NCBI GenBank assembly: GCA_003153155.1
Contig: PLWV01000013.1
Coordinates: 89,850-153,849 of the forward strand
Direction: 5' to 3'
From: Gallionella sp.
Lineage (GTDB): Bacteria; Pseudomonadota; Gammaproteobacteria; Burkholderiales; Gallionellaceae
Length of the DNA: 64,000 bases
Below the pieces are notes generated by a model, which worked only from the letters and a program-made list of their open reading frames with translations, made no database searches and was not told the origin of the DNA. The first letter of the stretch is position 1, and every line of letters begins with the position of its first letter. Shown piece by piece: positions 1-64,000 of this stretch. A program made the translations under genes and the position numbers.

Positions 1-25
1 TTATACAAGCTGCGTTGCTGCAAAT

Positions 26-556
26 TTAGAACTTGTAAACCACGCCAACGGAAACCACGCCAGTTTTTGTATTGTTGTTGAAGACTGGAGCGTCGCCGCC
101 GATACTATACATATCGTAACCAACACGCACACCCAAGGCCTGATTGATATTGTACTGGCCGCCGATACCATAAGTTGCTGCAGATTTTTTAGAGTCGGTT
201 GGAGTAATTGCAATTGATGTGCTGGCGTAGCCCAGCTTGGCAAAACCAGACCATTCCTCGTTGAACGGATAAATACCGACGGCAACTAAGCTGTAGCCGG
301 TAACTGAGTGATTATTTCCGCCGGGATCGCCGATATTGCCCAAGTGGTTATATTGCGCTTCCACGGCAAAATACTTCATGACCTGGTAGCCAGCCAGCAC
401 GGTGAGCGCAGTATCGGATTTTTTGGTTAGGGTTGTATTATCCATCGAGGTGCTAGCCTGGCCAACATTGGCGCCAATATAAAAACCTTGGTCAGCTGCG
501 AAAGCAGGAGCAGCAACGAAAGCGGACAACAGTACGGCAATAGTAATTTTTTTCAT
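26..556 (-). CDS. outer-membrane beta-barrel protein (OmpA-like/OmpW-like porin family)
   Basis: The protein has 176 residues. A clear Sec signal peptide starts MKKITIAVLLSAFVAAPAFA, with the AFA-A cleavage site near residue 20. After it come alternating hydrophobic and polar beta strands and a C-terminal aromatic residue (VVYKF), typical of small eight-stranded outer-membrane barrels. The pattern 'FYIGANVGQAS' right after the signal is common in this superfamily. A strong AGGGGG ribosome site precedes the ATG. Function within the family cannot be told from sequence; it is probably a structural or passive surface protein. It reads away from array A, which lies about 120 bp upstream of its start. 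Confidence 0.85.
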   Translation of the reverse strand: MKKITIAVLLSAFVAAPAFAADQGFYIGANVGQASTSMDNTTLTKKSDTALTVLAGYQVMKYFAVEAQYNHLGNIGDPGGNNHSVTGYSLVAVGIYPFNEEWSGFAKLGYASTSIAITPTDSKKSAATYGIGGQYNINQALGVRVGYDMYSIGGDAPVFNNNTKTGVVSVGVVYKF

Positions 557-673
557 GATTTACCCCCTGTGGTTAAGTTAAGGCTGCTGGCGTGCCGCAA
601 ACAGAGGTACACACTACTCCCACCCACTCGGCTTAGTCAACGCCGAAAATGCAGCTGCAAAAAAGCCGCACTA

Positions 674-992
674 TAACCAGACATTTAGCAATCGTTTTTA
701 GATTGCTTAGTGGAATGGCTATAACCAATGGCTTGCCCAGCGTCTTTCGGGTGCCCGTCCAAAAGTGTTTCGGATGCTGGGTTATAACCAGTCACTTGGT
801 TGTCGTTAACCAATGACTTAGTTGGCGTAGTTTACCAACTTAGTCAGATGGCTATACAAAGCCTTTTGACAACCTATAACCAACCACTTGGCAACCGTCT
901 TTTGGTTGCTTAGTGGGATGGCTAGTTGTTTCATCAGTGGAATGGCTAGTGGTTTTATTAGTCAAATGGTAGTTCTATCAGTAGTTCCATCA
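674..992 (+). repeat. NSL array A: nested stem-loop repeat units between the OMP gene and dacB
   Basis: This array holds several hairpin units with arms TAACCA and ATGGCTA. Unit 1 (674-722) pairs GCAATC with GATTGC. A second unit pairs CCCAGC with GCTGGG around a CGGGTGCCCG loop. A nested unit has TGACT (814-818) and GTTGG (821-825) facing CCAAC (835-839) and AGTCA (842-846). A further unit pairs CCACT/CAACC with GGTTG/AGTGG near 885-915. It ends in repeated GTAGTTCYATCA 12-mers. The final ATCA (989-992) contains the dacB stop codon on the minus strand. It fills the 433-bp gap between genes. Confidence 0.85.
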
Positions 993-2699
993 GTGCCCAG
1001 TTTGCAGCCACTCAATCAGCGCGTCTTGCGCGGGCTGTGCCAAAGCGGCATTAGGGTGATTGACGATGAACACCACGATCCACTGCTTGCCGCTGTGCGC
1101 TTTCACATAACCGGCGATGGATTTCACGCCTTCCAGCGAGCCGGTTTTGAGGTGCGCATATCCCGCGATCTCGCTATCCCTGAAACGTTTTTTCACCGTG
1201 CCGTCCATGCCTAATATCGGCAATGAGGCTTCCATCTCAGCGGAAAATGGGCTGTGCGTAGCACGTTGCAAAATCTCGGCAAGATGCAGAGCGCTGATGC
1301 GCTCCTTGCGTGACAAGCCCGCGCCGTTTTCCAGCACCAATTCCGGAAATTGCAGTTGTTGTGTCTTTAACCATTTTTGCATCGCCGCAGTACTGTGTGC
1401 GATGTTTGCTGCGGGAGGGTCGATGCGAAGCAGCGGGGCACCCACCGGCGTACTCCCTGCGGGTGTTGCGGGAGGGTCGCCGCCTGCGCCAAGACCGCCC
1501 AAAGGGCGAGTGTCTGGCGGCGTCACCTTTACGGGGGGCAGCGGCGGGACACCCACAGGTGCCGGCAATGGGACTGATAATTCCGCATCCGCGGTATCCC
1601 CGCCTTCCTGCTCAGCATGAAGGGATGTTTCACTAAGCGCTTGCGCTCTTGAAAAATCGTCACGGCTGTCTTTGCTATCAGTCGGCAACAGTCCTCCTGC
1701 ACTCCAAGAAGCACGTGCCGCATCTCTTGCAGTTCCTGCCGCTCCCATTGTCAAGAATAGTTGCCGTGCCATGATGTTGTTGCTGAATTTGTTGATGTCA
1801 CGTATCACTTCCGACAACGGCGGCGAGATATACTTGGCAAACGGAACCTGATCGGCAGGCGCAGTTCCTACCCGCAGCTTGCCTTGCAGCGTGCCGCCGA
1901 GTTCTTGCCATAACGCGCTGAACACCGCGAAGAAATATTCATCTTGCGGCAGTAGCGAAAAATAATCATCCGCCTCGCCGCAAGCAGCTGGAATACTGCC
2001 TTCCAGCACGATGCTGTGCCCGTCCAAACGCGCGTGGTAGGCATCCTCACCGTTACAATCCAAATTTGCCGAAGTCGTGATGTGATTGTGCAGTGTGTAG
2101 CCGGCCAGATCGGGCTCCAGCAGCGCAATGGTTGCATGGGCATCCGGAATCAGATGCAAATGCAGCGCATTAAAGTTGATCAGCAATGCGCTGGTGCCGA
2201 CGTTGTAAGCGCGAGTCGGATCATGGTCGAACTCCGCCGGATCGTTGCGGACAGCCTCAAAAAAACTGTGATCCAGCACGATGTCACCGCGTATTTCGCG
2301 CAGCCCGCGCTGGCGTAATTCGCGCAGCCACATCCAAAATTGCTCAACGGTCAGCTTCGGATCGCCATACCCCTTGAACACCAGATCGCCCTGCAACACG
2401 CCGTTTTCCAGCTTGCCGTTGAGATACGCCTCAGTCTTCCAGCGATACGCCGGGCCTAATGTTTCCAGTGCGGCAAAGGTTGTGAGCAACTTCATGGTAG
2501 ATGCCGGATTCATCGCCTGCTTGGCATTCAGGCTGATGATGGGCACATCCTCATGTTCCTCCTGCACCACGACAGCAACACTGGATAGCGGGATATGCGC
2601 GTGCCTAAGCGCCGCGCTGACAGGCTCCGGCAAAGTGGTTGCAAACACGGGACCGGAGAACAGGCTGAAGAAAAACAATTCGATGAAAAAATTTCGCAT
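990..2699 (-). CDS. dacB: D-alanyl-D-alanine carboxypeptidase/endopeptidase PBP4
   Basis: A 569-residue penicillin-binding protein of the DacB (PBP4, S13 peptidase) family that trims or cleaves peptidoglycan peptide cross-links in the periplasm. It has an N-terminal signal peptide, the catalytic SxxK motif (STMK, Ser67-Lys70), the SxN motif (SNN in 'KFSNNIMARQLF') and the KTG box (LKTGSLEG). It is roughly 90-100 residues longer than usual members. The excess is a Pro/Gly/Thr-rich low-complexity segment at about residues 320-425, between the SNN and KTG parts, which looks like a repeat inserted in frame. The stop codon lies inside the end of array A. bioA lies just upstream on the same strand, so co-transcription is likely. 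Confidence 0.93.
   Translation of the reverse strand: MRNFFIELFFFSLFSGPVFATTLPEPVSAALRHAHIPLSSVAVVVQEEHEDVPIISLNAKQAMNPASTMKLLTTFAALETLGPAYRWKTEAYLNGKLENGVLQGDLVFKGYGDPKLTVEQFWMWLRELRQRGLREIRGDIVLDHSFFEAVRNDPAEFDHDPTRAYNVGTSALLINFNALHLHLIPDAHATIALLEPDLAGYTLHNHITTSANLDCNGEDAYHARLDGHSIVLEGSIPAACGEADDYFSLLPQDEYFFAVFSALWQELGGTLQGKLRVGTAPADQVPFAKYISPPLSEVIRDINKFSNNIMARQLFLTMGAAGTARDAARASWSAGGLLPTDSKDSRDDFSRAQALSETSLHAEQEGGDTADAELSVPLPAPVGVPPLPPVKVTPPDTRPLGGLGAGGDPPATPAGSTPVGAPLLRIDPPAANIAHSTAAMQKWLKTQQLQFPELVLENGAGLSRKERISALHLAEILQRATHSPFSAEMEASLPILGMDGTVKKRFRDSEIAGYAHLKTGSLEGVKSIAGYVKAHSGKQWIVVFIVNHPNAALAQPAQDALIEWLQTGH
1400..1740 (-). repeat. in-frame low-complexity/repeat insertion inside dacB
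   Basis: This stretch encodes the extra Pro/Gly-rich segment of PBP4. Its core around 1411-1470 resembles an intergenic sequence at about 53293-53350: both contain GCGGGAGGGTC, AGCAGCGGGG, ACCCACCGGC and TGCGGGTG in the same order and spacing. In dacB the element keeps the frame open, which is like palindromic elements that insert within genes (Rickettsia RPE type). The outer limits are approximate. Confidence 0.6.
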
Positions 2700-2704
2700 T
2701 ACAC

Positions 2705-4135
2705 TTAACTCAGTTGGTTGACGATGTGCAAGGTACGATTTACCAGCAAATCCATTTCTGCTTCGCCGATTATATACGGCGGCATGAAATAAATCGTGTT
2801 GCCGATGGGGCGCAGCAATAATTCATTTTCCAGCGCGAGCGCGAAGCATTGCCGGGCAAAATTGCGCTGCGGCGTTTCCACTTCAAAAGCCCAAATCATG
2901 CCGGTGTTGCGCCAGTTTCGAACCGAGCGATGCTCGCGCAACGGCAGTGCGATCTGATTCAGGTATGCCGCCTTGTCACGGTTCGCGGCCAGCACATTAT
3001 CCTGCGCAAAAATATCCAGCGTGGCGAGCGCTGCCCGGCAGGCCAGCGGATTGCCGGTATAGGAGTGTGAATGCAAAAAACCGCTGGTCATTTCATCGCC
3101 ATAAAATGTCTGGTAAATTTCATCACGCGTCATCACCACCGACAGCGGCAGATAGCCGCCGGTAATACCTTTCGATAGACACAAAAAGTCCGGAGTAATT
3201 CCATTCTTCTTTATTCCCTCCCCCGTACTGTCGTGCTCCCCTCTCCCGCTTGCGGGGAGAGCGTAGCGAGGGGGGCGAAGCCGGTTGGGGGAGAGAGTGG
3301 TTGGGGCTTGCTCGCAGGCGAACATCGTGCCGGTTCGGCCCATGCCGACGGCGATTTCATCCGCGATCAAATGCACGTCATATTCAGCGCAAAGCTGCCG
3401 CGCGCGCTGCAAATAAATCGGGTGATACATCGCCATGCCCGCCGCACCTTGCACCAGCGGCTCGATGATGAAAGCGGCCAGTTGCGCATGATGTTGCTGC
3501 AAATGTTTCTCCAGCGCATCCGCGCAGCGCAGCGCGTAAGCCTCGGCACTTTCCCCAGCGGCGGCTTTGCGCCAGTCCGGGCTCGGCACGGTATCCTGTT
3601 GCCGGATCAGCGCGCCGTAAGCAGCGCGAAACAGCGCGACATCGGTCACCGACAACGCACCCAGCGTTTCGCCGTGATAACTGTTTTCCAGGCTGATGAA
3701 TTGCATCTTGTCCGGCTTGCCGCTGTTGCGCCAGTAATGCGCGCTCATCTTGAGTGCGATTTCCGTGGCCGATGCCCCATCAGAAGCATAGAAACAATGT
3801 CCCAACCCTTTCGGTGCCAGCTCGCGCAATCGCTCCGAAAGCTGCACCACCGGCTCGTGGGTAAAGCCCGCCAACATCACATGTTCCAGCGTTTCCAGTT
3901 GATCGCGCAATGCGGCATTGATGCGTGGATTGCAATGGCCAAACAAATTCACCCACCAGGAACTGACCGCGTCCAGATAACGCTTGCCACCAAAGTCATA
4001 CAGCCACACACCTGACCCGCGCGCAACCGGCAGCAGCGGAAAATGTTCGTAGTGTTTCATCTGCGAACATGGATGCCACACGGCAGCGAGGCTGCGGACA
4101 AGGAGATTGGTGTTGTTTTGCGGGTGATTCGACAT
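2705..4135 (-). CDS. bioA: adenosylmethionine-8-amino-7-oxononanoate aminotransferase
   Basis: This is a PLP-dependent class III aminotransferase of biotin synthesis, converting KAPA to DAPA with S-adenosylmethionine as amino donor. It shows the BioA hallmark 'WHPCSQM' near the start, 'DAVSSWWVNLFGH', 'YHGETLGALSVTD', the PLP-aspartate region 'LIADEIAVGMGRTG' and the Schiff-base lysine in 'LSKGITGG'. Between 'MFACEQA' and 'GITPDFLCLSKG' lies an extra segment of about 30 residues, encoded by a repeat at about 3210-3315. It sits near the active-site lysine and may impair the enzyme. The start at 4135 (MSNHPQ) was preferred to an upstream ATG at 4195. No other bio genes are in the window. Confidence 0.93.
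   Translation of the reverse strand: MSNHPQNNTNLLVRSLAAVWHPCSQMKHYEHFPLLPVARGSGVWLYDFGGKRYLDAVSSWWVNLFGHCNPRINAALRDQLETLEHVMLAGFTHEPVVQLSERLRELAPKGLGHCFYASDGASATEIALKMSAHYWRNSGKPDKMQFISLENSYHGETLGALSVTDVALFRAAYGALIRQQDTVPSPDWRKAAAGESAEAYALRCADALEKHLQQHHAQLAAFIIEPLVQGAAGMAMYHPIYLQRARQLCAEYDVHLIADEIAVGMGRTGTMFACEQAPTTLSPNRLRPPRYALPASGRGEHDSTGEGIKKNGITPDFLCLSKGITGGYLPLSVVMTRDEIYQTFYGDEMTSGFLHSHSYTGNPLACRAALATLDIFAQDNVLAANRDKAAYLNQIALPLREHRSVRNWRNTGMIWAFEVETPQRNFARQCFALALENELLLRPIGNTIYFMPPYIIGEAEMDLLVNRTLHIVNQLS
3210..3315 (-). repeat. in-frame palindromic repeat insertion inside bioA
   Basis: The sequence holds a palindrome, CTCTCCCGC-TT-GCGGGGAGAG, followed by GTAGCGAGGGG and GGTTGGGGGAGAG. 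This type is normally intergenic in proteobacteria; a relative lies at 53145-53230. Here it adds about 30 codons (reading PTTLSPNRLR..., ending GEGIKKN) without breaking the bioA frame. Limits are approximate. Confidence 0.65.
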
Positions 4136-4222
4136 GCGCAGAATCATAACGGGTTTTGCAGCTTGTGCGCATGGCAAAGTTTGGATAGTCTGCAACCCAA
4201 CCTGATTTCAGGCGGAGGGAAT

Positions 4223-5122
4223 GTGCATATTCTCATCACCGGTGGCACGGGCTTAATCGGCCGGCAGCTTTGCAAGGTACTACTGGCGGAAGGGCATGAG
4301 TTGACGGTACTGAGCCGCAACCCGGATTCTGTTCCGGCAAAATGCGGTGCAAGCGTGCATGCGATGGCTGGGCTTGACGAGTGGCAATCCGGCCAGACTT
4401 TCGATGCGGTCATCAATCTGGCCGGTGAGCCGATAGTCGATGCACGCTGGACAGCGCAGCGCAAGCAAGTTCTATGGGATAGCCGGGTATCTTTGACAGA
4501 AAATTTGGTGCGGCGCATCGCCGCCGCGCGGCACAAACCCGGCGTATTGTTGAGCGGCTCGGCGGTAGGCTACTACGGTAATCACGGAGATACCGGGCTG
4601 GATGAATCGGCTGCGGCTGGTGAAGATTTTGCCGCCCGGTTATGCAAGGCCTGGGAAGACGCGGCGCGCGGCGCGGAAAGCTTTGGAGTGCGGGTGTGCC
4701 TGCTGCGTACCGGCTTGATACTAAGCAACGACGGCGGTCTGTTGGTACGCATGCTGCTGCCGTTCAAGCTGGGCTTGGGCGCGCGTCTGGGTGATGGAAA
4801 GCAGTGGATGAGCTGGGTACATATTGATGATTATGTGGCGATGTTGCTCAGCTTGTTGCGCAATTCCCAGGCCAGCGGACCATACAATATGACCGCTCCA
4901 CAACCGGTCACTAATGCGGAATTCACTGCGGCCCTGGCGGTGGTATTGCATCGCCCCGCCCCATTCATTGTGCCGGCAATGTTGTTGAAATTAGGCATGG
5001 GTGAACGCGCCTGCCTGTTGCTGGAAGGACAAAGAGTGTTGCCGAAGAAGATGGAGGCGGCACGCTATCGCTTTGCCTTTACAAATCTCGCAGACGCGCT
5101 ACACGACTTGCTGGGCAAGTAG
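4223..5122 (+). CDS. TIGR01777-family NAD-dependent epimerase/dehydratase (YfcH-like)
   Basis: A 299-residue SDR-fold protein with the N-terminal dinucleotide motif GGTGLIG ('HILITGGTGLIGRQL'), 'VINLAGEPI', 'SGSAVGYYG' and the C-terminal 'LLEGQRVLPKKMEAARYRFAF' that defines the TIGR01777/DUF1731 family. The physiological substrate is unknown for the family. I place the start at the GTG at 4223, because a GGAGG ribosome site sits 4-5 bases upstream and the family begins at this motif; an open frame continues upstream to 4043 without similarity. It is divergent from bioA, whose 5' end lies about 90 bp away. Confidence 0.88.
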   Translation: MHILITGGTGLIGRQLCKVLLAEGHELTVLSRNPDSVPAKCGASVHAMAGLDEWQSGQTFDAVINLAGEPIVDARWTAQRKQVLWDSRVSLTENLVRRIAAARHKPGVLLSGSAVGYYGNHGDTGLDESAAAGEDFAARLCKAWEDAARGAESFGVRVCLLRTGLILSNDGGLLVRMLLPFKLGLGARLGDGKQWMSWVHIDDYVAMLLSLLRNSQASGPYNMTAPQPVTNAEFTAALAVVLHRPAPFIVPAMLLKLGMGERACLLLEGQRVLPKKMEAARYRFAFTNLADALHDLLGK

Positions 5123-5269
5123 TTTTTGCAGTTTATGTCCATGCCATAAAACTGACCTTGCTTTCCGTATCACCCCATTTGTGTCATCCTTCGCACCTTA
5201 ATGTATGTGCACAGTGTTTATTTCTGTCCCTTTTGTTAAATATTATGGGGCGGTCGGAGGATGGCAGTA

Positions 5270-6523
5270 ATGAAACGGGTTGATGATTTCCGCCTGCGCT
5301 TTGGCAAGCGCGAGCTGGTGCCGATTATAATTGGCGGAATGGGCGTGGATATTTCCAGTCGCGAATTGGCTCTGGAAGCCGTGCGGCTGGGTGGGATTGG
5401 GCATATATCCGATGCGATGTTGCCTACCGTTACGGATCGCCACTACAAAACAAAATTTGTCAGCGACAAACAAAAACAATACAAACTTAACATTCTGAAA
5501 GCTGACAAATCGATCGTGCAATTCGATCTGGCGCAGGTGACTGAATCGACCCACTTGCACGTCGGCAAGACGATGGAAGCCAAACGCGGCGATGGCATGA
5601 TTTTTGTCAACTGCATGGAAAAATTGACCATGAATTCGCCGCGCGAGACTTTGCGCGTGCGGCTTTGTGGCGCACTGGATGCCGGGATTGACGGCATAAC
5701 ATTAAGCGCGGGGCTGCACCTCGGATCATTCTCGTTGATGGAAGATAACCCACGCTTCCGCGACGCCAAGCTGGGCATCATCGTCTCCTCGTTGCGCGCC
5801 TTGCAATTGTTCATGCGCAAGACAGCCAGACTCAATCGCCTGCCCGATTACATCGTGGTGGAAGGCCCGTTGGCGGGCGGACATCTGGGCTTCGGATTGG
5901 ATTGGGCGGAATATGATTTGCACACCATCGTGGCGGAAATCGTTGCGCACTTGAAAGCCGAACAACTGGATATCCCGGTAATCGCAGCGGGTGGTGTCTT
6001 TACCGGTAGCGATGCAGTCGACTTCCTGGAAAAAGGCTGTGCTGCGGTACAAGTGGCGACGCGCTTTACCGTTGCCAAAGAATGCGGCATCCCGGAAAAA
6101 GTCCAGCAGGAATACTTCAAGGCCAGCGAGCAGGACATCGAAGTCAATATGATTTCACCGACCGGCTACCCGATGCGCATGTTGAAGAATAGTCCGGCGA
6201 TCGGCGCCGGCATACGCCCCAACTGTGAAGCATACGGCTACCTCCTCGACGCTCATGGCCATTGTGCTTACATCGATGCATACAACCGCGAAGTGGCGTT
6301 GTATCCCGATGCCAAAAAAATTTCCGTGATGGACAAGACTTGTCTGTGCACCCATATGCGCAACTATGATTGCTGGACCTGCGGGCAGTACACCTATCGT
6401 CTCAAAGACACCTCGCACCGCAATGCCGATGGCACTTATCAGATTTTGACCGCCGAACACATTTTCAAGGACTATCAGTTCAGCACCGATAACAAGATCG
6501 CCCTTCCCCCGCCTCACTCTTGA
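5270..6523 (+). CDS. nitronate monooxygenase / 2-nitropropane dioxygenase-like FMN oxidoreductase
   Basis: A protein of about 417 residues with the TIM-barrel FMN-binding layout of the NPD family: 'IIIGGMGVDISSRELALEAVRLGGIGHIS' at the N terminus, 'VVEGPLAGGHLGFGLDW' with the catalytic-type GGH(x)G segment, and phosphate-binding 'PVIAAGGVFTGSDAVDFLEKGCAAVQVATRF'. The C-terminal extension is unusual and cysteine-rich ('CLCTHMRNYDCWTCGQY'), suggesting a metal or Fe-S site. The substrate is not predictable. The start at 5270 is preferred because the GGAGG at 5255-5259 is too close to the ATG at 5261. groES follows on the same strand, with its own promoter between. Confidence 0.85.
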   Translation: MKRVDDFRLRFGKRELVPIIIGGMGVDISSRELALEAVRLGGIGHISDAMLPTVTDRHYKTKFVSDKQKQYKLNILKADKSIVQFDLAQVTESTHLHVGKTMEAKRGDGMIFVNCMEKLTMNSPRETLRVRLCGALDAGIDGITLSAGLHLGSFSLMEDNPRFRDAKLGIIVSSLRALQLFMRKTARLNRLPDYIVVEGPLAGGHLGFGLDWAEYDLHTIVAEIVAHLKAEQLDIPVIAAGGVFTGSDAVDFLEKGCAAVQVATRFTVAKECGIPEKVQQEYFKASEQDIEVNMISPTGYPMRMLKNSPAIGAGIRPNCEAYGYLLDAHGHCAYIDAYNREVALYPDAKKISVMDKTCLCTHMRNYDCWTCGQYTYRLKDTSHRNADGTYQILTAEHIFKDYQFSTDNKIALPPPHS

Positions 6524-6548
6524 AATAAAAATAAACCTCCACCCTGCC

Positions 6549-6575
6549 CTTGAAATCGGGCGGGGTTGCCCCGAT
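6549..6575 (+). promoter_or_regulatory. sigma32 (heat-shock) type promoter of groESL
   Basis: CTTGAAA at 6549-6555 and CCCCGAT at 6569-6575 are separated by 13 bases. This fits the RpoH consensus CTTGAAA-N(11-16)-CCCCATNT closely. It lies directly before the CIRCE operator and about 75 bp before the groES ATG. Confidence 0.75.
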
Positions 6576-6577
6576 TA

Positions 6578-6604
6578 TTGGCACTCGCAGGCAGAGAGTG
6601 CTAA
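6578..6604 (+). promoter_or_regulatory. CIRCE operator (HrcA binding site) upstream of groES
   Basis: TTGGCACTC (6578-6586), a 9-base spacer and GAGTGCTAA (6596-6604) match the CIRCE inverted repeat TTAGCACTC-N9-GAGTGCTAA with one mismatch. Next to the sigma32-like promoter it implies dual control: induction by RpoH and repression by HrcA. hrcA itself is not in the window. Confidence 0.92.
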
Positions 6605-6651
6605 ACTTCGCCTCCACATTTTTTAACCCCTTAGTTTTAGGAGACCTCAGT

Positions 6652-6945
6652 ATGAAAATTCGTCCTTTGAACGATCGCGTGATCGTTAAACGCATGGAAG
6701 AAGAACGTAAAACCGCCTCTGGAATTGTGATTCCGGATGCCGCCACCGAAAAGCCCGATCAGGGTGAGATCATCGCCGTGGGCAAAGGCAAGGTTGGCGA
6801 TGACGGCAAATTGCAGGCCATGAGTGTCAAGGTTGGTGACCGGGTACTGTTCGGCAAATATGCCGGCCAAGCCTTCAAAATGGATGGTCAGGAATATATG
6901 ACCATGCGCGAAGATGACATCATCGGCGTGGTTGAAGGTAAGTAA
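6652..6945 (+). CDS. groES: co-chaperonin GroES
   Basis: A 97-residue Hsp10 that caps the GroEL ring in the cytoplasm. The sequence begins '[18 protein letters not shown]', has the mobile loop region '[19 protein letters not shown]' and ends '[17 protein letters not shown]', all diagnostic. An AGGAG ribosome site precedes the ATG at 6652. It is the first gene of the groESL operon, 57 bp before groEL. The gap contains a short direct repeat (AAGTATTT) and the groEL ribosome site. Confidence 0.98.
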
Positions 6946-6981
6946 CTACCCCCGAAAATTAAAAAGTATTTGGGAAATTAA

Positions 6982-8643
<1,662 letters not shown>

Positions 8644-8728
8644 TTGAACCTACTGCGCGATTCGATTGCTGTGTTGCGCGGTTCTCACTTCCTCGCCTAC
8701 TCCAAAAGTATGTCTCGGTCGTTGCGCT

Positions 8729-8773
8729 GACCAGCGACTTGGCTGGCGTTTTTTGCCAGCTTAGTCGAATGGC
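8729..8773 (+). repeat. NSL element B: single stem-loop unit downstream of groEL
   Basis: A single unit with CGACT (8735-8739) facing AGTCG (8763-8767) and an inner stem CTGGC (8743-8747) facing GCCAG (8755-8759) around a T-rich loop. The arms read TGACCAG and AATGGCCA, slightly diverged from the usual TAACCAG/AATGGCTA. It lies between groEL and its likely terminator. Confidence 0.75.
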
Positions 8774-8833
8774 CATGCAGAGTTCCGTGCGCCTTGCACT
8801 CGAACCGCTCGCTACGGTTCAGTACATAAATTA

Positions 8834-8861
8834 AACAAACCCCGCTTCGGCGGGGTTTGTT
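8834..8861 (+). terminator. intrinsic terminator of groESL
   Basis: A perfect 12-bp stem, AACAAACCCCGC (8834-8845) with GCGGGGTTTGTT (8850-8861), is closed by a TTCG tetraloop and followed by a short T-rich stretch. It is the only strong hairpin of this kind between groEL and the tRNA region, so it is read as the operon terminator. The symmetric A/T flanks could also stop transcription from the other strand. Confidence 0.75.
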
Positions 8862-8884
8862 ATTTGACGCGGTACCGGTATAAT
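8856..8884 (+). promoter_or_regulatory. probable tRNA promoter with GC-rich discriminator
   Basis: TATAAT at 8879-8884 is followed by GCGCGG, the GC-rich discriminator usual for stable-RNA promoters under stringent control. The -35 (TTTGTT, 17 bp upstream) is weak and overlaps the terminator stem. A CTGTCCTGAGCCTGTCGAAGGG repeat follows. It would drive the tRNA-Phe copy at 8964 and perhaps the intact gene at 9299. Confidence 0.5.
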
Positions 8885-8963
8885 GCGCGGCTTCCAAAGC
8901 CTGTCCTGAGCCTGTCGAAGGGTTGGCTGATTTGCTTGGTTAACGGAGAAATGCAGCAACAAT

Positions 8964-9114
8964 GGCCTGGTAGCTCAGTCGGTATAACCAGCCTGCGTGT
9001 GTTGTTGGGGCTTTAGCCCCTTACAACCACGGCGTACCCCTTGCGGGTGTACTTGGTGAGTGTTTTTTCTCACCTAGTCGAATGGCTAGTAGTTCCTTCA
9101 GAGCAGAGGATTGA
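8964..9114 (+). pseudogene. partial tRNA-Phe copy interrupted by NSL array C
   Basis: 8964-8984 is identical to the first 21 bases of the intact tRNA-Phe at 9299 (acceptor 5' strand, D stem and D loop). 9101-9114 is identical to the following bases (GAGCAGAGGATTGA), up to the anticodon loop. Between them lie 116 bp of NSL repeat. After 9114 the match stops, so the 3' half of the tRNA is missing. It cannot make a functional tRNA. Confidence 0.85.
8985..9100 (+). repeat. NSL array C inserted in a tRNA-Phe copy
   Basis: It begins TAACCAGCC and ends ATGGCTAGTAGTTCCTTCA. It contains the GTTGT..GGGGCTTTAGCCCC..ACAAC hairpin and a GTACCCC-TTGC-GGGTGTAC stem, both shared with array F, then a GGTGAG/CTCACC stem. 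Compared with the intact tRNA-Phe, the insert sits exactly between GGTA and GAGC, with no clear target-site duplication. Confidence 0.85.
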
Positions 9115-9298
9115 CAACACGCTGCGTAGCGGCTTGTTGCGGCGGAGATTAACCTTAAGGTTATGTCCTAGCCACAACAAATAGCGAAGCAGCTTGTTGC
9201 GGTGCAGGCTAACTTGCAACGCAAGTTAAGCTTGGCAAAAGCCAAGCGGCCGAAACCAAAATCCTCGTACGGGATGCAATGTTGTATTTGAAAAATTT

Positions 9299-9374
9299 GG
9301 CCTGGTAGCTCAGTCGGTAGAGCAGAGGATTGAAAATCCTTGTGTCGGTGGTTCGATTCCGCCCCGGGCCACCA
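9299..9374 (+). tRNA. tRNA-Phe (anticodon GAA)
   Basis: A 76-nt cloverleaf. The acceptor GGCCTGG pairs with CCGGGCC; the D stem is GCTC/GAGC; the anticodon stem GAGGA/TCCTT encloses the loop TTGAAAA, giving anticodon GAA. The T arm GGTGG-TTCGATT-CCGCC and an encoded ACCA 3' end are present. It lies about 190 bp after the interrupted copy and 70 bp before prfC. The stretch between (9115-9298) holds only short inverted sequences such as AACTTGC/GCAAGTT. Confidence 0.96.
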
Positions 9375-9445
9375 AATATATGGGGTTGCAGAGATGCAGC
9401 CCTTTTTCATTTCCGCGTAATAGTTGCGCGAAAGAAAGCAGCCTA

Positions 9446-11089
9446 ATGAGCAACTCTGCAGAAGAAACAAGCTCCAGCACCCCATCAGCCAGTTCTGAGG
9501 GTATCGTGCGCGAAGTCAAACGCCGCCGCACTTTTGCGATCATCTCCCACCCAGATGCGGGCAAGACCACGCTCACCGAAAAACTGTTGCTGTTCGGCGG
9601 CGCGATCCAGATGGCGGGCACGGTGAAGGCACGCAAGAGCGGTCGCCATGCCACTTCCGACTGGCTGGAGATCGAGAAGCAGCGCGGCATTTCGGTGGCC
9701 AGTTCGGTGATGCAATTCACCTACGACGATTGCGTGATCAATCTGCTCGACACTCCCGGTCACCAGGATTTTTCCGAGGATACCTATCGCGTGCTGACCG
9801 CTGTGGATGCGGCGGTGATGGTGGTGGACGCGGCCAAGGGCGTGGAAGAACAGACCATCAAGCTGCTCGAAGTATGCCGTTTGCGTAACACGCCCATCAT
9901 CACCTTCATCAACAAGATGGACCGCGAAGTGCGTGATCCGCTGGAAGTGCTGGACGAAATCGAGTCGGTGCTGAAAATAAAATGCGCGCCGGTGACCTGG
10001 CCGATCGGCATGGGCAAGCGCTTTCAGGGCGTGTATCACTTGCTGAATGACGAAGTGCTGCACTTTTTGCCGGGCGAAGCAAAGGCCGGGCAAGAAGTAG
10101 AAGTATTGCAAGGCGCGCAAATCGAACAACTGGCCAAGCTGTGCCCGAGCGAGATGAAGACCATGCGCGATGAGACCGAATTAGTCAGCGGCGCGGGCGT
10201 GTCGTTCGATTTGCAGGAGTTTCTCAGCGGGCAACAATCCCCGGTGTTCTTCGGTTCCGGTATCAACAACTTCGGTGTGCGTGAAGTCTTGCGCGCCCTG
10301 GTGGATTGGGCGCCTTCACCGTTGCCGCGCGCCACCGATGTGCGCATGGTGCAACCGACCGAGCCTGCCTTCACCGGCTTCGTGTTCAAGATACAGGCCA
10401 ACATGGACCCGAATCACCGCGACCGCATCGCCTTTCTGCGCGTGTGTTCCGGTCGTTACAGCTCGGGCATGAAGGTCAAACATCGCCGCACCGGCAAGGA
10501 AATGAAACTCGCCAACGCGGTGACGTTCATGGCCAACGAACGCACGCGCATGGATGAGGCCTACGCGGGCGACATCATCGGTATCCACAATCACGGCCAG
10601 CTACAGATCGGCGATGTGCTCACCGAAGGTGAAGCGCTCACTTTCAAAGGCATCCCCTACTTCGCACCCGAACTGTTCAGCCGCGCGCGGCTGCGCGACC
10701 CGATGAAGGCCAAGCAGTTGCAGAAAGGCTTGCGCCAACTGGGCGAAGAAGGCGCGGTGCAAGTGTTCGAGCCGCTACTGGATACCACGCCGCTGATCGG
10801 CGCGGTGGGTCAACTGCAATTTGAAGTGGTCGAGCATAGGTTGAAATCAGAATACGGCGTGGACGCGGTGTTCGAGCGCGCCGGTATCCACACCGCACGC
10901 TGGGTGACCTGCCCGGATGCCGCGCATCTGAATGAGTTCGTGAAAGCCAACCAAAGCCGCTTGGCGCGCGATGTGGACGGCAACTACGCCTACCTCGCCG
11001 ACACCGGCGTGAACCTGCGCCTCGCTCAAGAGCGTTGGCCGAAAGTGCAGTTCCACGCCACGCGTGAGCATGGGCAACAACTCGGCTAG
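9446..11089 (+). CDS. prfC: peptide chain release factor 3 (RF3)
   Basis: A 547-residue translational GTPase that recycles RF1/RF2 from the ribosome after termination. G1 is '[16 protein letters not shown]', G3 '[15 protein letters not shown]', G4 'TFINKMDR', with the RF3-specific '[19 protein letters not shown]' in switch I. The C-terminal domain ends '[14 protein letters not shown]'. The start at 9446 fits the family N terminus; an upstream ATG at 9380 overlaps the tRNA downstream region. A decayed second copy of the last 30 codons lies at 14131-14220 beyond the msr operon. Confidence 0.97.
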
Positions 11090-11154
11090 CTTACATTCTT
11101 AATAACGACCGTGCTCAGCCACACGCTTCAGCGCGAAGTCAGGAAACAACACCC

Positions 11155-11784
11155 TCATTGATACAGACCTGGAAACTGCTTGCGCAATTGCGTCAGTTTG
11201 GGTTGGTCGTACATCACGATATAAGGTTTATACGGGTGCAGTGCCAGAAAGTTCTGGTGGTAATCCTCGGCCGGATAGAACTGCGTGAGCGGAACGACCT
11301 GGGTGACGATTGCAGAGGGGAAAGTGTGCGCAGCTGTAAATTGCTGGATCTGGCGTTGCGCGACTTGCTGCTGCTCGGTGTTGATGAAAAAAATCGCCGA
11401 GCGGTACTGACTGCCGACATCCGGGCCTTGGCGATTGAGTTCCGTCGGATCGTGCGCTACGCTGAAAAATACTTGCAGCAGTTGTTGATAGGATACCTGC
11501 GCCGGATTGAAACGGACGCGCACCGATTCGGCATGTCCGGTATCGCCATCGCTGACTTGCTCGTAATGCGCGGTGGCCGCGCTGCCACCGGCATAACCGG
11601 ATACCACCTCGGACACGCCCCTGACGTGCTTGAACACCGCATCCACACCCCAGAAGCAACCACCTGAGAATACCGCCGTTTGTTCGGCTGGTGCTGCGGT
11701 GGCGTTGGATAGAGAGTACAGGCCGAGCATGAGGCACAAGCTGCCGCTGAATAAATAACTACGGATGAGTTTGATGATTAGCAT
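11155..11784 (-). CDS. msrA: peptide methionine sulfoxide reductase MsrA, exported
   Basis: A 209-residue MsrA that reduces methionine-S-sulfoxide in proteins. The catalytic motif 'GGCFWG' (Cys about residue 43) is followed by 'VVSGYAGG' and 'HAESVRVRFNPAQVSYQQLL', standard for the family. An N-terminal hydrophobic segment ('SYLFSGSLCLMLGLYSLSNATAAP') is a signal peptide, so the enzyme acts in the periplasm. It is the last gene of a minus-strand operon msrB-dipZ-msrA, 17 bp behind dipZ. Confidence 0.94.
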   Translation of the reverse strand: MLIIKLIRSYLFSGSLCLMLGLYSLSNATAAPAEQTAVFSGGCFWGVDAVFKHVRGVSEVVSGYAGGSAATAHYEQVSDGDTGHAESVRVRFNPAQVSYQQLLQVFFSVAHDPTELNRQGPDVGSQYRSAIFFINTEQQQVAQRQIQQFTAAHTFPSAIVTQVVPLTQFYPAEDYHQNFLALHPYKPYIVMYDQPKLTQLRKQFPGLYQ

Positions 11785-11801
11785 GATGACACTCCTTGAA
11801 A

Positions 11802-13502
11802 TCAGCCAAAGGTGAAGGCAAACGCCTCTGCATCGGTATCTAAAAATTCAATGCGAAAGGTGTGAACTGCAATTTTTCCGCTTTGCCGGATGAGCTGGTA
11901 CAGCCGCTGTTCGCGGATCACGCCGTTGCCCTGCGCATCAATATCCGCGCCGTGATCCGCATCGGGGGCGGCGCTATCCAGCGTGACCTTGAAGCGTACC
12001 GGCTTGCCATTGCGCGAGCCCAGCACCAAATGCAAATCGCGTCCTTGAAAGCGGTAACTGATCGCACCGCCGGATGCCTGCACAGCGGCTGCTTCGGCAG
12101 ATACCCGCCACTTGCCGCTCAACGCCCATTGGTTCAGTTTGAGCGCGCGCGGTGCGCTGTATTGCGCCGCAACATCCTGCTTGATTGCCTCGGGTGAAAC
12201 CAGATTCTGCTGGCGCGCATAACCCAGATAGGTTTCCGGCGAGCGTTCCATATCCGCAGCGGCAGCCGTTGCACCTGTCCCCGCCACTTGCACCAATCCA
12301 TCGTTCATCGCCAGCACGCCCTGATGTGCTTCTTTGAGCAGGGTTTGTATCATAAGCTCGGTTTCCTGATACGCGCCTTCGCCGAAGTGTTGATGACGAA
12401 TCCGGCCTTGCGCGTCGATCAAATAATGCGCCGGCCAATATTCGTTTTTGTACGCATTCCAGATCGTGTATTGGTTATCCATCGCCACCGGATAAGTGAT
12501 GCCCAGGTCGCGGATTGCCTGTTCGACATTGTGAGCATCCTTTTCAAAAGCGAACTCTGGCGCATGCACGCCGATGATCATCAAACCCTGGTCGCGATAT
12601 TTTTCATTCCAGGCTTTCAGGTAAGGCAGGGTGCGCAAACAGTTGATACACGAGTATGTCCAGAAATCCACCAGCACCACTTTGCCCCGCAACATCTCGC
12701 CGGTCAGCGGCGGCGAATTGAACCACTGCGTCGCTCCGGTCAAAGACGGAGCCATACGGCTATCAGCGGAACTTGCCATGCCGGGTTGCCTGGCCAATTG
12801 CGAAATCAGTTGTTGCTCGGTATTCGCAGTACTCAAAAAAGTGAACTGCGACAGGAAGCGCGTATCCCAGCCCAGTGCGATGACCACTACACCGCCCAAC
12901 ACGGCGACCCCCAAGCCACGCCGCAACCATTCCTCTGCACCCAGCCCGCGTTTCATCAGGCTGAACACCCGCCCTCCCGCCAGTAAGGCTACCGCCAGCG
13001 AAGTCGCCGCGCCGGCAGCGAACACCAACAGCAACAGCGCGCTGTATAGATTCGCGCCGTTCAATGCCGCGCCTGCCAATACCAGGCCCAAGATCGGCCC
13101 GGCACAGGGAGCCCATAAAAAACCGACCGCAACACCCAACAACAGCGAACCTTTGAGGCTGGTTTGCTGGTCGGCGCGCTGTTGCAAGCGCCCGCCGAAG
13201 GCAACGAATGGGCGCATCAGGCGTTCCGACAAAGCCGGGAAAATCAGCGCCAATCCCATCAGCAATAACAGCAACATCGCCGCATAGCGGCCATATTGAT
13301 TCAATGCGATCAGCCAAGCGCCACCGACTGCCGCGAGACTGGCGAGCAACGTGAATGTCGCCGCCATGCCGAACAATATCGGCAAGCCGGAACGTCGAAA
13401 CGATTGATCCGAGCGGGCAAAAATGAAGGGCAATACCGGCAACACGCACGGACTGAAGATAGTCAACACACCGCCGAGGTACGCCAAAACAAAGATCAGC
13501 AT
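11802..13502 (-). CDS. DipZ-like thiol-disulfide interchange protein (CcdA membrane domain + thioredoxin domain)
   Basis: A 566-residue protein. Residues 1-230 form a CcdA/DsbD-type membrane domain starting 'FSPCVLPVLPFIF', with about six membrane helices and a second key cysteine in 'LWAPCAGPILGLVLAG'. A TlpA/thioredoxin-like periplasmic domain follows, with the motif 'FWTYSCINC' near residue 285. The C-terminal 140 residues form a beta-rich module as in mycobacterial DipZ. By family knowledge it carries electrons from cytoplasmic thioredoxin across the membrane. Placed 6 bp after msrB and 17 bp before msrA, it is the likely electron donor to the two exported Msr enzymes. Confidence 0.88.
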   Translation of the reverse strand: MLIFVLAYLGGVLTIFSPCVLPVLPFIFARSDQSFRRSGLPILFGMAATFTLLASLAAVGGAWLIALNQYGRYAAMLLLLLMGLALIFPALSERLMRPFVAFGGRLQQRADQQTSLKGSLLLGVAVGFLWAPCAGPILGLVLAGAALNGANLYSALLLLVFAAGAATSLAVALLAGGRVFSLMKRGLGAEEWLRRGLGVAVLGGVVVIALGWDTRFLSQFTFLSTANTEQQLISQLARQPGMASSADSRMAPSLTGATQWFNSPPLTGEMLRGKVVLVDFWTYSCINCLRTLPYLKAWNEKYRDQGLMIIGVHAPEFAFEKDAHNVEQAIRDLGITYPVAMDNQYTIWNAYKNEYWPAHYLIDAQGRIRHQHFGEGAYQETELMIQTLLKEAHQGVLAMNDGLVQVAGTGATAAAADMERSPETYLGYARQQNLVSPEAIKQDVAAQYSAPRALKLNQWALSGKWRVSAEAAAVQASGGAISYRFQGRDLHLVLGSRNGKPVRFKVTLDSAAPDADHGADIDAQGNGVIREQRLYQLIRQSGKIAVHTFRIEFLDTDAEAFAFTFG

Positions 13503-13508
13503 GATGTG

Positions 13509-14054
13509 TCAGATCCGTTTGGGTTTCGGCACAAAGCGCATCGCCACCGTATTCATGCAATAGCGCAAGCCGGTTGGTTTCGGGCCATCGTCAAACACAT
13601 GGCCGAGGTGTGCATCACACAACGTACATTGCACCTCGGTGCGCGGCATGCCGAACAGGTGATCGGCAATTTCGCGCACATTCTCAGGCGCGATCGGCTG
13701 CCAGAAACTCGGCCAACCCGTACCTGAATCGTATTTAGTCTTGGCATCAAACAGTGCGTTGTCGCAACACACGCAACGATATAACCCAGGCTCATGCCTG
13801 TCGTAGCCCGGCTGTGAAAACGCCCGCTCCGTGCCCTGCTCGCGCGTCACCTGGTAAGCCAGAGGCGATAGCCGCTTTTTCCATTCGGCATCCTTGCGGA
13901 CCCTGGATAAGGTAGCGCGGCCCATGGCTTTCCCATCATCGGAAAATTGCACCACGGTCACTTGGTCGTTGCCGGATGCTTCGCCGGCAAACGAGCGTGT
14001 CGCCAAGGCCATAGTGATTCCTGATAGTGCGAATAAGAAATGTCTGCGTTGCAT
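13509..14054 (-). CDS. msrB: peptide methionine-R-sulfoxide reductase MsrB, Tat-exported
   Basis: A 181-residue MsrB. Two CxxC zinc pairs are visible ('CVCCDNALFD', 'CTLCDAHLGH'), together with 'GWPSFWQPI', 'GHVFDDGPKPTGLRYCMN' and the catalytic cysteine in RYCMN. The N terminus MQRRHFLFALSG carries a twin-arginine motif (RRHFLF) and a hydrophobic stretch ending AFAG, so export is likely by Tat. The start at 14054 has an AGGAGG site 8 bases upstream; an in-frame upstream ATG (14087) lacks one. It is the first gene of msrB-dipZ-msrA. A hydrophobic, Tat-dependent signal suggests folding before export. Confidence 0.94.
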   Translation of the reverse strand: MQRRHFLFALSGITMALATRSFAGEASGNDQVTVVQFSDDGKAMGRATLSRVRKDAEWKKRLSPLAYQVTREQGTERAFSQPGYDRHEPGLYRCVCCDNALFDAKTKYDSGTGWPSFWQPIAPENVREIADHLFGMPRTEVQCTLCDAHLGHVFDDGPKPTGLRYCMNTVAMRFVPKPKRI

Positions 14055-14130
14055 AATGCGTTCCTCCTGCTCATTAGTCTTGTCCAAGGTGCAAACCTTA
14101 CACCCAGATTGGGTTTTTGCTTAGCGAATC

Positions 14131-14220
14131 GTGGATGGTAACTACATCCAACTTCAGTTGGAACACTGGCCGGAAATACAGTTCCACGCTGCACGCGAAC
14201 ATGGTCAACAATTGGGCTGA
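14131..14220 (+). pseudogene. decayed 3' end of a second prfC
   Basis: The frame reads [33 protein letters not shown], which matches the last residues of the intact PrfC (VDGNY ... [22 protein letters not shown]), with about nine residues missing in the middle. The upstream bases still resemble 'SRLAR' after a frameshift. It is in the same orientation as prfC, so the two 3' ends flank the msr operon as diverged direct repeats. The rest of 14088-14341 holds nothing recognisable. Confidence 0.8.
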
Positions 14221-14341
14221 GAAGTGCTGAACCAAAAGGTTTGCCGTTATTTTGACTAGCCTTTCTATTCGCGAAGCATCGTCTGAATGGACAATATCGA
14301 TTAAAGCAATGTCCGCACCGGCAATTACAGTTAGTCCAAAT

Positions 14342-15083
14342 ATGGCCCAACTCGAGATCAGGAACGTCACACGCCGCTTCGACGATTTCATCGCAATGGA
14401 CGATGTCAGCCTGAATATCGAGGCGGGCGAATTCTTCACGCTGCTCGGGCCCTCCGGCTGCGGCAAGACCACCCTGCTGCGCATGATCGCCGGTTTCGAT
14501 CTGCCCGATGGCGGGCAGATTCTGCTGGATGGCAAAGACCTTGCCGATACCTCCCGGAAAAGCGCCCGATACATACCGTGTTCCAGAGCTATGCGCTGTT
14601 CCCGCATATGACGGTGGAGACGCAATGCGCGTGCCGCGTGGTGCAGGACTACTACTCCGACAACGAGGAAATGCTCGCCAAGCTGGCCGCCGGTGCGAGC
14701 GGTTACGACCTGATCGTGCCGGCCGGCAATGTGGTGGAATCGCTGATCCGGCAGAAAATTCCGCATCGTCTCCAGCATCCCCAAAGAAGGCGCGGTGCTG
14801 GCGCTGGATTCGATGGTGCTGCACAAGAGCGGCCCGCGTCCCGACCTCGCACACCGCTTCATTAATTTCATGCTGGACGGGCACAACTCTGCCGAACTCA
14901 CCAACCTGATCGGTTCCGGCAATCCCAACCGCGACGCGCTGCAATACATTAATCCGGAAATCGCGCAAAACCCCGCGGTGTTTCCCGACCGCGCAACAAG
15001 CGCGGCTGGAAATGCTGCGCGATCTGGACCGCCATCAACGCCGCGTGCTGTCGCGCATCTGGACCAAAATAAAACTGGGATGA
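14342..15083 (+). pseudogene. potA-potD deletion chimera (spermidine/putrescine ABC transporter remnant)
   Basis: From 14342 the frame encodes the start of a PotA-type ATPase ('[19 protein letters not shown]', Walker A '[17 protein letters not shown]', 'DGKDLAD'), then a frameshift near 14570 into '[15 protein letters not shown]'. The sequence then jumps into the middle of a PotD-type binding protein ('VQDYYSDNEEMLAKLAAGASGYDLIVP', 'LIRQKI'), another frameshift, 'SIPKEGAVLALDSMVLHKSG', 'RFINFMLDG' and finally 'LEMLRDLDRHQRRVLSRIWTKIKLG'. Most of potA, all of potB and potC and the start of potD are gone. It is not functional. Confidence 0.88.
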
Positions 15084-15222
15084 TTGCTACCCGTGCATCG
15101 TAAACCCTCACGCGGGATGCTGAATTTTTTGTAAACGGAACTTATTAATGCTGCGGCATCCGGCCACCAAAAATACGTGTCTATCCGGCTTCGCAGTTCA
15201 ACCATGGCAGGCAACCTGAATG

Positions 15223-16734
15223 TCACATATTGAAAAAACGAACCCGATTGCGGCCGCTTTCTTTAGCTTGATACATCACCATATCGGCCCGTTCAAGAAG
15301 GTCAGCCGGCCTGTATTCGTGATTGATGAACATCACCACCCCAATGCTTGACGTGCAATGATATTCGACGGTAGTTTCCGTATCGCCTTTATGCTGAAGT
15401 GCCAGCGCATAAGGTTTGGCAAGAATGACGCGAATTTTTTCAGCAACGATACCGGTTTGAACAATGGAAGATTTTTGATCGGTATCCAGTTCGCTGAGCA
15501 TCACCACGAACTCATCACCACCGAAACGCGCGACAGTATCCATTTCACGAACGCAACTGCTAATGCGGCGTGCCACTTCCCTCAATAGCGAGTCGCCCGC
15601 ACTATGCCCATAATGATCATTAAGCGGTTTGAAATTGTCCATATCCAGGAACATCAGTGCGCCATAACGGCCACTGCGTTTGCTGGCGGCCATGGCCTGG
15701 TTCAGCCTGTCATCTAACATGTGGCGATTGGGCAGCTGCGTCAATGTGTCATAGAAAGCCAGATTTCGAATTTGCTCCTCGACCTGTTTGCGCTCGGTGA
15801 TGTCACGGGATACGACGACTACACGCAATGCATGGCCCCGACTGTTTCTGATCAGCTCACCGCAGGATTCCATGTGACGGATACTGCCATCAGCCAGCAC
15901 GAAGCGATATTCTGTCCGAAGGCTGATGCCGGTTTGTACGGTTTCCTTGAACACACGTTTGACACGCTCCCGGTCATCCGGATGTATCTCGGCGAAGGAG
16001 TCTGTACCCTTCATATCTTCAGGATCGCCAAAAAGCCGGGCGTATGACGGGCTGTTGTAGAGCCGTCGTCCTTCCAGATCAAGCACCGCGATAAAATCCT
16101 CGATATTCTCGGCGATCATGCGAAAGAATTCTTCCTGCTCGCGCACTGCCTGCTCGGTGCGCTTGCGCTCAGCGATGTCAGACAACACGATGCGCACCAC
16201 GGGTAATTTGTCATCCCTCAGCAGGCGCAGGCTATCCAGCTGAACTTGTAGACGCGACCCATCACCACGCAAAATGACCAGTTCGCAAGTCAGTTTGTCA
16301 TCGCGCTGCAGTACGCTCATGAAATATCGATACCAGTGATCGCGGTCTTCCGGAGCGATGAAAGCGGCGAAGCGGTGGCGCAGCAATTTGCCACGCTCGT
16401 CTCCCAACAGAGTAGCGCCAGCGAGATTGATTTCGTCGATCAGAGCCTCGCGGCTAAGAATGATATAGCCGACGGGCGCGAAGTCATAGAAGTCGACGTA
16501 ACGGTCGCGGGATTCTTCTATGCTGACCTGAGCGCGCCTCAACTCATCGTTCTGCATTTCAAGCTCGATTTGGCGTACCTGAAGTTCATGAAGGATTTCC
16601 TCGACTGGACGAGTCGGGGTATCTGCAGGCGGCATTTGTGCCAGTTTCCTCTCAGCCGCCGCCCGTAACGTGCAGGCGAATTGCGCCTCGGCTTCTGCCT
16701 TCAGCACGTCCTGTTCGTCTGGCTTGTTGGTCAT
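15223..16734 (-). CDS. PAS-PAS-GGDEF diguanylate cyclase
   Basis: A 503-residue predicted cytoplasmic signalling protein. It has an N-terminal coiled region with 'ELQVRQIELEMQNDELRRAQ', two PAS domains with PAC motifs ('VLSDIAERKRTEQ', 'VVSRDITERKQVEEQ') at about residues 70-195 and 210-325, then a GGDEF domain ('DTLTQLPNRHMLDDRL', active site 'FGGDEFVVML'). An intact GGDEF predicts c-di-GMP synthesis; no RxxD inhibitory site is clearly present. No transmembrane segment is seen. The start at 16734 has a GAGG site. Directly upstream ends a frameshifted LuxR-type response regulator that was probably its operon partner. Confidence 0.9.
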   Translation of the reverse strand: MTNKPDEQDVLKAEAEAQFACTLRAAAERKLAQMPPADTPTRPVEEILHELQVRQIELEMQNDELRRAQVSIEESRDRYVDFYDFAPVGYIILSREALIDEINLAGATLLGDERGKLLRHRFAAFIAPEDRDHWYRYFMSVLQRDDKLTCELVILRGDGSRLQVQLDSLRLLRDDKLPVVRIVLSDIAERKRTEQAVREQEEFFRMIAENIEDFIAVLDLEGRRLYNSPSYARLFGDPEDMKGTDSFAEIHPDDRERVKRVFKETVQTGISLRTEYRFVLADGSIRHMESCGELIRNSRGHALRVVVVSRDITERKQVEEQIRNLAFYDTLTQLPNRHMLDDRLNQAMAASKRSGRYGALMFLDMDNFKPLNDHYGHSAGDSLLREVARRISSCVREMDTVARFGGDEFVVMLSELDTDQKSSIVQTGIVAEKIRVILAKPYALALQHKGDTETTVEYHCTSSIGVVMFINHEYRPADLLERADMVMYQAKESGRNRVRFFNM

Positions 16735-16744
16735 GAGCACCTCA

Positions 16745-17243
16745 TTACAGTTTTTCCTGTATGGTATATCGCACCAGTTCCGCAACACTTTTCAAACCAA
16801 GCTTGTTGAGCAGATTATTTTGTGTGTGCTGACCGTTTTGTCGCTGATAGCAAGTTCTTTAGCAATTTCCTTGATGTTTTTTCCATCCATGATCAGGTGA
16901 AATATCTGCCTTTCCCGGTCGGACAAAATAAGTTCAATAGGGTTTTGCTCTATTGGACCGGGTAAAAACGCGATCTGCTCGGCCGTTGCCGGGCTGAGGT
17001 ATTTGCCTGTTGTGCTGACTTTACGAATAGCTTCCAGCCAAGTCTGTGGCATGCAGTCCTTGCAGATGTACCAGATGCGCCTGCTCTCAAGGCGCGCAAC
17101 ACCACCCGTGTTTCATTATGCATGCTGAGCACCAGAATACGCAGACCGGGATAGGAACTCCTGACTCTACTGATTAACTCCGTCCCGCATCGGCCGGGCA
17201 TGATCAGATCGAGCAACAGCATATCCGCGAAGGTGGTGTGCAC
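16745..17243 (-). pseudogene. LuxR/NarL-type response regulator, truncated and twice frameshifted
   Basis: The receiver part reads 'ADMLLLDLIMPGRCGTELISRVRSSYPGLRILVLSMHNE', with the phospho-acceptor Asp in LLLDLIMPG. A one-base deletion near 17075 breaks the frame at 'GASGYICKDCMPQTWLEAIRKV'. The LuxR helix-turn-helix follows ('LSDRERQIFHLIMDGKNIKEIAKELAISDKTVSTHK'). A second one-base deletion near 16815 hides the tail 'NLLNKLGLKSVAELVRYTIQEKL'. The N-terminal receiver half is missing beyond 17243. The reconstructed stop (16745-16747) lies just before the ribosome site of the GGDEF gene. Confidence 0.85.
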
Positions 17244-17299
17244 GCAATTGAACCACTACCCGGCTTCATCTATGGTACGCCAATTAATGCAAGCTTGAT

Positions 17300-17734
17300 A
17301 TGGCGCTCCGTGTTGCTTCCCGGCAACTGGATATCATCATGCAGTTATCAGTCATGGATGCGGAAAATATGGAGTTTGAAGTCAGCAGCTTTGACAAGGT
17401 GATCGCCATGTATGTAGCATCTGTCGTGCCTGATCCGGAACGACTCGTCGATGAGATGCGCAGGGTGTGCAAGCCGAATGGCCGGATTATTTTTGTGAAT
17501 CACTTCCATAGCCGGAACCCCTTGTTTGGGGCTTTCGAAAGCCTCCTTGCTCCGTTATCGGCGCAACTTGGCTTTCGCCCCGATTTTTCGCTGGACCGAT
17601 TCCTGGACGAAACCGGGCTGAAGACAACTAACATTCATCCGGTGAATATTTTTCATTTTTGCACCATGGTGGAGGCCAGCAACAACAAGCAATTCCTCTC
17701 TGAGATTATGGCGCCAGTCTGCGCAATGTCATAG
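17300..17734 (+). pseudogene. N-terminally truncated class I methyltransferase (PmtA-like)
   Basis: The frame reads 'LSVMDAENMEFEVSSFDKVIAMYVASVVPDPERLVDEMRRVCKPNGRIIFVNHFHSRNP', then 'PLSAQLGFRPDFSLDRFLDETGLKTTNIHPVNIFHFCTMV', which is the C-terminal two-thirds of a phosphatidylethanolamine N-methyltransferase-type enzyme. The SAM-binding GxGxG motif and all sequence before it are missing. The break lies near 17250-17300, the same place where the oppositely oriented response regulator is cut off. A truncated product could still be made, but it lacks cofactor-binding residues. Confidence 0.75.
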
Positions 17735-17820
17735 AGGGGCCGGATTTAACAAGTATGTTAGCGGGTCATGGCAGGCAGATTCGGTGGTAGCATCACGGCA
17801 TGATTGCGAGGAGCAAAGGC

Positions 17821-19143
17821 ATGAAACAAGAGCAAACCGAGCCATCCGGCAAGTCGATAAGCAGCGGAATCAATTACCCGGTGCCGGCAAGAAAACAGCG
17901 CGGAACGCTTGGCAACATGGTATTTGCGACGGAAAAGCTGCTGTTGACGAGAATACTGCGCGCCATCGGCAATCCGCCCGTGCAGCTTGTGCTGTGGAAT
18001 GGGCATGGAATTTCGAATCATGGGGGGAACGCGGTAGCGCGCGTTCTCATTCGCGACCGTGGCGCACTTTTGAAATTGGTCACCAATCCCGAGCTTTACT
18101 TCGGCGAGTTGTACACGGCCCAGCGCATAGAGGTGCAGGGAAACCTGCTGGATTTTCTCGAAGCGGTCTATCGGGTCTGGCTTCTGCGCAACCAGGGCAA
18201 GATTGGCAAAAAACTGTTGGCCCCGTTCTACGACGCACGACGCAACTCCCTCTCTGGAGCGCGCCGCAACATTCACCACCACTACGATATCGGCAACGAT
18301 TTTTACAAGCTCTGGCTCGATGAACGCATGCTGTACACCTGTGCATATTTCACAAGCTCGAGCACCAGTCTTGAAGATGCCCAACTTGCCAAGCTGGATC
18401 ATATATGCCGCAAACTGTGCCTGCGACCGGGCGAGAAAGTGGTGGAGGCAGGCTGCGGCTGGGGGGCTTTGGCGTTGCATATGGCCAGGCACTATGGCGT
18501 GACGGTGACAGCCTACAACATATCCAAAGAGCAGGTCGCCTTCGCCCGGCAACGCGCTCATGCCGAAGGGCTGGACGGACAGGTTGAGTTCATTGAGGAC
18601 GATTACCGCAACGTGCGCGGCGAGTTCGATGCTTTCGTCTCGATCGGCATGCTCGAACACGTGGGGACGGATCATTATCAGGAGCTGGGGGCGGTCATCA
18701 ATCGCAGCCTCAAGGATAGCGGGCGCGGGTTGATCCATACCATAGGCCTGAATTACCCCCGACCCATGGACACATGGACAAAGCGCCACATTTTTCCCGG
18801 TGCCTGCCCGCCGAGTCTGGCGCAAATGATGCAGATTTTCGAGCCTTTCGATTTCTCAGTTCTGGATGTGGAAAATTTACGGCTGCACTATGCCAAGACC
18901 CTGGAGCATTGGTTGCAGCGGTATGAGGATAATGTCGATCGCGTAACGGAAATGTTCGATCCGGCATTTGTGCGGGCATGGCGCTTTTACCTCGCCGGAT
19001 CTCTCACTGCCTTCAAGCTGGGGGGTATGCAACTATTCCAGGTAACCTTCACCCGCTCGACCAATAACCAGATCCCATGGACCCGGCAATACCTGTACGA
19101 ACCACAGGACACCTCTTTGGGAGAATCCGATGGAAAGCTGTGA
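17821..19143 (+). CDS. cfa: cyclopropane-fatty-acyl-phospholipid synthase-family methyltransferase
   Basis: A 440-residue SAM-dependent enzyme that adds a methylene group to the double bond of membrane phospholipid acyl chains. Family signatures are 'NIHHHYDIGNDFYKLWLDERMLYTCAYF', the SAM site 'VVEAGCGWGALALHMAR', 'SIGMLEHVG', 'HTIGLNYPRPMDTW' and C-terminal 'LRLHYAKTLEHWLQRYEDN'. AGGAG lies 8 bases before the ATG at 17821. It overlaps the next gene, an FAD oxidoreductase, by 14 bp, so the two are translationally coupled. The symbol is by family; a related methyl-transfer product rather than a cyclopropane is possible. Confidence 0.9.
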   Translation: MKQEQTEPSGKSISSGINYPVPARKQRGTLGNMVFATEKLLLTRILRAIGNPPVQLVLWNGHGISNHGGNAVARVLIRDRGALLKLVTNPELYFGELYTAQRIEVQGNLLDFLEAVYRVWLLRNQGKIGKKLLAPFYDARRNSLSGARRNIHHHYDIGNDFYKLWLDERMLYTCAYFTSSSTSLEDAQLAKLDHICRKLCLRPGEKVVEAGCGWGALALHMARHYGVTVTAYNISKEQVAFARQRAHAEGLDGQVEFIEDDYRNVRGEFDAFVSIGMLEHVGTDHYQELGAVINRSLKDSGRGLIHTIGLNYPRPMDTWTKRHIFPGACPPSLAQMMQIFEPFDFSVLDVENLRLHYAKTLEHWLQRYEDNVDRVTEMFDPAFVRAWRFYLAGSLTAFKLGGMQLFQVTFTRSTNNQIPWTRQYLYEPQDTSLGESDGKL

Positions 19144-20245
19144 TGCACTCATCGTCGGGGGCGGCCCCGCAGGCTCAAGCTGCGCGTGGCAGCTGCGCCA
19201 GCAGGGCCTGGATGTGATGGTGATGGATAAGGCGCTGTTCCCGCGCGACAAGGTTTGTGCCGGCTGGATTACCCCGGCGGTGGTGGAGGCACTGCGGCTG
19301 GATACCGAAGATTATGGCCGGCAGCATGTGCTGCAGCCGATCACGGCCTTCCGTACTGGTTTGATCGATGGCGGGGATGTGGAGACCCGATATCCGACCA
19401 CAGTCAGTTATGGCATACGCCGCTGCGAGTTGGACGACTATTTGCTGCAACGATCGGGTGCGCGCTTGCGACTGGGTCAGCCGCTGAAATCTTTGCGAAG
19501 AGACGGCAAGCAGTGGATCGTTAACGATGTCATCTCGACTCCGCTGGTCATCGGTGCGGGAGGACATTTCTGCCCGGTGGCGCGCTTTATGGGAGCGAAG
19601 CTCGGGGCTGACGAGCCGGCAATTGCGGCAAAAGAAATCGAATTCGAGATGAGTCCGGCGCAACGCGATGATTGCAAGGTGCAGGGGGATACGCCTGAAC
19701 TTTATTTTTGCCGGGATCTGAAGGGTTACGGCTGGTGTTTTCGCAAAGGCAGTTATCTCAATATCGGGCTGGGCCGGGAGGACAACCATCGTCTTTCGGA
19801 ACAACTCAAGAATTTTTGCGACTTCCTCAAGCAACGCGGCAGAATTCCGCAGGACATCCCGGATCATTTCCATGGACATGCCTACCTGCTATATGGACAT
19901 ACGGTGCGAAAACAGCTTGATGACGGCATGCTGCTCGTCGGCGATGCGGCCGGGCTGGCCTACCCGCAAAGCGGCGAAGGGATACGACCGGCGGTTGAGT
20001 CCGGTCTCATGGCTGCCGCCACCATCTTGGCAGCTCAGGGAAACTACCACCGTCAGCAGTTGCTGCCTTATGCCAGTCGGCTGGTTGCGCGCTTTGGCGC
20101 TACGGCGGCCCCAGGCGGAGTCGGGCCAGCATTCCTGCGCAACTTTCTCGCCGGGATATTGCTGGGCAACAAATGGTTTACCCGCCATGTGGTGCTGGAT
20201 CGCTGGTTTCTCCACACCCATCAGGCAGCCATACAAACCGTTTGA
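19130..20245 (+). CDS. FAD-dependent oxidoreductase, geranylgeranyl-reductase-like
   Basis: A 371-residue flavoprotein. The Rossmann FAD motif is 'DALIVGGGPAGSSCAWQLRQQG' at the N terminus; 'DKVCAGWITP' resembles the GGR family; the second FAD motif is 'GMLLVGDAAGLAYPQSGEGIRPAVESG'. GGR-type enzymes reduce isolated double bonds in lipids and isoprenoids. The start overlaps the end of the cfa-like gene by 14 bp, which ties its role to that enzyme's lipid product. The exact substrate is unknown. Confidence 0.82.
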   Translation: MESCDALIVGGGPAGSSCAWQLRQQGLDVMVMDKALFPRDKVCAGWITPAVVEALRLDTEDYGRQHVLQPITAFRTGLIDGGDVETRYPTTVSYGIRRCELDDYLLQRSGARLRLGQPLKSLRRDGKQWIVNDVISTPLVIGAGGHFCPVARFMGAKLGADEPAIAAKEIEFEMSPAQRDDCKVQGDTPELYFCRDLKGYGWCFRKGSYLNIGLGREDNHRLSEQLKNFCDFLKQRGRIPQDIPDHFHGHAYLLYGHTVRKQLDDGMLLVGDAAGLAYPQSGEGIRPAVESGLMAAATILAAQGNYHRQQLLPYASRLVARFGATAAPGGVGPAFLRNFLAGILLGNKWFTRHVVLDRWFLHTHQAAIQTV

Positions 20246-20473
20246 GACTATGAGGACTATTCCATGGTTAAATCAATAAGCTGGCGACAGGCTGGAGTGA
20301 AGAAAAAATAACGGATGCCGCACACTACTTGATCGTCGTCCATTATGATTTTTCTGCCACTGACCAGAAAGATTTTTCGCAGGGTAAAAGCCCGAGCAGA
20401 TCTCGCGTAAATTTTACAGAAAAGAGAAGTGCTGAGCCACCGCTAATGCGTCTCGAATTTTAAGGAGGAAACT

Positions 20474-20842
20474 ATGCAAATACCATTACAAATTACCATC
20501 CGTGATATTGACCATTCAGAGGCGCTGGAAACGCACATCCGTGACAAGGTGAAAAAACTCGATGAATTTTTCAATCACATCATGTCCTGCCGGGTAGTGG
20601 TTGAGGTGCCGCACAAGCACCATCATCAGGGCAAGCAGTTCAATGTGCGCATCGACATCGGCGTACCGGGCGGCGAAATCGTGGTTAACCGCGATCATGC
20701 CGAAGATGTTTATGTGGCTTTGCGCGATGCCTTCGATGCCGCCAAACGCAAAATTGAAGACCACGCACGAAAAATTCGCGGTGACACCAAAACTCACGAG
20801 CCCAAGCGCCAGAACGAAAGCGACGATTTAACGGCCGAGTAA
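20474..20842 (+). CDS. hpf: ribosome hibernation promoting factor / ribosome-associated inhibitor family
   Basis: A 122-residue sigma54-modulation/S30EA-family protein: 'MQIPLQITIRDIDHSEALETHIRDKVKKLDEFF', 'HHHQGKQFNVRIDIGVPGGEIVVNRD' and 'EDVYVALRDAFDAAKRKIEDHARK' match the beta-alpha fold that binds the ribosomal decoding site in stationary phase. It has the short form, without a dimerisation tail. An AAGGAGG site precedes the ATG. The 228-bp gap upstream (20246-20473) shows no other gene. It stands alone, not beside rpoN. Confidence 0.88.
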   Translation: MQIPLQITIRDIDHSEALETHIRDKVKKLDEFFNHIMSCRVVVEVPHKHHHQGKQFNVRIDIGVPGGEIVVNRDHAEDVYVALRDAFDAAKRKIEDHARKIRGDTKTHEPKRQNESDDLTAE

Positions 20843-20976
20843 GTGCATTTGCGGTTCGATCAAATTATCGCGGATAGCCAAGCGTTTGGACTGGGTAGTG
20901 TTCCAGGAGGCTCATCTGTATCTCTGTCAGCGCAGCCAAAGCCGGCCTGCTAACAGGCAGAAAGGAAAAGATCGTT

Positions 20977-21447
20977 ATGTCCCTGATCATCATGTCGCCA
21001 TCATTTATGCATGATCGCGTGATTCCCGCACGCCATACTTGTGATGGCCTGAATATTTCTCCCCCGCTTGCCTGGACTGGCGTGCCGGTTGGCACGGAAA
21101 GCCTGTCCTTGATCGTCAATGATCCCGATGCGCCAGATCCGGCCGCACCCAAAATGACCTGGGTGCACTGGGTGCTATACAACATCCCCCACTATGCAAG
21201 CGGTTTGACAGAGGGTGTCGCAGCAAAAGATCTCCCGGCCGGAACCTTGCAGGGGATTAACGACTGGCACCGTACCGGCTACGGCGGGCCCTGTCCGCCG
21301 GTTGGCAAACATCGCTATTTTTTCAAACTTTATGCGTTGGATATCGTGCTGCCGGACCTGAAACACCCCGTCAAAGTGGCACTGGAAAAGGCTATGCAGG
21401 GTCACGTGCTTGCTCAATCCGATCTGATTGGATTGTACCAACGATAA
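20977..21447 (+). CDS. YbhB/YbcL-family PEBP (Raf-kinase-inhibitor-like) protein
   Basis: A 156-residue phosphatidylethanolamine-binding-like protein. Signatures are 'GLNISPPLAWTGVPVGTESLSLIVNDPDAPDP', 'WVHWVLYNIP' and 'GYGGPCPPVGKHRYFFKLYALD', which form the ligand pocket of the family. No signal peptide is visible, so it is likely cytoplasmic, as E. coli YbhB. Its function is unknown in bacteria. An AGAAAGGA site precedes the ATG at 20977. Confidence 0.9.
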   Translation: MSLIIMSPSFMHDRVIPARHTCDGLNISPPLAWTGVPVGTESLSLIVNDPDAPDPAAPKMTWVHWVLYNIPHYASGLTEGVAAKDLPAGTLQGINDWHRTGYGGPCPPVGKHRYFFKLYALDIVLPDLKHPVKVALEKAMQGHVLAQSDLIGLYQR

Positions 21448-22020
21448 TTTTGGCCGTTTGGACAGCCTGGAATTAAATCATCGGAAAAGGCATGGATAGG
21501 TTTCGGAGAACAATTAAATGTCTGCAATCACCCATAAGAGACGGTCGCAATCTAATTATATGCGTGGGGGACGTGGCATGGCCGTTCGAAAAGAAAAGCG
21601 AAGCTGACCCCGTTAGCTCGCATTTATCTCAGGTGTATGTTTCGCCGAACAGTCCCAGCAATCCGACAACGATCAGATATGCTGCGACGATAAGTGAAAG
21701 CCATTTAAAGATATCCCTTTGCCGCGGAGGCGGGTCCGAAAGCTTTTTTGTGGTCCGCCTCGAGAAAGTGAAAACGCTGGCGGGCGCTGGCAGTACGCCG
21801 CTTGCCGGCGCCGCCCGGCGGTGACCTTTTCACAGCAGCTACTCTGCCTCGCGGCTGCACGACTCCTGCGCAACTGAGCGCGTCGATTACGTTCCGCCTA
21901 TGTGCGCCAGCGCACAGCGCTTTGCGCATGGATGGCGATAATCGAAGCAACGATTAACAACGGCCGGCGGGGGCCGCCGCTTTCCCCGTCGCACTGCAAT
22001 GCTGAACGAGGTCGTCTACG
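21448..22020. other. 573-bp gap without a convincing gene; one possible membrane peptide on the minus strand
   Basis: No recognisable gene is present. On the minus strand, 21637-21715 reads 'DIFKWLSLIVAAYLIVVGLLGLFGETYT'-stop, a plausible single membrane helix at the end of a short open frame rich in basic residues, but without a clear start or ribosome site. The sequence GACCCCGTTAGCTC near 21606 is the reverse of the GAGCTAATGGGGTC motif seen at 33970 and 36032. Confidence 0.3.
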
Positions 22021-22545
22021 ATGCACAGGATGCTGATCATGGGTCTCGCAGGGTTCGCCGGACTTGCCGGGTGGGCAAGTCCGGCAGGCGCGGGACTTTT
22101 TTCCTCCACAGGCCCGGTCATCGCGATAATCGCCGGCGAGTTGTTCTTGGGCGAAGCCGAAGGCAATCTCGACGGTTCCGGAACGATTAAAATCCAGTCG
22201 CGCACCAAGCCCGACGTTACGTGCATTGGGCAGTTCACCTCCAGCGCTAAACTTGGCGGCGTGGGAACCATGCGATGCAGCGACGGCGCCACCGCGACGA
22301 TTCAGTTTCAGCGTCTGAGCGTTTTGCGCGGCTACGGGACGGGCAGCTCCAGTCGGGGCCCGATGAGTTTTACCTACGGACTCACCGCAAATGAATCCGA
22401 CCTCTACCTGAAGCTGCCCCCGGGCAAAGCGCTCAGGCTGGACGGAAAAGATCTGGTGCTTGTGGACGTAAGGCAACCGGTTCCGGCGATACTTCCGGTG
22501 ACGGGCCCGATCTCCCCTGCATCAGAGGTCGCGCCGTCAAGGTGA
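22021..22545 (+). CDS. exported protein of unknown function
   Basis: A 174-residue protein with a signal peptide (MLIMGLAGFAGLAGWASPAGA, cleavage near residue 24). The mature part is glycine-rich and beta-like: 'GELFLGEAEGNLDGSGTIKIQSRTKPDVTCIGQF' and 'GVGTMRCSDGATATIQFQRL', with two cysteines that could form a disulfide. I do not recognise the family for certain; small periplasmic proteins with this 'G.A.G.LDGSGTI.I' pattern occur in betaproteobacteria. GAGG lies upstream of the ATG. The 309 bp after it up to uspA show nothing. Confidence 0.65.
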   Translation: MHRMLIMGLAGFAGLAGWASPAGAGLFSSTGPVIAIIAGELFLGEAEGNLDGSGTIKIQSRTKPDVTCIGQFTSSAKLGGVGTMRCSDGATATIQFQRLSVLRGYGTGSSSRGPMSFTYGLTANESDLYLKLPPGKALRLDGKDLVLVDVRQPVPAILPVTGPISPASEVAPSR

Positions 22546-22854
22546 TGTAGATAATCCCCGGGGCGGTGTCAGGCACTTGATATCGAGTAAAGGCTATTAC
22601 TAGGCTCACGAAACCAACGATCATTGAGTCATCCTCTATCCCGGCGCGTTCCGGGTTAATCATGGAATGTCTGCTAAAGGAGAAATTCTCGGCTGTCTCT
22701 TTTTGGCACTAAGCTGACACTCGTTTCCGGCACATTCTGTAAAAACTCGACTACTCGAAAATCAACCCGCACGCTGTGTGACCCACTCAACTTCAAAAGA
22801 GGCATAGAATTGAAACGGGCCTGCGCATCGAGCAGGAATAACGGGGGAGTAATC

Positions 22855-23301
22855 ATGTATCAACGTATTCTGGTTCCTATTGACGGCAGTGCCGCTGCTG
22901 AACATGCGTTGCAGGAAGCGATCAAGCTGGCGGCTGGCAAGGCTCAATTACGCTTGGTTTATGTGATCGAGGAAAAAACCTACCCGCTGGATGCCGAGGC
23001 CTATGCCTTTATCGATTATGCCGCCCTGCAGAAAGCGGTGCGCCACACCGGTGAGCGCGCTCTCGCGCAGGCCGCAGAAAAAGTGCGGCGGTCAGGTATG
23101 ACGGCGGAAACTGCGCTGCTTGATGTGCCCGGTGAGCGTGTCGCCAGTGTGATCGACGGCGAGGCTCTGAATTGGGCGGCCGACCTGATCGTTATCAGCA
23201 CGCATGGGCGTTCCGGTTTAAGCCGTTTGCTGTTGGGTAGCGTCGCGGAAGATGTGGTGCGCGGGGCGTCGGTTCCTGTGCTGTTGGTTCGCGCTGAATG
23301 A
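22855..23301 (+). CDS. universal stress protein UspA family
   Basis: A 148-residue single Usp domain. It starts '[19 protein letters not shown]' and ends with the ATP-binding-type motif '[33 protein letters not shown]' (G-2x-G-9x-G(S)). This predicts a nucleotide-binding stress protein. The ATG at 22855 has a GGGGGAG site 5 bases upstream. It is a stand-alone gene followed by a strong palindrome at 23417. Confidence 0.92.
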
Positions 23302-23416
23302 ATCCAACCGACAGTTTTGAGACATTCAGCAATGCTCGCTATTGACTCCCGTCATCGAATTGTCAGGAGCGTTATTCCAATTCGCATTAAAAACGACAAT
23401 AATTTTGCCGGATGTA

Positions 23417-23466
23417 GGAGCGGCTTTAGCCGCGATGTATTTTAGTTTCGCGGCTAAAGCCGCTCC
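23417..23466. repeat. REP-like palindrome between uspA and adh
   Basis: GGAGCGGCTTTAGCCGCGA (23417-23435) pairs perfectly over 19 bases with TCGCGGCTAAAGCCGCTCC (23448-23466). Flanks GTA and CAC extend the element type 'GTAGGAGCGGC..', which is widespread in gamma- and betaproteobacterial intergenic DNA. A shortened copy (TGTAGGAGCGGCC) occurs near 44474. It lies between the convergent 3' ends of uspA and adh and could serve as a two-way terminator. Confidence 0.8.
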
Positions 23467-23564
23467 CACCAATACATCACTTTTGAATGAAAATTGGAAT
23501 TAGCTTTATTCCTGCCCAGCTTCGCTCAAATCCAGCGCATCATACTGCGCGTTCCTGTATTTTC

Positions 23565-24551
23565 CTATTCCATGACCAGCACGGCTGCGCCGCGTATGCG
23601 GCCATTCCGAAGACGATCAAGAGCCTTATTGGCGTCCTCCAGGCGGAACGTTTCAACCTCTGTTCTGACGCCCGCCTTGGGGGCGATCTCAAGAAATTCC
23701 TCACCATCGCGGCGGGTGAGATTGGCGATGGATCGAACAGTGCGCTCCCCCCACAGGATGGAATAGGGAAATCCGGGTATATCGCTCATGTGGATGCCTG
23801 CGCACACGACGGTGCCGCCTTTGGCAGTGTGACGAAGAGCTTGTGGTATCAGCGCGCCGACCGGCGCAAATAAAATGGCTGCATCCATCTCTTCGGGCGG
23901 CGCCGCTGTGGAGTCACCTGCCCATGCCGCGCCAAGCTCGCTGGCGAAGCGCTGTCCGGCTATGTCGCCGGGTTTGGTGAAAGCAAAGACCTTGCGTCCC
24001 TGCCAGCGGGCGACTTGGGCGATGATGTGAGCGGCGGCACCAAAACCGTATATACCGATTCTCTCCGCATCACCGGCGGCTGTCAGCGCCCGGTAACCTA
24101 TTAACCCCGCACAAAGCAGGGGTGCGGCTTCAGCATCGGTATAGCCATCCGGCAAGGTAAAGCAATAGTGCTGGTCAACCACTGCGTATTCAGCATAGCC
24201 TCCATTCAGTGTGTATCCGGTGAAACGCGCGTCATCGCAGAGATTCTCGCGCCCGCTCATGCAGTAGCGGCAATGCCCGCACGTATGGCCGAGCCACGGT
24301 ACGCCCAGCCTTTGACCGATGGCAAACCGCTCAACCTGTTCACCCTTTGCCGCCACGACGCCAACGATTTCATGGCCGGGGATGAGTGGCAGCTTCGGCT
24401 CAGATAACTCACCGTCCAAAATGTGCAGGTCGGTGCGGCACACGCCGCAGGCGCGCACCTTGAGCAGAATATCGTTAGCGCCGTATTCAGGCAGCGGCAA
24501 CTCAACTTGTTGCAGGGCCGATCCGGGTGTGTCCAGAACCATTGCGCGCAT
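23565..24551 (-). CDS. zinc-dependent alcohol dehydrogenase family protein
   Basis: A 328-residue medium-chain dehydrogenase. The catalytic zinc site shows in 'CGVCRTDLHILDGEL' and 'PLIPGHEIVGVV'; the structural zinc cysteines in 'GHTCGHCRYCMSGRENLCDDARFTGY'. The cofactor fold is 'IGIYGFGAAAHIIAQVARWQG'. This form matches the subfamily with 'GYTLNGGYAEYAV', which oxidises or reduces alcohols and aldehydes with NAD(P). The substrate cannot be read. It stands alone on the minus strand; AATTATAATGG on that strand about 130 bp upstream may be its -10 region. Confidence 0.9.
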   Translation of the reverse strand: MRAMVLDTPGSALQQVELPLPEYGANDILLKVRACGVCRTDLHILDGELSEPKLPLIPGHEIVGVVAAKGEQVERFAIGQRLGVPWLGHTCGHCRYCMSGRENLCDDARFTGYTLNGGYAEYAVVDQHYCFTLPDGYTDAEAAPLLCAGLIGYRALTAAGDAERIGIYGFGAAAHIIAQVARWQGRKVFAFTKPGDIAGQRFASELGAAWAGDSTAAPPEEMDAAILFAPVGALIPQALRHTAKGGTVVCAGIHMSDIPGFPYSILWGERTVRSIANLTRRDGEEFLEIAPKAGVRTEVETFRLEDANKALDRLRNGRIRGAAVLVME

Positions 24552-24909
24552 GATGTGCCTCTGTTTTTCTGGTTACGGGTTTTTCTGGTTACTGGTTTCT
24601 CTGGTTGCGGGTGGTTGCCGACTGGAACCAAAGCCTTGAGCCACACGGCCTGATGAACGAGGCCGCAAGCGGAGATGGCCGCCATTATAATTCGGAACGA
24701 AGTCTGTATTGCGTGCGCAACTGCAATGACGCGAGGAACCGGTGCCAAAGTATTGCCGGAGAAATATTTTCCTGATTGGAATTTCGGTTAATAAAACCGC
24801 TGGATTCCGGGTCGAGCCCGGAATGACGACGGATTTTTAGTTAGCCGTTTTTACTTATCAGGGCTTTGCGGTAAGCTACGCGCTTTCCAAAATCGCATGT
24901 GAAATTCAA
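24552..24909. other. 358-bp gap with short tandem repeats and a REP element
   Basis: At 24562-24615 there are four imperfect copies of a TTTCTGGTTACGGG-like unit. At about 24798-24828 a REP-type palindrome (GGATTCCGGGTCGAGCCCGGAATGACG) of a kind common in proteobacterial intergenic DNA is present. Upstream of ettA no clear promoter could be set. No coding frame is supported. Confidence 0.6.
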
Positions 24910-26574
<1,665 letters not shown>

Positions 26575-26638
26575 TGTTGGGGGAATGATAACCGTGGTCT
26601 TTCCCTCATTGTTCATATTTTGGGAGCACCAATAATAA

Positions 26639-28144
26639 ATGGCTGGCAAATATCCAGATAAATATTGGACTAAAGAGCGAGTTATTGCCTCTGCTAAAGA
26701 ATATGAAACCTTAGGAGAATGGAAAAAAACAGCAGGTGGCGCCCGGGCGGCTGCTACCAAAAATGGTTGGTACGAAGAAGCTACAGCACATATGACCAAA
26801 ATACATGGCAGTAGGTCTTGGAAGTGGACAAAAGAAGCCGTTTTAGCAGATGCAAAAAAATATAAATCCAAAAGCGAATGGCGAAAATCAAGCCGAGCTT
26901 ATCAAATGGCACATAGACAAGGTTGGTTGGATGAAGCTTGTCAGCATATGACTGAACTTTGGCAAGCGAAGTGGGATAAGGAAGCAGTTATTGCCGATGC
27001 AAAAAAATATCAGTCCAGAACAATATGGGAAGAATCTAGCAGCGGAGCTTATGCCTCTGCAAAAAGGAATGGCTGGTACGAGGAAGCTACTGCTGATATG
27101 CCAATGCTCATTGAGTCATGGACAAAGGATAAAGTCTTAGAAGACGCAAAAAAATATCGAACGCGTGGGGAGTGGTTTAGCAATTCTTCGAGCTACTCGA
27201 TTGCACATATAAACGGCTGGTTAGACGAAGCCAGTGCGCATATGATTACCACCTACTCATTTGGTGAACTGGTTATTTACACCTATCTTCTTGAACACGA
27301 CATTGAGTTCATTCACCAGAAAAGATTTGCAAATCTGAAACACATCAACTTACTACCCTTTGACTTCTTCCTGCCCGAGTTTAATCTACTTGTTGAATAC
27401 CACGGCATTCAACACAAGAGGGGTTGGAGTGGCAATAAGGATAACGCCAAAGACATTCAGTATCGGGACTCCTTAAAAGAAGAGTATGCCAAACGCAACA
27501 ATATTCGTTATCTGATGATTGATGCTCTTGGGCAAGAAGAAATTATCGAGATGCTGAAATCAGCGCTTTCTAAAATTGCCGCTGAATTGAATCTGCACTT
27601 TGAGCCTATAAGAAGAAACTTAACCATTGAGGAAAAAAGCGTAATTGCAAATTTAGCTAAATGGACTAAGGAAGCAGTTCTTGCTAGTGCCAAAAAATTC
27701 AACTCAGTAACCGAATGGAAAAAATTTGAAGATGGGGCATACAACAAAGCCCTCAAAATGGGATGGAAAGATGAGGCAACAATGCACATGACGCCTCGAA
27801 TAAAAAAATCAGGTCATTGGACTAAAGAAAATGTTCTTGAAAGTGCAAAACCTTTTAATACACAAATAGCTTGGAAAGATGCTTGCGGTGGAGCATGGAG
27901 TAAAGCAATCAGAATGGGGTGGATTGCTGAGGCTACAGCACATATGCCGATAGATCCGCTAAAAAAGCCTAATGGATACTGGACCAAGGAACGGGTATTG
28001 GAGAGCGCCAAGAGATTTTCAAAGCATAGCGAATGGCGAGCAAATGAGCCTAGCGCAGTATCGATTGCCAGCAAAAATGGATGGATTGCTGAGGCTACAG
28101 CACATATGCAAGGGTTAAGGTTAAAGGGGCCAGGCTCGAAATAG
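26639..28144 (+). CDS. seven-repeat protein with a Vsr/PD-(D/E)XK-like nuclease core (putative mobile endonuclease)
   Basis: A 501-residue protein, strikingly AT- and Lys-rich compared with neighbours. It has seven units of about 45 residues with pattern W(T)K(E)xVLxxAKKYxxxxEWxxxxxxAYxxAxxxGWxxEAxxHM, four before and three after a central domain of about 110 residues. The core reads 'GELVIYTYLLEHDIEFIHQKRF', then 'PFDFFLPEFNLLVEYHGIQH' (candidate metal ligands D242, E253 and the following H/Q residues) and 'RYLMIDALGQEEIIEML', resembling Vsr/DUF559-type PD-(D/E)XK nucleases. Similar helical repeats occur in phage homing-type proteins, where they probably bind DNA. It lies between ettA and a KTSC fragment; its last codons and stop derive from the repeat sequence upstream of that fragment. 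Confidence 0.72.
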   Translation: MAGKYPDKYWTKERVIASAKEYETLGEWKKTAGGARAAATKNGWYEEATAHMTKIHGSRSWKWTKEAVLADAKKYKSKSEWRKSSRAYQMAHRQGWLDEACQHMTELWQAKWDKEAVIADAKKYQSRTIWEESSSGAYASAKRNGWYEEATADMPMLIESWTKDKVLEDAKKYRTRGEWFSNSSSYSIAHINGWLDEASAHMITTYSFGELVIYTYLLEHDIEFIHQKRFANLKHINLLPFDFFLPEFNLLVEYHGIQHKRGWSGNKDNAKDIQYRDSLKEEYAKRNNIRYLMIDALGQEEIIEMLKSALSKIAAELNLHFEPIRRNLTIEEKSVIANLAKWTKEAVLASAKKFNSVTEWKKFEDGAYNKALKMGWKDEATMHMTPRIKKSGHWTKENVLESAKPFNTQIAWKDACGGAWSKAIRMGWIAEATAHMPIDPLKKPNGYWTKERVLESAKRFSKHSEWRANEPSAVSIASKNGWIAEATAHMQGLRLKGPGSK

Positions 28145-28159
28145 TTCCAGGACGCCACT

Positions 28160-28243
28160 GTGGAAATGAAGAAGATCAATTCGGGCAGGTTGCGCGCCAT
28201 CGGCTACGATATGCACAACCATCCCCTTGCAGGTAATAATTAA
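28160..28243 (+). pseudogene. KTSC-domain gene, 5' fragment (copy 1)
   Basis: Starting at a GTG, the frame reads 'VEMKKINSGRLRAIGYD', then departs into MHNHPLAGNN-stop. The first 17 codons match KTSC copies 2 (31210) and 3 (32313). The 30 bases upstream (CCAGGCTCGAAATAGTTCCAGGAYGCCAC type) match those upstream of copy 3. Its stop overlaps the mrcB start codon (TAATG), so a short translated leader peptide coupled to mrcB is possible. Confidence 0.8.
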
Positions 28244-30633
28244 TGACGTTGCCATCCTCGCCCCGGAAGAAATTTCACTTCAACTTCAAGTTGCCTGGCA
28301 GGGCGGTTCGCCTGGTCGCGCTGCTGCTTTTGCTGGGGCTGTCCGGCTATATTTACTATCTTGACGTTACCATCCGCGAAGCTTTCGAAGGCCGCAAGTT
28401 CGCTTTGCCTGCGCGTGTCTATGGCCGAGCGCTGGAGGTGTATCCGGGGCTGAAGCTGACGCGTGAGCAATTCGTCGAGGAGTTCAAGTCTATCGGGTAT
28501 CACGAGAACCCGCAGCCGGACGAGGCGGCGACCTACAAAAACACATTGAATGGCATCGAGTTCACGACCCGTGACTTTGTGTTCGGGGATGGCCCGCAGC
28601 CTTTGCAGCATCTGCGCATCGAATTCGCCGACGGTAAGGTGTCGTTGCTGCAGGTGCGCGGTAGCAAGGATGTCGATCTGCCTTTGTTGCGCATGGAGCC
28701 TCCCCTTATCGGCGGCATCTATCCCGGCCATAACGAGGACCGGGAGTTGGTGAGGCTCAGCCAGGTTCCCAAGCCGCTGATCGACGCGCTGATTGCGACC
28801 GAAGACCGGAAATTCTATTCGCACTGGGGCATCGATCCGCGCGGTATCGCACGCGCGCTATACAAGACCGTCACCGGTCAGCGTATCGAAGGCGGCAGCA
28901 CGCTCACCCAGCAGCTCGTGAAGAATTTTTTCCTGACTTCCGAACGCACGCTGTCGCGCAAGGCGAACGAGGTGCTGATGGCGCTGCTGCTCGAGATGCA
29001 TTACAGCAAGGATGAGATTCTCGAAACCTATCTCAATGAGATCTTTCTTGGGCAGGATGCCAGCCGCGCCATCCATGGCTTTGGCCTGGCCAGCTATTTC
29101 TATTTCGATCGTCCGCTCGACCGGCTGGAGCCGCAGGAGATCGCCACTCTGATAGGCATGGTCAAAGGGCCGACGGTGTATGACCCGCGCAAACATCCGG
29201 AACTGGCACTCAAGCGGCGCGACGTGGTGTTGCAGGAAATGGTAAGCCAGAATGTCATCACGCAGGCGCAATTCGTTGCGGCCCGCCAGAAACCGCTGGG
29301 TGTGGTTCAACGTGCACCCGCCGGCACTTCGCCGTATCCGGCTTTCTTGCAGTTTGTTCATCGCCAGTTGGAGCGCGACTATCGTGAAGAGGATCTGCGC
29401 AGCGAGGGTTTGCGCATCTTCACCACCCTTGATCCGTTCGTCCAGCACCAGGCTGAGGAGGCTTTGAAGTCACGCCTCTCGGCGATTGAGAAGGCGCGCA
29501 AGTTTGCCGCCAATACGCTGGAGGGGGCTGTGGTGGTCAGCAGCACGCAGACCGGCGAGATACAGGCGATGGTGGGTGGGCGCGATGCGCGTTACGCCGG
29601 ATACAACCGCGCCCTCGATACACAGCGCTCGATCGGTTCGCTGGTGAAGCCCATCGTCTATTTGACCGCGCTTGAAGATCCGCAACTCTATACGCTGATC
29701 ACGCCACTGGATGACAATCCGCTGATGTGGCGCCAGCCGGGCACCACTGACTGGAAGCCGCAGAACTACGATAACCAGTTTCACGGGCAGGTACAATTAC
29801 GCACCGCGCTGGCCCATTCCTATAATGTCGCGACCGCGCGTCTCGGCATCGAGCTCGGTGTCGAGCATATCCTCGACAAGCTTCCGCTGTACGGCATCGA
29901 ACGGCGGCCGCCGCCTTTCGCCTCGTCGCTGCTCGGCGCATTTGGACTTTCCCCGGTCGAAGTGGCGCAGCTCTACCAGACCTTTGCCGACGGGGGTTTC
30001 CGCACACCCTTGCGTGCCATCCGCGCGATCGTCACGGCAGACGGCAAGCTGCTGCAGCGTTACCCGCTTAACGTCGAACCCGTCGCCCCGCCTGCGCCGG
30101 TCTATCTGCTGACAGCAGCCTTGCAGGGCGTGGTGCGCGAAGGTACAGCGCAGTCGATGACGAATTGGCTGCCTGTCGAAATGAATGTGGCAGGCAAGAC
30201 CGGCACCACCGACGATCTGCGCGACAGCTGGTTCGCCGGATACACCGGCGACCGCGTGGCGGTGGTGTGGGTTGGCCGTGATGACAACAAGCCCTCCGGA
30301 TTGACCGGTGCCTCGGGGGCCATGACCGTCTGGGGCGAGATGATGAAGAACATCCAGCATGAACCGCTGGAGCCTGCTATGCCGGAGGATATCGAGATGG
30401 TTAATGTCGATCCGGTCAGCGGGCTGCGTTATGATGAAAGATGTAAGGCAGGCGTGTTGCTGCCATTCATCAAGGGTTCTGCACCGGCAGAAACGTCGCC
30501 CTGTGGCGCTTCGTCTGCGGACGGACAGGCCAATGACAGTGCGGGCGCCAAGGCTGAAGCGAAGCCTGATGCGAAACCTGGGGGCAAGCAGGATTCAGGG
30601 AAGAGAAACTGGTTCCAGAGGTTATTCAATTGA
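28243..30633 (+). CDS. mrcB: penicillin-binding protein 1B, bifunctional peptidoglycan synthase
   Basis: A 796-residue class A PBP that polymerises glycan strands and cross-links them. A single N-terminal membrane helix ('LVALLLLLGLSGYIYYLDV') is followed by the UB2H-like region ('FALPARVYGRALEVYPGLKLT'), a family GT51 transglycosylase domain ('IATEDRKFYSHWGIDPRGIARA', 'GGSTLTQQLVKNFFLTSERT', 'KDEILETYLNEIFLGQ') and the transpeptidase with catalytic Ser in 'SIGSLVKP', SxN 'SYN' and KTG 'AGKTGTTDD'. The C-terminal tail is Ala/Lys-rich. The next gene, a TPR lipoprotein, overlaps by 4 bp and is its likely activator. Confidence 0.96.
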   Translation: MTLPSSPRKKFHFNFKLPGRAVRLVALLLLLGLSGYIYYLDVTIREAFEGRKFALPARVYGRALEVYPGLKLTREQFVEEFKSIGYHENPQPDEAATYKNTLNGIEFTTRDFVFGDGPQPLQHLRIEFADGKVSLLQVRGSKDVDLPLLRMEPPLIGGIYPGHNEDRELVRLSQVPKPLIDALIATEDRKFYSHWGIDPRGIARALYKTVTGQRIEGGSTLTQQLVKNFFLTSERTLSRKANEVLMALLLEMHYSKDEILETYLNEIFLGQDASRAIHGFGLASYFYFDRPLDRLEPQEIATLIGMVKGPTVYDPRKHPELALKRRDVVLQEMVSQNVITQAQFVAARQKPLGVVQRAPAGTSPYPAFLQFVHRQLERDYREEDLRSEGLRIFTTLDPFVQHQAEEALKSRLSAIEKARKFAANTLEGAVVVSSTQTGEIQAMVGGRDARYAGYNRALDTQRSIGSLVKPIVYLTALEDPQLYTLITPLDDNPLMWRQPGTTDWKPQNYDNQFHGQVQLRTALAHSYNVATARLGIELGVEHILDKLPLYGIERRPPPFASSLLGAFGLSPVEVAQLYQTFADGGFRTPLRAIRAIVTADGKLLQRYPLNVEPVAPPAPVYLLTAALQGVVREGTAQSMTNWLPVEMNVAGKTGTTDDLRDSWFAGYTGDRVAVVWVGRDDNKPSGLTGASGAMTVWGEMMKNIQHEPLEPAMPEDIEMVNVDPVSGLRYDERCKAGVLLPFIKGSAPAETSPCGASSADGQANDSAGAKAEAKPDAKPGGKQDSGKRNWFQRLFN

Positions 30634-31202
30634 GAAATAGATTCGGTTGGTTTTTTGTCTCGGCATGGCTGCTGTTGCTTGCCGGATGTGCAGGCGTGGC
30701 AACACAGCCATCAACAACACCCACTCCGTCCGAGACACATCCATCAACAACACCCGCTCCGTCCAAGACACAACCTCAGCAACCTGGTGAGGGCGCCATC
30801 AATGAACCGGTGCCGAAATCCGCCATGTCGGGCAACCGCGCAGTCATCGCGTTACTGGACCGGGCGCAGGCCGACAATGAGTCCGGGCAGCGTGAAGCGG
30901 CAGGGGCATCGCTGGAGCGCGCGCTGCGCATCGAACCGCGCAATCCCTGGTTGTGGCTTGAGCTTGCGCAAGTGCGCCTCGCCCAAGGCCAGTATGCGCA
31001 GGCAATCACGCTGGCCCGCAAATCGAACAGTTTCGCCGGACGTCAACATCGTGTGCAAGCCGAAAACTGGCAGGTGATCGGCCAGGCACGCGTTGCACAG
31101 GGCGACTCGGCAGGCGCCGGGCAAGCGTTCAAACTTTCCGCAGAGCTTGCTCAACAGGCTAAGGCAAAGGGGTATCACGATTCCGGATTCAACTTCCAAT
31201 GA
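30630..31202 (+). CDS. TPR lipoprotein, likely PBP1b activator (LpoP-like)
   Basis: A 190-residue lipoprotein with lipobox 'LLLLAGCAG' (Cys about 22), a Pro/Thr-rich linker with repeated 'STTP.PS.T.P' segments and two tetratricopeptide-like helix pairs ('AVIALLDRAQADNESGQREAAGASLERALRIEPRNPWLWLELAQVRLAQGQYAQAITLARKS'). It starts with TTG and overlaps the mrcB stop by 4 bp. A TPR lipoprotein next to ponB in Pseudomonas (LpoP) activates PBP1b from the outer membrane. The same gene order and domain type here support that role by inference. Confidence 0.82.
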   Translation: MRNRFGWFFVSAWLLLLAGCAGVATQPSTTPTPSETHPSTTPAPSKTQPQQPGEGAINEPVPKSAMSGNRAVIALLDRAQADNESGQREAAGASLERALRIEPRNPWLWLELAQVRLAQGQYAQAITLARKSNSFAGRQHRVQAENWQVIGQARVAQGDSAGAGQAFKLSAELAQQAKAKGYHDSGFNFQ

Positions 31203-31209
31203 TCACCAT

Positions 31210-31368
31210 ATGGAAATGAAGAAAATCAATTCGGGCAAGCTGCGCGCCATCGGCTACGATGCGCGCGCCCGGATGCTGCAGGTCCAGCTCGACGACGGCA
31301 GCACGCTGCAGTACGGCGGCGTTGGCGAGGATACCTGGCGCCGGCTCAGCAGCTCGGGGGCGGCATGA
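31210..31368 (+). pseudogene. KTSC-domain gene, 3'-truncated (copy 2)
   Basis: A frame of 52 codons: 'MEMKKINSGKLRAIGYD', 'LQVQLDDGSTLQYGGVGEDTWRRLSSSGA', then an early stop. It is nearly identical to copy 3 up to SSSGA, after which copy 3 continues with 'TWSYYRDNIEEEF', completing the KTSC fold. So copy 2 lacks the last third. It lies 8 bp after the lipoprotein gene. It may still be translated. Confidence 0.8.
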
Positions 31369-31408
31369 ATCAATGGGTCAGACTCAAAACAATTCAAGGA
31401 GATCAAGC

Positions 31409-32257
31409 ATGTTAACGAAAATGTTGCGCCCCGCTATCTTGATATTGCTTGCCCTCGCGCCGCTCGGCGTCGGCCATGCGGCGGATATGGCGATCGATTG
31501 CAGGCTCAAGGGTGGGACGGTGGTTCAACTCCCTGCCGAGGCTTGCAAGATGGAAGGGGGCGCACCTGTAAACGCAGCGGCTTCTCCGGCTTCAGGAGTG
31601 GTGCTCAAGCCCGTTGATGGAAATACATCCGGGAATCAGCCGCCCCCCAGTGATGCTACAAGCCATTCAAAGCTCCAAGAAACCCAGAAATGGATCATTG
31701 ATTTATTGGCTAAGCCTGTGGAAACAAAGACCCCATTGAATAGAAACCCTGAAGGCATAGAAAGGACTGCAAAATTTGACGGATGCCAGTTAGTTGTTGA
31801 CGAGAATTTACACATCCAATACGGCAATCTCTTTTCTGCATCGAAGGATTTCAAGATTAACGCTGTTATTGATTTCCGGAATATCAATCGGGAAGAATTC
31901 GGTGTATTGGGAAAAATAACTTCCAAAGGGGGCGACCTTAGTGGGGTAGCCGTCTATTTTGAGGAACCCAAGAGGAAGGGTGGCAATAATATTTCCATAT
32001 CGGTGCTTAATCTAAGAGAGGGTAACTACACAAAATATACATCACATGGGCCGGGGGCATACTGGGATGCACCTCGCGACGATTTGTGGATGGCAGATGA
32101 GTATGGATATGCGAAAGATAATGGATGGGACAATGTGGCCACGGATAAGATCAGGATACTTCTCATTGTTAACTCATCAGACGATGCAGCAAGACTGAAA
32201 AATGCATTGGAAGAAGTAAATACGATGTGCAAGACGCAACAAGTCGAAACTAAATAA
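31409..32257 (+). CDS. exported protein of unknown function
   Basis: A 282-residue protein with a signal peptide ('MLRPAILILLALAPLGVGHAAD') followed by a short Pro/Ser-rich linker ('VLKPVDGNTSGNQPPPSD') and a domain of about 190 residues: 'RTAKFDGCQLVVDENLHIQYGNLFSASKDFKINAVIDFRNIN' and 'IRILLIVNSSDDAARLKNALEEVNTMC'. I do not recognise the family. Codon use is more AT-rich than in mrcB, which suggests recent arrival. An AAGGAGAT site precedes the ATG at 31409. It sits between two KTSC copies. A GGGTCAGACTCAAAAC motif just upstream resembles RAYT-associated repeats. Confidence 0.7.
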   Translation: MLTKMLRPAILILLALAPLGVGHAADMAIDCRLKGGTVVQLPAEACKMEGGAPVNAAASPASGVVLKPVDGNTSGNQPPPSDATSHSKLQETQKWIIDLLAKPVETKTPLNRNPEGIERTAKFDGCQLVVDENLHIQYGNLFSASKDFKINAVIDFRNINREEFGVLGKITSKGGDLSGVAVYFEEPKRKGGNNISISVLNLREGNYTKYTSHGPGAYWDAPRDDLWMADEYGYAKDNGWDNVATDKIRILLIVNSSDDAARLKNALEEVNTMCKTQQVETK

Positions 32258-32312
32258 TCAAAGGGGCCAATAATCAAACGTGCCAGGCTCGAAATTGTTT
32301 CAGGATGCCACC

Positions 32313-32576
32313 ATGGAAATGAGGAAGATCAGTTCGGGCAGGTTGCGCGCCATCGGCTACGATGCGCGCGCCCGGATGCTGCAGGTTCAGCTCGACGACG
32401 GCAGCACGCTGCAGTACGGCGGCGTTGGCGAGGAAACCTGGCGCAGTCTCAGCAGCTCGGGAGCGACATGGAGCTACTATCGCGACAACATCGAGGAGGA
32501 GTTCGCAGCGAAGCGCGTCTCCGGAAGCGCCCCTGCAGACAAGAACCCGCTCGACGAGTTATTCCGGAAAACCTGA
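32313..32576 (+). CDS. KTSC-domain protein (copy 3, complete)
   Basis: An 87-residue protein with a full KTSC domain: 'ISSGRLRAIGYDARARMLQVQLDDG', 'YGGVGEETWRSLSSSGATWSYYRDNIEEEF'. KTSC domains are small beta-rich modules, often found alone or beside lysyl-tRNA synthetase-like or phage proteins; the function is unsettled. It ends 'LDELFRKT' and its TGA stop (32574-32576) is the first triplet of NSL array D (TGATAACCAG). Confidence 0.85.
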   Translation: MEMRKISSGRLRAIGYDARARMLQVQLDDGSTLQYGGVGEETWRSLSSSGATWSYYRDNIEEEFAAKRVSGSAPADKNPLDELFRKT

Positions 32577-32780
32577 TAACCAGCGACTTGGCTGTCGACT
32601 TTTGACAGCTTATAACCAACCACTTGGCAACCGCCTTTCGGGTGCCCGGCCAAAAGTTCTTCGGCTGGTTGCTTAGTGGGATGGCTAGTTGTTTTATCAG
32701 TCGAGTGGCTATAACCAGCCGCTTGCCCCGCACTTTGGTGCTTAGCGGAATGGCTAGTAGCCTCATCAGTAGTTCTATCA
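32574..32780 (+). repeat. NSL array D, abutting the KTSC stop codon
   Basis: It starts TGATAACCAG and ends CTATCA. Its units include a GCTGTC/GACAGC hairpin; CCACT-TGG-CAACC with GGTTG-CTT-AGTGG around the CGGGTGCCCG loop; and CCGCT with AGCGG enclosing GCAC/GTGC. The terminal 12-mers are of the GTAGTTCTATCA type. The rest of the 395-bp gap (32781-32971) holds GCTAATGGGGTCAGCATC and TCGTGGTCTGTCCCCGATT motifs and no gene. Confidence 0.85.
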
Positions 32781-32971
32781 GCACGGCCATGCAGGTATCG
32801 CGAAAGCTAATGAGAAAGCTAATGGGGTCAGCATCACATTTGTTTTGAGCCGCTGGCGGCTTGATGATGGTTCGGCAAAATAAATCGTGGTCTGTCCCCG
32901 ATTGTCTGGGCAGCGAGCCGGGCTTGTTTCCTCTAAAATCATCTTATGCAACACACTAAAGATATTTCGTC

Positions 32972-33925
32972 ATGATTCCGATCCGATTGACTAACAGTCT
33001 TCTTGTCCTGTTCATGCTCGTCGCATGTCAGGCATCTGCCGGTCCGCTGCGCGACAAGCTTGCCGAGCAATTGGCTGCGCATCAGGAAGAGGGAGTTGCT
33101 GAAAATGGCGATGCCGAGGCTGGAGCAGCATCGCTACCCGCCGGAGTGAAACTGTTACGTGATGTTGCTTATGGCAGCGAAGCGCTGCAATCCGTGGATG
33201 TGTATATCCCGCCGCAAGCCAGGAATGCGCCGATGATTGTGATGGTTCACGGTGGCGCGTGGTTTTTGGGCGACAAGAAGTCGAGCACGGTCGTCGAAAA
33301 CAAAGTCGCCAGGTGGGTGCCCAAGGGTTTTATTTTCGTCTCTGTGAATTACCGGATGCTGCCCGCACTGGATGCGTTGGGGCAATCCAAAGATGTTGCC
33401 CGGGCGCTTGCTTTCGTGCAGGCACAGGCGGCCGCTTGGGGTGGCGATGCTTCCAGATTGATTTTGATGGGGCATTCTGCGGGCGCGCATCTAGTCTCGC
33501 TGCTGGCGGCAAATCCCGCGCAAGCTTATGAGCTCGGCGTTAAACTCTGGTTGGGTACTGTGTCGCTGGACAGTGCAGCGCTGGATGTGGTGAAGGTGAT
33601 GGGGTCAAGTCACCCGCGATTTTATGACCGGGCTTTTGGGCGCGATCAAGCCAACTGGAAGCTGGCATCCCCCGCGCATGTGCTGACCAACAAGGCGACG
33701 CCACTACTTGCGGTGTGTTCTATCCAACGCAAAGATCATCCCTGTATTCAAGCTGGAGAGTATGTAAAAAAAGCCAGTGAGCTTGGCGTGAAAGCGGAGA
33801 TGCTGGAGCAAAATTTATCCCATAAAGACATCAACAAAAATCTTGGACTGAGTGGCGCTTATACGGATGCCGTTGAAAAATTCATGGGGTCTCTTGATCC
33901 ATCGATCAAGGCAGTCTTCAGGTGA
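32972..33925 (+). CDS. alpha/beta hydrolase, HSL-type esterase, secreted or lipoprotein-like
   Basis: A 317-residue serine esterase. The signal sequence 'TNSLLVLFMLVACQASAG' could be a signal peptide or a lipobox (LVAC). The oxyanion motif is 'VMVHGGAWFLGDK' and the nucleophile elbow 'LILMGHSAGAHLVSLLA' (GHSAG). The C-terminal 'QNLSHKDINKNLG' contains the likely catalytic His. Carboxylesterase or lipase activity on short esters is expected; the substrate is unknown. It is a single gene between two repeat-rich gaps. Confidence 0.85.
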   Translation: MIPIRLTNSLLVLFMLVACQASAGPLRDKLAEQLAAHQEEGVAENGDAEAGAASLPAGVKLLRDVAYGSEALQSVDVYIPPQARNAPMIVMVHGGAWFLGDKKSSTVVENKVARWVPKGFIFVSVNYRMLPALDALGQSKDVARALAFVQAQAAAWGGDASRLILMGHSAGAHLVSLLAANPAQAYELGVKLWLGTVSLDSAALDVVKVMGSSHPRFYDRAFGRDQANWKLASPAHVLTNKATPLLAVCSIQRKDHPCIQAGEYVKKASELGVKAEMLEQNLSHKDINKNLGLSGAYTDAVEKFMGSLDPSIKAVFR

Positions 33926-33970
33926 GCGAATCAATAGCGAATCAATAGCGAATCAATAGCGAATCAATAG
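33926..33970. repeat. tandem 11-bp repeat after the esterase gene
   Basis: Four perfect copies of GCGAATCAATA run from 33926 to 33969. They are followed by GAGCTAATGGGGTCAGCATC, a motif that recurs near 32820 and 36032. The unit starts right at the esterase stop codon. Confidence 0.85.
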
Positions 33971-34039
33971 AGCTAATGGGGTCAGCATCAATTCGAAAAC
34001 TCAGCGCACCGTTTTCATTGCCTGCACAGCATGCTGCTG

Positions 34040-34110
34040 GCCCTCGCCATCCTTGCGACGATCAGATGTCGATCAAGACTTGTTGTTCAGGCTGGTGGCT
34101 TCTTTTTTGG
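34040..34110 (-). pseudogene. short tpx-like remnant
   Basis: 34062-34106 resembles the tpx segment around 35624-35675: AGATGTYGATCA...TTGTTCAGGCTGGYGGCTTCTTT occurs in both, on the same strand. Before it, CTCGCCATC matches tpx GCGCCATC weakly. It is probably a decayed fragment of a second thiol peroxidase gene. The remainder of 33971-34147 shows nothing. Confidence 0.45.
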
Positions 34111-34147
34111 GTAGAGTCTGGGCCATCGCTTCATAGGCAGGTTGGCT

Positions 34148-35242
34148 TTATCCAGCCTTGTCATTTTCTTGTTCAGCCGTATTCTGACTGCTCCAGATTT
34201 CCAGAAGTAATCTGGTGACTGTGAATATCACGGGACCCAGGATCAGGCCGGACGGACCGAAAACAATCAGCCCGCCAACGAGAGAAATAAACGCGAGGAC
34301 AGTGTGCATTTTCAACCGGCTTCCAACCAACATCGGATACAGCAAGTTGTCGATTCCGCCGACCACGATCGCGCCCCAAAGGGTGAGCAACAGGGCTTTC
34401 CCTCCGCTGCCTTCCAAAACCAGAAAGATGGCCGCAGGAATCCAAATGATAAAGGCACCCAGCACCGGCACCACGGCAAGCAGCGCCATTACCACTCCCC
34501 AGAGCAATGGTGCCGGCAAGCCCAGCCACCAAAACATCAGCCCGCCCAGGGTACCCTGCACGGCGGCGACGGCAAACGTACCGTAGATGGTCGCATGAAC
34601 GGTATCATTTACACCGTCAAACACACGGGTCATGTCCGCCCCCGAGAGTGGCGATAGGGACCGAAGCCACTTGAGCGCCGCGCCCCGGTCGCGCAGAAAA
34701 TAGAAAAATATGTAAAAGGTCAGAACAACGCCAATCAACTGCAGCACGGATCCCTGGACGAAAGAAGCGGCGGTGCCAGTCAGCCATGAGGTAGCGTTAT
34801 TGACCATTTCCGGCAGATCGAACTGCCGCTCGATCCAATGGCCGACAGGCGCAATGAGCGGGTGGGCATCAAGGGAACGGCGCCATTCTCCAGACTCGAC
34901 CATAATCTTGATGGTTTCCGCGCCACTGGCGGCTTCGCCAATTATCCGCTCCGCCACGAACATCGCCGGCACAACCACGATCAGAGCGGCCGCCAGAACG
35001 CAGATCGTGGCGGCCAGGTTGGGGTATTTTACTTTCGGCTCAAGCCACCGATGGAGTGGAGCGAACAAGACTGCTAGCGCCAAGGCTCCAGCGAACGCCG
35101 GAATGAATGGTACGGCCAGCAGGTAACAAAAATAAATTCCGGCGACGGTCACCGCCATCAGCAAGAGCGTATGAACGTGGCTGCGCGAACCCCAGTCATT
35201 CCGGGGTGGAGCAGCATTATTTTTGGTTTCAAGTTCGTTCAT
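34148..35242 (-). CDS. AI-2E family transporter (PerM/YdiK-like permease)
   Basis: A 364-residue integral membrane protein with about eight helices: two N-terminal helices ('LLLMAVTVAGIYFCYLLAVPFIPAFAGALALAVLFAPLHRWL'), a soluble middle part, then helices ending with the family motif 'DNLLYPMLVGSRLKMHTVLAFISLVGGLIVFGPSGLILGPVIF'. Members were first named for autoinducer-2 export (TqsA), but many are Na+/H+ antiporters or unknown permeases. No neighbour clarifies the substrate. Confidence 0.9.
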   Translation of the reverse strand: MNELETKNNAAPPRNDWGSRSHVHTLLLMAVTVAGIYFCYLLAVPFIPAFAGALALAVLFAPLHRWLEPKVKYPNLAATICVLAAALIVVVPAMFVAERIIGEAASGAETIKIMVESGEWRRSLDAHPLIAPVGHWIERQFDLPEMVNNATSWLTGTAASFVQGSVLQLIGVVLTFYIFFYFLRDRGAALKWLRSLSPLSGADMTRVFDGVNDTVHATIYGTFAVAAVQGTLGGLMFWWLGLPAPLLWGVVMALLAVVPVLGAFIIWIPAAIFLVLEGSGGKALLLTLWGAIVVGGIDNLLYPMLVGSRLKMHTVLAFISLVGGLIVFGPSGLILGPVIFTVTRLLLEIWSSQNTAEQENDKAG

Positions 35243-35370
35243 CGACGGTTTAATTTAGACTCAGATAATGGCCAATGTTTATGATAGATCAAAAGTGATA
35301 GATTAAAAGGGCCGCGCTCGGATTGTTCGAGATGCCCGCGTAGCAATCGCCCCACCCATCCTGCGAACAA

Positions 35371-35904
35371 TCAAATGGCTTCCAATGCCGCCAGCGCCGC
35401 GTAGTAATTCGGTTCGTTTTCGATCGCGCTGACCAGTTCGGTGTGGCGCACCACATTGTTGCTGTCCAGCACGATCACGGCGCGTGCGGTGAGTCCGGCC
35501 AGTACGCTGTCAGCTATCTTGACGCCGTAGTCGCGCATGAACTCGCGACCGCGCATGGTGGAAAGATTGATCACGTTGTCCAGTCCTTCGCTGCTGCAGA
35601 AGCGCGCCATCGCGAAGGGCAGGTCGGCGGAGATGTTGATCACGACGGCGTTGTTCAGGCTGGCGGCTTCTTTGTTGAAGCGGCGCGCAGAAGCCTGGCA
35701 GGTCGGCGTATCCAGGCTGGGCACGATGTTCAGCACCTTGCGCTTGCCGGCGAAGCTGTCCAGCGTGATGTTCTGCAAGTCTTTGTTCACCAGCGAGAAG
35801 GGGGGCGCGACTTTGCCCACCTGCGGAAATTCGCCATACAGTTTTACGGGTGAGCCACCCAGAGTTGTGGTTGGAGTCGGGGTCAGGGTGGTATTTTTGG
35901 TCAT
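35371..35904 (-). CDS. tpx: thiol peroxidase
   Basis: A 177-residue atypical 2-Cys peroxiredoxin that reduces lipid and other hydroperoxides. Motifs are '[14 protein letters not shown]', the peroxidatic cysteine in '[15 protein letters not shown]' and the resolving cysteine in '[27 protein letters not shown]'. The N-terminal '[19 protein letters not shown]' is a little longer than usual. The start at 35904 follows an AAAGGAG site. It stands alone; a fragment-like second copy lies at 34040-34110. Confidence 0.95.
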
Positions 35905-36135
35905 GCTGCTCTCCTTTGGTTGAGTACGTGACATGAGACCTTAGAGTTGGGCTCGAGTTATTTCGCGGCTAATGATAATCCTTTTCGCGCTGGTGCCGTA
36001 CCGCAAGGATGGTCACGGTCTTCGCATCTACTGAGCTAATGAAGTCAGCATCAATTCGAAAACCCAGCACAACCTGTTCAGACCATCGGAATTGATTTGA
36101 GTATTATTCCCTTGGCAAATATGCAATGGGCGAAT

Positions 36136-36669
36136 TTAGAAAAGAAGTATTTTAAAACCCATCAGTATCAAAACTGTTCCGCCGAAAATCTCAGCTTTGC
36201 TTTCGAGCCAGGTGCCGCTGTTCTTGCCGATGAAAACGCCGACCCAGCTGAAGGCGAAAGTTATTGCTCCTATGACGAGGCAGGCGATATAAGGGTTTGC
36301 ATCCAATAGCGTCAGGCTGAATCCGGCAGCCATTGCATCAATGCTGGTGGCGATGGCCAGGATCAGCATCATCTTGTTGGTGATGGCCAAGATCTCTTCT
36401 TCTATGCCTTCTTGAACGCCTTCGTAAATCATTTTTGCGCCGATCAGCGCCAGCAAGCCAAAGGCTATCCAATGGGCATAGGCGTTTATCCAGCCTAAAA
36501 CGCTCTTGCCGCCCAAATATCCGATGAAGGGCATCAAGGCCTGAAAGATGCCGAAGAACAGCCCTGCTTTTAGTGCCAAGCCGGGAACGTTTTTCTTGGC
36601 ACCCAGCCCGATGGAAACTGCAAAGGCGTCCATGCTGAGTGCGACTGCCAAGATGATTACTTCTATCAT
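36136..36669 (-). CDS. mntP: manganese efflux pump MntP
   Basis: A 177-residue, six-helix membrane protein. It has the two DUF204 halves: '[16 protein letters not shown]' and '[17 protein letters not shown]', each with the conserved Asp that is part of the Mn(II) site, and '[33 protein letters not shown]' at the end. It exports excess Mn(II) from the cytoplasm. No yybP-ykoY Mn riboswitch could be recognised in the 180 bp upstream, although a GC-rich inverted segment (GGCAGCACTGGCC) is there. Confidence 0.93.
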
Positions 36670-36848
36670 GCTGTCCCTTTTGTGGCTTGTTGTTTCCTGA
36701 AGGCGCGAAGCCGAAGCGGTTCAGGCTAGACAGCTATACGACCTCGCAATAAAGGAAACAAAACCCACAAGTATCAACCCGGCCAGTGCTGCCGGAAGCG
36801 GCTCCGCTTGGGCAACGCCGTTATGCCGGGCGCGATACTCTCCCCCGA

Positions 36849-37502
36849 TTATTTGCGACGGCCTTTTTTGGTACAGGTGACGGCGACGATGTTCAGGGTG
36901 TCTTTGTCAAAGGCGGTGCTGATGGGTTTGATCTCGCACATCAGCTTGGCCGGTGTTGTCTTGATGGCGACGCTGTAGTCGCTGCCGTCGGGCAGACGGA
37001 TGCCGGGGAAGATGAAATTGCCGTTGCGTGCGATCGCCAGGTCGTTCGCCCCATTGAGCTGGAGCACCAGCCCTTTGCCGGAAAGTCCGGAGACCGTGCC
37101 TCCGACGGCGTAGCTATTGGTGGTGCAGGTGACGGCGATATTGTTGATGGCTGCGCCGGCGATGCTGCCGTTGCCCTCACTGACCGTACAAGCCTGTTTG
37201 ACAGGTGCGGAAGGCGAGGCTTTGACGCTGACGACGTAGGCGCTGTCTTTGGCTAATGCATTGGGGAAATTGAATTTGCCGTTAGCGCTGACTGCCAGAT
37301 CGTTCGCCCCGTTAAGCTGGAGTACCAGTCCGCTGCCGGAAAGCCCGGAGACCGAACCGCCGACGGTGAGAGTAGCGGCCGGTAAAGCGGCGGCCGGTAA
37401 AGGGGCGGCCGGTGGCGCCTTCTCGCCCTTATCGCAACCGGCCAACCCGGCAATCATGGCCCCCATCAATACCGCACTCACTGTCTGTGTGAACTTTGCC
37501 AT
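36849..37502 (-). CDS. lipoprotein with two tandem beta repeats
   Basis: A 217-residue protein. It has lipobox 'MIAGLAGCDKG', then a Pro/Ala linker with AAPLPAAALPAATL. Two copies of an ~80-residue module follow: 'VGGSVSGLSGSGLVLQLNGANDLAVSANGKFNFP...VTC' and 'VGGTVSGLSGKGLVLQLNGANDLAIARNGNFIFP...VTC'. The 'SGLSG.GLVLQLNG' repeat occurs in many environmental bacterial surface lipoproteins of unknown role. The start at 37502 follows AAGGAG. The 220-bp gap upstream (37503-37722) contains AGGGGCCAACATCAATTC, a repeat motif, and no gene. Confidence 0.8.
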   Translation of the reverse strand: MAKFTQTVSAVLMGAMIAGLAGCDKGEKAPPAAPLPAAALPAATLTVGGSVSGLSGSGLVLQLNGANDLAVSANGKFNFPNALAKDSAYVVSVKASPSAPVKQACTVSEGNGSIAGAAINNIAVTCTTNSYAVGGTVSGLSGKGLVLQLNGANDLAIARNGNFIFPGIRLPDGSDYSVAIKTTPAKLMCEIKPISTAFDKDTLNIVAVTCTKKGRRK

Positions 37503-37722
37503 CACTCGCTCCTTGTCGTTCATTTCACTGAACATCGATTGAAGTTTGTTATTCAGGCGGCCATTCATGTCCTGAGATAACGCCGAAACTTTATGTCGTG
37601 CGTGATTGTACACAATTTATACAGGCGATTTGCTATCGACAGCTATTTGGCAGTGCTATTGCACCATGACGAATTAGACGCAACCAAAGGGGCCAACATC
37701 AATTCTAAAATTCAGTGTACCG

Positions 37723-38991
37723 TTATTCATAGTCCACTTCACGCTGAGCGATAGTTGTTTTGCGCGATGAGTACAGCAAGGCGATGGCGTTGAAGCCGAG
37801 ATAAACGAGATAGCTGACAAAATAAAGCAGCGCTGTCCGTTCCAGCGTCATTCCGTCGGCAAACAGCCACAGCAGCAGCGCGTAAAGCGGGAGCGACAAT
37901 ATTTCTCCTGCAATGATCAGTCCGGTGCGGTGAGCGGAGAAAAGGCCGAACAGGAACAGCCACGAGGCGATGCGTATCCAGCTGCCCAGCATGATCAACG
38001 CGGCAGTTTCATCGCTCACCACGAAACGCGCGTCGTACAGCGTCGCCAGCATGGCGCGCTGGTTGAAGAAGATCAGCAGCAGCAAACACGCCGCCGGGAT
38101 CAGCACCATCACACCGGCACGCGTCATTTCGCGTTTGAATCGCACGGAGCCGTAAGTGGCGCTGAAGCGCGGCAGGAAGATCAGCGACAGCACGCCTGCC
38201 GCCGTGGCGGTCACCCACTCGGTGGAACGCCACAACGCCTGCAGGAATCCCACATCGCTCCAGGAAAGCGCGCCCGACAACATGCCGCGCACCAGCAGCA
38301 TCGAAACCGGACTCATGATGCCGATCGCCAGACCGACCGGCACGAACTTCACCAGCTTGCGGAAATATTCCGCGCCATCCTCTTGCCCGTCGCGAGCCCG
38401 CGACAGCTTGTCCAAATAGCGCCAGATCACGATGCCGATGATAGCCAGCATGAGGGTTTGCACCCACATCAGCCCGCCCAAGGACAGCCCGAACCATGCA
38501 CTCGCCGCCACCAGCAGCAATATCACGCTGGTCAGCAGCGCCAGCCCCAGCATGCGCTGCTGCTGGTGTTTACCCAGCCAATAAGCGTTGAGCGTGGCGG
38601 GGACGACGGTGATACAGCCGGCCAATGCGGCAAGCAAAAATAAATCCGTTTCGATTCTTCTCTGGGTGAGCCAAACCGCCAGCTCAGGTGAGGCCAGCGC
38701 CACGATCAGCGCCACTGCCAGCGACGTGCCCAAGCCCAACTTGAGCGCGCCACGCAGCAGACTGCGCTCGTCGCGCGACGCGCTCATCTGGGTGATCAAC
38801 ACCGTCAGCCCCTGCAACACTCCCGCCATTGTTACAGCGCTGACCAATTCCACCACCGACTGCAGTTGCGCCCACAGCCCAACCATGACAGGGCCACCGG
38901 CCAACGCCAATACTTTGTCGAGCCCCGCCCGCCCAAGAAGATCGATCAGGATGATGACAAACGCGGCCAGGACGCTTTGGATGGAAGTCAA
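37723..38991 (-). CDS. polysaccharide flippase-like membrane protein (Wzx/MOP superfamily)
   Basis: A 422-residue integral membrane protein with about twelve helices. The start 'SIQSVLAAFVIILIDLLGRAGLDKVLALAGGPVMVGLWAQLQSVVELV', the 'LNAYWLGKHQQQRM' loop and 'SPVSMLLVRGMLSGALSWSDVGFLQALWRSTEWV' match lipid-III/O-antigen flippases of the Wzx/WzxE type. It would move undecaprenyl-linked sugars across the inner membrane. No glycosyltransferase neighbours are present, so it is an orphan flippase. Confidence 0.75.
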   Translation of the reverse strand: MTSIQSVLAAFVIILIDLLGRAGLDKVLALAGGPVMVGLWAQLQSVVELVSAVTMAGVLQGLTVLITQMSASRDERSLLRGALKLGLGTSLAVALIVALASPELAVWLTQRRIETDLFLLAALAGCITVVPATLNAYWLGKHQQQRMLGLALLTSVILLLVAASAWFGLSLGGLMWVQTLMLAIIGIVIWRYLDKLSRARDGQEDGAEYFRKLVKFVPVGLAIGIMSPVSMLLVRGMLSGALSWSDVGFLQALWRSTEWVTATAAGVLSLIFLPRFSATYGSVRFKREMTRAGVMVLIPAACLLLLIFFNQRAMLATLYDARFVVSDETAALIMLGSWIRIASWLFLFGLFSAHRTGLIIAGEILSLPLYALLLWLFADGMTLERTALLYFVSYLVYLGFNAIALLYSSRKTTIAQREVDYE

Positions 38992-39112
38992 TGCTACCTC
39001 TTGTTATGTTTTGTACGCTGCAAAGAGCCATCGCAGACAAGCCACTATTATTTTTGCAGAAACAACAAGGCCGGCTTAACACTGGTCTTGTTGTTTGTCA
39101 CTTCTGGCATTT

Positions 39113-39328
39113 CTACATCGATTGCGACTTTCCGCTCATGTACATATTCTTGCCGTGATGCAACAACAGCATCGCGTCAAAGTATTCCTGGCGCATTACC
39201 TTTCCATCCATTTGCCCATGATGTTGACCGTGCATATTCTCATTACACGCCTCGCCTTCAGCGTGCGCCAGGTTGACACTCATCACAAGGCCGGAAACGA
39301 CAGCAAGGTAACTAATGGTCTTTTTCAT
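39113..39328 (-). CDS. small exported His/Met-rich protein
   Basis: 71 residues. Signal peptide 'MKKTISYLAVVSGLVMSVNLAHAEG', then a short mature part rich in His and Met ('NMHGQHHGQMDGKVMRQEYFDAMLLLHHGKNMYMSGKS'), which suggests binding of soft metal ions such as Cu or Ag. The start at 39328 is chosen for the signal peptide; the ribosome site is weak (AGAAAG). I do not recognise the family. No metal-resistance genes adjoin it. Confidence 0.65.
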   Translation of the reverse strand: MKKTISYLAVVSGLVMSVNLAHAEGEACNENMHGQHHGQMDGKVMRQEYFDAMLLLHHGKNMYMSGKSQSM

Positions 39329-39440
39329 ACATGAATACTTTCTGGAAATCGGGGTTGCGCGGGTAGTTGAATATGACTCTATCACGTTGATAGTTGCGTG
39401 CGAAGTGAAGCGATGCAACAAGAAGGGGCAATGTGCTTTA

Positions 39441-39920
39441 GGACACCTCTAAAAATCCGGATTTCATCCCAACTGATGGAACTACTGATATGACTACTAG
39501 CCATCTGACTAACCCAGCAAAAGACGCTGGGTAAGTCATTGGTTATAGCCATGCCACTGATGAAACTCCTAGCCATTCCACTAGGTTGTCAAAAGGCTTT
39601 GCATAGCCATCTGACTAAGTTGGCAAACTACGCCAACTAAGTCATTGGTTAACGACAACCAAGTGGCTGGTTATAAGTCGCCAAAAAACGGCAACCAAGT
39701 GGCTGGTTATGCTGCGCTGCGAAAAAACTCCTTGCTTGCATATCGATACATATGCGGTGCTGCAAAATTTTTTAGTTCCGGCCAACCTGAAGGTTACCCT
39801 ACACTGAAACTTTGTTTTCCGCGCCTAGCTGACGATTCCGCACGAGCTGCTTTTGCCCGTAGCGGATCGGCGTCCCCTTGTGGGGCATTTGGGCGAACTC
39901 TGAATTTTTAGAGGCACCCT
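39441..39920 (-). mobile_element. MITE-like element, copy 1, carrying NSL array E
   Basis: Terminal inverted repeats are imperfect: GGACACCTCTAAAAATCC at 39441 and TTTTTAGAGGCACCC ending at 39919/20. Inside, it shares with copy 2 (41817-42041, opposite orientation) CATCCCARC, TTGCTTRCATAT, CATATGCGG, TAGTTCCGGCCAACCT, AGGTTACCCTACACTGAAAC and CATTTGGGCGAACTCTGAATT. It contains the NSL array as an insert of about 236 bp. No transposase is encoded. It fills most of the 645-bp gap 39329-39973. Confidence 0.8.
39474..39709 (-). repeat. NSL array E inside a MITE
   Basis: Read on the minus strand it begins TAACCAGCCACTTGG and ends GTAGTTCCATCA. Units: TGACT-TA-CCCAGC facing GCTGGG-TT-AGTCA (39507-39539), and an outer CCACT-TGG-TTGTC/GACAA-CC-TAGTGG hairpin that encloses a complete inner unit TGACT-TA-GTTGGC/GCCAAC-TT-AGTCA. 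Comparison with MITE copy 2 gives the uninterrupted site, with flanks ..GCA and GYTGGGATG. Confidence 0.85.
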
Positions 39921-39973
39921 ATAGCTCTGGTGCCCTGTTCGTCCGCAGCAGATCCTTCGTATTTCAACTCAGT

Positions 39974-40852
39974 TCAAGGCTGACCGCCGGAAAGTTCCAA
40001 CATGGTGTCGCGCGTCCCGGGTGTCTCCAAACTGATGCGGCCCAGTTTGCCGCTGCGATATTCCGTCAGCAATATCATCGCCGCTTTTTCCAGATCCGGT
40101 TCACCGCCCCGGCCTTTAAGCAGGCAGCCGCGCTTTTTCGCGATGGCTTCGATCACAGCCACGCCATCCAGCCCTTCCTCAGCAACACCGTAGCGCGCGG
40201 CGAGCAGGCCGGGGTAGCGCGCGAGCAGCGTGGTGGCGAGATATTCGGCGACTTCCTCGTCGATGGTGGCATTGCGTCCTATGGCGTGGATGGTGGCGAG
40301 CTTGAGTCCATCTTGCGGGCTTTCGATCTTGGGCCACAGCAGGCCGGGTGAGTCGGTGAGTGTCATGTGGTCGTTCAACTGATGGCACTGCTGCGATTTG
40401 GTCACGGCGGGTTCGTCGCCCACGTTTGCGACGCGGCGTTTGAGCAGCATATTCATCAGCGTGGATTTGCCGACGTTGGGGATGCCCATGATCATCATGC
40501 GCAGCGGCTTGAAGGTGCTGTCGCGATGCGGTGCGAGCGGCTGGCACAGGCTCGGCACCCTGGCGGCATCGCCGGCATTTTTGCAGCTCAGTGCCACCGC
40601 CTTGACGCCCGCCTGCTTGTTGTAAAAGTTGAGCCAGCCTTGCGTGACAACCGGATCGGCAAGATCAGCCTTGTTGAGTATCTTCAGACAAGGGCGCTGG
40701 CGGTGCAGGCGCAGCTCCCTGATCAGCGGGTTGCAACTCGCTTCGGGCAGGCGCGCATCCAGCACTTCTATGACGACATCGATGAACTCCATCGTCTCGG
40801 CCGCTTTTTTGCGCGCCGAGGTCATGTGACCGGGAAACCACTGGATAGACAT
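39974..40852 (-). CDS. rbgA: ribosome biogenesis GTPase YlqF/RbgA
   Basis: A 292-residue circularly permuted GTPase. G4 'KILNKADLAD' comes first, then G1 'IMGIPNVGKSTLMNMLL' and G3 'DSPGLLWPK'. The N terminus 'MSIQWFPGHMTSARK' is diagnostic. It assists late large-subunit assembly. The C-terminal helical domain ('VAVIEAIAKKRGCLLKGRGGEPDLEKAAMILLTEYRSGKLGRISLETP') is complete. It stands alone on the minus strand, with MITE copy 1 at its 3' side. Confidence 0.94.
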   Translation of the reverse strand: MSIQWFPGHMTSARKKAAETMEFIDVVIEVLDARLPEASCNPLIRELRLHRQRPCLKILNKADLADPVVTQGWLNFYNKQAGVKAVALSCKNAGDAARVPSLCQPLAPHRDSTFKPLRMMIMGIPNVGKSTLMNMLLKRRVANVGDEPAVTKSQQCHQLNDHMTLTDSPGLLWPKIESPQDGLKLATIHAIGRNATIDEEVAEYLATTLLARYPGLLAARYGVAEEGLDGVAVIEAIAKKRGCLLKGRGGEPDLEKAAMILLTEYRSGKLGRISLETPGTRDTMLELSGGQP

Positions 40853-40920
40853 TTGCGATTGGCTTTATGAATGAAGGCGGATTTTACTCTGGACGGCTGG
40901 CACTCACCTTAAATAAAAAC

Positions 40921-41006
40921 TTGTAGCGGGCCATGCGGGTGCCCGAACAAAAGTTTTTTGTGCCCGCGAACAATATGGCTATCGCGGGCATGGCCTGCTC
41001 CTACAA
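40921..41006. repeat. 86-bp palindromic repeat between rbgA and rsuA
   Basis: TTGTAG (40921) pairs with CTACAA (ending 41006) and GGCCATGC with GCATGGCC. Inside lie CGGGTGCCCG-AACAAAAGTT and GTGCCCGCG. The CGGGTGCCCG-nnCAAAAGT core also forms the loop of NSL units in arrays A, D and F, so the two repeat types share a module. Confidence 0.75.
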
Positions 41007-41033
41007 ACATGGTACATCGGCGTTGCAGGTGAA

Positions 41034-41750
41034 TCAGTCCGGTTTCAACAGCACCAGCTGAGCATCGTCGAGATAACACCATTCGCCTTCAGCCAGTCCC
41101 AGCGCATCGAGTTTCAAACCGCCTATCTGCGAACGTCGCAACGCAACGCAATGGTTGCCGGCGGCAGCCAGCATGCGTTTGACTTGATGATATTTGCCCT
41201 GCTCCAGCACGATTTCCAGCCGGTGCGGAGCCAGCAAGCGGCAAGTCACCGCCGCCAATGGCGCCGGCTCATCGTGCAGTTTCACACCGGCCAGCAACTT
41301 CGCAACCAGTTCGGGGGTTACCGGATCGTGTGTGGTGGCCGCATAGACTTTGGGAATGTGCCGCTTGGGTGAAGACTGGGCGTGTATGAACGGCCCATCA
41401 TCCGACATCAGCAACAGACCGGTGGTATCGTGATCGAGACGTCCCACCGGTTGCACATCACGCCGGGTGAATTGTTCCGGCAGGATAGTCAGCACACCGG
41501 GGTGGTGACTGGCCTTTCTGGAGCATTCAAAATCGGCCGGCTTGTTCAACGCGATATATACATGCCTGTGGTAAACCCACGACTCATCGAATATCTTGAA
41601 CACGAGTCCGCTAGTCTCAATAGCGACACGGTTATCGGTAATGGTCTTTCCCGCGATGCTCACTTCACCAGCGGCGATCAGTTCACTGCACCACTTGCGA
41701 GAGCCAAAGCCCTGCGATTGCAGGATCCGGTCTAAAGTCAATTTGCTCAT
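41034..41750 (-). CDS. rsuA: 16S rRNA pseudouridine synthase RsuA
   Basis: A 238-residue protein. N-terminal S4 domain ('LDRILQSQGFGSRKWCSELIAAGEVSIAGK'), then the RsuA/RluB-type catalytic domain with 'YIALNKPADFECSRK' and the active-site Asp in 'GRLDHDTTGLLLMSDDG', and 'QGKYHQVKRMLAAAGNHCVALRRSQIG'. This matches the enzyme making Psi516 in 16S rRNA. The start at 41750 fits the family; an upstream in-frame ATG at 41810 is less likely. Confidence 0.92.
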   Translation of the reverse strand: MSKLTLDRILQSQGFGSRKWCSELIAAGEVSIAGKTITDNRVAIETSGLVFKIFDESWVYHRHVYIALNKPADFECSRKASHHPGVLTILPEQFTRRDVQPVGRLDHDTTGLLLMSDDGPFIHAQSSPKRHIPKVYAATTHDPVTPELVAKLLAGVKLHDEPAPLAAVTCRLLAPHRLEIVLEQGKYHQVKRMLAAAGNHCVALRRSQIGGLKLDALGLAEGEWCYLDDAQLVLLKPD

Positions 41751-41816
41751 GGCCGGACTGTAGCAGAAGGCAATGCATAAAAATTTATTTTCCGGACGCA
41801 AAATTTGCACTTAATA

Positions 41817-42041
41817 GGGAACCTCTAAAAATTCAGAGTTCGCCCAAATGCAAGGCGCGGAAGTGGGCTAAGCAGGCAAGCCGCGTAGCGGCTGCTCGCA
41901 AAAAATTTTAGTTCCGGCCAACCTAAAGGTTACCCTACACTGAAACTTCGTTTTGCCGCGCCGCATATGGGTTATATGTAAGCAAGAAATTTTTTACGCA
42001 ACATAGCAGCTGGGATGAAATGTGGATTTTTAGAGGTTCCC
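41817..42041 (+). mobile_element. MITE-like element, copy 2 (uninterrupted)
   Basis: 225 bp bounded by perfect 16-bp inverted repeats, GGGAACCTCTAAAAAT and ATTTTTAGAGGTTCCC. The interior carries GTAGCGGCTGC and TAGTTCCGGCCAACCT. It has no coding capacity. Flanks read TTAATA and TTAAAA, so a target duplication is not certain. It serves as the empty-site partner for array E in copy 1 and fills the gap between rsuA and the ferredoxin-reductase gene. Confidence 0.85.
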
Positions 42042-42070
42042 TTAAAAGTTGAGTCCGCCTAGAATGCAGC

Positions 42071-43525
42071 ATGAGCCATTTCCTTCCCCTTTCCCGCGTC
42101 ACCAAGCTGGTTGGAACGTCGCGCCATGCGCTACAGGAAATGATACGCGGCGGCACTCTGGATACTTTCGACGGCATGGTCGAGCTGAACGAGTTGCTGC
42201 GCGCTTTTCCCGAGGCGAAATGGGATGATGATGCGGAATTCCGCCGCATCACCGAGATCAAGGAGAAGGCCTTTGGCAAGCGCGTGTTCGAACGCGCCCT
42301 GCCGGACAAGGAGGTGCTGGCGGCGCGGCTGTTCGAGCTGGGCAACGATTATGCCGCCACCAAAGCGTTGTTGATGCATTACAGCCAGGTTTTGTCGTGG
42401 CTGGATGAGAAGATCGACGAGATTGAGGAAGACCAGAGCACGGAGACGCGTCATGCACTGCACACGGTGCGCGCTTTTATAGTACGCCATTTGGCCGAAA
42501 TACCTCCCGATGCCGCGAAAGCACAGGCGGTGATCGCGCAAGAAAGGATATTAAAAATCATGTCGGCACATGTCACGATCCAACCCAGCGGCCACGAATT
42601 TTTCGTCGAGAGCAACGACACGCTTTTGGAGGCCGCGCTGCGTGCCGGGGTGTCGCTTAATTACGGGTGCAGCAACGGAAATTGCGGTGAGTGCCGGGCG
42701 CGTTTGATATCAGGCGAAGTCAAGAAAGTCCATGCGCATGACTATGTGTTAAGTCAGGCCGAAAAAGATGCCGGCGTATTTCTGCTGTGTTCCTGCGCGG
42801 CGGTGAATGATGTGGTGATCGAGGCCAATGTGGCCGGCGCGCAAGACATTCAAATGCAGCAACTGGCGGCCAAGATCAAGTCGGTGGAAGTGTTCAATCC
42901 GCAGGTAGCCGCGCTGCATTTGCTGGCACCGCGCAGCCAGCGCCTGCGTTTTCTCGCCGGGCAGTCGATCCGGTTGTCGGCGCATGGCGTGAGCGGACAT
43001 TATGCCATTGCCAGCTGCCCATGCGAGGAACGGCATATCGAGATCCAGATATTGCGCAAGCCAGGCGATGCATTTTCAGAACTGCTGTTCAGCGGTTTGA
43101 AAGCACATGACAGTGTTGAGGTGGAAGGACCATACGGCGAATTCGTGCTGGAGGATGCGTCGACGCGCCCCGTCATCTTCCTTGCGTTTGGCGTGGGCTT
43201 CGCGCCGATCAAAAGCCTGATCCAGCATTCCATGTCGCTTGATCTGGCCGAGGCTATGGATTTGCACTGGCTGGCGGACGGGGCGGGGCATTATCAGAAC
43301 AATCTTTGCCGGGCCTGGGCCGATGCGCTCGACAATTTCACTTACATTCCGCATGCGCACTCTGACGACGTGGAAACGACCCTGGCCAATATCGTTACGG
43401 ATTATCCCGATCTTCATCGTTTTGATGTTTACGCAGCCGGTACTGCGGCACAACTGCAAATCGCCAGAAGTTTATTCCTGAAACATGGCTTGCCGGAACA
43501 ACGCTGGCTGGCCAGTTCTTATTGA
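42071..43525 (+). CDS. fusion protein: N-terminal HTH-like/helical region + [2Fe-2S] ferredoxin + FAD/NAD(P)H reductase
   Basis: 484 residues. Residues 1-50 resemble a MerR-type HTH start ('PLSRVTKLVGTSRHALQEMIRGGTLDTFDGMVELNELLRAFPEA'), followed by a helical region to about 160. Then comes a plant-type ferredoxin domain with cysteine pattern 'CSNGNCGECRARL...LLCSC', followed by an FNR-like reductase ('LAGQSIRLSAHGVSGHYAIASCP', 'VEGPYGEFVLE', 'PVIFLAFGVGFAPIKSLI'). The back half resembles CDP-6-deoxyglucoseen reductase/phenol hydroxylase P5-type modules that pass electrons from NAD(P)H. The partner oxygenase is unknown. The stop is 30 bp before array F. Confidence 0.83.
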   Translation: MSHFLPLSRVTKLVGTSRHALQEMIRGGTLDTFDGMVELNELLRAFPEAKWDDDAEFRRITEIKEKAFGKRVFERALPDKEVLAARLFELGNDYAATKALLMHYSQVLSWLDEKIDEIEEDQSTETRHALHTVRAFIVRHLAEIPPDAAKAQAVIAQERILKIMSAHVTIQPSGHEFFVESNDTLLEAALRAGVSLNYGCSNGNCGECRARLISGEVKKVHAHDYVLSQAEKDAGVFLLCSCAAVNDVVIEANVAGAQDIQMQQLAAKIKSVEVFNPQVAALHLLAPRSQRLRFLAGQSIRLSAHGVSGHYAIASCPCEERHIEIQILRKPGDAFSELLFSGLKAHDSVEVEGPYGEFVLEDASTRPVIFLAFGVGFAPIKSLIQHSMSLDLAEAMDLHWLADGAGHYQNNLCRAWADALDNFTYIPHAHSDDVETTLANIVTDYPDLHRFDVYAAGTAAQLQIARSLFLKHGLPEQRWLASSY

Positions 43526-43555
43526 GTCTGCCATTAAACAGTGAGCCGTTCGCCC

Positions 43556-43819
43556 TGATAACCAGCCTGCGTGTGTTGTTGGGGCTTTAGCCCCTTACAA
43601 CCACGGCGTACCTCTTGCGGGTGCACTTGGTTGTCGTTAACCAGCGGCTTATGTCACCGTCTTTAGGTGACTTAGCCGAATGGCTATGCAAAGCCCTTTG
43701 ACAACCTATAACCAACCACTTGGCAACCGTCTTTCGGGTGCCCGGCCAAAAGTTCTTCGGCTGGTTGCTTAGTGGGATGGCTAGTCGTTTTATCAGTGGA
43801 ATGGCTAGGTGTTTCATCA
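43556..43819 (+). repeat. NSL array F between convergent genes
   Basis: It starts TGATAACCAGCCTGCG and ends TTTCATCA. First comes the GTTGT/ACAAC hairpin with GGGGCTTTAGCCCC, identical to array C. Then an outer GGTTGTC/GACAACC unit encloses the inner unit CGGCT-TAT-GTCACC (43645-43658) facing GGTGAC-TT-AGCCG (43666-43678). Then CCACT-TGG-CAACC pairs with GGTTG-CTT-AGTGG around CGGGTGCCCG. It occupies nearly all of the 318-bp gap between the reductase fusion and yaeQ 3' ends. Confidence 0.85.
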
Positions 43820-43843
43820 AGAGCGTAGGAACGATAAGATTCG

Positions 43844-44395
43844 CTAAGCGGAACGGAAACTGCCCTGTAAAATTTTCGGTTCGATTTCTATCATGCCGGC
43901 ATCGCTGGTCATCATGATGTGACCCTCCTGTATGATGCATTGCAGTTGCATGGTGCGGCTGGCCAGAGCAGCAAGGGCCAGGGTGGTTTCGCTCGGCAGC
44001 TTGAGCACGGTGAGGTTGTTCAGACGTTGCAATTTGTCTCGATTCTCATTCCACCAAATGTCGGCGGCGCGACCATAGCTGATGACCACGACCTGATTCG
44101 CACGTCCGCTGGCTTTGCGGATGGCGCGCTCGTCGGGCAGGCCCACCTCTATCCAGCGCTCGATCGCGCCGGTGAGGTCCTTGTGCCACAGGTCGGGTTC
44201 GTCGTCGTTGCTCATGCCTTTGCCGAAGGTCAGCGCGTCGTCCGCGTATAGCGCAAAGGCGAGCAGGCGCACCATCATGCGCTCGTCGGTTTCCGATGGA
44301 TGCCGCGCCAGCGTCAGGGCATGGTCGGCGTAGTAGTGGCGATCCATGTCGGCGATCTGGAGTGCGGCTTTGAAGACGGTTGCTTTGATGGCCAT
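43844..44395 (-). CDS. yaeQ: YaeQ family protein
   Basis: A 183-residue protein with the YaeQ signature: 'MAIKATVFKAALQIADMDRHYYADHALTLARHPSETDERMMVRLLAFALYA' and 'GLPDERAIRKASGRANQVVVISYG'. YaeQ has a PD-(D/E)XK-like nuclease fold but no proven activity; it was once reported as an RfaH suppressor. The start at 44395 gives family length. It reads from near hemA toward array F. Confidence 0.93.
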   Translation of the reverse strand: MAIKATVFKAALQIADMDRHYYADHALTLARHPSETDERMMVRLLAFALYADDALTFGKGMSNDDEPDLWHKDLTGAIERWIEVGLPDERAIRKASGRANQVVVISYGRAADIWWNENRDKLQRLNNLTVLKLPSETTLALAALASRTMQLQCIIQEGHIMMTSDAGMIEIEPKILQGSFRSA

Positions 44396-44545
44396 ATGGG
44401 TGCCGCTTTGATCGAGTATTTTGCAGCCGCGCATTCTAGCCCGAATGTTTCATGAAGGCACACACCACCTTTTGTAGGAGCGGCCACTTCGACTTGGCTG
44501 AATTTATGAAACATCCGGGCTCGCAGGTTCCCAAATCTCGCTGGA

Positions 44546-44574
44546 TGGTATTACGCCGCCGTCCCGACTATAAT
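44546..44574 (+). promoter_or_regulatory. possible hemA promoter
   Basis: TATAAT at 44569-44574 lies 41 bp before the hemA ATG. The -35 at 17-bp spacing is a weak TGGTAT. A truncated REP sequence (TGTAGGAGCGGCC) is found upstream at about 44474. Confidence 0.4.
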
Positions 44575-44615
44575 TCGCATCAATTTTAGAACTCACTGTT
44601 CGACACACACTAAAG

Positions 44616-45869
44616 ATGCAGCTATTCACCTTTGGCATCAACCATCAAACCGCGCCGCTTGCCGTGCGCGAACAAGTCGCGTTCAATGCGGACGGGATGG
44701 AGGACGCCCTGCGCGACCTAGTGGAAAACGGTGCGGCGAAAGAGGCGGCGATCCTGTCCACCTGCAACCGCACGGAGTTGTATTGCAACGCCGCGCACCC
44801 CGACCAGGCCATCGACTGGCTGGCGCAATATCATCACATGCCCCGCAAAGACATCGAACCCTATCTCTACACTTTGCCGCGCGAGCAGGCGGTGAAGCAT
44901 TCGTTCCGCGTGGCGAGCGGACTGGATTCGATGGTGTTGGGCGAGCCGCAGATCCTCGGGCAAATGAAACAGGCGGTGCGTCAGGCCGAGCAGGCAGGCA
45001 CGCTGGGTTTCTTGCTGCACAAATTGTTTCAACGCACTTTTTCGGTGGCGAAAAACGTGCGCACCCAAACCGAGATCGGCGCGAATCTGGTGTCGATGGC
45101 CGCCGCTGCGGTGAAAATGGCCGAGCGCATTTTCCCGAGCATCTCCGAGCAGCGCGTGTTGTTCATCGGCGCGGGCGAGATGATCGAACTCAACGCGGTG
45201 CATTTCGCGGCGCGTTCACCCAAACAAATCACCGTCGCCAACCGCACACTGGAACGCGCACAAGTACTAGCGCGGCGCATCAACGGCCACGCGATCACGC
45301 TGACCGATTTGCCGGAACAACTGGCACAGCATGACATCATCATCACCTGTACCGCCAGCCAGCTGCCGATCCTGGGCAAGGGCATGGTGGAGCGCGCGCT
45401 CAAGGCGCGCAAGCATCGTCCGCTGTTCATCGTGGATCTGGCCGTGCCGCGCGATGTGGAAGCCGAAGTCGCCGAACTGAATGATGTGTTCCTGTACTCC
45501 GTGGACGACATCGCCGAAGTGGTGAAAGACGGCCTCGACGCGCGTCAGGGTGCGGTCAAGGAAGCCGAGGTCATCATAGATTCCAGCGTATCCGATTTCA
45601 TCCACTGGATGGAATCGCGCGAAGCGGTGCCGACCATCCGCGCGCTGCGCGACCGTGCCGAGCGGGATCGCCGCCACGAACTGGAAAAAGCCCTGCACCT
45701 GCTGGCCAAAGGCGAGAGTCCGGAGAAAGTGCTGGAAGCCATGAGCAGCAGCTTGACCAATAAATTTTTGCATGCGCCCACCCACGCGCTGAATCAAGTG
45801 CAAAGCGATGATCGCGAGGCTTTCCTCAATGTGATCCATCGTCTGTACCATCTCCACGCCGACGAGTAA
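44616..45869 (+). CDS. hemA: glutamyl-tRNA reductase
   Basis: A 417-residue NADPH enzyme making glutamate-1-semialdehyde, the first step of tetrapyrrole synthesis by the C5 path. It starts '[23 protein letters not shown]', with the catalytic Cys in '[11 protein letters not shown]', '[17 protein letters not shown]', the NADPH site '[18 protein letters not shown]' and '[12 protein letters not shown]'. The C-terminal dimerisation helix is complete. It is the first gene of hemA-prfA-prmC, an order known from many proteobacteria; the gap to prfA is 11 bp. Confidence 0.98.
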
Positions 45870-45880
45870 ACACCAGCCGA

Positions 45881-46984
45881 ATGAACTCCAGTATTACCGC
45901 CAAGCTCGCTCAGTTGAGCGAGCGTCTGCTCGAAGTCAATCAACTGCTGAGTACCGAACAAGCCACAAAAGACATGGATACGTTTCGCAAGCTGAACCGC
46001 GAACGTGCCGAACTCGAGCCGGTGGTGGAGTTGTTTCACGCCTATCAAGGTTGTCTTGCGGACATCGGCACCGCGCAGGAAATGGCTGCCGACCCCCAAT
46101 TACGCGACCCAGGGATGCGCGAGTTTGCCGATGCCGAGATCAAGCAAGGGCAAGAACATCTGGTGCAACTCGATACTGAATTGCAAAAGCAATTGTTGCC
46201 AAAAGACCCCAATGACGAGCGCAGCGTATTCCTGGAAATACGCGCCGGGACCGGCGGCGATGAAGCAGCGTTGTTTGCCGGTGATCTGTTCCGCATGTAT
46301 TCGCGTTTCGCCGAGCGCAAGCGCTGGCAGGTGGAGGTGATTTCAGAAAGCCCCGGCGAAATGGGCGGCTACAAGGAAATCATCGCCAGAATCGTCGGAC
46401 CGGGCGCGTACTCGGTGCTGAAATTCGAATCCGGCGCGCATCGCGTGCAGCGCGTACCGGCTACCGAGACGCAGGGCCGCGTGCATACCTCGGCGTGTAC
46501 CGTGGCGATCATGCCGGAAGTGGATGAGGTCAACGACGTAGTGCTGAATTCTGCGGATTTGCGCATCGACACTTTCCGCGCTTCCGGTGCGGGCGGTCAG
46601 CATATCAACAAGACCGATTCGGCAGTGCGCATCACCCACCTGCCGACCGGCGTTGTGGTGGAATGTCAGGATGGTCGTTCTCAGCATCAGAACAAGGCGC
46701 AGGCGATGCGCGTGCTGGCAGCCCGTATCAAAGACGCACAGGTTCGCGAGCAGAACGCCAAGACCGCCGCCACGCGCAAGAGCCTGGTGGGCAGCGGCGA
46801 CCGCTCGGAACGCATCCGCACTTACAACTTCCCGCAAGGCCGCATCACCGACCATCGCATCAACCTGACCTTGTACAAAATGGATCAGATGATGGACGGT
46901 GACATCGGTGAGTTGACCAGTGCGCTGATGGCCGAACATCAAGCTGAACAACTTGCCGCGATGGCGGAAGATGTCCTCAACTAA
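45881..46984 (+). CDS. prfA: peptide chain release factor 1
   Basis: A 367-residue RF1 recognising UAA and UAG. The peptidyl-hydrolysis GGQ is in '[26 protein letters not shown]', and the codon-recognition PxT region is '[14 protein letters not shown]' (PAT). '[20 protein letters not shown]' and the C-terminal '[11 protein letters not shown]' follow. Its methylation partner PrmC is encoded directly downstream. Confidence 0.98.
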
Positions 46985-47064
46985 ATTTCCGTTTGTGCCA
47001 AGCCTGCACCAAAGGCAGGCAATCCACTGCCCGGCAAGCTGTGCGTGGAATTGACACTCGAAGC

Positions 47065-47949
47065 ATGAGCGGTATACCCTTCGACTTCGCTTTGCTACGC
47101 TCAGGGCGAACGGTGCGAGTGTTGCTTAACCACCACAGTACAGCTCTGGAAGCCGCGCTGGGTATAGATTCCAGCAGCGCACGCATCGAGGTGCAATGCC
47201 TGTTGCAAGCCGTGCTGCAAGCGAATCGCGCCTATCTGCTCACTCATCCGGAACGGCTGCTCAGCGATGAGCAACGAGCTCGATTCACCGCTTTATTTGA
47301 GCGTCGTCTGAGCGGCGAACCGATTGCCTACCTGCTTGGTGAGCGCGAGTTTTACGGACTGACTTTCAAAGTATCCCCTGCGACATTGATCCCGCGTCCC
47401 GAAACCGAATTGCTGGTCGAACGGGCATTGCAGCGCATCCCGCAACAAGGCACGTGCCGCGTACTGGATTTGGGGACAGGCAGCGGCGCAATCGCCTTGT
47501 GCATCGCCCATGCGCGCCCGAATGCGGAAGTGGTGGCGGTAGATGCTTCGGCCGCCGCGCTGAAAGTGGCGCAATTCAACGCACAGCGGCTCAACCTCGG
47601 CAATGTGCGCCTGTTGCACAGCGACTGGTTCGGCGCGCTACAGGATGAACGTTTCGATATTATTGTTTCCAACCCGCCCTACATCGCCGCTGACGATGCG
47701 CATCTGACGCAAGGCGATGTGCGCTTCGAACCGCCCTCTGCCTTGGTTTCCGGCGCGGACGGGCTGGACGATATCCGGCGCATTTGCGCGCAAGCGAAAG
47801 CGCATCTCAACGTCAATGGCTGGCTGTTGTTCGAGCATGGCTACGGCCAGGCGGCGCAGGTACGCGCGCTGTTGCAGCAATCTGGATTTACCGGGATATT
47901 CTCTGCGCGTGATTTGTCGGGGATCGAGCGGGTGAGCGGCGGATCATGA
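47065..47949 (+). CDS. prmC: release factor glutamine methyltransferase
   Basis: A SAM-dependent enzyme that methylates the GGQ glutamine of RF1/RF2. The SAM site is 'VLDLGTGSGAIALCIAHARPNAEVVAVDAS' and the catalytic motif 'IVSNPPYIA'. The N-terminal helical domain begins around 'VRVLLNHHSTALEAALGI'. The start is uncertain. The stretch 47072-47110 is a known type of dispersed repeat (CCTTCGAC ... CTCAGGGCGAACGG) lying in frame, so the true start could be the GTG at 47113. The repeat may have replaced the original start region. The gap after prfA is short. Confidence 0.9.
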   Translation: MSGIPFDFALLRSGRTVRVLLNHHSTALEAALGIDSSSARIEVQCLLQAVLQANRAYLLTHPERLLSDEQRARFTALFERRLSGEPIAYLLGEREFYGLTFKVSPATLIPRPETELLVERALQRIPQQGTCRVLDLGTGSGAIALCIAHARPNAEVVAVDASAAALKVAQFNAQRLNLGNVRLLHSDWFGALQDERFDIIVSNPPYIAADDAHLTQGDVRFEPPSALVSGADGLDDIRRICAQAKAHLNVNGWLLFEHGYGQAAQVRALLQQSGFTGIFSARDLSGIERVSGGS

Positions 47950-47994
47950 TTTACCATTGTAAAAAATTCGAGTATTACTCTATTTTCAGGCGTG

Positions 47995-48022
47995 TTGTTA
48001 TATCAACGTGAAGGCGTAGAAT
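47995..48022 (+). promoter_or_regulatory. possible sqr promoter
   Basis: TTGTTA (47995-48000) and TAGAAT (48017-48022) are 16 bp apart, about 42 bp before the sqr ATG. A GGGAGAG ribosome site follows. The match to sigma70 is fair. Confidence 0.45.
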
Positions 48023-48064
48023 GAACGCTGTAATTCTGTATATCAATTAAACTGGGAGAGTAAC

Positions 48065-49336
48065 ATGGCACATATTGTAATCATGGGCGCAGGGATCGGC
48101 GGTATGCCGGCAGCTTACGAAATGCAGGAAAAGATCGGCAAGGGCGACAAGGTGACGGTCATCACAAATGGCGAGACTTTTCAATTTACGCCGTCCAATC
48201 CTTGGGTGGCCGTGAAATGGCGTGAGCGAAAAGATATTGAATTCCCAGTGCGCACCTATCTGGAGCGCAAAGGCATCAACTTTATCTCGACCGGGGTAAA
48301 GCGTGTGCATCCGGAAAAGAATCAGCTTGAACTTAACGACGGGAAAACGGTTGATTACGATTACCTGATAATTGCCACCGGGCCCAAACTGGCCTTCGAT
48401 GAAGTCGAGGGCCTTGGGCCGCACGGCGGGCATACTTTTTCGGTTTGCAATGTGGATCACGCCATGAAATCGCATGACGAATGGGAAAATTTCACGAAAA
48501 ATCCCGGCCCGATCGTCGTAGGTGCGGTACAGGGAGCGTCCTGCTTCGGGCCGGCTTACGAATACGCCTTCATCATGGATACCGATTTGCGTCGCCGCAA
48601 GATACGCACCAAGGTACCGATGACATTCGTCACAGCCGAACCCTACATCGGCCACCTCGGGCTGGGCGGCGTGGGCGATTCCAAGGGTATTCTGGAATCG
48701 GGTATGCGCGACAAGCATATCAAATGGATATGCAACGCAAAAGTCACCAAGGTCGAAGCCGGCAAGATGTTCGTCACCGAGCATGACGACATGGGTGTCG
48801 AAAAGCGCAAGCATGAATTGCCGTTCGCCTACAGCATGATGCTGCCCGCGTTTAAAGGTGTGGATGCGGTATTCGGCATTGAGGGGCTGACCCAGGCGCG
48901 CGGCTTCATCATCGTGGACAAACATCAGCGCAACACCAAGTACAAAAACATCTATGCAGTCGGTGTGTGTGTGGCGATCCCTCCGGTGGAAGCCACCCCG
49001 ATACCGACCGGCACACCCAAGACCGGTTACATGATCGAGTCCATGGTGACGGCAACAGTGGATAACATCCATGCTGAATTGAATGGTTTGCCAGCGGACA
49101 AAGAAGCTACCTGGAATGCGGTTTGTCTGGCCGATTTCGGCGACGGGGGTGTGGCGTTTGTGGCGATACCGCAGATTCCGCCGCGCAACGTGAACTGGTT
49201 TTCGGAGGGTACGTGGGTGCACCTGGCCAAGGTTGCGTTTGAAAAATATTTTATCCGCAAGATGAAGAAAGGCTCTTCCGAACCTTTCTATGAGAAGAGC
49301 ATTCTGAAGATGCTGGGTATTGAAAAGCTGAAATAA
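48065..49336 (+). CDS. sqr: sulfide:quinone oxidoreductase
   Basis: A 423-residue flavoprotein oxidising sulfide to polysulfide and passing electrons to the quinone pool at the inner membrane. The FAD motif is 'HIVIMGAGIGGMPAAYEM'. Three cysteines lie where SQR has its redox residues: 'FSVCNVDHA', 'GAVQGASCFGPAYEY' and 'YAVGVCVAIPP'. The C-terminal amphipathic part ('WVHLAKVAFEKYFIRKMKKG') suits membrane association. This is typical of type I SQR and suggests sulfide use or detoxification. It is monocistronic or leads into the next exported methyltransferase. Confidence 0.93.
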   Translation: MAHIVIMGAGIGGMPAAYEMQEKIGKGDKVTVITNGETFQFTPSNPWVAVKWRERKDIEFPVRTYLERKGINFISTGVKRVHPEKNQLELNDGKTVDYDYLIIATGPKLAFDEVEGLGPHGGHTFSVCNVDHAMKSHDEWENFTKNPGPIVVGAVQGASCFGPAYEYAFIMDTDLRRRKIRTKVPMTFVTAEPYIGHLGLGGVGDSKGILESGMRDKHIKWICNAKVTKVEAGKMFVTEHDDMGVEKRKHELPFAYSMMLPAFKGVDAVFGIEGLTQARGFIIVDKHQRNTKYKNIYAVGVCVAIPPVEATPIPTGTPKTGYMIESMVTATVDNIHAELNGLPADKEATWNAVCLADFGDGGVAFVAIPQIPPRNVNWFSEGTWVHLAKVAFEKYFIRKMKKGSSEPFYEKSILKMLGIEKLK

Positions 49337-49518
49337 TCAACGGTCAGTTTACAACTCGCTTACCGCAACGCTACAGAGAGAAAACCCTCTCGCTCCAGGA
49401 AAATGTCTCAGCACAAGTTCCTCTCGACTTTCCGCCGGAAGATCTTGAGGAATTGCTGAAACACGGCATACTTCCCGGATACAATGTAGCCAGTCGGAAC
49501 TACTGGAAGGAGTACTTC

Positions 49519-50286
49519 ATGTTGATTTCACAATACGGTTCAGGGGCACGATGGTTTCCGGCGTTACTCGTCATTTTGGGATTGGCATGGGGGATGAACG
49601 GATACGCATCGCCTCAATCGGATGGCTCGCAAGCTGTATCCGAAAGTTATAAACAGGCGGTTGCCAGCCCGATACGAACCGATGAAGACAGGAGTGCGGA
49701 TGCCAAGCGCAAGCCGCTGGAGTTCCTGCAGTTCACTAATGTGCGACCCGGTATGCTGGTGCTGGATATTGCAGCTGGCGGCGGGTACACCACGCAATTG
49801 CTTGCGCTGGTTGTTGGAAGCAACGGGACTGTATGGGCGCAAGGGGCCAAATCACGGTCAGCACTTGAGGAACGATTGGCCAATCACCCACAGTCGAACA
49901 TCGTGCCGGTTATACGACCTTTCGAAGATCCGGTACCCAATGATCTGCCCAAGCTGGATTTGATCACCATCATCATGAATTACCACGATATCGCCTATAT
50001 GCCCGTTGACCGCGCAAAGATGAACCAGCGGCTGTTCAATGCGTTGAAACCGGGCGGACACCTCGTTGTGCTGGATCACTCGGCCAAGACGGGTAGTGGT
50101 ATTTCGGCGGCAAAGTCGCTCCATCGTATTGACGAAGCGGTCGTGGTGAACGAGTTTCGACAAGCCGGCTTCCAGCTTGAGCAAGAGGGTGATTTTTTGC
50201 GCAATCCGTCCGACCCTCGCGACCAGGCTTTCTTCGATATGAAAATCCCGACAGACAAATTCGCATTGCGCTTCGTCAAGCCTTGA
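49519..50286 (+). CDS. exported class I SAM-dependent methyltransferase-like protein
   Basis: 255 residues. A signal peptide ('WFPALLVILGLAWGMNGYASPQ') is followed by a methyltransferase fold: 'RPGMLVLDIAAGGGYTTQLLAL' (motif I), 'LDLITIIMNYHDIAYM', 'LKPGGHLVVLDHSAKTG'. Such exported methyltransferase-like proteins are known in proteobacteria, but how they would get SAM in the periplasm is unclear. AAGGAG lies 7 bases before the ATG. The same frame stays open upstream to about 49345 and reads like protein ('ENVSAQVPLDFPPEDLEELLKHGILPGYN') without a start codon before 49453, perhaps a remnant. Confidence 0.8.
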   Translation: MLISQYGSGARWFPALLVILGLAWGMNGYASPQSDGSQAVSESYKQAVASPIRTDEDRSADAKRKPLEFLQFTNVRPGMLVLDIAAGGGYTTQLLALVVGSNGTVWAQGAKSRSALEERLANHPQSNIVPVIRPFEDPVPNDLPKLDLITIIMNYHDIAYMPVDRAKMNQRLFNALKPGGHLVVLDHSAKTGSGISAAKSLHRIDEAVVVNEFRQAGFQLEQEGDFLRNPSDPRDQAFFDMKIPTDKFALRFVKP

Positions 50287-50589
50287 TGGGTGAAATGCGT
50301 CGTTGAGGATGGCCGTGTGAAGCCCGGTGCCAGTGAGGTCAGGCCGCCTTACCAGGAGACAACCGGATCCTGAGCGTCTGCTCTTGGCCGAAAGCCGGTA
50401 CTCCTGATCGTCCTTCACAGCGCATTTCGAATTATGGAATGAGAAACCCTGCCGTCTGGAACAGTATCTCCACGGTGTGCCAAAAAACCTCCGCTAAGAC
50501 TTGGCGTATGCCTACTTTAAATTATTGGTGCGCCCGAAGAGATAAATCTGGGCACTGGGAAGTGTCATTACCTATCGCCTAACCGTCGC
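50287..50589. other. 303-bp gap, nothing recognised
   Basis: No gene, RNA or strong hairpin is supported. It lies between the exported methyltransferase and the 3' end of the parE-like gene, which converge here. Confidence 0.6.
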
Positions 50590-50866
50590 CTAAGAAAAAT
50601 ATTCTACGTCAATCTCCCGTGAATGATGCAACACTCGAACGACCAACAGCCCCTCTTCATTCGCCACATAGAAAATAATATACGGTGTACGAGTTGGGAT
50701 ACTGCGTAACCCATCTGCGAGTTCTGGACGCGCTATCTCCATTTCTGGCTGAGTAGCCAATAGAGAAACTTCCGCCTGAATGACATCTAACGATTCATCT
50801 GCTGCGACCTGATTTTCTTCCGCTATGTTTAACCACAACTCCAGCAGATCGCAGATATTTTTTCAT
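50590..50866 (-). pseudogene. ParE/RelE-type toxin, frameshifted near its start
   Basis: The main frame reads 'ELWLNIAEENQVAADESLDVIQAEVSLLATQPEMEIARPELADGLRSIPTRTPYIIFYVANEEGLLVVRVLHHSRE', a clear ParE toxin body with the usual C-terminal 'VVRVLHHSR.ID'. The natural start appears to be the ATG at 50864-50866 (MKKYLRS), preceded by GGAGATCATA. It is in another frame, and the join near 50845 lacks a few residues. Unless translation restarts at the TTG at 50838, the toxin is inactive. Confidence 0.75.
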
Positions 50867-50871
50867 TATGA

Positions 50872-50985
50872 TCTCCAATAAAAATGCTTTCCATGTTTCC
50901 CAGTGAACGTCATACCCCGTGTCCAGTTTGTCTCCAATAAAAATGCTTTCCATGTTTCCCAGTGAACGTCATGTCCCGTGACCAG
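50872..50985. repeat. 59-bp tandem duplication at the hydrolase 3' end
   Basis: 50872-50926 and 50931-50985 are near-identical: 42 bases match exactly, then AYCCCGTGWCCAG differs slightly. The period is 59 bp. The duplication changes the hydrolase C terminus from FYWRS-stop to FYWRQTGHGV-stop and separates its stop codon from the toxin start. Confidence 0.9.
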
Positions 50986-51317
50986 CCGGGTGCCCGGATG
51001 TAGTCGGCATAATAGAATCTTGCGCCATTAGTGATGTCAGGCATATCACCGCGCAGCACCGCCATGGCTATGTTCTTCGTCTCACGCCATGCTTTCCCAT
51101 GTGGAAGGTATTCAGGTTTCAAGTTCCCAAGATCATCCAGCGCATGGTTGAGCGAAGAAAATTGCTTCGGCTCGAACACCACGTCGCATGGCTTCCATCC
51201 GTAATCGTGAGCCCGGCCCACCACAACGAGCGCGATGCTATATTGGTCATCAATTGGTTGATTGCTGGATGCGCTTTCAAACCAAATTGCAAGTGCGACG
51301 CACATGGTGGAGGTCAT
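50910..51317 (-). CDS. SleB-like cell wall hydrolase (Hydrolase_2) inside a parD-parE pair
   Basis: A 135-residue protein made up almost wholly of a SleB/CwlJ-type domain: 'MCVALAIWFESASSNQPIDDQYSIALVVVGRAHDYGWKPCDVVFEPKQFSSL' contains the presumed catalytic Glu (FESAS), and it ends 'GARFYYADYIRAPGWSRDMTFTGKHGKHFYWR'. These enzymes cleave peptidoglycan glycan strands. No signal peptide is seen, so export would need another route. Its ATG overlaps the parD stop (ATGA). Before the 59-bp duplication its stop (TAA) would have overlapped the toxin ATG (TAATG). Confidence 0.78.
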   Translation of the reverse strand: MTSTMCVALAIWFESASSNQPIDDQYSIALVVVGRAHDYGWKPCDVVFEPKQFSSLNHALDDLGNLKPEYLPHGKAWRETKNIAMAVLRGDMPDITNGARFYYADYIRAPGWSRDMTFTGKHGKHFYWRQTGHGV

Positions 51318-51523
51318 CGTAATCGACCATTCTTTGCATCGTTCAGTCCAGAAGCGATGTCTTGGCGTAGATTATCGAGTTTCGCCATCTTGACCTGTTC
51401 GTAAGACTCAAATAACCGCAAAGCCTCACGAATTACCTCGCTTGCAGAGCCATACATGCCGGACTCGACATGCTGACGAACAAGTGCCTCTAATTCAGGT
51501 GGTAAAGATACATTCATTGACAT
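51314..51523 (-). CDS. parD: ParD-type (ribbon-helix-helix) antitoxin
   Basis: 69 residues: 'MSMNVSLPPELEALVRQHVESGMYGSASEVIREALRLFESYEQ' is the ribbon-helix-helix DNA-binding part. The C-terminal 'MAKLDNLRQDIASGLNDAKNGRLR' would wrap the toxin. It should repress its own promoter. AGGAGAG precedes the ATG. Normally parE follows with overlap; here the overlapping next gene is the SleB-like hydrolase. Confidence 0.9.
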   Translation of the reverse strand: MSMNVSLPPELEALVRQHVESGMYGSASEVIREALRLFESYEQVKMAKLDNLRQDIASGLNDAKNGRLR

Positions 51524-51627
51524 GGCAACTCTCCTAAGTAGTTCAGTTCGACTACAGTATAGCAGTTTATGCCATTAATTGCCATCAGCATCATAAAAGT
51601 GCCCAGATTTGTCCGCCCAGATGGAAA

Positions 51628-51653
51628 TAAAAAAAGCTTACCATTACGTAAGC
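51628..51653 (-). terminator. intrinsic terminator downstream of tRNA-Arg
   Basis: On the minus strand GCTTAC and GTAAGC (51636-51641, 51648-51653) form a stem with a six-base loop, followed by seven T residues. It lies 11 bp after the tRNA 3' end and before parD. Confidence 0.8.
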
Positions 51654-51663
51654 CATTGATTTG

Positions 51664-51740
51664 GTGGCGCGCCCGGCGGGAGTCGAACCCACGACCCTTG
51701 GCTTCGGAAACCAATACTCTATCCAGCTGAGCTACGAGCG
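51664..51740 (-). tRNA. tRNA-Arg (anticodon CCG)
   Basis: 77 nt on the minus strand. The acceptor GCGCTCG pairs with CGGGCGC, the anticodon loop TTCCGAA gives CCG, the T arm is GTGGG-TTCGACT-CCCGC, and a GCCA 3' end is encoded. The gene is followed by a T-run terminator. Confidence 0.96.
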
Positions 51741-51891
51741 CGTACTGAGAAGGCGCGCAGCATAACGGTTTTTGACCAGACAGTCCATGTCACGGCACGA
51801 CGGAAATGAAGTTAGCAGGGATGGGCGATATGTCGCCCAACTCGCAAAAGTGCTATTTTGATATCCTCAATAGATATCAACTCAACATGCC

Positions 51892-52317
51892 ATGGCTTTC
51901 AGCAATCCCGAACCAGAAAAAATCCGCCAAATTTTGCGTAACGTGCACAGCATCGCTGTGGTGGGATTATCGCCGAATCAGGCGCGCCCCAGTTTTCGCG
52001 TTGCACGCGGCCTGCAAAGTTTTGGTTATCGCATCATTCCGGTGCGTCCATTGATTGATGAGGTGTTAGGCGAGAAAGCGTTCCCGAACTTGGAAAGTCT
52101 GCCCGAACTTCCGGACATAGTGGATGTGTTTCGCGCGGCGGAACACGTCCCCGCCATCGTGGAAAGTTGCATCAAGCTCGGCATTAAAAACCTTTGGCTG
52201 CAACAAGGCGTCATTCACGAAGCCGCCGCGCAACGCGCCAAGGAAGCGGGCATCACCGTGGTGATGGATCGCTGCATCTGGCGCGACTGTATGCAATTGT
52301 GCGAACATGAACCATGA
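51892..52317 (+). CDS. CoA-binding protein, YccU family
   Basis: A 141-residue Rossmann-fold CoA_binding_2 protein: 'IRQILRNVHSIAVVGLSPNQARPSFRVARGLQSFGYRIIPVRP' and 'NLWLQQGVIHEAAAQRAKEAGITVVMDRCIWRD'. The family resembles the CoA-binding part of succinyl-CoA synthetases; its role is unknown. It reads away from tRNA-Arg. The 174-bp gap to tag holds no gene. Confidence 0.92.
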   Translation: MAFSNPEPEKIRQILRNVHSIAVVGLSPNQARPSFRVARGLQSFGYRIIPVRPLIDEVLGEKAFPNLESLPELPDIVDVFRAAEHVPAIVESCIKLGIKNLWLQQGVIHEAAAQRAKEAGITVVMDRCIWRDCMQLCEHEP

Positions 52318-52491
52318 ACCTTTATTAACCACGGAACACATGGAATAGAGCAATGAATTGCACATTACTTTTTTACCCATTAGATAACAGCACAAAGCTA
52401 ACTGCCCCTTCGATTACGCTCAGGACATGAGCGCATTTTTCCTCGTGTTAGGTGGTTATGCATTAGGTGGTTATGCATTTCGGTTTTTAAG

Positions 52492-53058
52492 ATGAATAAG
52501 TCGCGCTGTGCTTGGGCAGGCAGTGATGCTTTGTATCAAAGTTATCACGATACTGAGTGGGGTGTACCGCTGCATGACGATCAGCGCCTGTTTGAATTTT
52601 TGATTCTGGAAGGCGCCCAAGCGGGATTGAGCTGGATCACCATTTTGCGCAAGCGCGAAAATTATCGCGCCGGCTTTGATGGTTTCGACGCGGCGCGCAT
52701 TGCCGGCTATGGCGCAAATAAAATAGAATCGCTGCTGCAGAATGAGGGTATCGTACGCAATCGTTTAAAGGTGGAAGCAGCGGTGATCAACGCGCAGAGA
52801 TTCCTGGAAGTGCAGGATGAATTCGACAGCTTTGCTGCGTTCATCTGGCAATTCCTCGAGGGCAAGCCGAAACAGAATTCATGGCGCAGCCTCGCCGATA
52901 TACCCGCGAGCACGCCGGAATCCGATGCGATGAGCAAAGAATTGAAACAACGCGGTTTCAAGTTCGTCGGCTCGACGATTTGCTATGCTTTCATGCAGGC
53001 GACCGGCATGGTCAACGATCACACTACGAATTGTTTCAGACATAAGGAATTACAATAA
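52492..53058 (+). CDS. tag: DNA-3-methyladenine glycosylase I
   Basis: A 188-residue base-excision repair enzyme removing 3-methyladenine. It starts 'KSRCAWAGSDALYQSYHDTEWGVPLHDDQRLFEFLILEGAQAGLSWITILRKRENYR', with the zinc-binding Cys and the TEWGVP motif. The C-terminal 'FKFVGSTICYAFMQATGMVNDHTTNCFRH' provides the remaining His and Cys ligands. It is a full-length, stand-alone gene. Confidence 0.96.
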   Translation: MNKSRCAWAGSDALYQSYHDTEWGVPLHDDQRLFEFLILEGAQAGLSWITILRKRENYRAGFDGFDAARIAGYGANKIESLLQNEGIVRNRLKVEAAVINAQRFLEVQDEFDSFAAFIWQFLEGKPKQNSWRSLADIPASTPESDAMSKELKQRGFKFVGSTICYAFMQATGMVNDHTTNCFRHKELQ

Positions 53059-53144
53059 TATAAGCATCTCCAGAAATCTATTTTTGCGAGCATCCGCTAC
53101 GCGGATTGCCTGCTTAAATCACTTCGGGATGAAGCGCAAGGAGC

Positions 53145-53353
53145 CGCCAACCCTCATCCTAACCTTCCCCCAGAGGGGGGGAAGGAACGATCGCCTCCTC
53201 CCCCTTGGGGGGAGGATTGAGGTGGGGGCTGAGCGAATGACGAGGCATATCAGATTGGATAGACGAGGAATGAGCGAGCATGCGACACCGCGAGCGGGAG
53301 GGTCACTGAGTAGCAGCGGGGAACCCACCGGCCTATCCCTTGCGGGTGGATTC
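53145..53353. repeat. palindromic repeats between tag and dapF
   Basis: 53145-53230 carries CTTCCCCC-AGA-GGGGGGGAAG and CCTCCCCC-TTG-GGGGGAGG hairpins of the widespread type that also sits in frame inside bioA. 53290-53350 holds GCGGGAGGGTC, AGCAGCGGGG, ACCCACCGGC and TGCGGGTG, in the same order as in the dacB insertion at 1411-1470. No gene is present in this 318-bp gap. Confidence 0.75.
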
Positions 53354-53376
53354 GCCCGACAAATGGATTTATTTAG

Positions 53377-54207
53377 ATGCTATTGAAGTTCACCAAAATG
53401 CATGGCGCCGGCAATGACTTCGTGGTGCTGGATGGCGTGCGTCAGCACATCAAGCTCAGCCCGGAACAACTGCGTCTGCTGGCCGACCGGCATTTTGGCG
53501 TCGGATGCGACCAAATTTTATTGGTTGAAAAAGCCCATACTAAAGAGGCCGATTTTCGCTACCGCATCTTCAACGCCGACGGCGGAGAAGTGGAACAGTG
53601 CGGCAATGGCGCGCGCTGCTTTCTGCGCTTCGTGCATGACCAGAAATTGACCCCCAAGCGGGAGATCGTGGTGGAAACACTCGGCGGATTGATCAGTCCG
53701 CGTCTCGAACAAGACGGGCGCGTGACGGTCGATATGAGCCCGCCGGTTTTTGAACCGTCACGCATTCCATTCAATGGCGGCAGCGGTGCGGTAAGCGAGC
53801 CGCTGGAAGTCGCCGGCGAAACGCTGAATATCAGCGCGCTGTCGATAGGCAATCCGCATGCCGTGCAACTGGTGTCGGATGTCGAGCGTGCAGCGGTGGA
53901 AAAACTAGGGCCGCTGATCGAACATCACCCGCGCTTTCCCAAGCGCGTCAATGCCGGTTTCATGCAGGTAATGGATCGCCATTCCTTGCGGCTACGCGTG
54001 TATGAACGCGGCGCGGGGGAAACCCTGTCGTGCGGTACCGGGGCTTGTGCCGCAGTCGTGGCCGGCATTCGGCGCGGGTTGCTGGACAGCCCGGTGAACG
54101 TTGCCACACGCGGCGGCGTGTTGACCATCACCTGGGATGGCGATGGCCAGCCGGTGCTGATGACCGGTCCGGCGATTACGGTATTTGCAGGCGAAATCAA
54201 TTTATAG
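53377..54207 (+). CDS. dapF: diaminopimelate epimerase
   Basis: A 276-residue, cofactor-free racemase converting LL- to meso-DAP for lysine and peptidoglycan synthesis. It starts '[19 protein letters not shown]'. The two catalytic cysteines are in '[13 protein letters not shown]' and '[16 protein letters not shown]'. It heads the dapF-DUF484-xerC-rlmI operon; this order, often with lysA upstream, is common in proteobacteria. Confidence 0.97.
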
Positions 54208-54216
54208 GGAGTGGCG

Positions 54217-54843
54217 ATGAGAGCTGAAGAAGTAGCGCAATATTTGCAGAACAACCCGCAGTTCTTTGAGGAACATGTCGAAACGCTGGCGCAAATCAAC
54301 CTGCCGCACCCGCATGGCGGGCGCACGATTTCGTTGAGCGAACGACAGATGCTTGCCTTGCGCGAGAAGAACAAGGAGCTGGAAAAAAAGCTGCGCGAAA
54401 TTATCACGTTCGCACAAGATAACGATGCACTGCAACACAAGGTGCATGAATTCGTCGTTGCGCTATTCGCCGCGCGCGACCTGACCACGCTGCAGGAAAT
54501 GATCCCGCATTTGTTGCGCGATATCTTTGCCATACCGCACACCGTGTTGCATCTGTGGCAGACCAACCCGCCCAGCGCGGAAGTTTTGGCCTTTGCGGAT
54601 GCACAATCGCAACCGGTTTGCCTGCATCATGCCGCACACGACACCGCCGTATGGTTTGGCGAGCGTGCCGCGCAATTGCACTCTTACGCCTATTTGCCCT
54701 TACATGCGGGCAATGAGACCATAGGTTTGCTGGTACTCGCGAGCGAAGACAAGCAACGTTTTTACCCGGAAATGGGCACGGTGTTCTTGCAACGCATCGC
54801 CGAAGCGGTGAGCAGTGCGCTGCATCCGTATCTCACCCATTAG
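54217..54843 (+). CDS. DUF484 family protein
   Basis: A 208-residue protein. The N-terminal helical part is 'MRAEEVAQYLQNNPQFFEEHVETLAQINLPHPHGGRTISLSERQMLALREKNKELEKKLREI' (including a short coiled coil); the C-terminal part is a GAF-like domain ending 'EMGTVFLQRIAEAVSSALHPYL'. The function is unknown, but the gene almost always lies between dapF and xerC. ATG 54217 is preferred over GTG 54211, which overlaps the AGGGAG ribosome site. Confidence 0.9.
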   Translation: MRAEEVAQYLQNNPQFFEEHVETLAQINLPHPHGGRTISLSERQMLALREKNKELEKKLREIITFAQDNDALQHKVHEFVVALFAARDLTTLQEMIPHLLRDIFAIPHTVLHLWQTNPPSAEVLAFADAQSQPVCLHHAAHDTAVWFGERAAQLHSYAYLPLHAGNETIGLLVLASEDKQRFYPEMGTVFLQRIAEAVSSALHPYLTH

Positions 54844-54859
54844 TTATGCCAAATATGAA

Positions 54860-55762
54860 ATGACAGATGCCGCCACACCCAACCAACAATATCTGAATGG
54901 CTACTTGGCGTGGCTGCGCAACGAGAAGCAGTATTCCAAACTGACCGCAGAGAATTATGCCCGCGACCTCAAACATCTGTTCGAGCTGGCCGCAGAGACA
55001 CGGCTAGCCAATCTTAAGATCCATCACATCCGCCGCTTCATCGCGCAACTGCACAGCAAGGGTTTAGGCGGTCGTTCGCTGGCGCGCATGTTGTCGGCTT
55101 GGCGCGGCTTTTTCACTTATTTGATGCGCGATCACGGCCTGACCGACAATCCCTGCGTCGGACTGCGCGCACCCAAGTCGCCGAAGACTTTGCCGCAAGC
55201 CTTGTCGCCCGACGAGGCTGCGCGAATGGTCGACCTGCCGACTGACACAACTGAAGCGATACGCGACAAGGCGATATTCGAATTGTTTTATTCCTCCGGC
55301 CTGCGGCTGGCGGAACTGGTCAACCTCGATCCCGGGCAACTCGACTTGAGCGCAGGGGAAGTGCGCGTGACCGGCAAAGGCAGCAAGACGCGCATCGTGC
55401 CGCTCGGCCAGTTTGCCATCACCGCGCTGCAAGCCTGGCTGGCGGTGCGCAATCAACTGGCCAAAGCGGACGAAACCGCGTTGTTCGTCGGGCAACGCGG
55501 GTCACGCATTTCGCCGCGTGTGGTGCAACTGCGCATGAAGCAATGGGGCATCAAACAGGGCATCACCAGCAATGTACATCCGCACCTGCTGCGCCACTCG
55601 TTTGCCACTCACGTGCTGCAATCCAGCGGTGACTTGCGCGCCGTGCAGGAAATGCTCGGCCACGCCAGCATCTCCACCACTCAGGTTTATACCCATCTCG
55701 ATTTTCAATACCTCAGCAAGATTTACGACGCGGCTCATCCGCGCGCCAAGAAGAAAACATGA
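54860..55762 (+). CDS. xerC: tyrosine recombinase XerC
   Basis: A 300-residue site-specific recombinase resolving chromosome dimers at dif together with XerD. The N-terminal core-binding domain is 'YLAWLRNEKQYSKLTAENYARDL'. The catalytic R in 'SGLRLAELV', 'TGKGSKTRIVPL', HxxR in 'HPHLLRHSFATH', and the H and Tyr in 'GHASISTTQVYTHLD' are all present. Its stop overlaps the rlmI start by 4 bp (ATGA). The start at 54860 fits the family. Confidence 0.96.
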   Translation: MTDAATPNQQYLNGYLAWLRNEKQYSKLTAENYARDLKHLFELAAETRLANLKIHHIRRFIAQLHSKGLGGRSLARMLSAWRGFFTYLMRDHGLTDNPCVGLRAPKSPKTLPQALSPDEAARMVDLPTDTTEAIRDKAIFELFYSSGLRLAELVNLDPGQLDLSAGEVRVTGKGSKTRIVPLGQFAITALQAWLAVRNQLAKADETALFVGQRGSRISPRVVQLRMKQWGIKQGITSNVHPHLLRHSFATHVLQSSGDLRAVQEMLGHASISTTQVYTHLDFQYLSKIYDAAHPRAKKKT

Positions 55763-57093
55763 CCCTCCAGAAAACAAAATCTCGCTCCACGCCGCACCGC
55801 CCTTCACTAGGTAACCGGGATTTTCGCAACCGGACCAAACGCAGCGCTCAAACTACTGATAGCCAGAACACTCGCGGTGCGGCGCATGCCGGAGAAGCTA
55901 CCGCACAGCCCGGCATCATCCTCAAAGCAGGCCGCGAAAAATCCCTGCTGCGCCGCCACCCGTGGATATTTTCCGGCGCAGTCGAGCGCGTGGATGGCGC
56001 GCCCATCAGCGGCGACACGCTATCCGTGCGCAGTGCACAAGGCGAATTCCTCGCTTGGGCAGCATACAACGCCGGCTCACAAATCACCGCGCGGGTCTGG
56101 TCGTGGCGTGAAGAGGAAAATATTGACGCGGAATTTTTTCGCAACAAAATTTCCAGCGCGCTGGCGGCGCGCAGCGAGCTAAATCTTTCGCGCAACAGCA
56201 ACGGCATGCGCCTGATCCACGCCGAATCCGACGGCCTGCCGGGACTGATCGTCGATCAATACGGCGACGTGCTGGTGATGCAAATTGGCAGCGCGGGAAC
56301 GGAGCGCTGGCGCGACACCATCGCCGACATCCTGCAAGAACTCTGTAAGCCTGCGTGTATTTACGAACGCTCTGATTCCGAATCGCGTGCACTGGAAGGG
56401 CTGGAGCTGCGCAACGGCGTGCTGCGCGGCACGTTGCCCGATACCGTGGAAGTGATTGAGAACGGCCTGCGCTTCAAGGTGGATGTGGTATCAGGACAAA
56501 AGACCGGCTTCTATCTCGACCAGCGCGACAACCGCGCGCTGACCGGGACATTGGCGTGCGATAAAGACGTGCTGAATTGTTTTTGCTACACCGGCGGCTT
56601 CTCGCTGTATGCGCTGCGCGGCGGCGCAAAATCGGTGCTGTCGATCGATGCGTCGGGTGATGCGCTGCGCATCGCCGCAGAGAATTTAACCAGCAACGGG
56701 CTGGATACATCACGTGCCGAATGGGTGGAAGCGGATGTGTTTCAGGCGCTGCGCAAACTGCGCGACCAAGGACTATCATTCGACCTCATCATCCTCGACC
56801 CGCCCAAGTTCGCCCCCACCGCCGCCTTTGCCGAAAAGGCCGCGCGCGGCTACAAGGACATCAACCTGCTTGGCTTCAAGCTGCTCAGGCCGGGCGGCTT
56901 GCTCTGTACCTATTCCTGCTCCGGCGGCATCAGCGAAGACCTGTTCCAGAAGATCGTCGCCGGTGCCGCACTCGATGCCGGCGTGGATGCGCAAATCATT
57001 CACCACCTGCACGCCAGCGCCGATCATCCGGTGCTGCTCAGTTTTCCAGAGGGTGCGTATTTGAAGGGGTTGGTGTTACGGGTGGGATTGTAG
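55759..57093 (+). CDS. rlmI: 23S rRNA (cytosine-5) methyltransferase RlmI-like
   Basis: 444 residues. After a basic N-terminal extension of about 50 residues, a PUA domain ('IILKAGREKSLLRRHPWIFSGAVERVDG') leads to an EEHEE part and the SAM domain: 'KTGFYLDQRDNRALTG', 'VLNCFCYTGGFSLYALRGGAKSVLSIDAS', 'FDLIILDPPKFAP' and 'LLCTYSCSGGIS', which has the catalytic Cys. RlmI makes m5C1962 in 23S rRNA. The N-terminal extension is probably real because of the ATGA overlap with xerC, but a later start near the PUA domain cannot be excluded. Confidence 0.92.
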   Translation: MTLQKTKSRSTPHRPSLGNRDFRNRTKRSAQTTDSQNTRGAAHAGEATAQPGIILKAGREKSLLRRHPWIFSGAVERVDGAPISGDTLSVRSAQGEFLAWAAYNAGSQITARVWSWREEENIDAEFFRNKISSALAARSELNLSRNSNGMRLIHAESDGLPGLIVDQYGDVLVMQIGSAGTERWRDTIADILQELCKPACIYERSDSESRALEGLELRNGVLRGTLPDTVEVIENGLRFKVDVVSGQKTGFYLDQRDNRALTGTLACDKDVLNCFCYTGGFSLYALRGGAKSVLSIDASGDALRIAAENLTSNGLDTSRAEWVEADVFQALRKLRDQGLSFDLIILDPPKFAPTAAFAEKAARGYKDINLLGFKLLRPGGLLCTYSCSGGISEDLFQKIVAGAALDAGVDAQIIHHLHASADHPVLLSFPEGAYLKGLVLRVGL

Positions 57094-57100
57094 CCAGTCC

Positions 57101-58120
57101 CTATGCAGCAGGAACAATTTGCCCGTTAATCTGAACACCATAGGAAAAACGAACATGTTTATTGTCTCGCTGCATATGTTCTGGAGGTAATTCGATCACT
57201 TGCGTCGGGAAACCACCGATGTACTGCACGTGTTTACGGCACAAATGGGCAAGCATATTTTCAAATATTCCAGATAAGCCATCAACTGCATCCGCCATAA
57301 ACCAAGAGATAGGCACTGGCGAATAACGTTCACTTCGGTAGACTGCCTCAATCATAGGCGGAGAAATCTTCCCATCAGCGCCAAGACTAAAATCGCTAAC
57401 TATGGCCATTTGGGTTGGCGGCTGTGGGTGCTCGAGGCAATTTCGAACATTCCGGATGTATTTCAATCTCGGCGCGACATCTTTCGCAAACCTTGCGAAG
57501 GGATCGTCTTCACCATATTTCTGCACAGCCAATTTAGCGAGGGATTCAAACCCTCCAGTTCCCACATCTTTTTCATAGAACAACTTGACGATGCTAAACA
57601 TGCTTTGCGAAGCATGATCTGCCTTTTGGTAAAACGTCTTGCAGCGTACTGCCACATCGCCAATCGCAGGCATTATCATGGCACCATGCGTTTTTTGGCG
57701 GTTGTTAAAAGCATCAATTTCTGTACGTTCCGATAACCGAAACGCTTCCATTGCTTCTTGCATAGCCACAATATCTTTCAAAGCATCAAACGACAACATG
57801 ACAGCTCGTTCACAGTCGAATGTCGGCGGTAGATATGTTTTTTTAAAGAGACTGTTGGCAGTAAGCAACGTCCGCCCCACTAACTCAGACTCAGAACCGC
57901 AAGTAAGAACCCGTTGTTGAATATTTGGGATGTTTGGGTTGAGGCGCTCTGGATCGATGGAGTCGGCAAGCTTAACTGCGTAAATACCGTTTTCTTTAAC
58001 GATATATAAAACATCACAAATAGGAATCATTGCCGTAATCGCACTACTATCATCGGCAGATCCAATTTCCATTTTGCCTGCGGACTCTCGCAAGCGGTCA
58101 ATTGGTCTTTTTTCGCTCAT
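57101..58120 (-). CDS. uncharacterised protein with a HEPN-like RxxxxH motif
   Basis: 339 residues, no signal peptide or membrane helix. It is predicted helical, for example 'DIVAMQEAMEAFRLSERTEIDAFNNRQKTHGAMI' and 'VRCKTFYQKADHASQSMFSIVKLFYEKDVG'. 'YIRNVRNCLEHPQPP' carries an R-x4-H pattern (RNCLEH) as in HEPN ribonuclease or nucleic-acid-related domains. The family is not recognised. Base composition is more AT-rich than in the neighbouring rlmI. It lies alone between two housekeeping clusters, a position typical of an acquired accessory gene. Confidence 0.7.
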   Translation of the reverse strand: MSEKRPIDRLRESAGKMEIGSADDSSAITAMIPICDVLYIVKENGIYAVKLADSIDPERLNPNIPNIQQRVLTCGSESELVGRTLLTANSLFKKTYLPPTFDCERAVMLSFDALKDIVAMQEAMEAFRLSERTEIDAFNNRQKTHGAMIMPAIGDVAVRCKTFYQKADHASQSMFSIVKLFYEKDVGTGGFESLAKLAVQKYGEDDPFARFAKDVAPRLKYIRNVRNCLEHPQPPTQMAIVSDFSLGADGKISPPMIEAVYRSERYSPVPISWFMADAVDGLSGIFENMLAHLCRKHVQYIGGFPTQVIELPPEHMQRDNKHVRFSYGVQINGQIVPAA

Positions 58121-58440
58121 TTTCCTTCGTTAAATCTTTAGAACCTTCGTGTGCTTCCCCTCCCCTCATTCGCCACCGAGTAGCACAGGCTGGTCAGGGG
58201 ATTTCGGCGAGCACTATTTGAGCATGTGGCCGCGCAGCGGATCATGCGAGTTGCGCAGCCGCCTGACCAGACGAGCAACGCAGGAAACCCCGTGAGGGGT
58301 GGCGGATTGGGGTCGCCTTTTCTTGGGTTACTTTCTTTTGGCGAAGCAAAAGAAAGTAACTAGCTGCCGGGCTACCCCCGGCGATTTCCCCTTGAACACT
58401 GTATCAATTCATTCACCCTTCGATACCTCAGGGCGAACGG
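58121..58440. repeat. repeat-filled gap between the HEPN-like gene and rlpA
   Basis: The 328-bp gap contains a 34-base palindrome at 58328-58361 (GTTACTTTCTTTTG-GCGAAG-CAAAAGAAAGTAAC) within the widespread 'GGTCGCC..TGGGTTACTTTCTTTTGG' repeat, preceded by CTGACCAG/CTGGTCAG inverted motifs. Near 58419 comes a CCTTCGA..CTCAGGGCGAACGG repeat as in the prmC start. No gene is supported. Confidence 0.7.
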
Positions 58441-58448
58441 CCAATCAA

Positions 58449-59405
58449 TTACGGCAAATTCACCATCGGCTTGAACCCCAGCTTCCCTTCCAAACTCTCC
58501 GCGCTGCTGCGCGCTTCGCTCTGGTTGGCATACGGGCCGATATGCACGCGCACCAGCCCGTCTTTCGTGGTGGACAATTTGAACTGCTTGCCGGTGTTGC
58601 CGAGTTCGGTGCGCATACGCACCAGAAAGCTCTCGGCATTCTGTTGCGATTCGAATGCGCCGAGTTGCAGATAAACATCGTTGTCGCTGTTTTCCAGCGA
58701 TGCCAGTGCGACCGGTACAAGTGCGGTTTCAGGTACATCAGCCGCGGCGGCAGGCGCGCTGCTTTCCAGCGGCTTGCTTTGCACCGGTTCACTGGCGGCC
58801 ATGGGGATGATGCTGGCATTGGCAGCCAGGCTTTCCACTTTGACTTCCGCACTGCCGTCGCCGAGGATGCCCAGTTTGTACGCGGCGGTATAGGACAGGT
58901 CGATCACACGATCACTCAGGAACGGGCCTCTGTCATTGATGCGCACGATGACCGACTTTTGATTGGCGAGATTCGTCACGCGCGCATAGCTGGGCACCGG
59001 CAATGTGGGATGCGCGGCGGTCATGGCGTACATGTCATAAGTCTCGCCGCTGGAAGTGCGCTCACCATTGAATTTTTTGCCATACCATGAGGCGATGCCG
59101 CGCTCTTTGAACTTTCCAGCCACGGTCAGCGGCTTGTAAGTCTTGCCCAGCGCGACATAGGGGCGATTGGCATAACGATGCAACGGTTCGTTTTTCGGCA
59201 CAGCATCCGGTATCGCATCAAGATTAACGGGGATATCCGCCCCCGGTCCATCCCCGGCGAGGTAGCCGCCGACACCGGGCGCGCCGGCTGCGCGATTTTC
59301 AGCCGGTGTGGTGGTGCCGGGCGTCGCAGCCTTGCGGTGCGGCAGTGCGCCGCAAGCGGCGAGCAGCAAGGTTGCCAATATCAGAACTGCGGTTTTTTTG
59401 CTCAT
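58449..59405 (-). CDS. rlpA: septal ring lytic transglycosylase / rare lipoprotein A
   Basis: A 318-residue outer-membrane lipoprotein. The lipobox is 'TLLLAACGALP'. The double-psi beta-barrel domain contains 'GIASWYGKKFNGERTSSGETYDMYAMTAAHPTLP' and 'VRINDRGPFLSDRVIDLSYTAAYKLG' (catalytic Asp in NDRGPF). It ends with a C-terminal SPOR domain ('VYLQLGAFESQQNAESFLVRM ... GPYANQSEARS') that binds denuded glycan at the septum. It is the last gene of mreC-mreD-mrdA-rodA-rlpA. NSL array G lies between the rodA stop and its AGGAG ribosome site. Confidence 0.95.
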   Translation of the reverse strand: MSKKTAVLILATLLLAACGALPHRKAATPGTTTPAENRAAGAPGVGGYLAGDGPGADIPVNLDAIPDAVPKNEPLHRYANRPYVALGKTYKPLTVAGKFKERGIASWYGKKFNGERTSSGETYDMYAMTAAHPTLPVPSYARVTNLANQKSVIVRINDRGPFLSDRVIDLSYTAAYKLGILGDGSAEVKVESLAANASIIPMAASEPVQSKPLESSAPAAAADVPETALVPVALASLENSDNDVYLQLGAFESQQNAESFLVRMRTELGNTGKQFKLSTTKDGLVRVHIGPYANQSEARSSAESLEGKLGFKPMVNLP

Positions 59406-59417
59406 GCGATCTCCTAT

Positions 59418-59537
59418 TAACCAGCCACTTGGCTAGTGTATTTTGGTGGCCTAGTGGAATGGCTATAACCAACCACTTGGCAACCGTCCTCTGGTTGCTT
59501 AGTGGGATGGCTAGTTGTTTCACCAGTTGTTTTATCA
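59418..59537 (+). repeat. NSL array G at the rodA-rlpA junction
   Basis: It begins TAACCAGCCACTTGG and ends TTTTATCA. Unit 1 pairs CCACT (59425-59429) with AGTGG (59453-59457). Unit 2 pairs CCACT/CAACC (59473-59485) with GGTTG/AGTGG (59493-59505). The terminal ATCA (59534-59537) supplies the rodA stop codon on the minus strand. The other end lies next to the rlpA ribosome site. In the mRNA it would form hairpins within the operon. Confidence 0.85.
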
Positions 59538-60632
59538 AGACTTAACCAATTTCTTGTGTGTCTCTATGCTCATCAGCATACCAAAACCGAGCAGCAGGGT
59601 CAGCATGGATGTGCCGCCGTAACTAATGAGCGGCAGCGGCACACCGACCACGGGCAGGATACCGCTGACCATGCCCATGTTGACGAACGCATAAGTGGCG
59701 AAGGTCAGCGTGATGGAGCCAGCCATTAAACGCGTGAAGTAAGTGGAGGCATGCGAGGTGATGATGAAGCCGCGCCAAATCACAAAAGAGTACAGCGACA
59801 ACAGGATCAGATTGCCGAGTAGGCCGAATTCTTCCGAGTAAACCGCGAAAATAAAATCGGTGGTGCGCTCCGGCAGGAAATCCAGATGTGTCTGTGTGCC
59901 GTTCAAATAGCCCTTGCCGAGGATGCCGCCTGAACCCACCGCAATGGTCGCCTGGATGGTGTGATAACCATTGCCCAGCGCGTCTTGTGAAGGGTCGAAC
60001 AGCATCATGATGCGGTGGCGTTGATAATCGTGCATCATCGACCACAGCACCGGCGCGCTGGCGAGTGCCGCGACGAACAACCCGCCTATCACGCGCCAAC
60101 TCAGGCCGGCCAGGAACAACACGTAAAATCCGCTCGCGGAGATCAGCAACGAAGTGCCCAGATCGGGCTGGCGTGCGATCAGCACTATCGGCATGAACAA
60201 CAGCAGGGCGGCGATGAAATAATTTTTCAGCGTAAGCGTGGCTTCGTGCTTCTCGAAATACCAGGCCATCATCAACGGCACGCCGATCTTCATCAGTTCA
60301 GATGGCTGGATGGTCGTCACGCCAAGGTTCAACCAGCGTCGTGCGCCGTGGCTGATATCGCCGAACAGCGCCACGCCAATCAGCAATACCATGCCCAACA
60401 CATAGATCGGCACGGCGGTGCGCATCAAATAATGCAAAGGAAGATTGGCGATCAGCCACATAAAGGCGAGAGCCACCACGATGTTGCGCATCTGGTTGAG
60501 CGGGCGATCCCAGCTTGCATTATCGGCACTGTACAACACCAGTAGGCTGGTCAGCAGCAGCAGGCTGATACCCAGCAACAGTTGCCGGTCGAGATGCGCG
60601 ATGAAACGCAACCAAAATTGCCGCCTAGTCAT
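59535..60632 (-). CDS. rodA: rod shape-determining protein RodA (SEDS glycosyltransferase)
   Basis: A 365-residue, ten-helix SEDS family peptidoglycan polymerase of the elongasome, working with PBP2. Motifs are 'WDRPLNQMRNIVVALAFMWLIANLP', 'GARRWLNLGVTTIQPSELMKIGVPLMMAWYF', 'RQPDLGTSLLIS', 'LDFLPERTTDFIFAVYSEEFGLLG', and 'GVPLPLISYGGTSMLTLLLGFGMLMS'. It overlaps mrdA by 8 bp. The last codons (KKLVKS-stop) end inside array G. Confidence 0.97.
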   Translation of the reverse strand: MTRRQFWLRFIAHLDRQLLLGISLLLLTSLLVLYSADNASWDRPLNQMRNIVVALAFMWLIANLPLHYLMRTAVPIYVLGMVLLIGVALFGDISHGARRWLNLGVTTIQPSELMKIGVPLMMAWYFEKHEATLTLKNYFIAALLLFMPIVLIARQPDLGTSLLISASGFYVLFLAGLSWRVIGGLFVAALASAPVLWSMMHDYQRHRIMMLFDPSQDALGNGYHTIQATIAVGSGGILGKGYLNGTQTHLDFLPERTTDFIFAVYSEEFGLLGNLILLSLYSFVIWRGFIITSHASTYFTRLMAGSITLTFATYAFVNMGMVSGILPVVGVPLPLISYGGTSMLTLLLGFGMLMSIETHKKLVKS

Positions 60633-62526
60633 GTTCGCTGCCCCCTTTCACTTCCACATCGGCCAATGGCTTCGGCACTTTGCCGAGCAGGTAATAATCA
60701 AGCACTTTTCGCGCGATGGGTGCCGCTACGCCGCCGCCGTGTCCGCCGTTCTCGGCCAGCACCACCAGCGCGATTTTGGGTTGTTCGGCAGGGGCATAAG
60801 CGATGAACCAGGCATGATCGCGAAGTCGCTCGTCGACATTTTTAACGTCATATTTTTCGCCCTGCTTCATGGCGATCACCTGCGCCGTGCCGGTCTTGCC
60901 CGCGATGTGATAGGGCGCCCCCAGGGAGGCATATACCGCCGTGCCGCCGGGTTGTGTGACAGCGACCATGGCACGCCTGACTAAATCCAGATCCTTAGGG
61001 TCGATGTGCAAATCGTACAGGGGATCCTTGGCGATGAAACGATTTTCGCTGCTGCGCGGACTTTGCACTTCTTTTACCAGGTGGGGTTTGTATGCCAAAC
61101 CATTGTTCGCCAGCGTGGCGGTGGCAAACGCCAGTTGCAAGGGTGTGACCAGGCTATAACCCTGTCCGATGCCGACCGATACCGTGTCGCCGGGATACCA
61201 GATTTGCTGGTAGCGTTTCATCTTCCATTCCTGCGAAGGTACCAAACCGGAAGTTTCGCCCTCCATATCGATGCCGGTCTTCTTGCCAAAACCGAAGCGC
61301 GACAAAAAATTGGAAATATTGTCTATACCCAGCTCGGTTGCCAAGCCATAGAAATAGGTGTCGCATGACATCTGGATGGCCTTGAACATGTTTACACTGC
61401 CGTGGCCGCCCGCTTTCCAGTCGCGGTATTGGCGGCTGCTGCCTGGCAAATAATACACGCCTGGGTCATTGATGGTTTGCTCGGGCGTGCGCGTGTGGAA
61501 ATTCAAGCCGGCGAGTGCCATGAAAGGCTTGATGGTCGAGCCGGGCGGATATTGGCCGCGCAGCGCGCGATTGTTGAGCGGCACATCGGGTGAGTTATTC
61601 AGCTCATCCCAGCTCTGCGTATCGATGCCGTCGATGAACGGGTTGGGGTCGTAGCCCGGCTTGCTGACGAAGGCCAGCACTTCGCCATTGTTCGGATCTA
61701 TCGCCACCAATGCGCCGCGATAGTTGCCGAACGATTGCTCGGCGATTTCCTGCAACTTCGCATCGATGCTCAATACCAGCGCGTTGCCGGAAACCGGCGC
61801 GGTGCGGGATAGCATACGCACCGCCCGTCCGCCCGCATCCACCTCGACCTGTTCTATGCCGGTGGTACCGTGCAGGTCACTTTCGTAGCTCTGTTCCAGA
61901 CCGGTTTTGCCGATGTAATCCGAGCCGCGATAATTTGCCGCCAGATCGTTTTCTTCAAGTTGATCCACTTCGGTATCGTTAATACGCCCGATATAGCCGA
62001 TCAAATGGGAAGTCTTTTTACCGAACGGATAATCGCGAAATAATCGCGCCTTGATCTCGACACCCGGAAAGCGATATTGCTGCGCGGCAAAGCGCGCGAC
62101 TTCTTCATCGCTCAAGCGATTGCGGATCACCAGCGTTTCAAAGTTGTGACTCTCGACGAGCAGTTTTTTGAAACGCTTGCGATCCTTGTTGGTGATCGCT
62201 ACCAGCGTGGACAGATCATTGATCGTGGCCTCAATATCCGCTGTTTTGTTCTGGTTTATCTCCAGCGTGTAGCCGGAATAGTTGTGCGCCAGCACCACGC
62301 CGTTGCGGTCGAGTATCAAGCCGCGATTGGGAACGATGGGAACGACAGCGATTCGGTTACTTTCCGACAGCGTCTGGTAATAGCTGTGGCGCGCCACTTG
62401 CAGATAGACGAAGCGCACCAGCAGAATCGCCAGCAATACCGATAGAAAACCGATGCCAACGACCAGCCGCAACTGGAAGTGAAAAATCTCGCGCTGATGA
62501 TTTTTAAACTCAACGCGCTTCTTCAT
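60625..62526 (-). CDS. mrdA: penicillin-binding protein 2, elongation transpeptidase
   Basis: A 633-residue class B PBP. It has an N-terminal membrane helix ('LVVGIGFLSVLLAILLVRFVYLQ') and a pedestal domain ('NRIAVVPIVPNRGLILDRNGVVLAHN'). The transpeptidase has the catalytic Ser in 'PPGSTIKPF', SxN-type 'SCD' in 'AIQMSCDTYFYGLA' and KTG 'AGKTGTAQV'. It cross-links side-wall peptidoglycan with RodA. Its ATG overlaps the mreD stop by 4 bp. Confidence 0.97.
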   Translation of the reverse strand: MKKRVEFKNHQREIFHFQLRLVVGIGFLSVLLAILLVRFVYLQVARHSYYQTLSESNRIAVVPIVPNRGLILDRNGVVLAHNYSGYTLEINQNKTADIEATINDLSTLVAITNKDRKRFKKLLVESHNFETLVIRNRLSDEEVARFAAQQYRFPGVEIKARLFRDYPFGKKTSHLIGYIGRINDTEVDQLEENDLAANYRGSDYIGKTGLEQSYESDLHGTTGIEQVEVDAGGRAVRMLSRTAPVSGNALVLSIDAKLQEIAEQSFGNYRGALVAIDPNNGEVLAFVSKPGYDPNPFIDGIDTQSWDELNNSPDVPLNNRALRGQYPPGSTIKPFMALAGLNFHTRTPEQTINDPGVYYLPGSSRQYRDWKAGGHGSVNMFKAIQMSCDTYFYGLATELGIDNISNFLSRFGFGKKTGIDMEGETSGLVPSQEWKMKRYQQIWYPGDTVSVGIGQGYSLVTPLQLAFATATLANNGLAYKPHLVKEVQSPRSSENRFIAKDPLYDLHIDPKDLDLVRRAMVAVTQPGGTAVYASLGAPYHIAGKTGTAQVIAMKQGEKYDVKNVDERLRDHAWFIAYAPAEQPKIALVVLAENGGHGGGVAAPIARKVLDYYLLGKVPKPLADVEVKGGSEHD

Positions 62527-63044
62527 GAGCGATTACGATCCACTCTCTTCTGCCGCATCGCCTGGAACATTATGCTAAGCGGCGTCCACAGCAAAGTCGA
62601 AGTCAGACAACCGAGGAAATACGGCCACACCACATAGTCATTCACCTGCCAATTCACCAGCGCATACACTGCGTAAGTCAGCGCGAATATCCCGAACACC
62701 TGAATGGTCTGCTGGCGCAAATCAAACATCTGCAACCTGCGATGCAGCACCACACCGCCAAAAGCGAGCAATGTGTACGCCAGCGCGTGCTGGCCGAACA
62801 GACTGGCATCCGCCACGTCAGCGAGTATCCCCACTGCCCACGACAATCCGATGCCGACGCGCAACGGTTTGTGCATACACCAATACAGCATGACCAACGC
62901 CACAAAGTCCGGGCGCAATATCAGCCAAATGCCCTCCCAGGGCAGTCCGTTCAGAAACAGCGCGGCCAGCACGCTTAACACGATAAAGGCGTTGCTGATC
63001 GGACGCTGGATTTCCGGTTTGGTGTGCATGGAGAGGTAGGGCAT
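62523..63044 (-). CDS. mreD: rod shape-determining protein MreD
   Basis: A 173-residue inner-membrane protein with about five helices ('NAFIVLSVLAALFLNGLPWEG', 'DFVALVMLYWCMHKPLRVGIGLSWAVGILADVADASLFGQHALAYTLLAFGGVVLHRRLQMF'). It links MreC to the elongasome. It starts directly after mreC; the start could also be at the Met in position 6 (MHTKPE). Confidence 0.94.
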   Translation of the reverse strand: MPYLSMHTKPEIQRPISNAFIVLSVLAALFLNGLPWEGIWLILRPDFVALVMLYWCMHKPLRVGIGLSWAVGILADVADASLFGQHALAYTLLAFGGVVLHRRLQMFDLRQQTIQVFGIFALTYAVYALVNWQVNDYVVWPYFLGCLTSTLLWTPLSIMFQAMRQKRVDRNRS

Positions 63045-63968
63045 CTAATTATTTCTCCTGACCTTCACACGATTATCGGCATCTGCCGCCGCAGACTTTT
63101 CATCCGGACGCTCGGGCAACTTGGGCAAGCTGGACAAAATCAGCAGATGGCGGTGTTTATCCACTCCCGCCACCGGCAAACAAGTAACGTGCGCAAAGGG
63201 ATAGGCTGCATCGCGTTCAATCTTGACCACCCTGGCGACCGGGAGGCCCGGCGGATAGATGCCGTCTATACCGGAGGTGACCAGCACGTCGTCGTTTTGA
63301 ATATCCGCACTGACCGGCATATAGCGCAGCGACAACTGGCTGGTATCTCCCGCGCCAAACACGATGGTGCGCAATCCATTGCGCAGCACTTGCACCGGCA
63401 CGGCGTGATCTTTTTCGGTGATCAAGGTGACTTCGGAAAGCCATGGATAGACGCGGGTGATTTGCCCGACGATACCAATGTCATCCATCACCACTTGTCC
63501 GATCCGCACATCGGCATCCGCACCCTTGTTGATGAGTACTTTGCGCTTGAATACGTCGCGTTCGGCATAAATGACTTCGACTAATTGGCTGGTGAATTCG
63601 TTGCGTATCGGCAGCGCGGCCAGATTGCGCAATTGCTGGTTTTCCAATTGCAGTGCTTGCAATTGCAGCAATTGCGCAGCATCGCTCTGATGCCGCTGGC
63701 TCAAATCATCATTCTGCTTTATCAGACCACGTTGCGTGCTCTGCGTGATAAAGAAATCGTCGGCCTGTTGCCACAATGCGCTCGGCAAGGTCGCCAGCCA
63801 CTGTATCGGCGAGACCAGTACCGACAACGCGCTGCGCGTCGATTCCAGATAGCGATAGCGAGCGTCCACGAACAACAGCAACAACGAGAGCACTGCAAAA
63901 AACACCAGCCGCGCCACCGGACTGGGGCCGCGATTGAAAAATCGGAAAGATTGCGTGCTGTCTATCAT
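63045..63968 (-). CDS. mreC: rod shape-determining protein MreC
   Basis: 307 residues. Short cytoplasmic N terminus with 'FFNRGPSPVARLVFFAVLSLLLLFVDARY' as membrane anchor, a coiled coil ('LIKQNDDLSQRHQSDAAQLLQLQALQLENQQLRNL') and the beta-barrel part ('VIYAERDVFKRKVLINKGADADVRIGQVVMDDIGIVGQI', 'DVLVTSGIDGIYPPGLPVARVVKIE'). It scaffolds the elongasome in the periplasm. It is the first gene of the minus-strand cluster in this window; mreB is expected just beyond the right edge. The last 32 bp hold nothing. Confidence 0.96.
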   Translation of the reverse strand: MIDSTQSFRFFNRGPSPVARLVFFAVLSLLLLFVDARYRYLESTRSALSVLVSPIQWLATLPSALWQQADDFFITQSTQRGLIKQNDDLSQRHQSDAAQLLQLQALQLENQQLRNLAALPIRNEFTSQLVEVIYAERDVFKRKVLINKGADADVRIGQVVMDDIGIVGQITRVYPWLSEVTLITEKDHAVPVQVLRNGLRTIVFGAGDTSQLSLRYMPVSADIQNDDVLVTSGIDGIYPPGLPVARVVKIERDAAYPFAHVTCLPVAGVDKHRHLLILSSLPKLPERPDEKSAAADADNRVKVRRNN

Positions 63969-64000
63969 GGAATGGGAGTAGGAAGACGTAAGTTGGAAGT

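Follow-up and report, generated by a model that had tools for sequence, protein, structure and literature searches.

The 64,000-nucleotide stretch of the Gallionella genome analysed here (the window) carries seven arrays of stem-loops that lie inside one another, which raises the question of what the repeating unit is and how it comes to enter its own copies. We consider it rather probable that the arrays are stacks of a precisely inserted 60-base hairpin element, most likely a non-autonomous mini-transposon that folds as single-stranded DNA and is mobilised in that form by an enzyme acting in trans. A preliminary description of this DNA had delimited the seven arrays (A to G), and all are present; the ends it assigned to A, C, E and G are exact, the starts of D and F were three bases off, and B spans 8728 to 8783. 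The 3′ tail of the element, the A|G rule for its insertion, the existence of two tail types and the copies within genes had been omitted there.

The element consists of a 48-base hairpin followed by a conserved 12-base tail, GTNGTTTCATCA. From 271 full-length matches, 225 were kept after redundant copies, flanks that were short or contained N, and elements lacking a final A had been filtered out, so the terminal A is given by construction; 201 of the 225 are 60 bases long. Among 39 type I elements from the source genome of the window, ten of the 17 hairpin pairs are altered on both sides, 96.4% of cells are paired, and the covariation score of 0.408 compares with 0.160 for shuffled and at most 0.137 for slid versions, in agreement with the compensatory stem changes of the preliminary description. 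Once elements from further families of the order are included, two-sided changes affect 14 of 18 pairs, those of the terminal arms among them, and 22 elements drawn from three families of the order all carry the same bases at tail positions 49, 52, 53, 57, 59 and 60. Because the arms change with compensation and these tail positions do not vary, we infer that recognition depends on shape for the hairpin and on sequence for the tail. A GTNG tetranucleotide sits 3′ of the hairpin, with A (96), T (60), G (24) or C (9) as its third base (n=189). Single-stranded DNA folding of two elements gave z-scores of -3.5 to -4.6 across both strands, and G.T exceeds A.C (56 vs 18), an excess suggesting that the plus strand is the one that folds. 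Besides type I, a type II element with the tail TACAAAGC exists. The 13-mer ATGGCTATAACCA, allowing up to two mismatches, occurs five times in the window, one occurrence falling outside the arrays, compared with a mean of 0.88 in shuffled sequence and never five in 100 shuffles. An Rfam search of the window returned only two tRNAs above the gathering threshold, and array E at a relaxed threshold gave a best weak match of 17.5 bits, the threshold being 60.

Parsed as nested insertions, the window holds 15 type I, four type II, three type III and two type IV elements; the parsing script recovered most of these, and coordinates were coded by hand for the two outer elements of A, for C, for the outer element of F and for the type IV pieces. 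All arrays but E are given on the plus strand. The outermost type I element of array A (674 to 992) measures 60 nt without its inserts, and its joined flanks form the palindrome GCAC-TA|GTGC. At its hairpin/tail joint sits a second type I element (722 to 980), of which 56 nt are left, with a decayed 3′ arm, and whose loop holds a 27-nt type III variant (748 to 774). A third type I element (785 to 960), 60 nt when rejoined, is split by two further elements, a type II in its loop (807 to 862) and an intact 60-nt type I at its CCTA|GTGG (877 to 936). Array B is a lone type II element. Array C is a type I element (8985 to 9100; 59 nt minus its insert) lying at the 3′ D-loop edge of a truncated tRNA-Phe copy, at GCTCAGTCGGTA|GAGC, with a 57-nt type IV element within its 5′ arm (8993 to 9049). 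In array D the outer type I element (32577 to 32780), exactly 60 nt when stripped of its inserts, contains one nested type I (32613 to 32699) that itself holds a type III (32639 to 32665), and a second (32712 to 32768) at the outer element's GGCTA|GTAG. Array E, on the minus strand, comprises an outer type I (39474 to 39709; 60 nt without inserts), a second-level type I (39558 to 39673) with a type II in its loop (39596 to 39651), and an intact 60-nt type I (39486 to 39545) at GGCTA|GTAG in the outer element. The outer type I of array F (43559 to 43819) is exactly 60 nt minus its three inserts: a type IV within the 5′ arm (43567 to 43623), a type II in the loop (43638 to 43694) and a type I (43709 to 43795) holding a type III (43735 to 43761). 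In array G an outer type I (59418 to 59537), whose own left flank ends in T rather than A, is split by an intact 60-nt type I (59466 to 59525) at GGCTA|GTTG. After stepwise, ordered excision, a single intact 60-base outer element is left of each of the arrays D, E and F, which upholds the earlier reading of units within units, and in 452 kb of the source genome 22 type I elements emerge only after excision of inner elements, next to 47 that are contiguous.

The exactness of insertion was assessed by joining the flanks of individual elements, a moved-cut control on the parsing script having been discarded as too tolerant (4 to 12 split elements were still recovered). From the 225 elements, 128 were called non-nested, and 125 remained once like joints were removed; some element copies are carried within larger repeats. 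The joined flanks match an uninterrupted copy elsewhere for 74 of the 125, compared with 6 to 9 when the cut is moved by one base, two when it is moved by two bases and three with swapped flanks. Since exact joins so outnumber joins one or two bases off, insertion is exact and without target-site duplication. The 125 elements show no duplication of the kind left by DDE transposases, which sets them apart from MITEs of DDE transposons, and as in IS200/IS605-type elements insertion occurs on the 3′ side of a short motif. The target is A|G, with A at -1 in 94% and G at +1 in 87% of the non-nested elements, and 79 of 97 nested elements also occupy A|G. A hairpin (stem of at least 5, loop of 3 to 8) lies at the joint in 18 of the 125 targets, compared with a shuffled mean of 5.3 (maximum 11 in 50 shuffles) and with 6 to 9 at six positions 14 to 28 bases away; in the other 107 a perfect stem of at least 5 is absent. 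Type II copies lie mostly after T inside loops, and 21 of 60 have such a joint hairpin (shuffled mean 3.7, maximum 8 in 30 shuffles), although about a quarter of these 60 matches look like chance given the loose pattern, including two of the 21.

Copies outside the window, which the preliminary description had made a test of its family, are plentiful: within the genus, 59 of 61 genomes carry the element, and across the order its presence is patchy (21 of 250 genomes). The copies lie in other repeats, in copies of the element, in a tRNA copy and in enzyme genes, and many are intergenic. Viral records gave three pattern matches, two of them full elements (L281 and L282) and a third that looks like chance; one element searched against a plasmid collection and one against a phage collection gave no matches. 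Among the open-licence PMC papers listed for Gallionella or Gallionellaceae repeats, nested hairpin repeats, SDRs and RPEs, no description of the element was found.

New here are in-frame copies inside conserved genes, with the reading frame retained. They lie within PurL and PdxA in the source genome and MutS, IleRS and CysRS elsewhere, and genic copies occur almost solely where they can be read through, adding 20 residues. Among 121 loci of sufficient length, 25 ORFs are open with the element and two only without it; intron-like removal from RNA was rejected because closed frames are scarce within long ORFs. In 17 of 40 element-bearing ORFs, Pfam domains flank or span the element, and six were compared with PDB relatives. 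The in-frame PurL insert measures 111 nt and is missing from all 13 aligned relatives; a structure model of a 1009-residue part of PurL with the insert had a mean pLDDT of 37.7 and was not usable. These data bear on whether the arrays could be immobile structural RNAs or regulatory sites (a terminator, or a site for an RNase or protein) kept for function. The compensatory changes indicate that the fold is important and the many intergenic copies would suit such a role, but the exact empty sites, the element-free PurL site in the relatives, the varied contexts and the patchy distribution across the order make this very improbable.

In-frame insertion into conserved protein genes is shared with the palindromic RPEs of Rickettsia, which also occur in RNA genes (passages in PMC10969869 and PMC2229807). 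As described there, RPEs differ in being 105-150 bp long and rickettsial, and the RPE passages of these sources mention no nesting in hairpin loops.

The small dispersed repeats (SDRs) of Nostoc punctiforme are reportedly dispersed hairpins of 21-27 nt with compensatory changes, which are said to nest in themselves and to enter tandem heptamers and other repeats. The present element resembles them as a tiny, dispersed, self-nesting hairpin repeat with compensatory changes that inserts into repeats, and differs in its 60-nt length, outside that size class, its hairpin with a fixed tail, its A|G site, its genic copies and its host phylum; we set it apart on that description. The preliminary claim that no described family has this recursive form is too strong given the nesting reported for SDRs, as it is given the REPs found inside palindromes (according to part of PMC3733652).

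An RNA route has been proposed for the cyanobacterial SDRs. For the element, this would mean a structured transcript that is reverse-spliced or copied by a reverse transcriptase, and the strong structure and the tolerance of G.T over A.C on one strand are compatible with it. Against it, PF00078 reverse transcriptases have no match in the source genome (95% complete) or in 38 of the 61 genomes, the source included, their number does not follow unit number (rho -0.09, 61 genomes), and units lie in both orientations relative to neighbouring genes, so that we regard spread via RNA as improbable. Where neighbouring genes are co-directional, 35 units are antisense and 15 sense (ORFs of at least 180 codons, p 0.007; 42 vs 17 in a looser count), a bias given little weight because ORF calling was crude and two frames of the minus strand are free of stop codons. 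It points rather to the minus strand as the folded strand, opposite to the G.T excess. With respect to replication, a hand count gave 21 lagging-strand and 10 leading-strand units in genome G056, which is only suggestive of a bias, and 17 and 18 in G043, where there is none; 1 and 10 units, respectively, of unclear or unsampled position are omitted.

Our best guess for the route is single-strand transposition in trans. Transposons of the IS200/IS605 and IS91/Helitron groups insert without target duplication, carry a hairpin near an end and prefer a short target motif, all of which the element shares. It differs in that it encodes no transposase, its hairpin begins at the extreme 5′ end and Y2 transposases (PF04986) are found in only 22 of the 61 genomes. 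No TnpA lies between the ends of the 60-nt element, and the 2.5 Mb of sequence covered yielded no autonomous form whose arms enclose a gene; the single distant arm pair, separated by 8.4 kb (L060), was presumed coincidental.

The preliminary description had suggested movement related to REP/RAYT or IS200/IS605, and it is doubtful but credible that the element belongs to the REP/REPIN type and owes its movement to a RAYT (Y1) transposase encoded in the same genome. The hairpin has GTNG adjoining its foot, the source genome has three Y1 (PF01797) matches, and, across the 61 genomes, the numbers of Y1 matches and of units are correlated (rho 0.42, p 0.0008), if roughly, unit counts saturating near 89. 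According to the part of PMC3733652 that concerns them, the REPs of some species sit in palindromes, and CGTC-type REPs likewise lack RAYT genes flanked by them, so a missing Y1 link does not speak against every kind of REP. GTAG REPs, however, are often near RAYT genes (PMC3733652, in part), and no unit lies within about 1.5 kb of 33 Y1-transposase loci (95 kb; further Y1 matches fall outside this count), which, with only one or two units expected by chance, shows no enrichment and nothing more. The association with a Y1 transposase proposed as a check did not appear at these loci, and neither suggested route gains support. Nor is a conserved GTAG or GTGG found 5′ of the hairpin, as in GTAG REPs; the tetranucleotide is 3′ and variable. 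Nine of the 61 genomes hold 4-89 units and no PF01797 match, two of them with 89 units at 83% completeness. As many-copy short hairpins with a tag beside the foot, sometimes in palindromes or genes, REPs, REPINs and CGTC REPs are similar to the element, and CGTC REPs also carry short terminal tails and have no dedicated transposase (PMC3733652 and PMC3116915, in part). The element is distinguished from REPs as these sources partly describe them by the lack of a RAYT link, the variable 3′ GTNG, the single hairpin with a 12-nt tail and the bracketed nesting.

IS110 (PF02371) has no match in the source genome, and Y1, Y2, IS110 and RVT_1 were each rejected as the mover common to all, none being found in every unit-bearing genome among the 61 searched. 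Genomes G006, G051, G056 and G064 have none of the four families; G056 is a single contig, 99% complete, with 32 units and no Y1 match. Old copies would account for the units in these four. A tyrosine recombinase akin to an integron integrase or Xer, recombining the hairpins as folded single strands, is quite improbable: integron attC sites are folded single strands joined without duplication, as here, and Xer recombinases, reportedly near-universal, would fit the genomes lacking all four families, but inspection by eye showed no attC-like core.

Under single-strand transposition, a folded element would be cut behind ...CA| and joined to a target A|G, which would give insertion without duplication and resembles HUH-type transposition; the mover is probably a Y1/HUH protein. 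The preferred target would be an A|G close to where a hairpin loop ends on its 3′ side. The element itself appears to supply such sites at its stem edges, GGCTA|GTAG at the hairpin foot and CYTA|GTSG in the stem, so that new copies would enter old ones and the brackets grow. Tentatively, and short of an even chance in our estimation, it represents a novel class among the smallest possible mobile DNAs. This would be a gene-less 60-base hairpin, recognised by its fold and not its sequence, that selects A|G at hairpin loops and stem edges, its own among them, so that bracket-nested arrays build up in genomes, and that also adds a 20-residue in-frame insert to core enzymes, with a single-strand integrating enzyme outside Y1, Y2, IS110 and reverse transcriptases as mover.

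Because the nesting reads like brackets, each array preserves the sequence in which its insertions occurred, and the corresponding empty sites are often present elsewhere without an interruption. Because ends, site and fold dependence are defined to the base, the multiplication of gene-less hairpin repeats becomes a testable question. In the hosts, relatives of iron-oxidising Gallionella, the in-frame copies in PurL, PdxA, MutS and tRNA synthetases provide a further system, beside Rickettsia, for peptides derived from mobile DNA in core enzymes.

A scan of 452 kb from the genome that carries the window provided clean units, from which a unit rule was derived. By this rule the type I hairpin is 48 nt long and is followed by a tail, GTNGTTTCATCA, the hairpin reading for example TAACCA-n-CCACT-t-GGTTGTC-loop-GACAACC-t-AGTGG-nn-TGGCTA; type II has the tail TGCAAAGC. 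The seven hairpin arrays of the preliminary description (A to G) can be read in the sequence with units where it had placed them, and its account of hairpin and arms stands, but it missed the tail and, because this was left out, took chains for tandem units. Among 39 type I elements from the window's genome, 17 pairs are formed in 96.4% of cells and 10 of the 17 show changes on both sides, with a covariation score of 0.408 versus 0.160 ± 0.013 for shuffled and 0.016-0.137 for slid versions. Mismatches are also conserved: A3.C46 in 39/39 elements, T13.T35 in 36/39 and a purine mismatch at 7/41 (G.A in 21/39, A.G in 15/39). Elements in another family of the order have different terminal arms (CAAGCA/TGCTTG, CAGCCA/TGGCTG and TAAGC/GCTTA), in which pairing is restored, and an unchanged tail. 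From arms that vary with pairing kept, beside a constant tail, we infer that recognition apparently depends on shape in the arms and on sequence in the tail.

Excision of an intact element often exposes another intact element in the remaining sequence. Within the same 452 kb, 47 type I elements were contiguous and 22 became visible only after cutting, and a further 11 type II and 19 type III elements (27 nt) were cut out. Arrays D and E reduce by script to one 60-nt outer element each; for arrays F and A the same result needed cuts coded by hand, and in array A one inner element has decayed to 56 nt. The joint is A|G in 79 of 97 nested elements. The commonest nested joint, GCTA|GTAG, is the hairpin foot of a different element, and the next, CTTA or CCTA|GTSG, lies in the stem, hence the bracket-like order hairpin-hairpin-tail-tail. 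Cyanobacterial SDRs, small repeats of Nostoc punctiforme, nest, and the nesting seen here is like theirs. Type II elements often lie within hairpin loops, including those of their own family. Type III, CGGGTGCCCGGCCAAAAGTTCTTCGGC, occupies type I loops at 748-774, 32639-32665 and 43735-43761, and is itself a type I target at GGCCA|AAAG. Two type I units carry type IV (57 nt) in the 5′ arm, at 8993-9049 and 43567-43623, and a similar piece, GGCGTACTCCTTGCGGGTG, occurs within this genome's PurL gene.

A profile search of the sequence set returned 271 full-length elements; clean-up left 225, and 201 of these measured exactly 60 nt. The 125 non-nested elements are preceded by A in 94% and followed by G in 87%. 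For 74 of these 125, the joined flanks match an uninterrupted copy in the same or another genome (10 or more bases per side at 85% identity, 2.5 Mb searched); matches fell to 6-9 when the cut was shifted by one base, to 2 with a two-base shift and to 3 with swapped flanks. This collapse shows that insertion is precise and without target duplication, and by the same comparison the target is itself a repeated sequence in the 74 cases. A perfect stem of at least 5 with a loop of 3-8 lies at the joint in 18/125 targets (shuffled mean 5.3; 6-9 at places 14-28 bases off), with the joint close to the loop's 3′ edge; in most targets this structure is absent. A truncated tRNA-Phe copy in the window (8964-8984 and 9101-9114) is one example of a target, the insertion falling where its D-loop ends. 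This copy comprises the first 35 nt of the gene (complete at 9299-9374), lies upstream of it and is split by array C; its remainder is absent, and it is perhaps an old integration site. At three other loci (L099, L149 and L215), type I elements sit at ACA|GA within repeats of GAGGACA or similar, an arrangement resembling cyanobacterial SDRs, which occur in tandem heptamers.

Two frames are open on the minus strand of the element, and in many variants one is open on the plus strand. Among 121 elements with long loci, a few of which were entered twice, once per strand, frames of at least 100 codons on each side run through the element in 25 cases and are open only without it in 2 (10 versus 0 at 150 codons; 43 versus 7 at 60). 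Pfam analysis of 40 distinct ORFs, each extending at least 60 codons to either side of the element, placed it within a matched domain or between two domains of one protein in 17: PurL, PdxA, MutS, IleRS, ValRS, two CysRS, a Mur ligase, MurB, PrmC, a GHMP kinase, a methyltransferase, two helicases, two transporters and an AAA/SPOR protein. For the remaining 23 ORFs, whose domain was one-sided, unclear or missing, the element may lie between genes. Alignment of six of the 17 to relatives with solved structures shows a break around the element in each. PurL of the window's genome, present as one full-length copy, carries an in-frame insert of 111 nt, 60 nt of which are the element, missing from all 13 relatives aligned (23 had a match). 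Since the remaining 51 nt are similar to sequence around another copy (C16, 293 kb), the PurL element probably came within a larger repeat. Residues 197-230 or so of this protein (L010) are a second insertion hot spot, where several relatives have differing in-frame inserts, some apparently repeat-derived. Translation and tolerance, not removal, are the probable fate of gene-borne copies.

The unit was found by BLAST in 24/25 genomes of the genus and in 0/16 from other families of the order. The covariance-model scan proposed in the preliminary description recovered copies beyond the window, in at least 59/61 genomes of the genus, at least 21/250 genomes and 13/120 genera of the order (this genus included) and at least 2/398 genomes of the phylum, both from the family of the window's organism; all are lower bounds, as few candidates were scored per genome. 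Among the 80 matches listed in a pattern scan of named genomes, 54 carry the title Gallionella, Gallionellaceae, Gallionellales, Sideroxydans or Ferrigenium, 18 Nitrosomonadales bacterium, 5 Proteobacteria, 2 Sulfuricella and 1 Betaproteobacteria. In one genome (G148; L314-L317, L319 and L320) an other-armed element lies in a larger multicopy repeat with flanks common to the copies, thus some copies spread by riding another repeat. Two IMG/VR viral contigs (L281 and L282) hold full type I elements and are a possible route between genomes.

The lack of duplication, fixed ends, folded element and hairpin preference fit single-strand transposition. An associated Y1 transposase (PF01797), the partner suggested by the preliminary description, was sought in the window's genome, where none of three matches has units nearby; Y2 (PF04986) gave two partial matches, and IS110 (PF02371) and reverse transcriptase (PF00078) none. 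No match to any of the four families occurs in a genome that consists of one contig and carries 32 units. Y1 number correlates with unit number (rho 0.42). None of the four fits well as mover, and we propose with modest confidence that an HUH enzyme acting in trans is the likeliest, and would move the element as a folded single strand. In its workings the element is like a REP or an RPE (Rickettsia palindromic element). Membership of the GTAG REP/RAYT group failed on two features, a RAYT gene near the repeat and a conserved GTAG/GTGG 5′ of the hairpin, and identity as a DDE MITE was ruled out. The element belongs to a known class, the small non-autonomous hairpin elements; the passages of published descriptions compared do not combine three of its traits, recognition defined by fold, targeting of itself with exact brackets and presence in frame within core genes.
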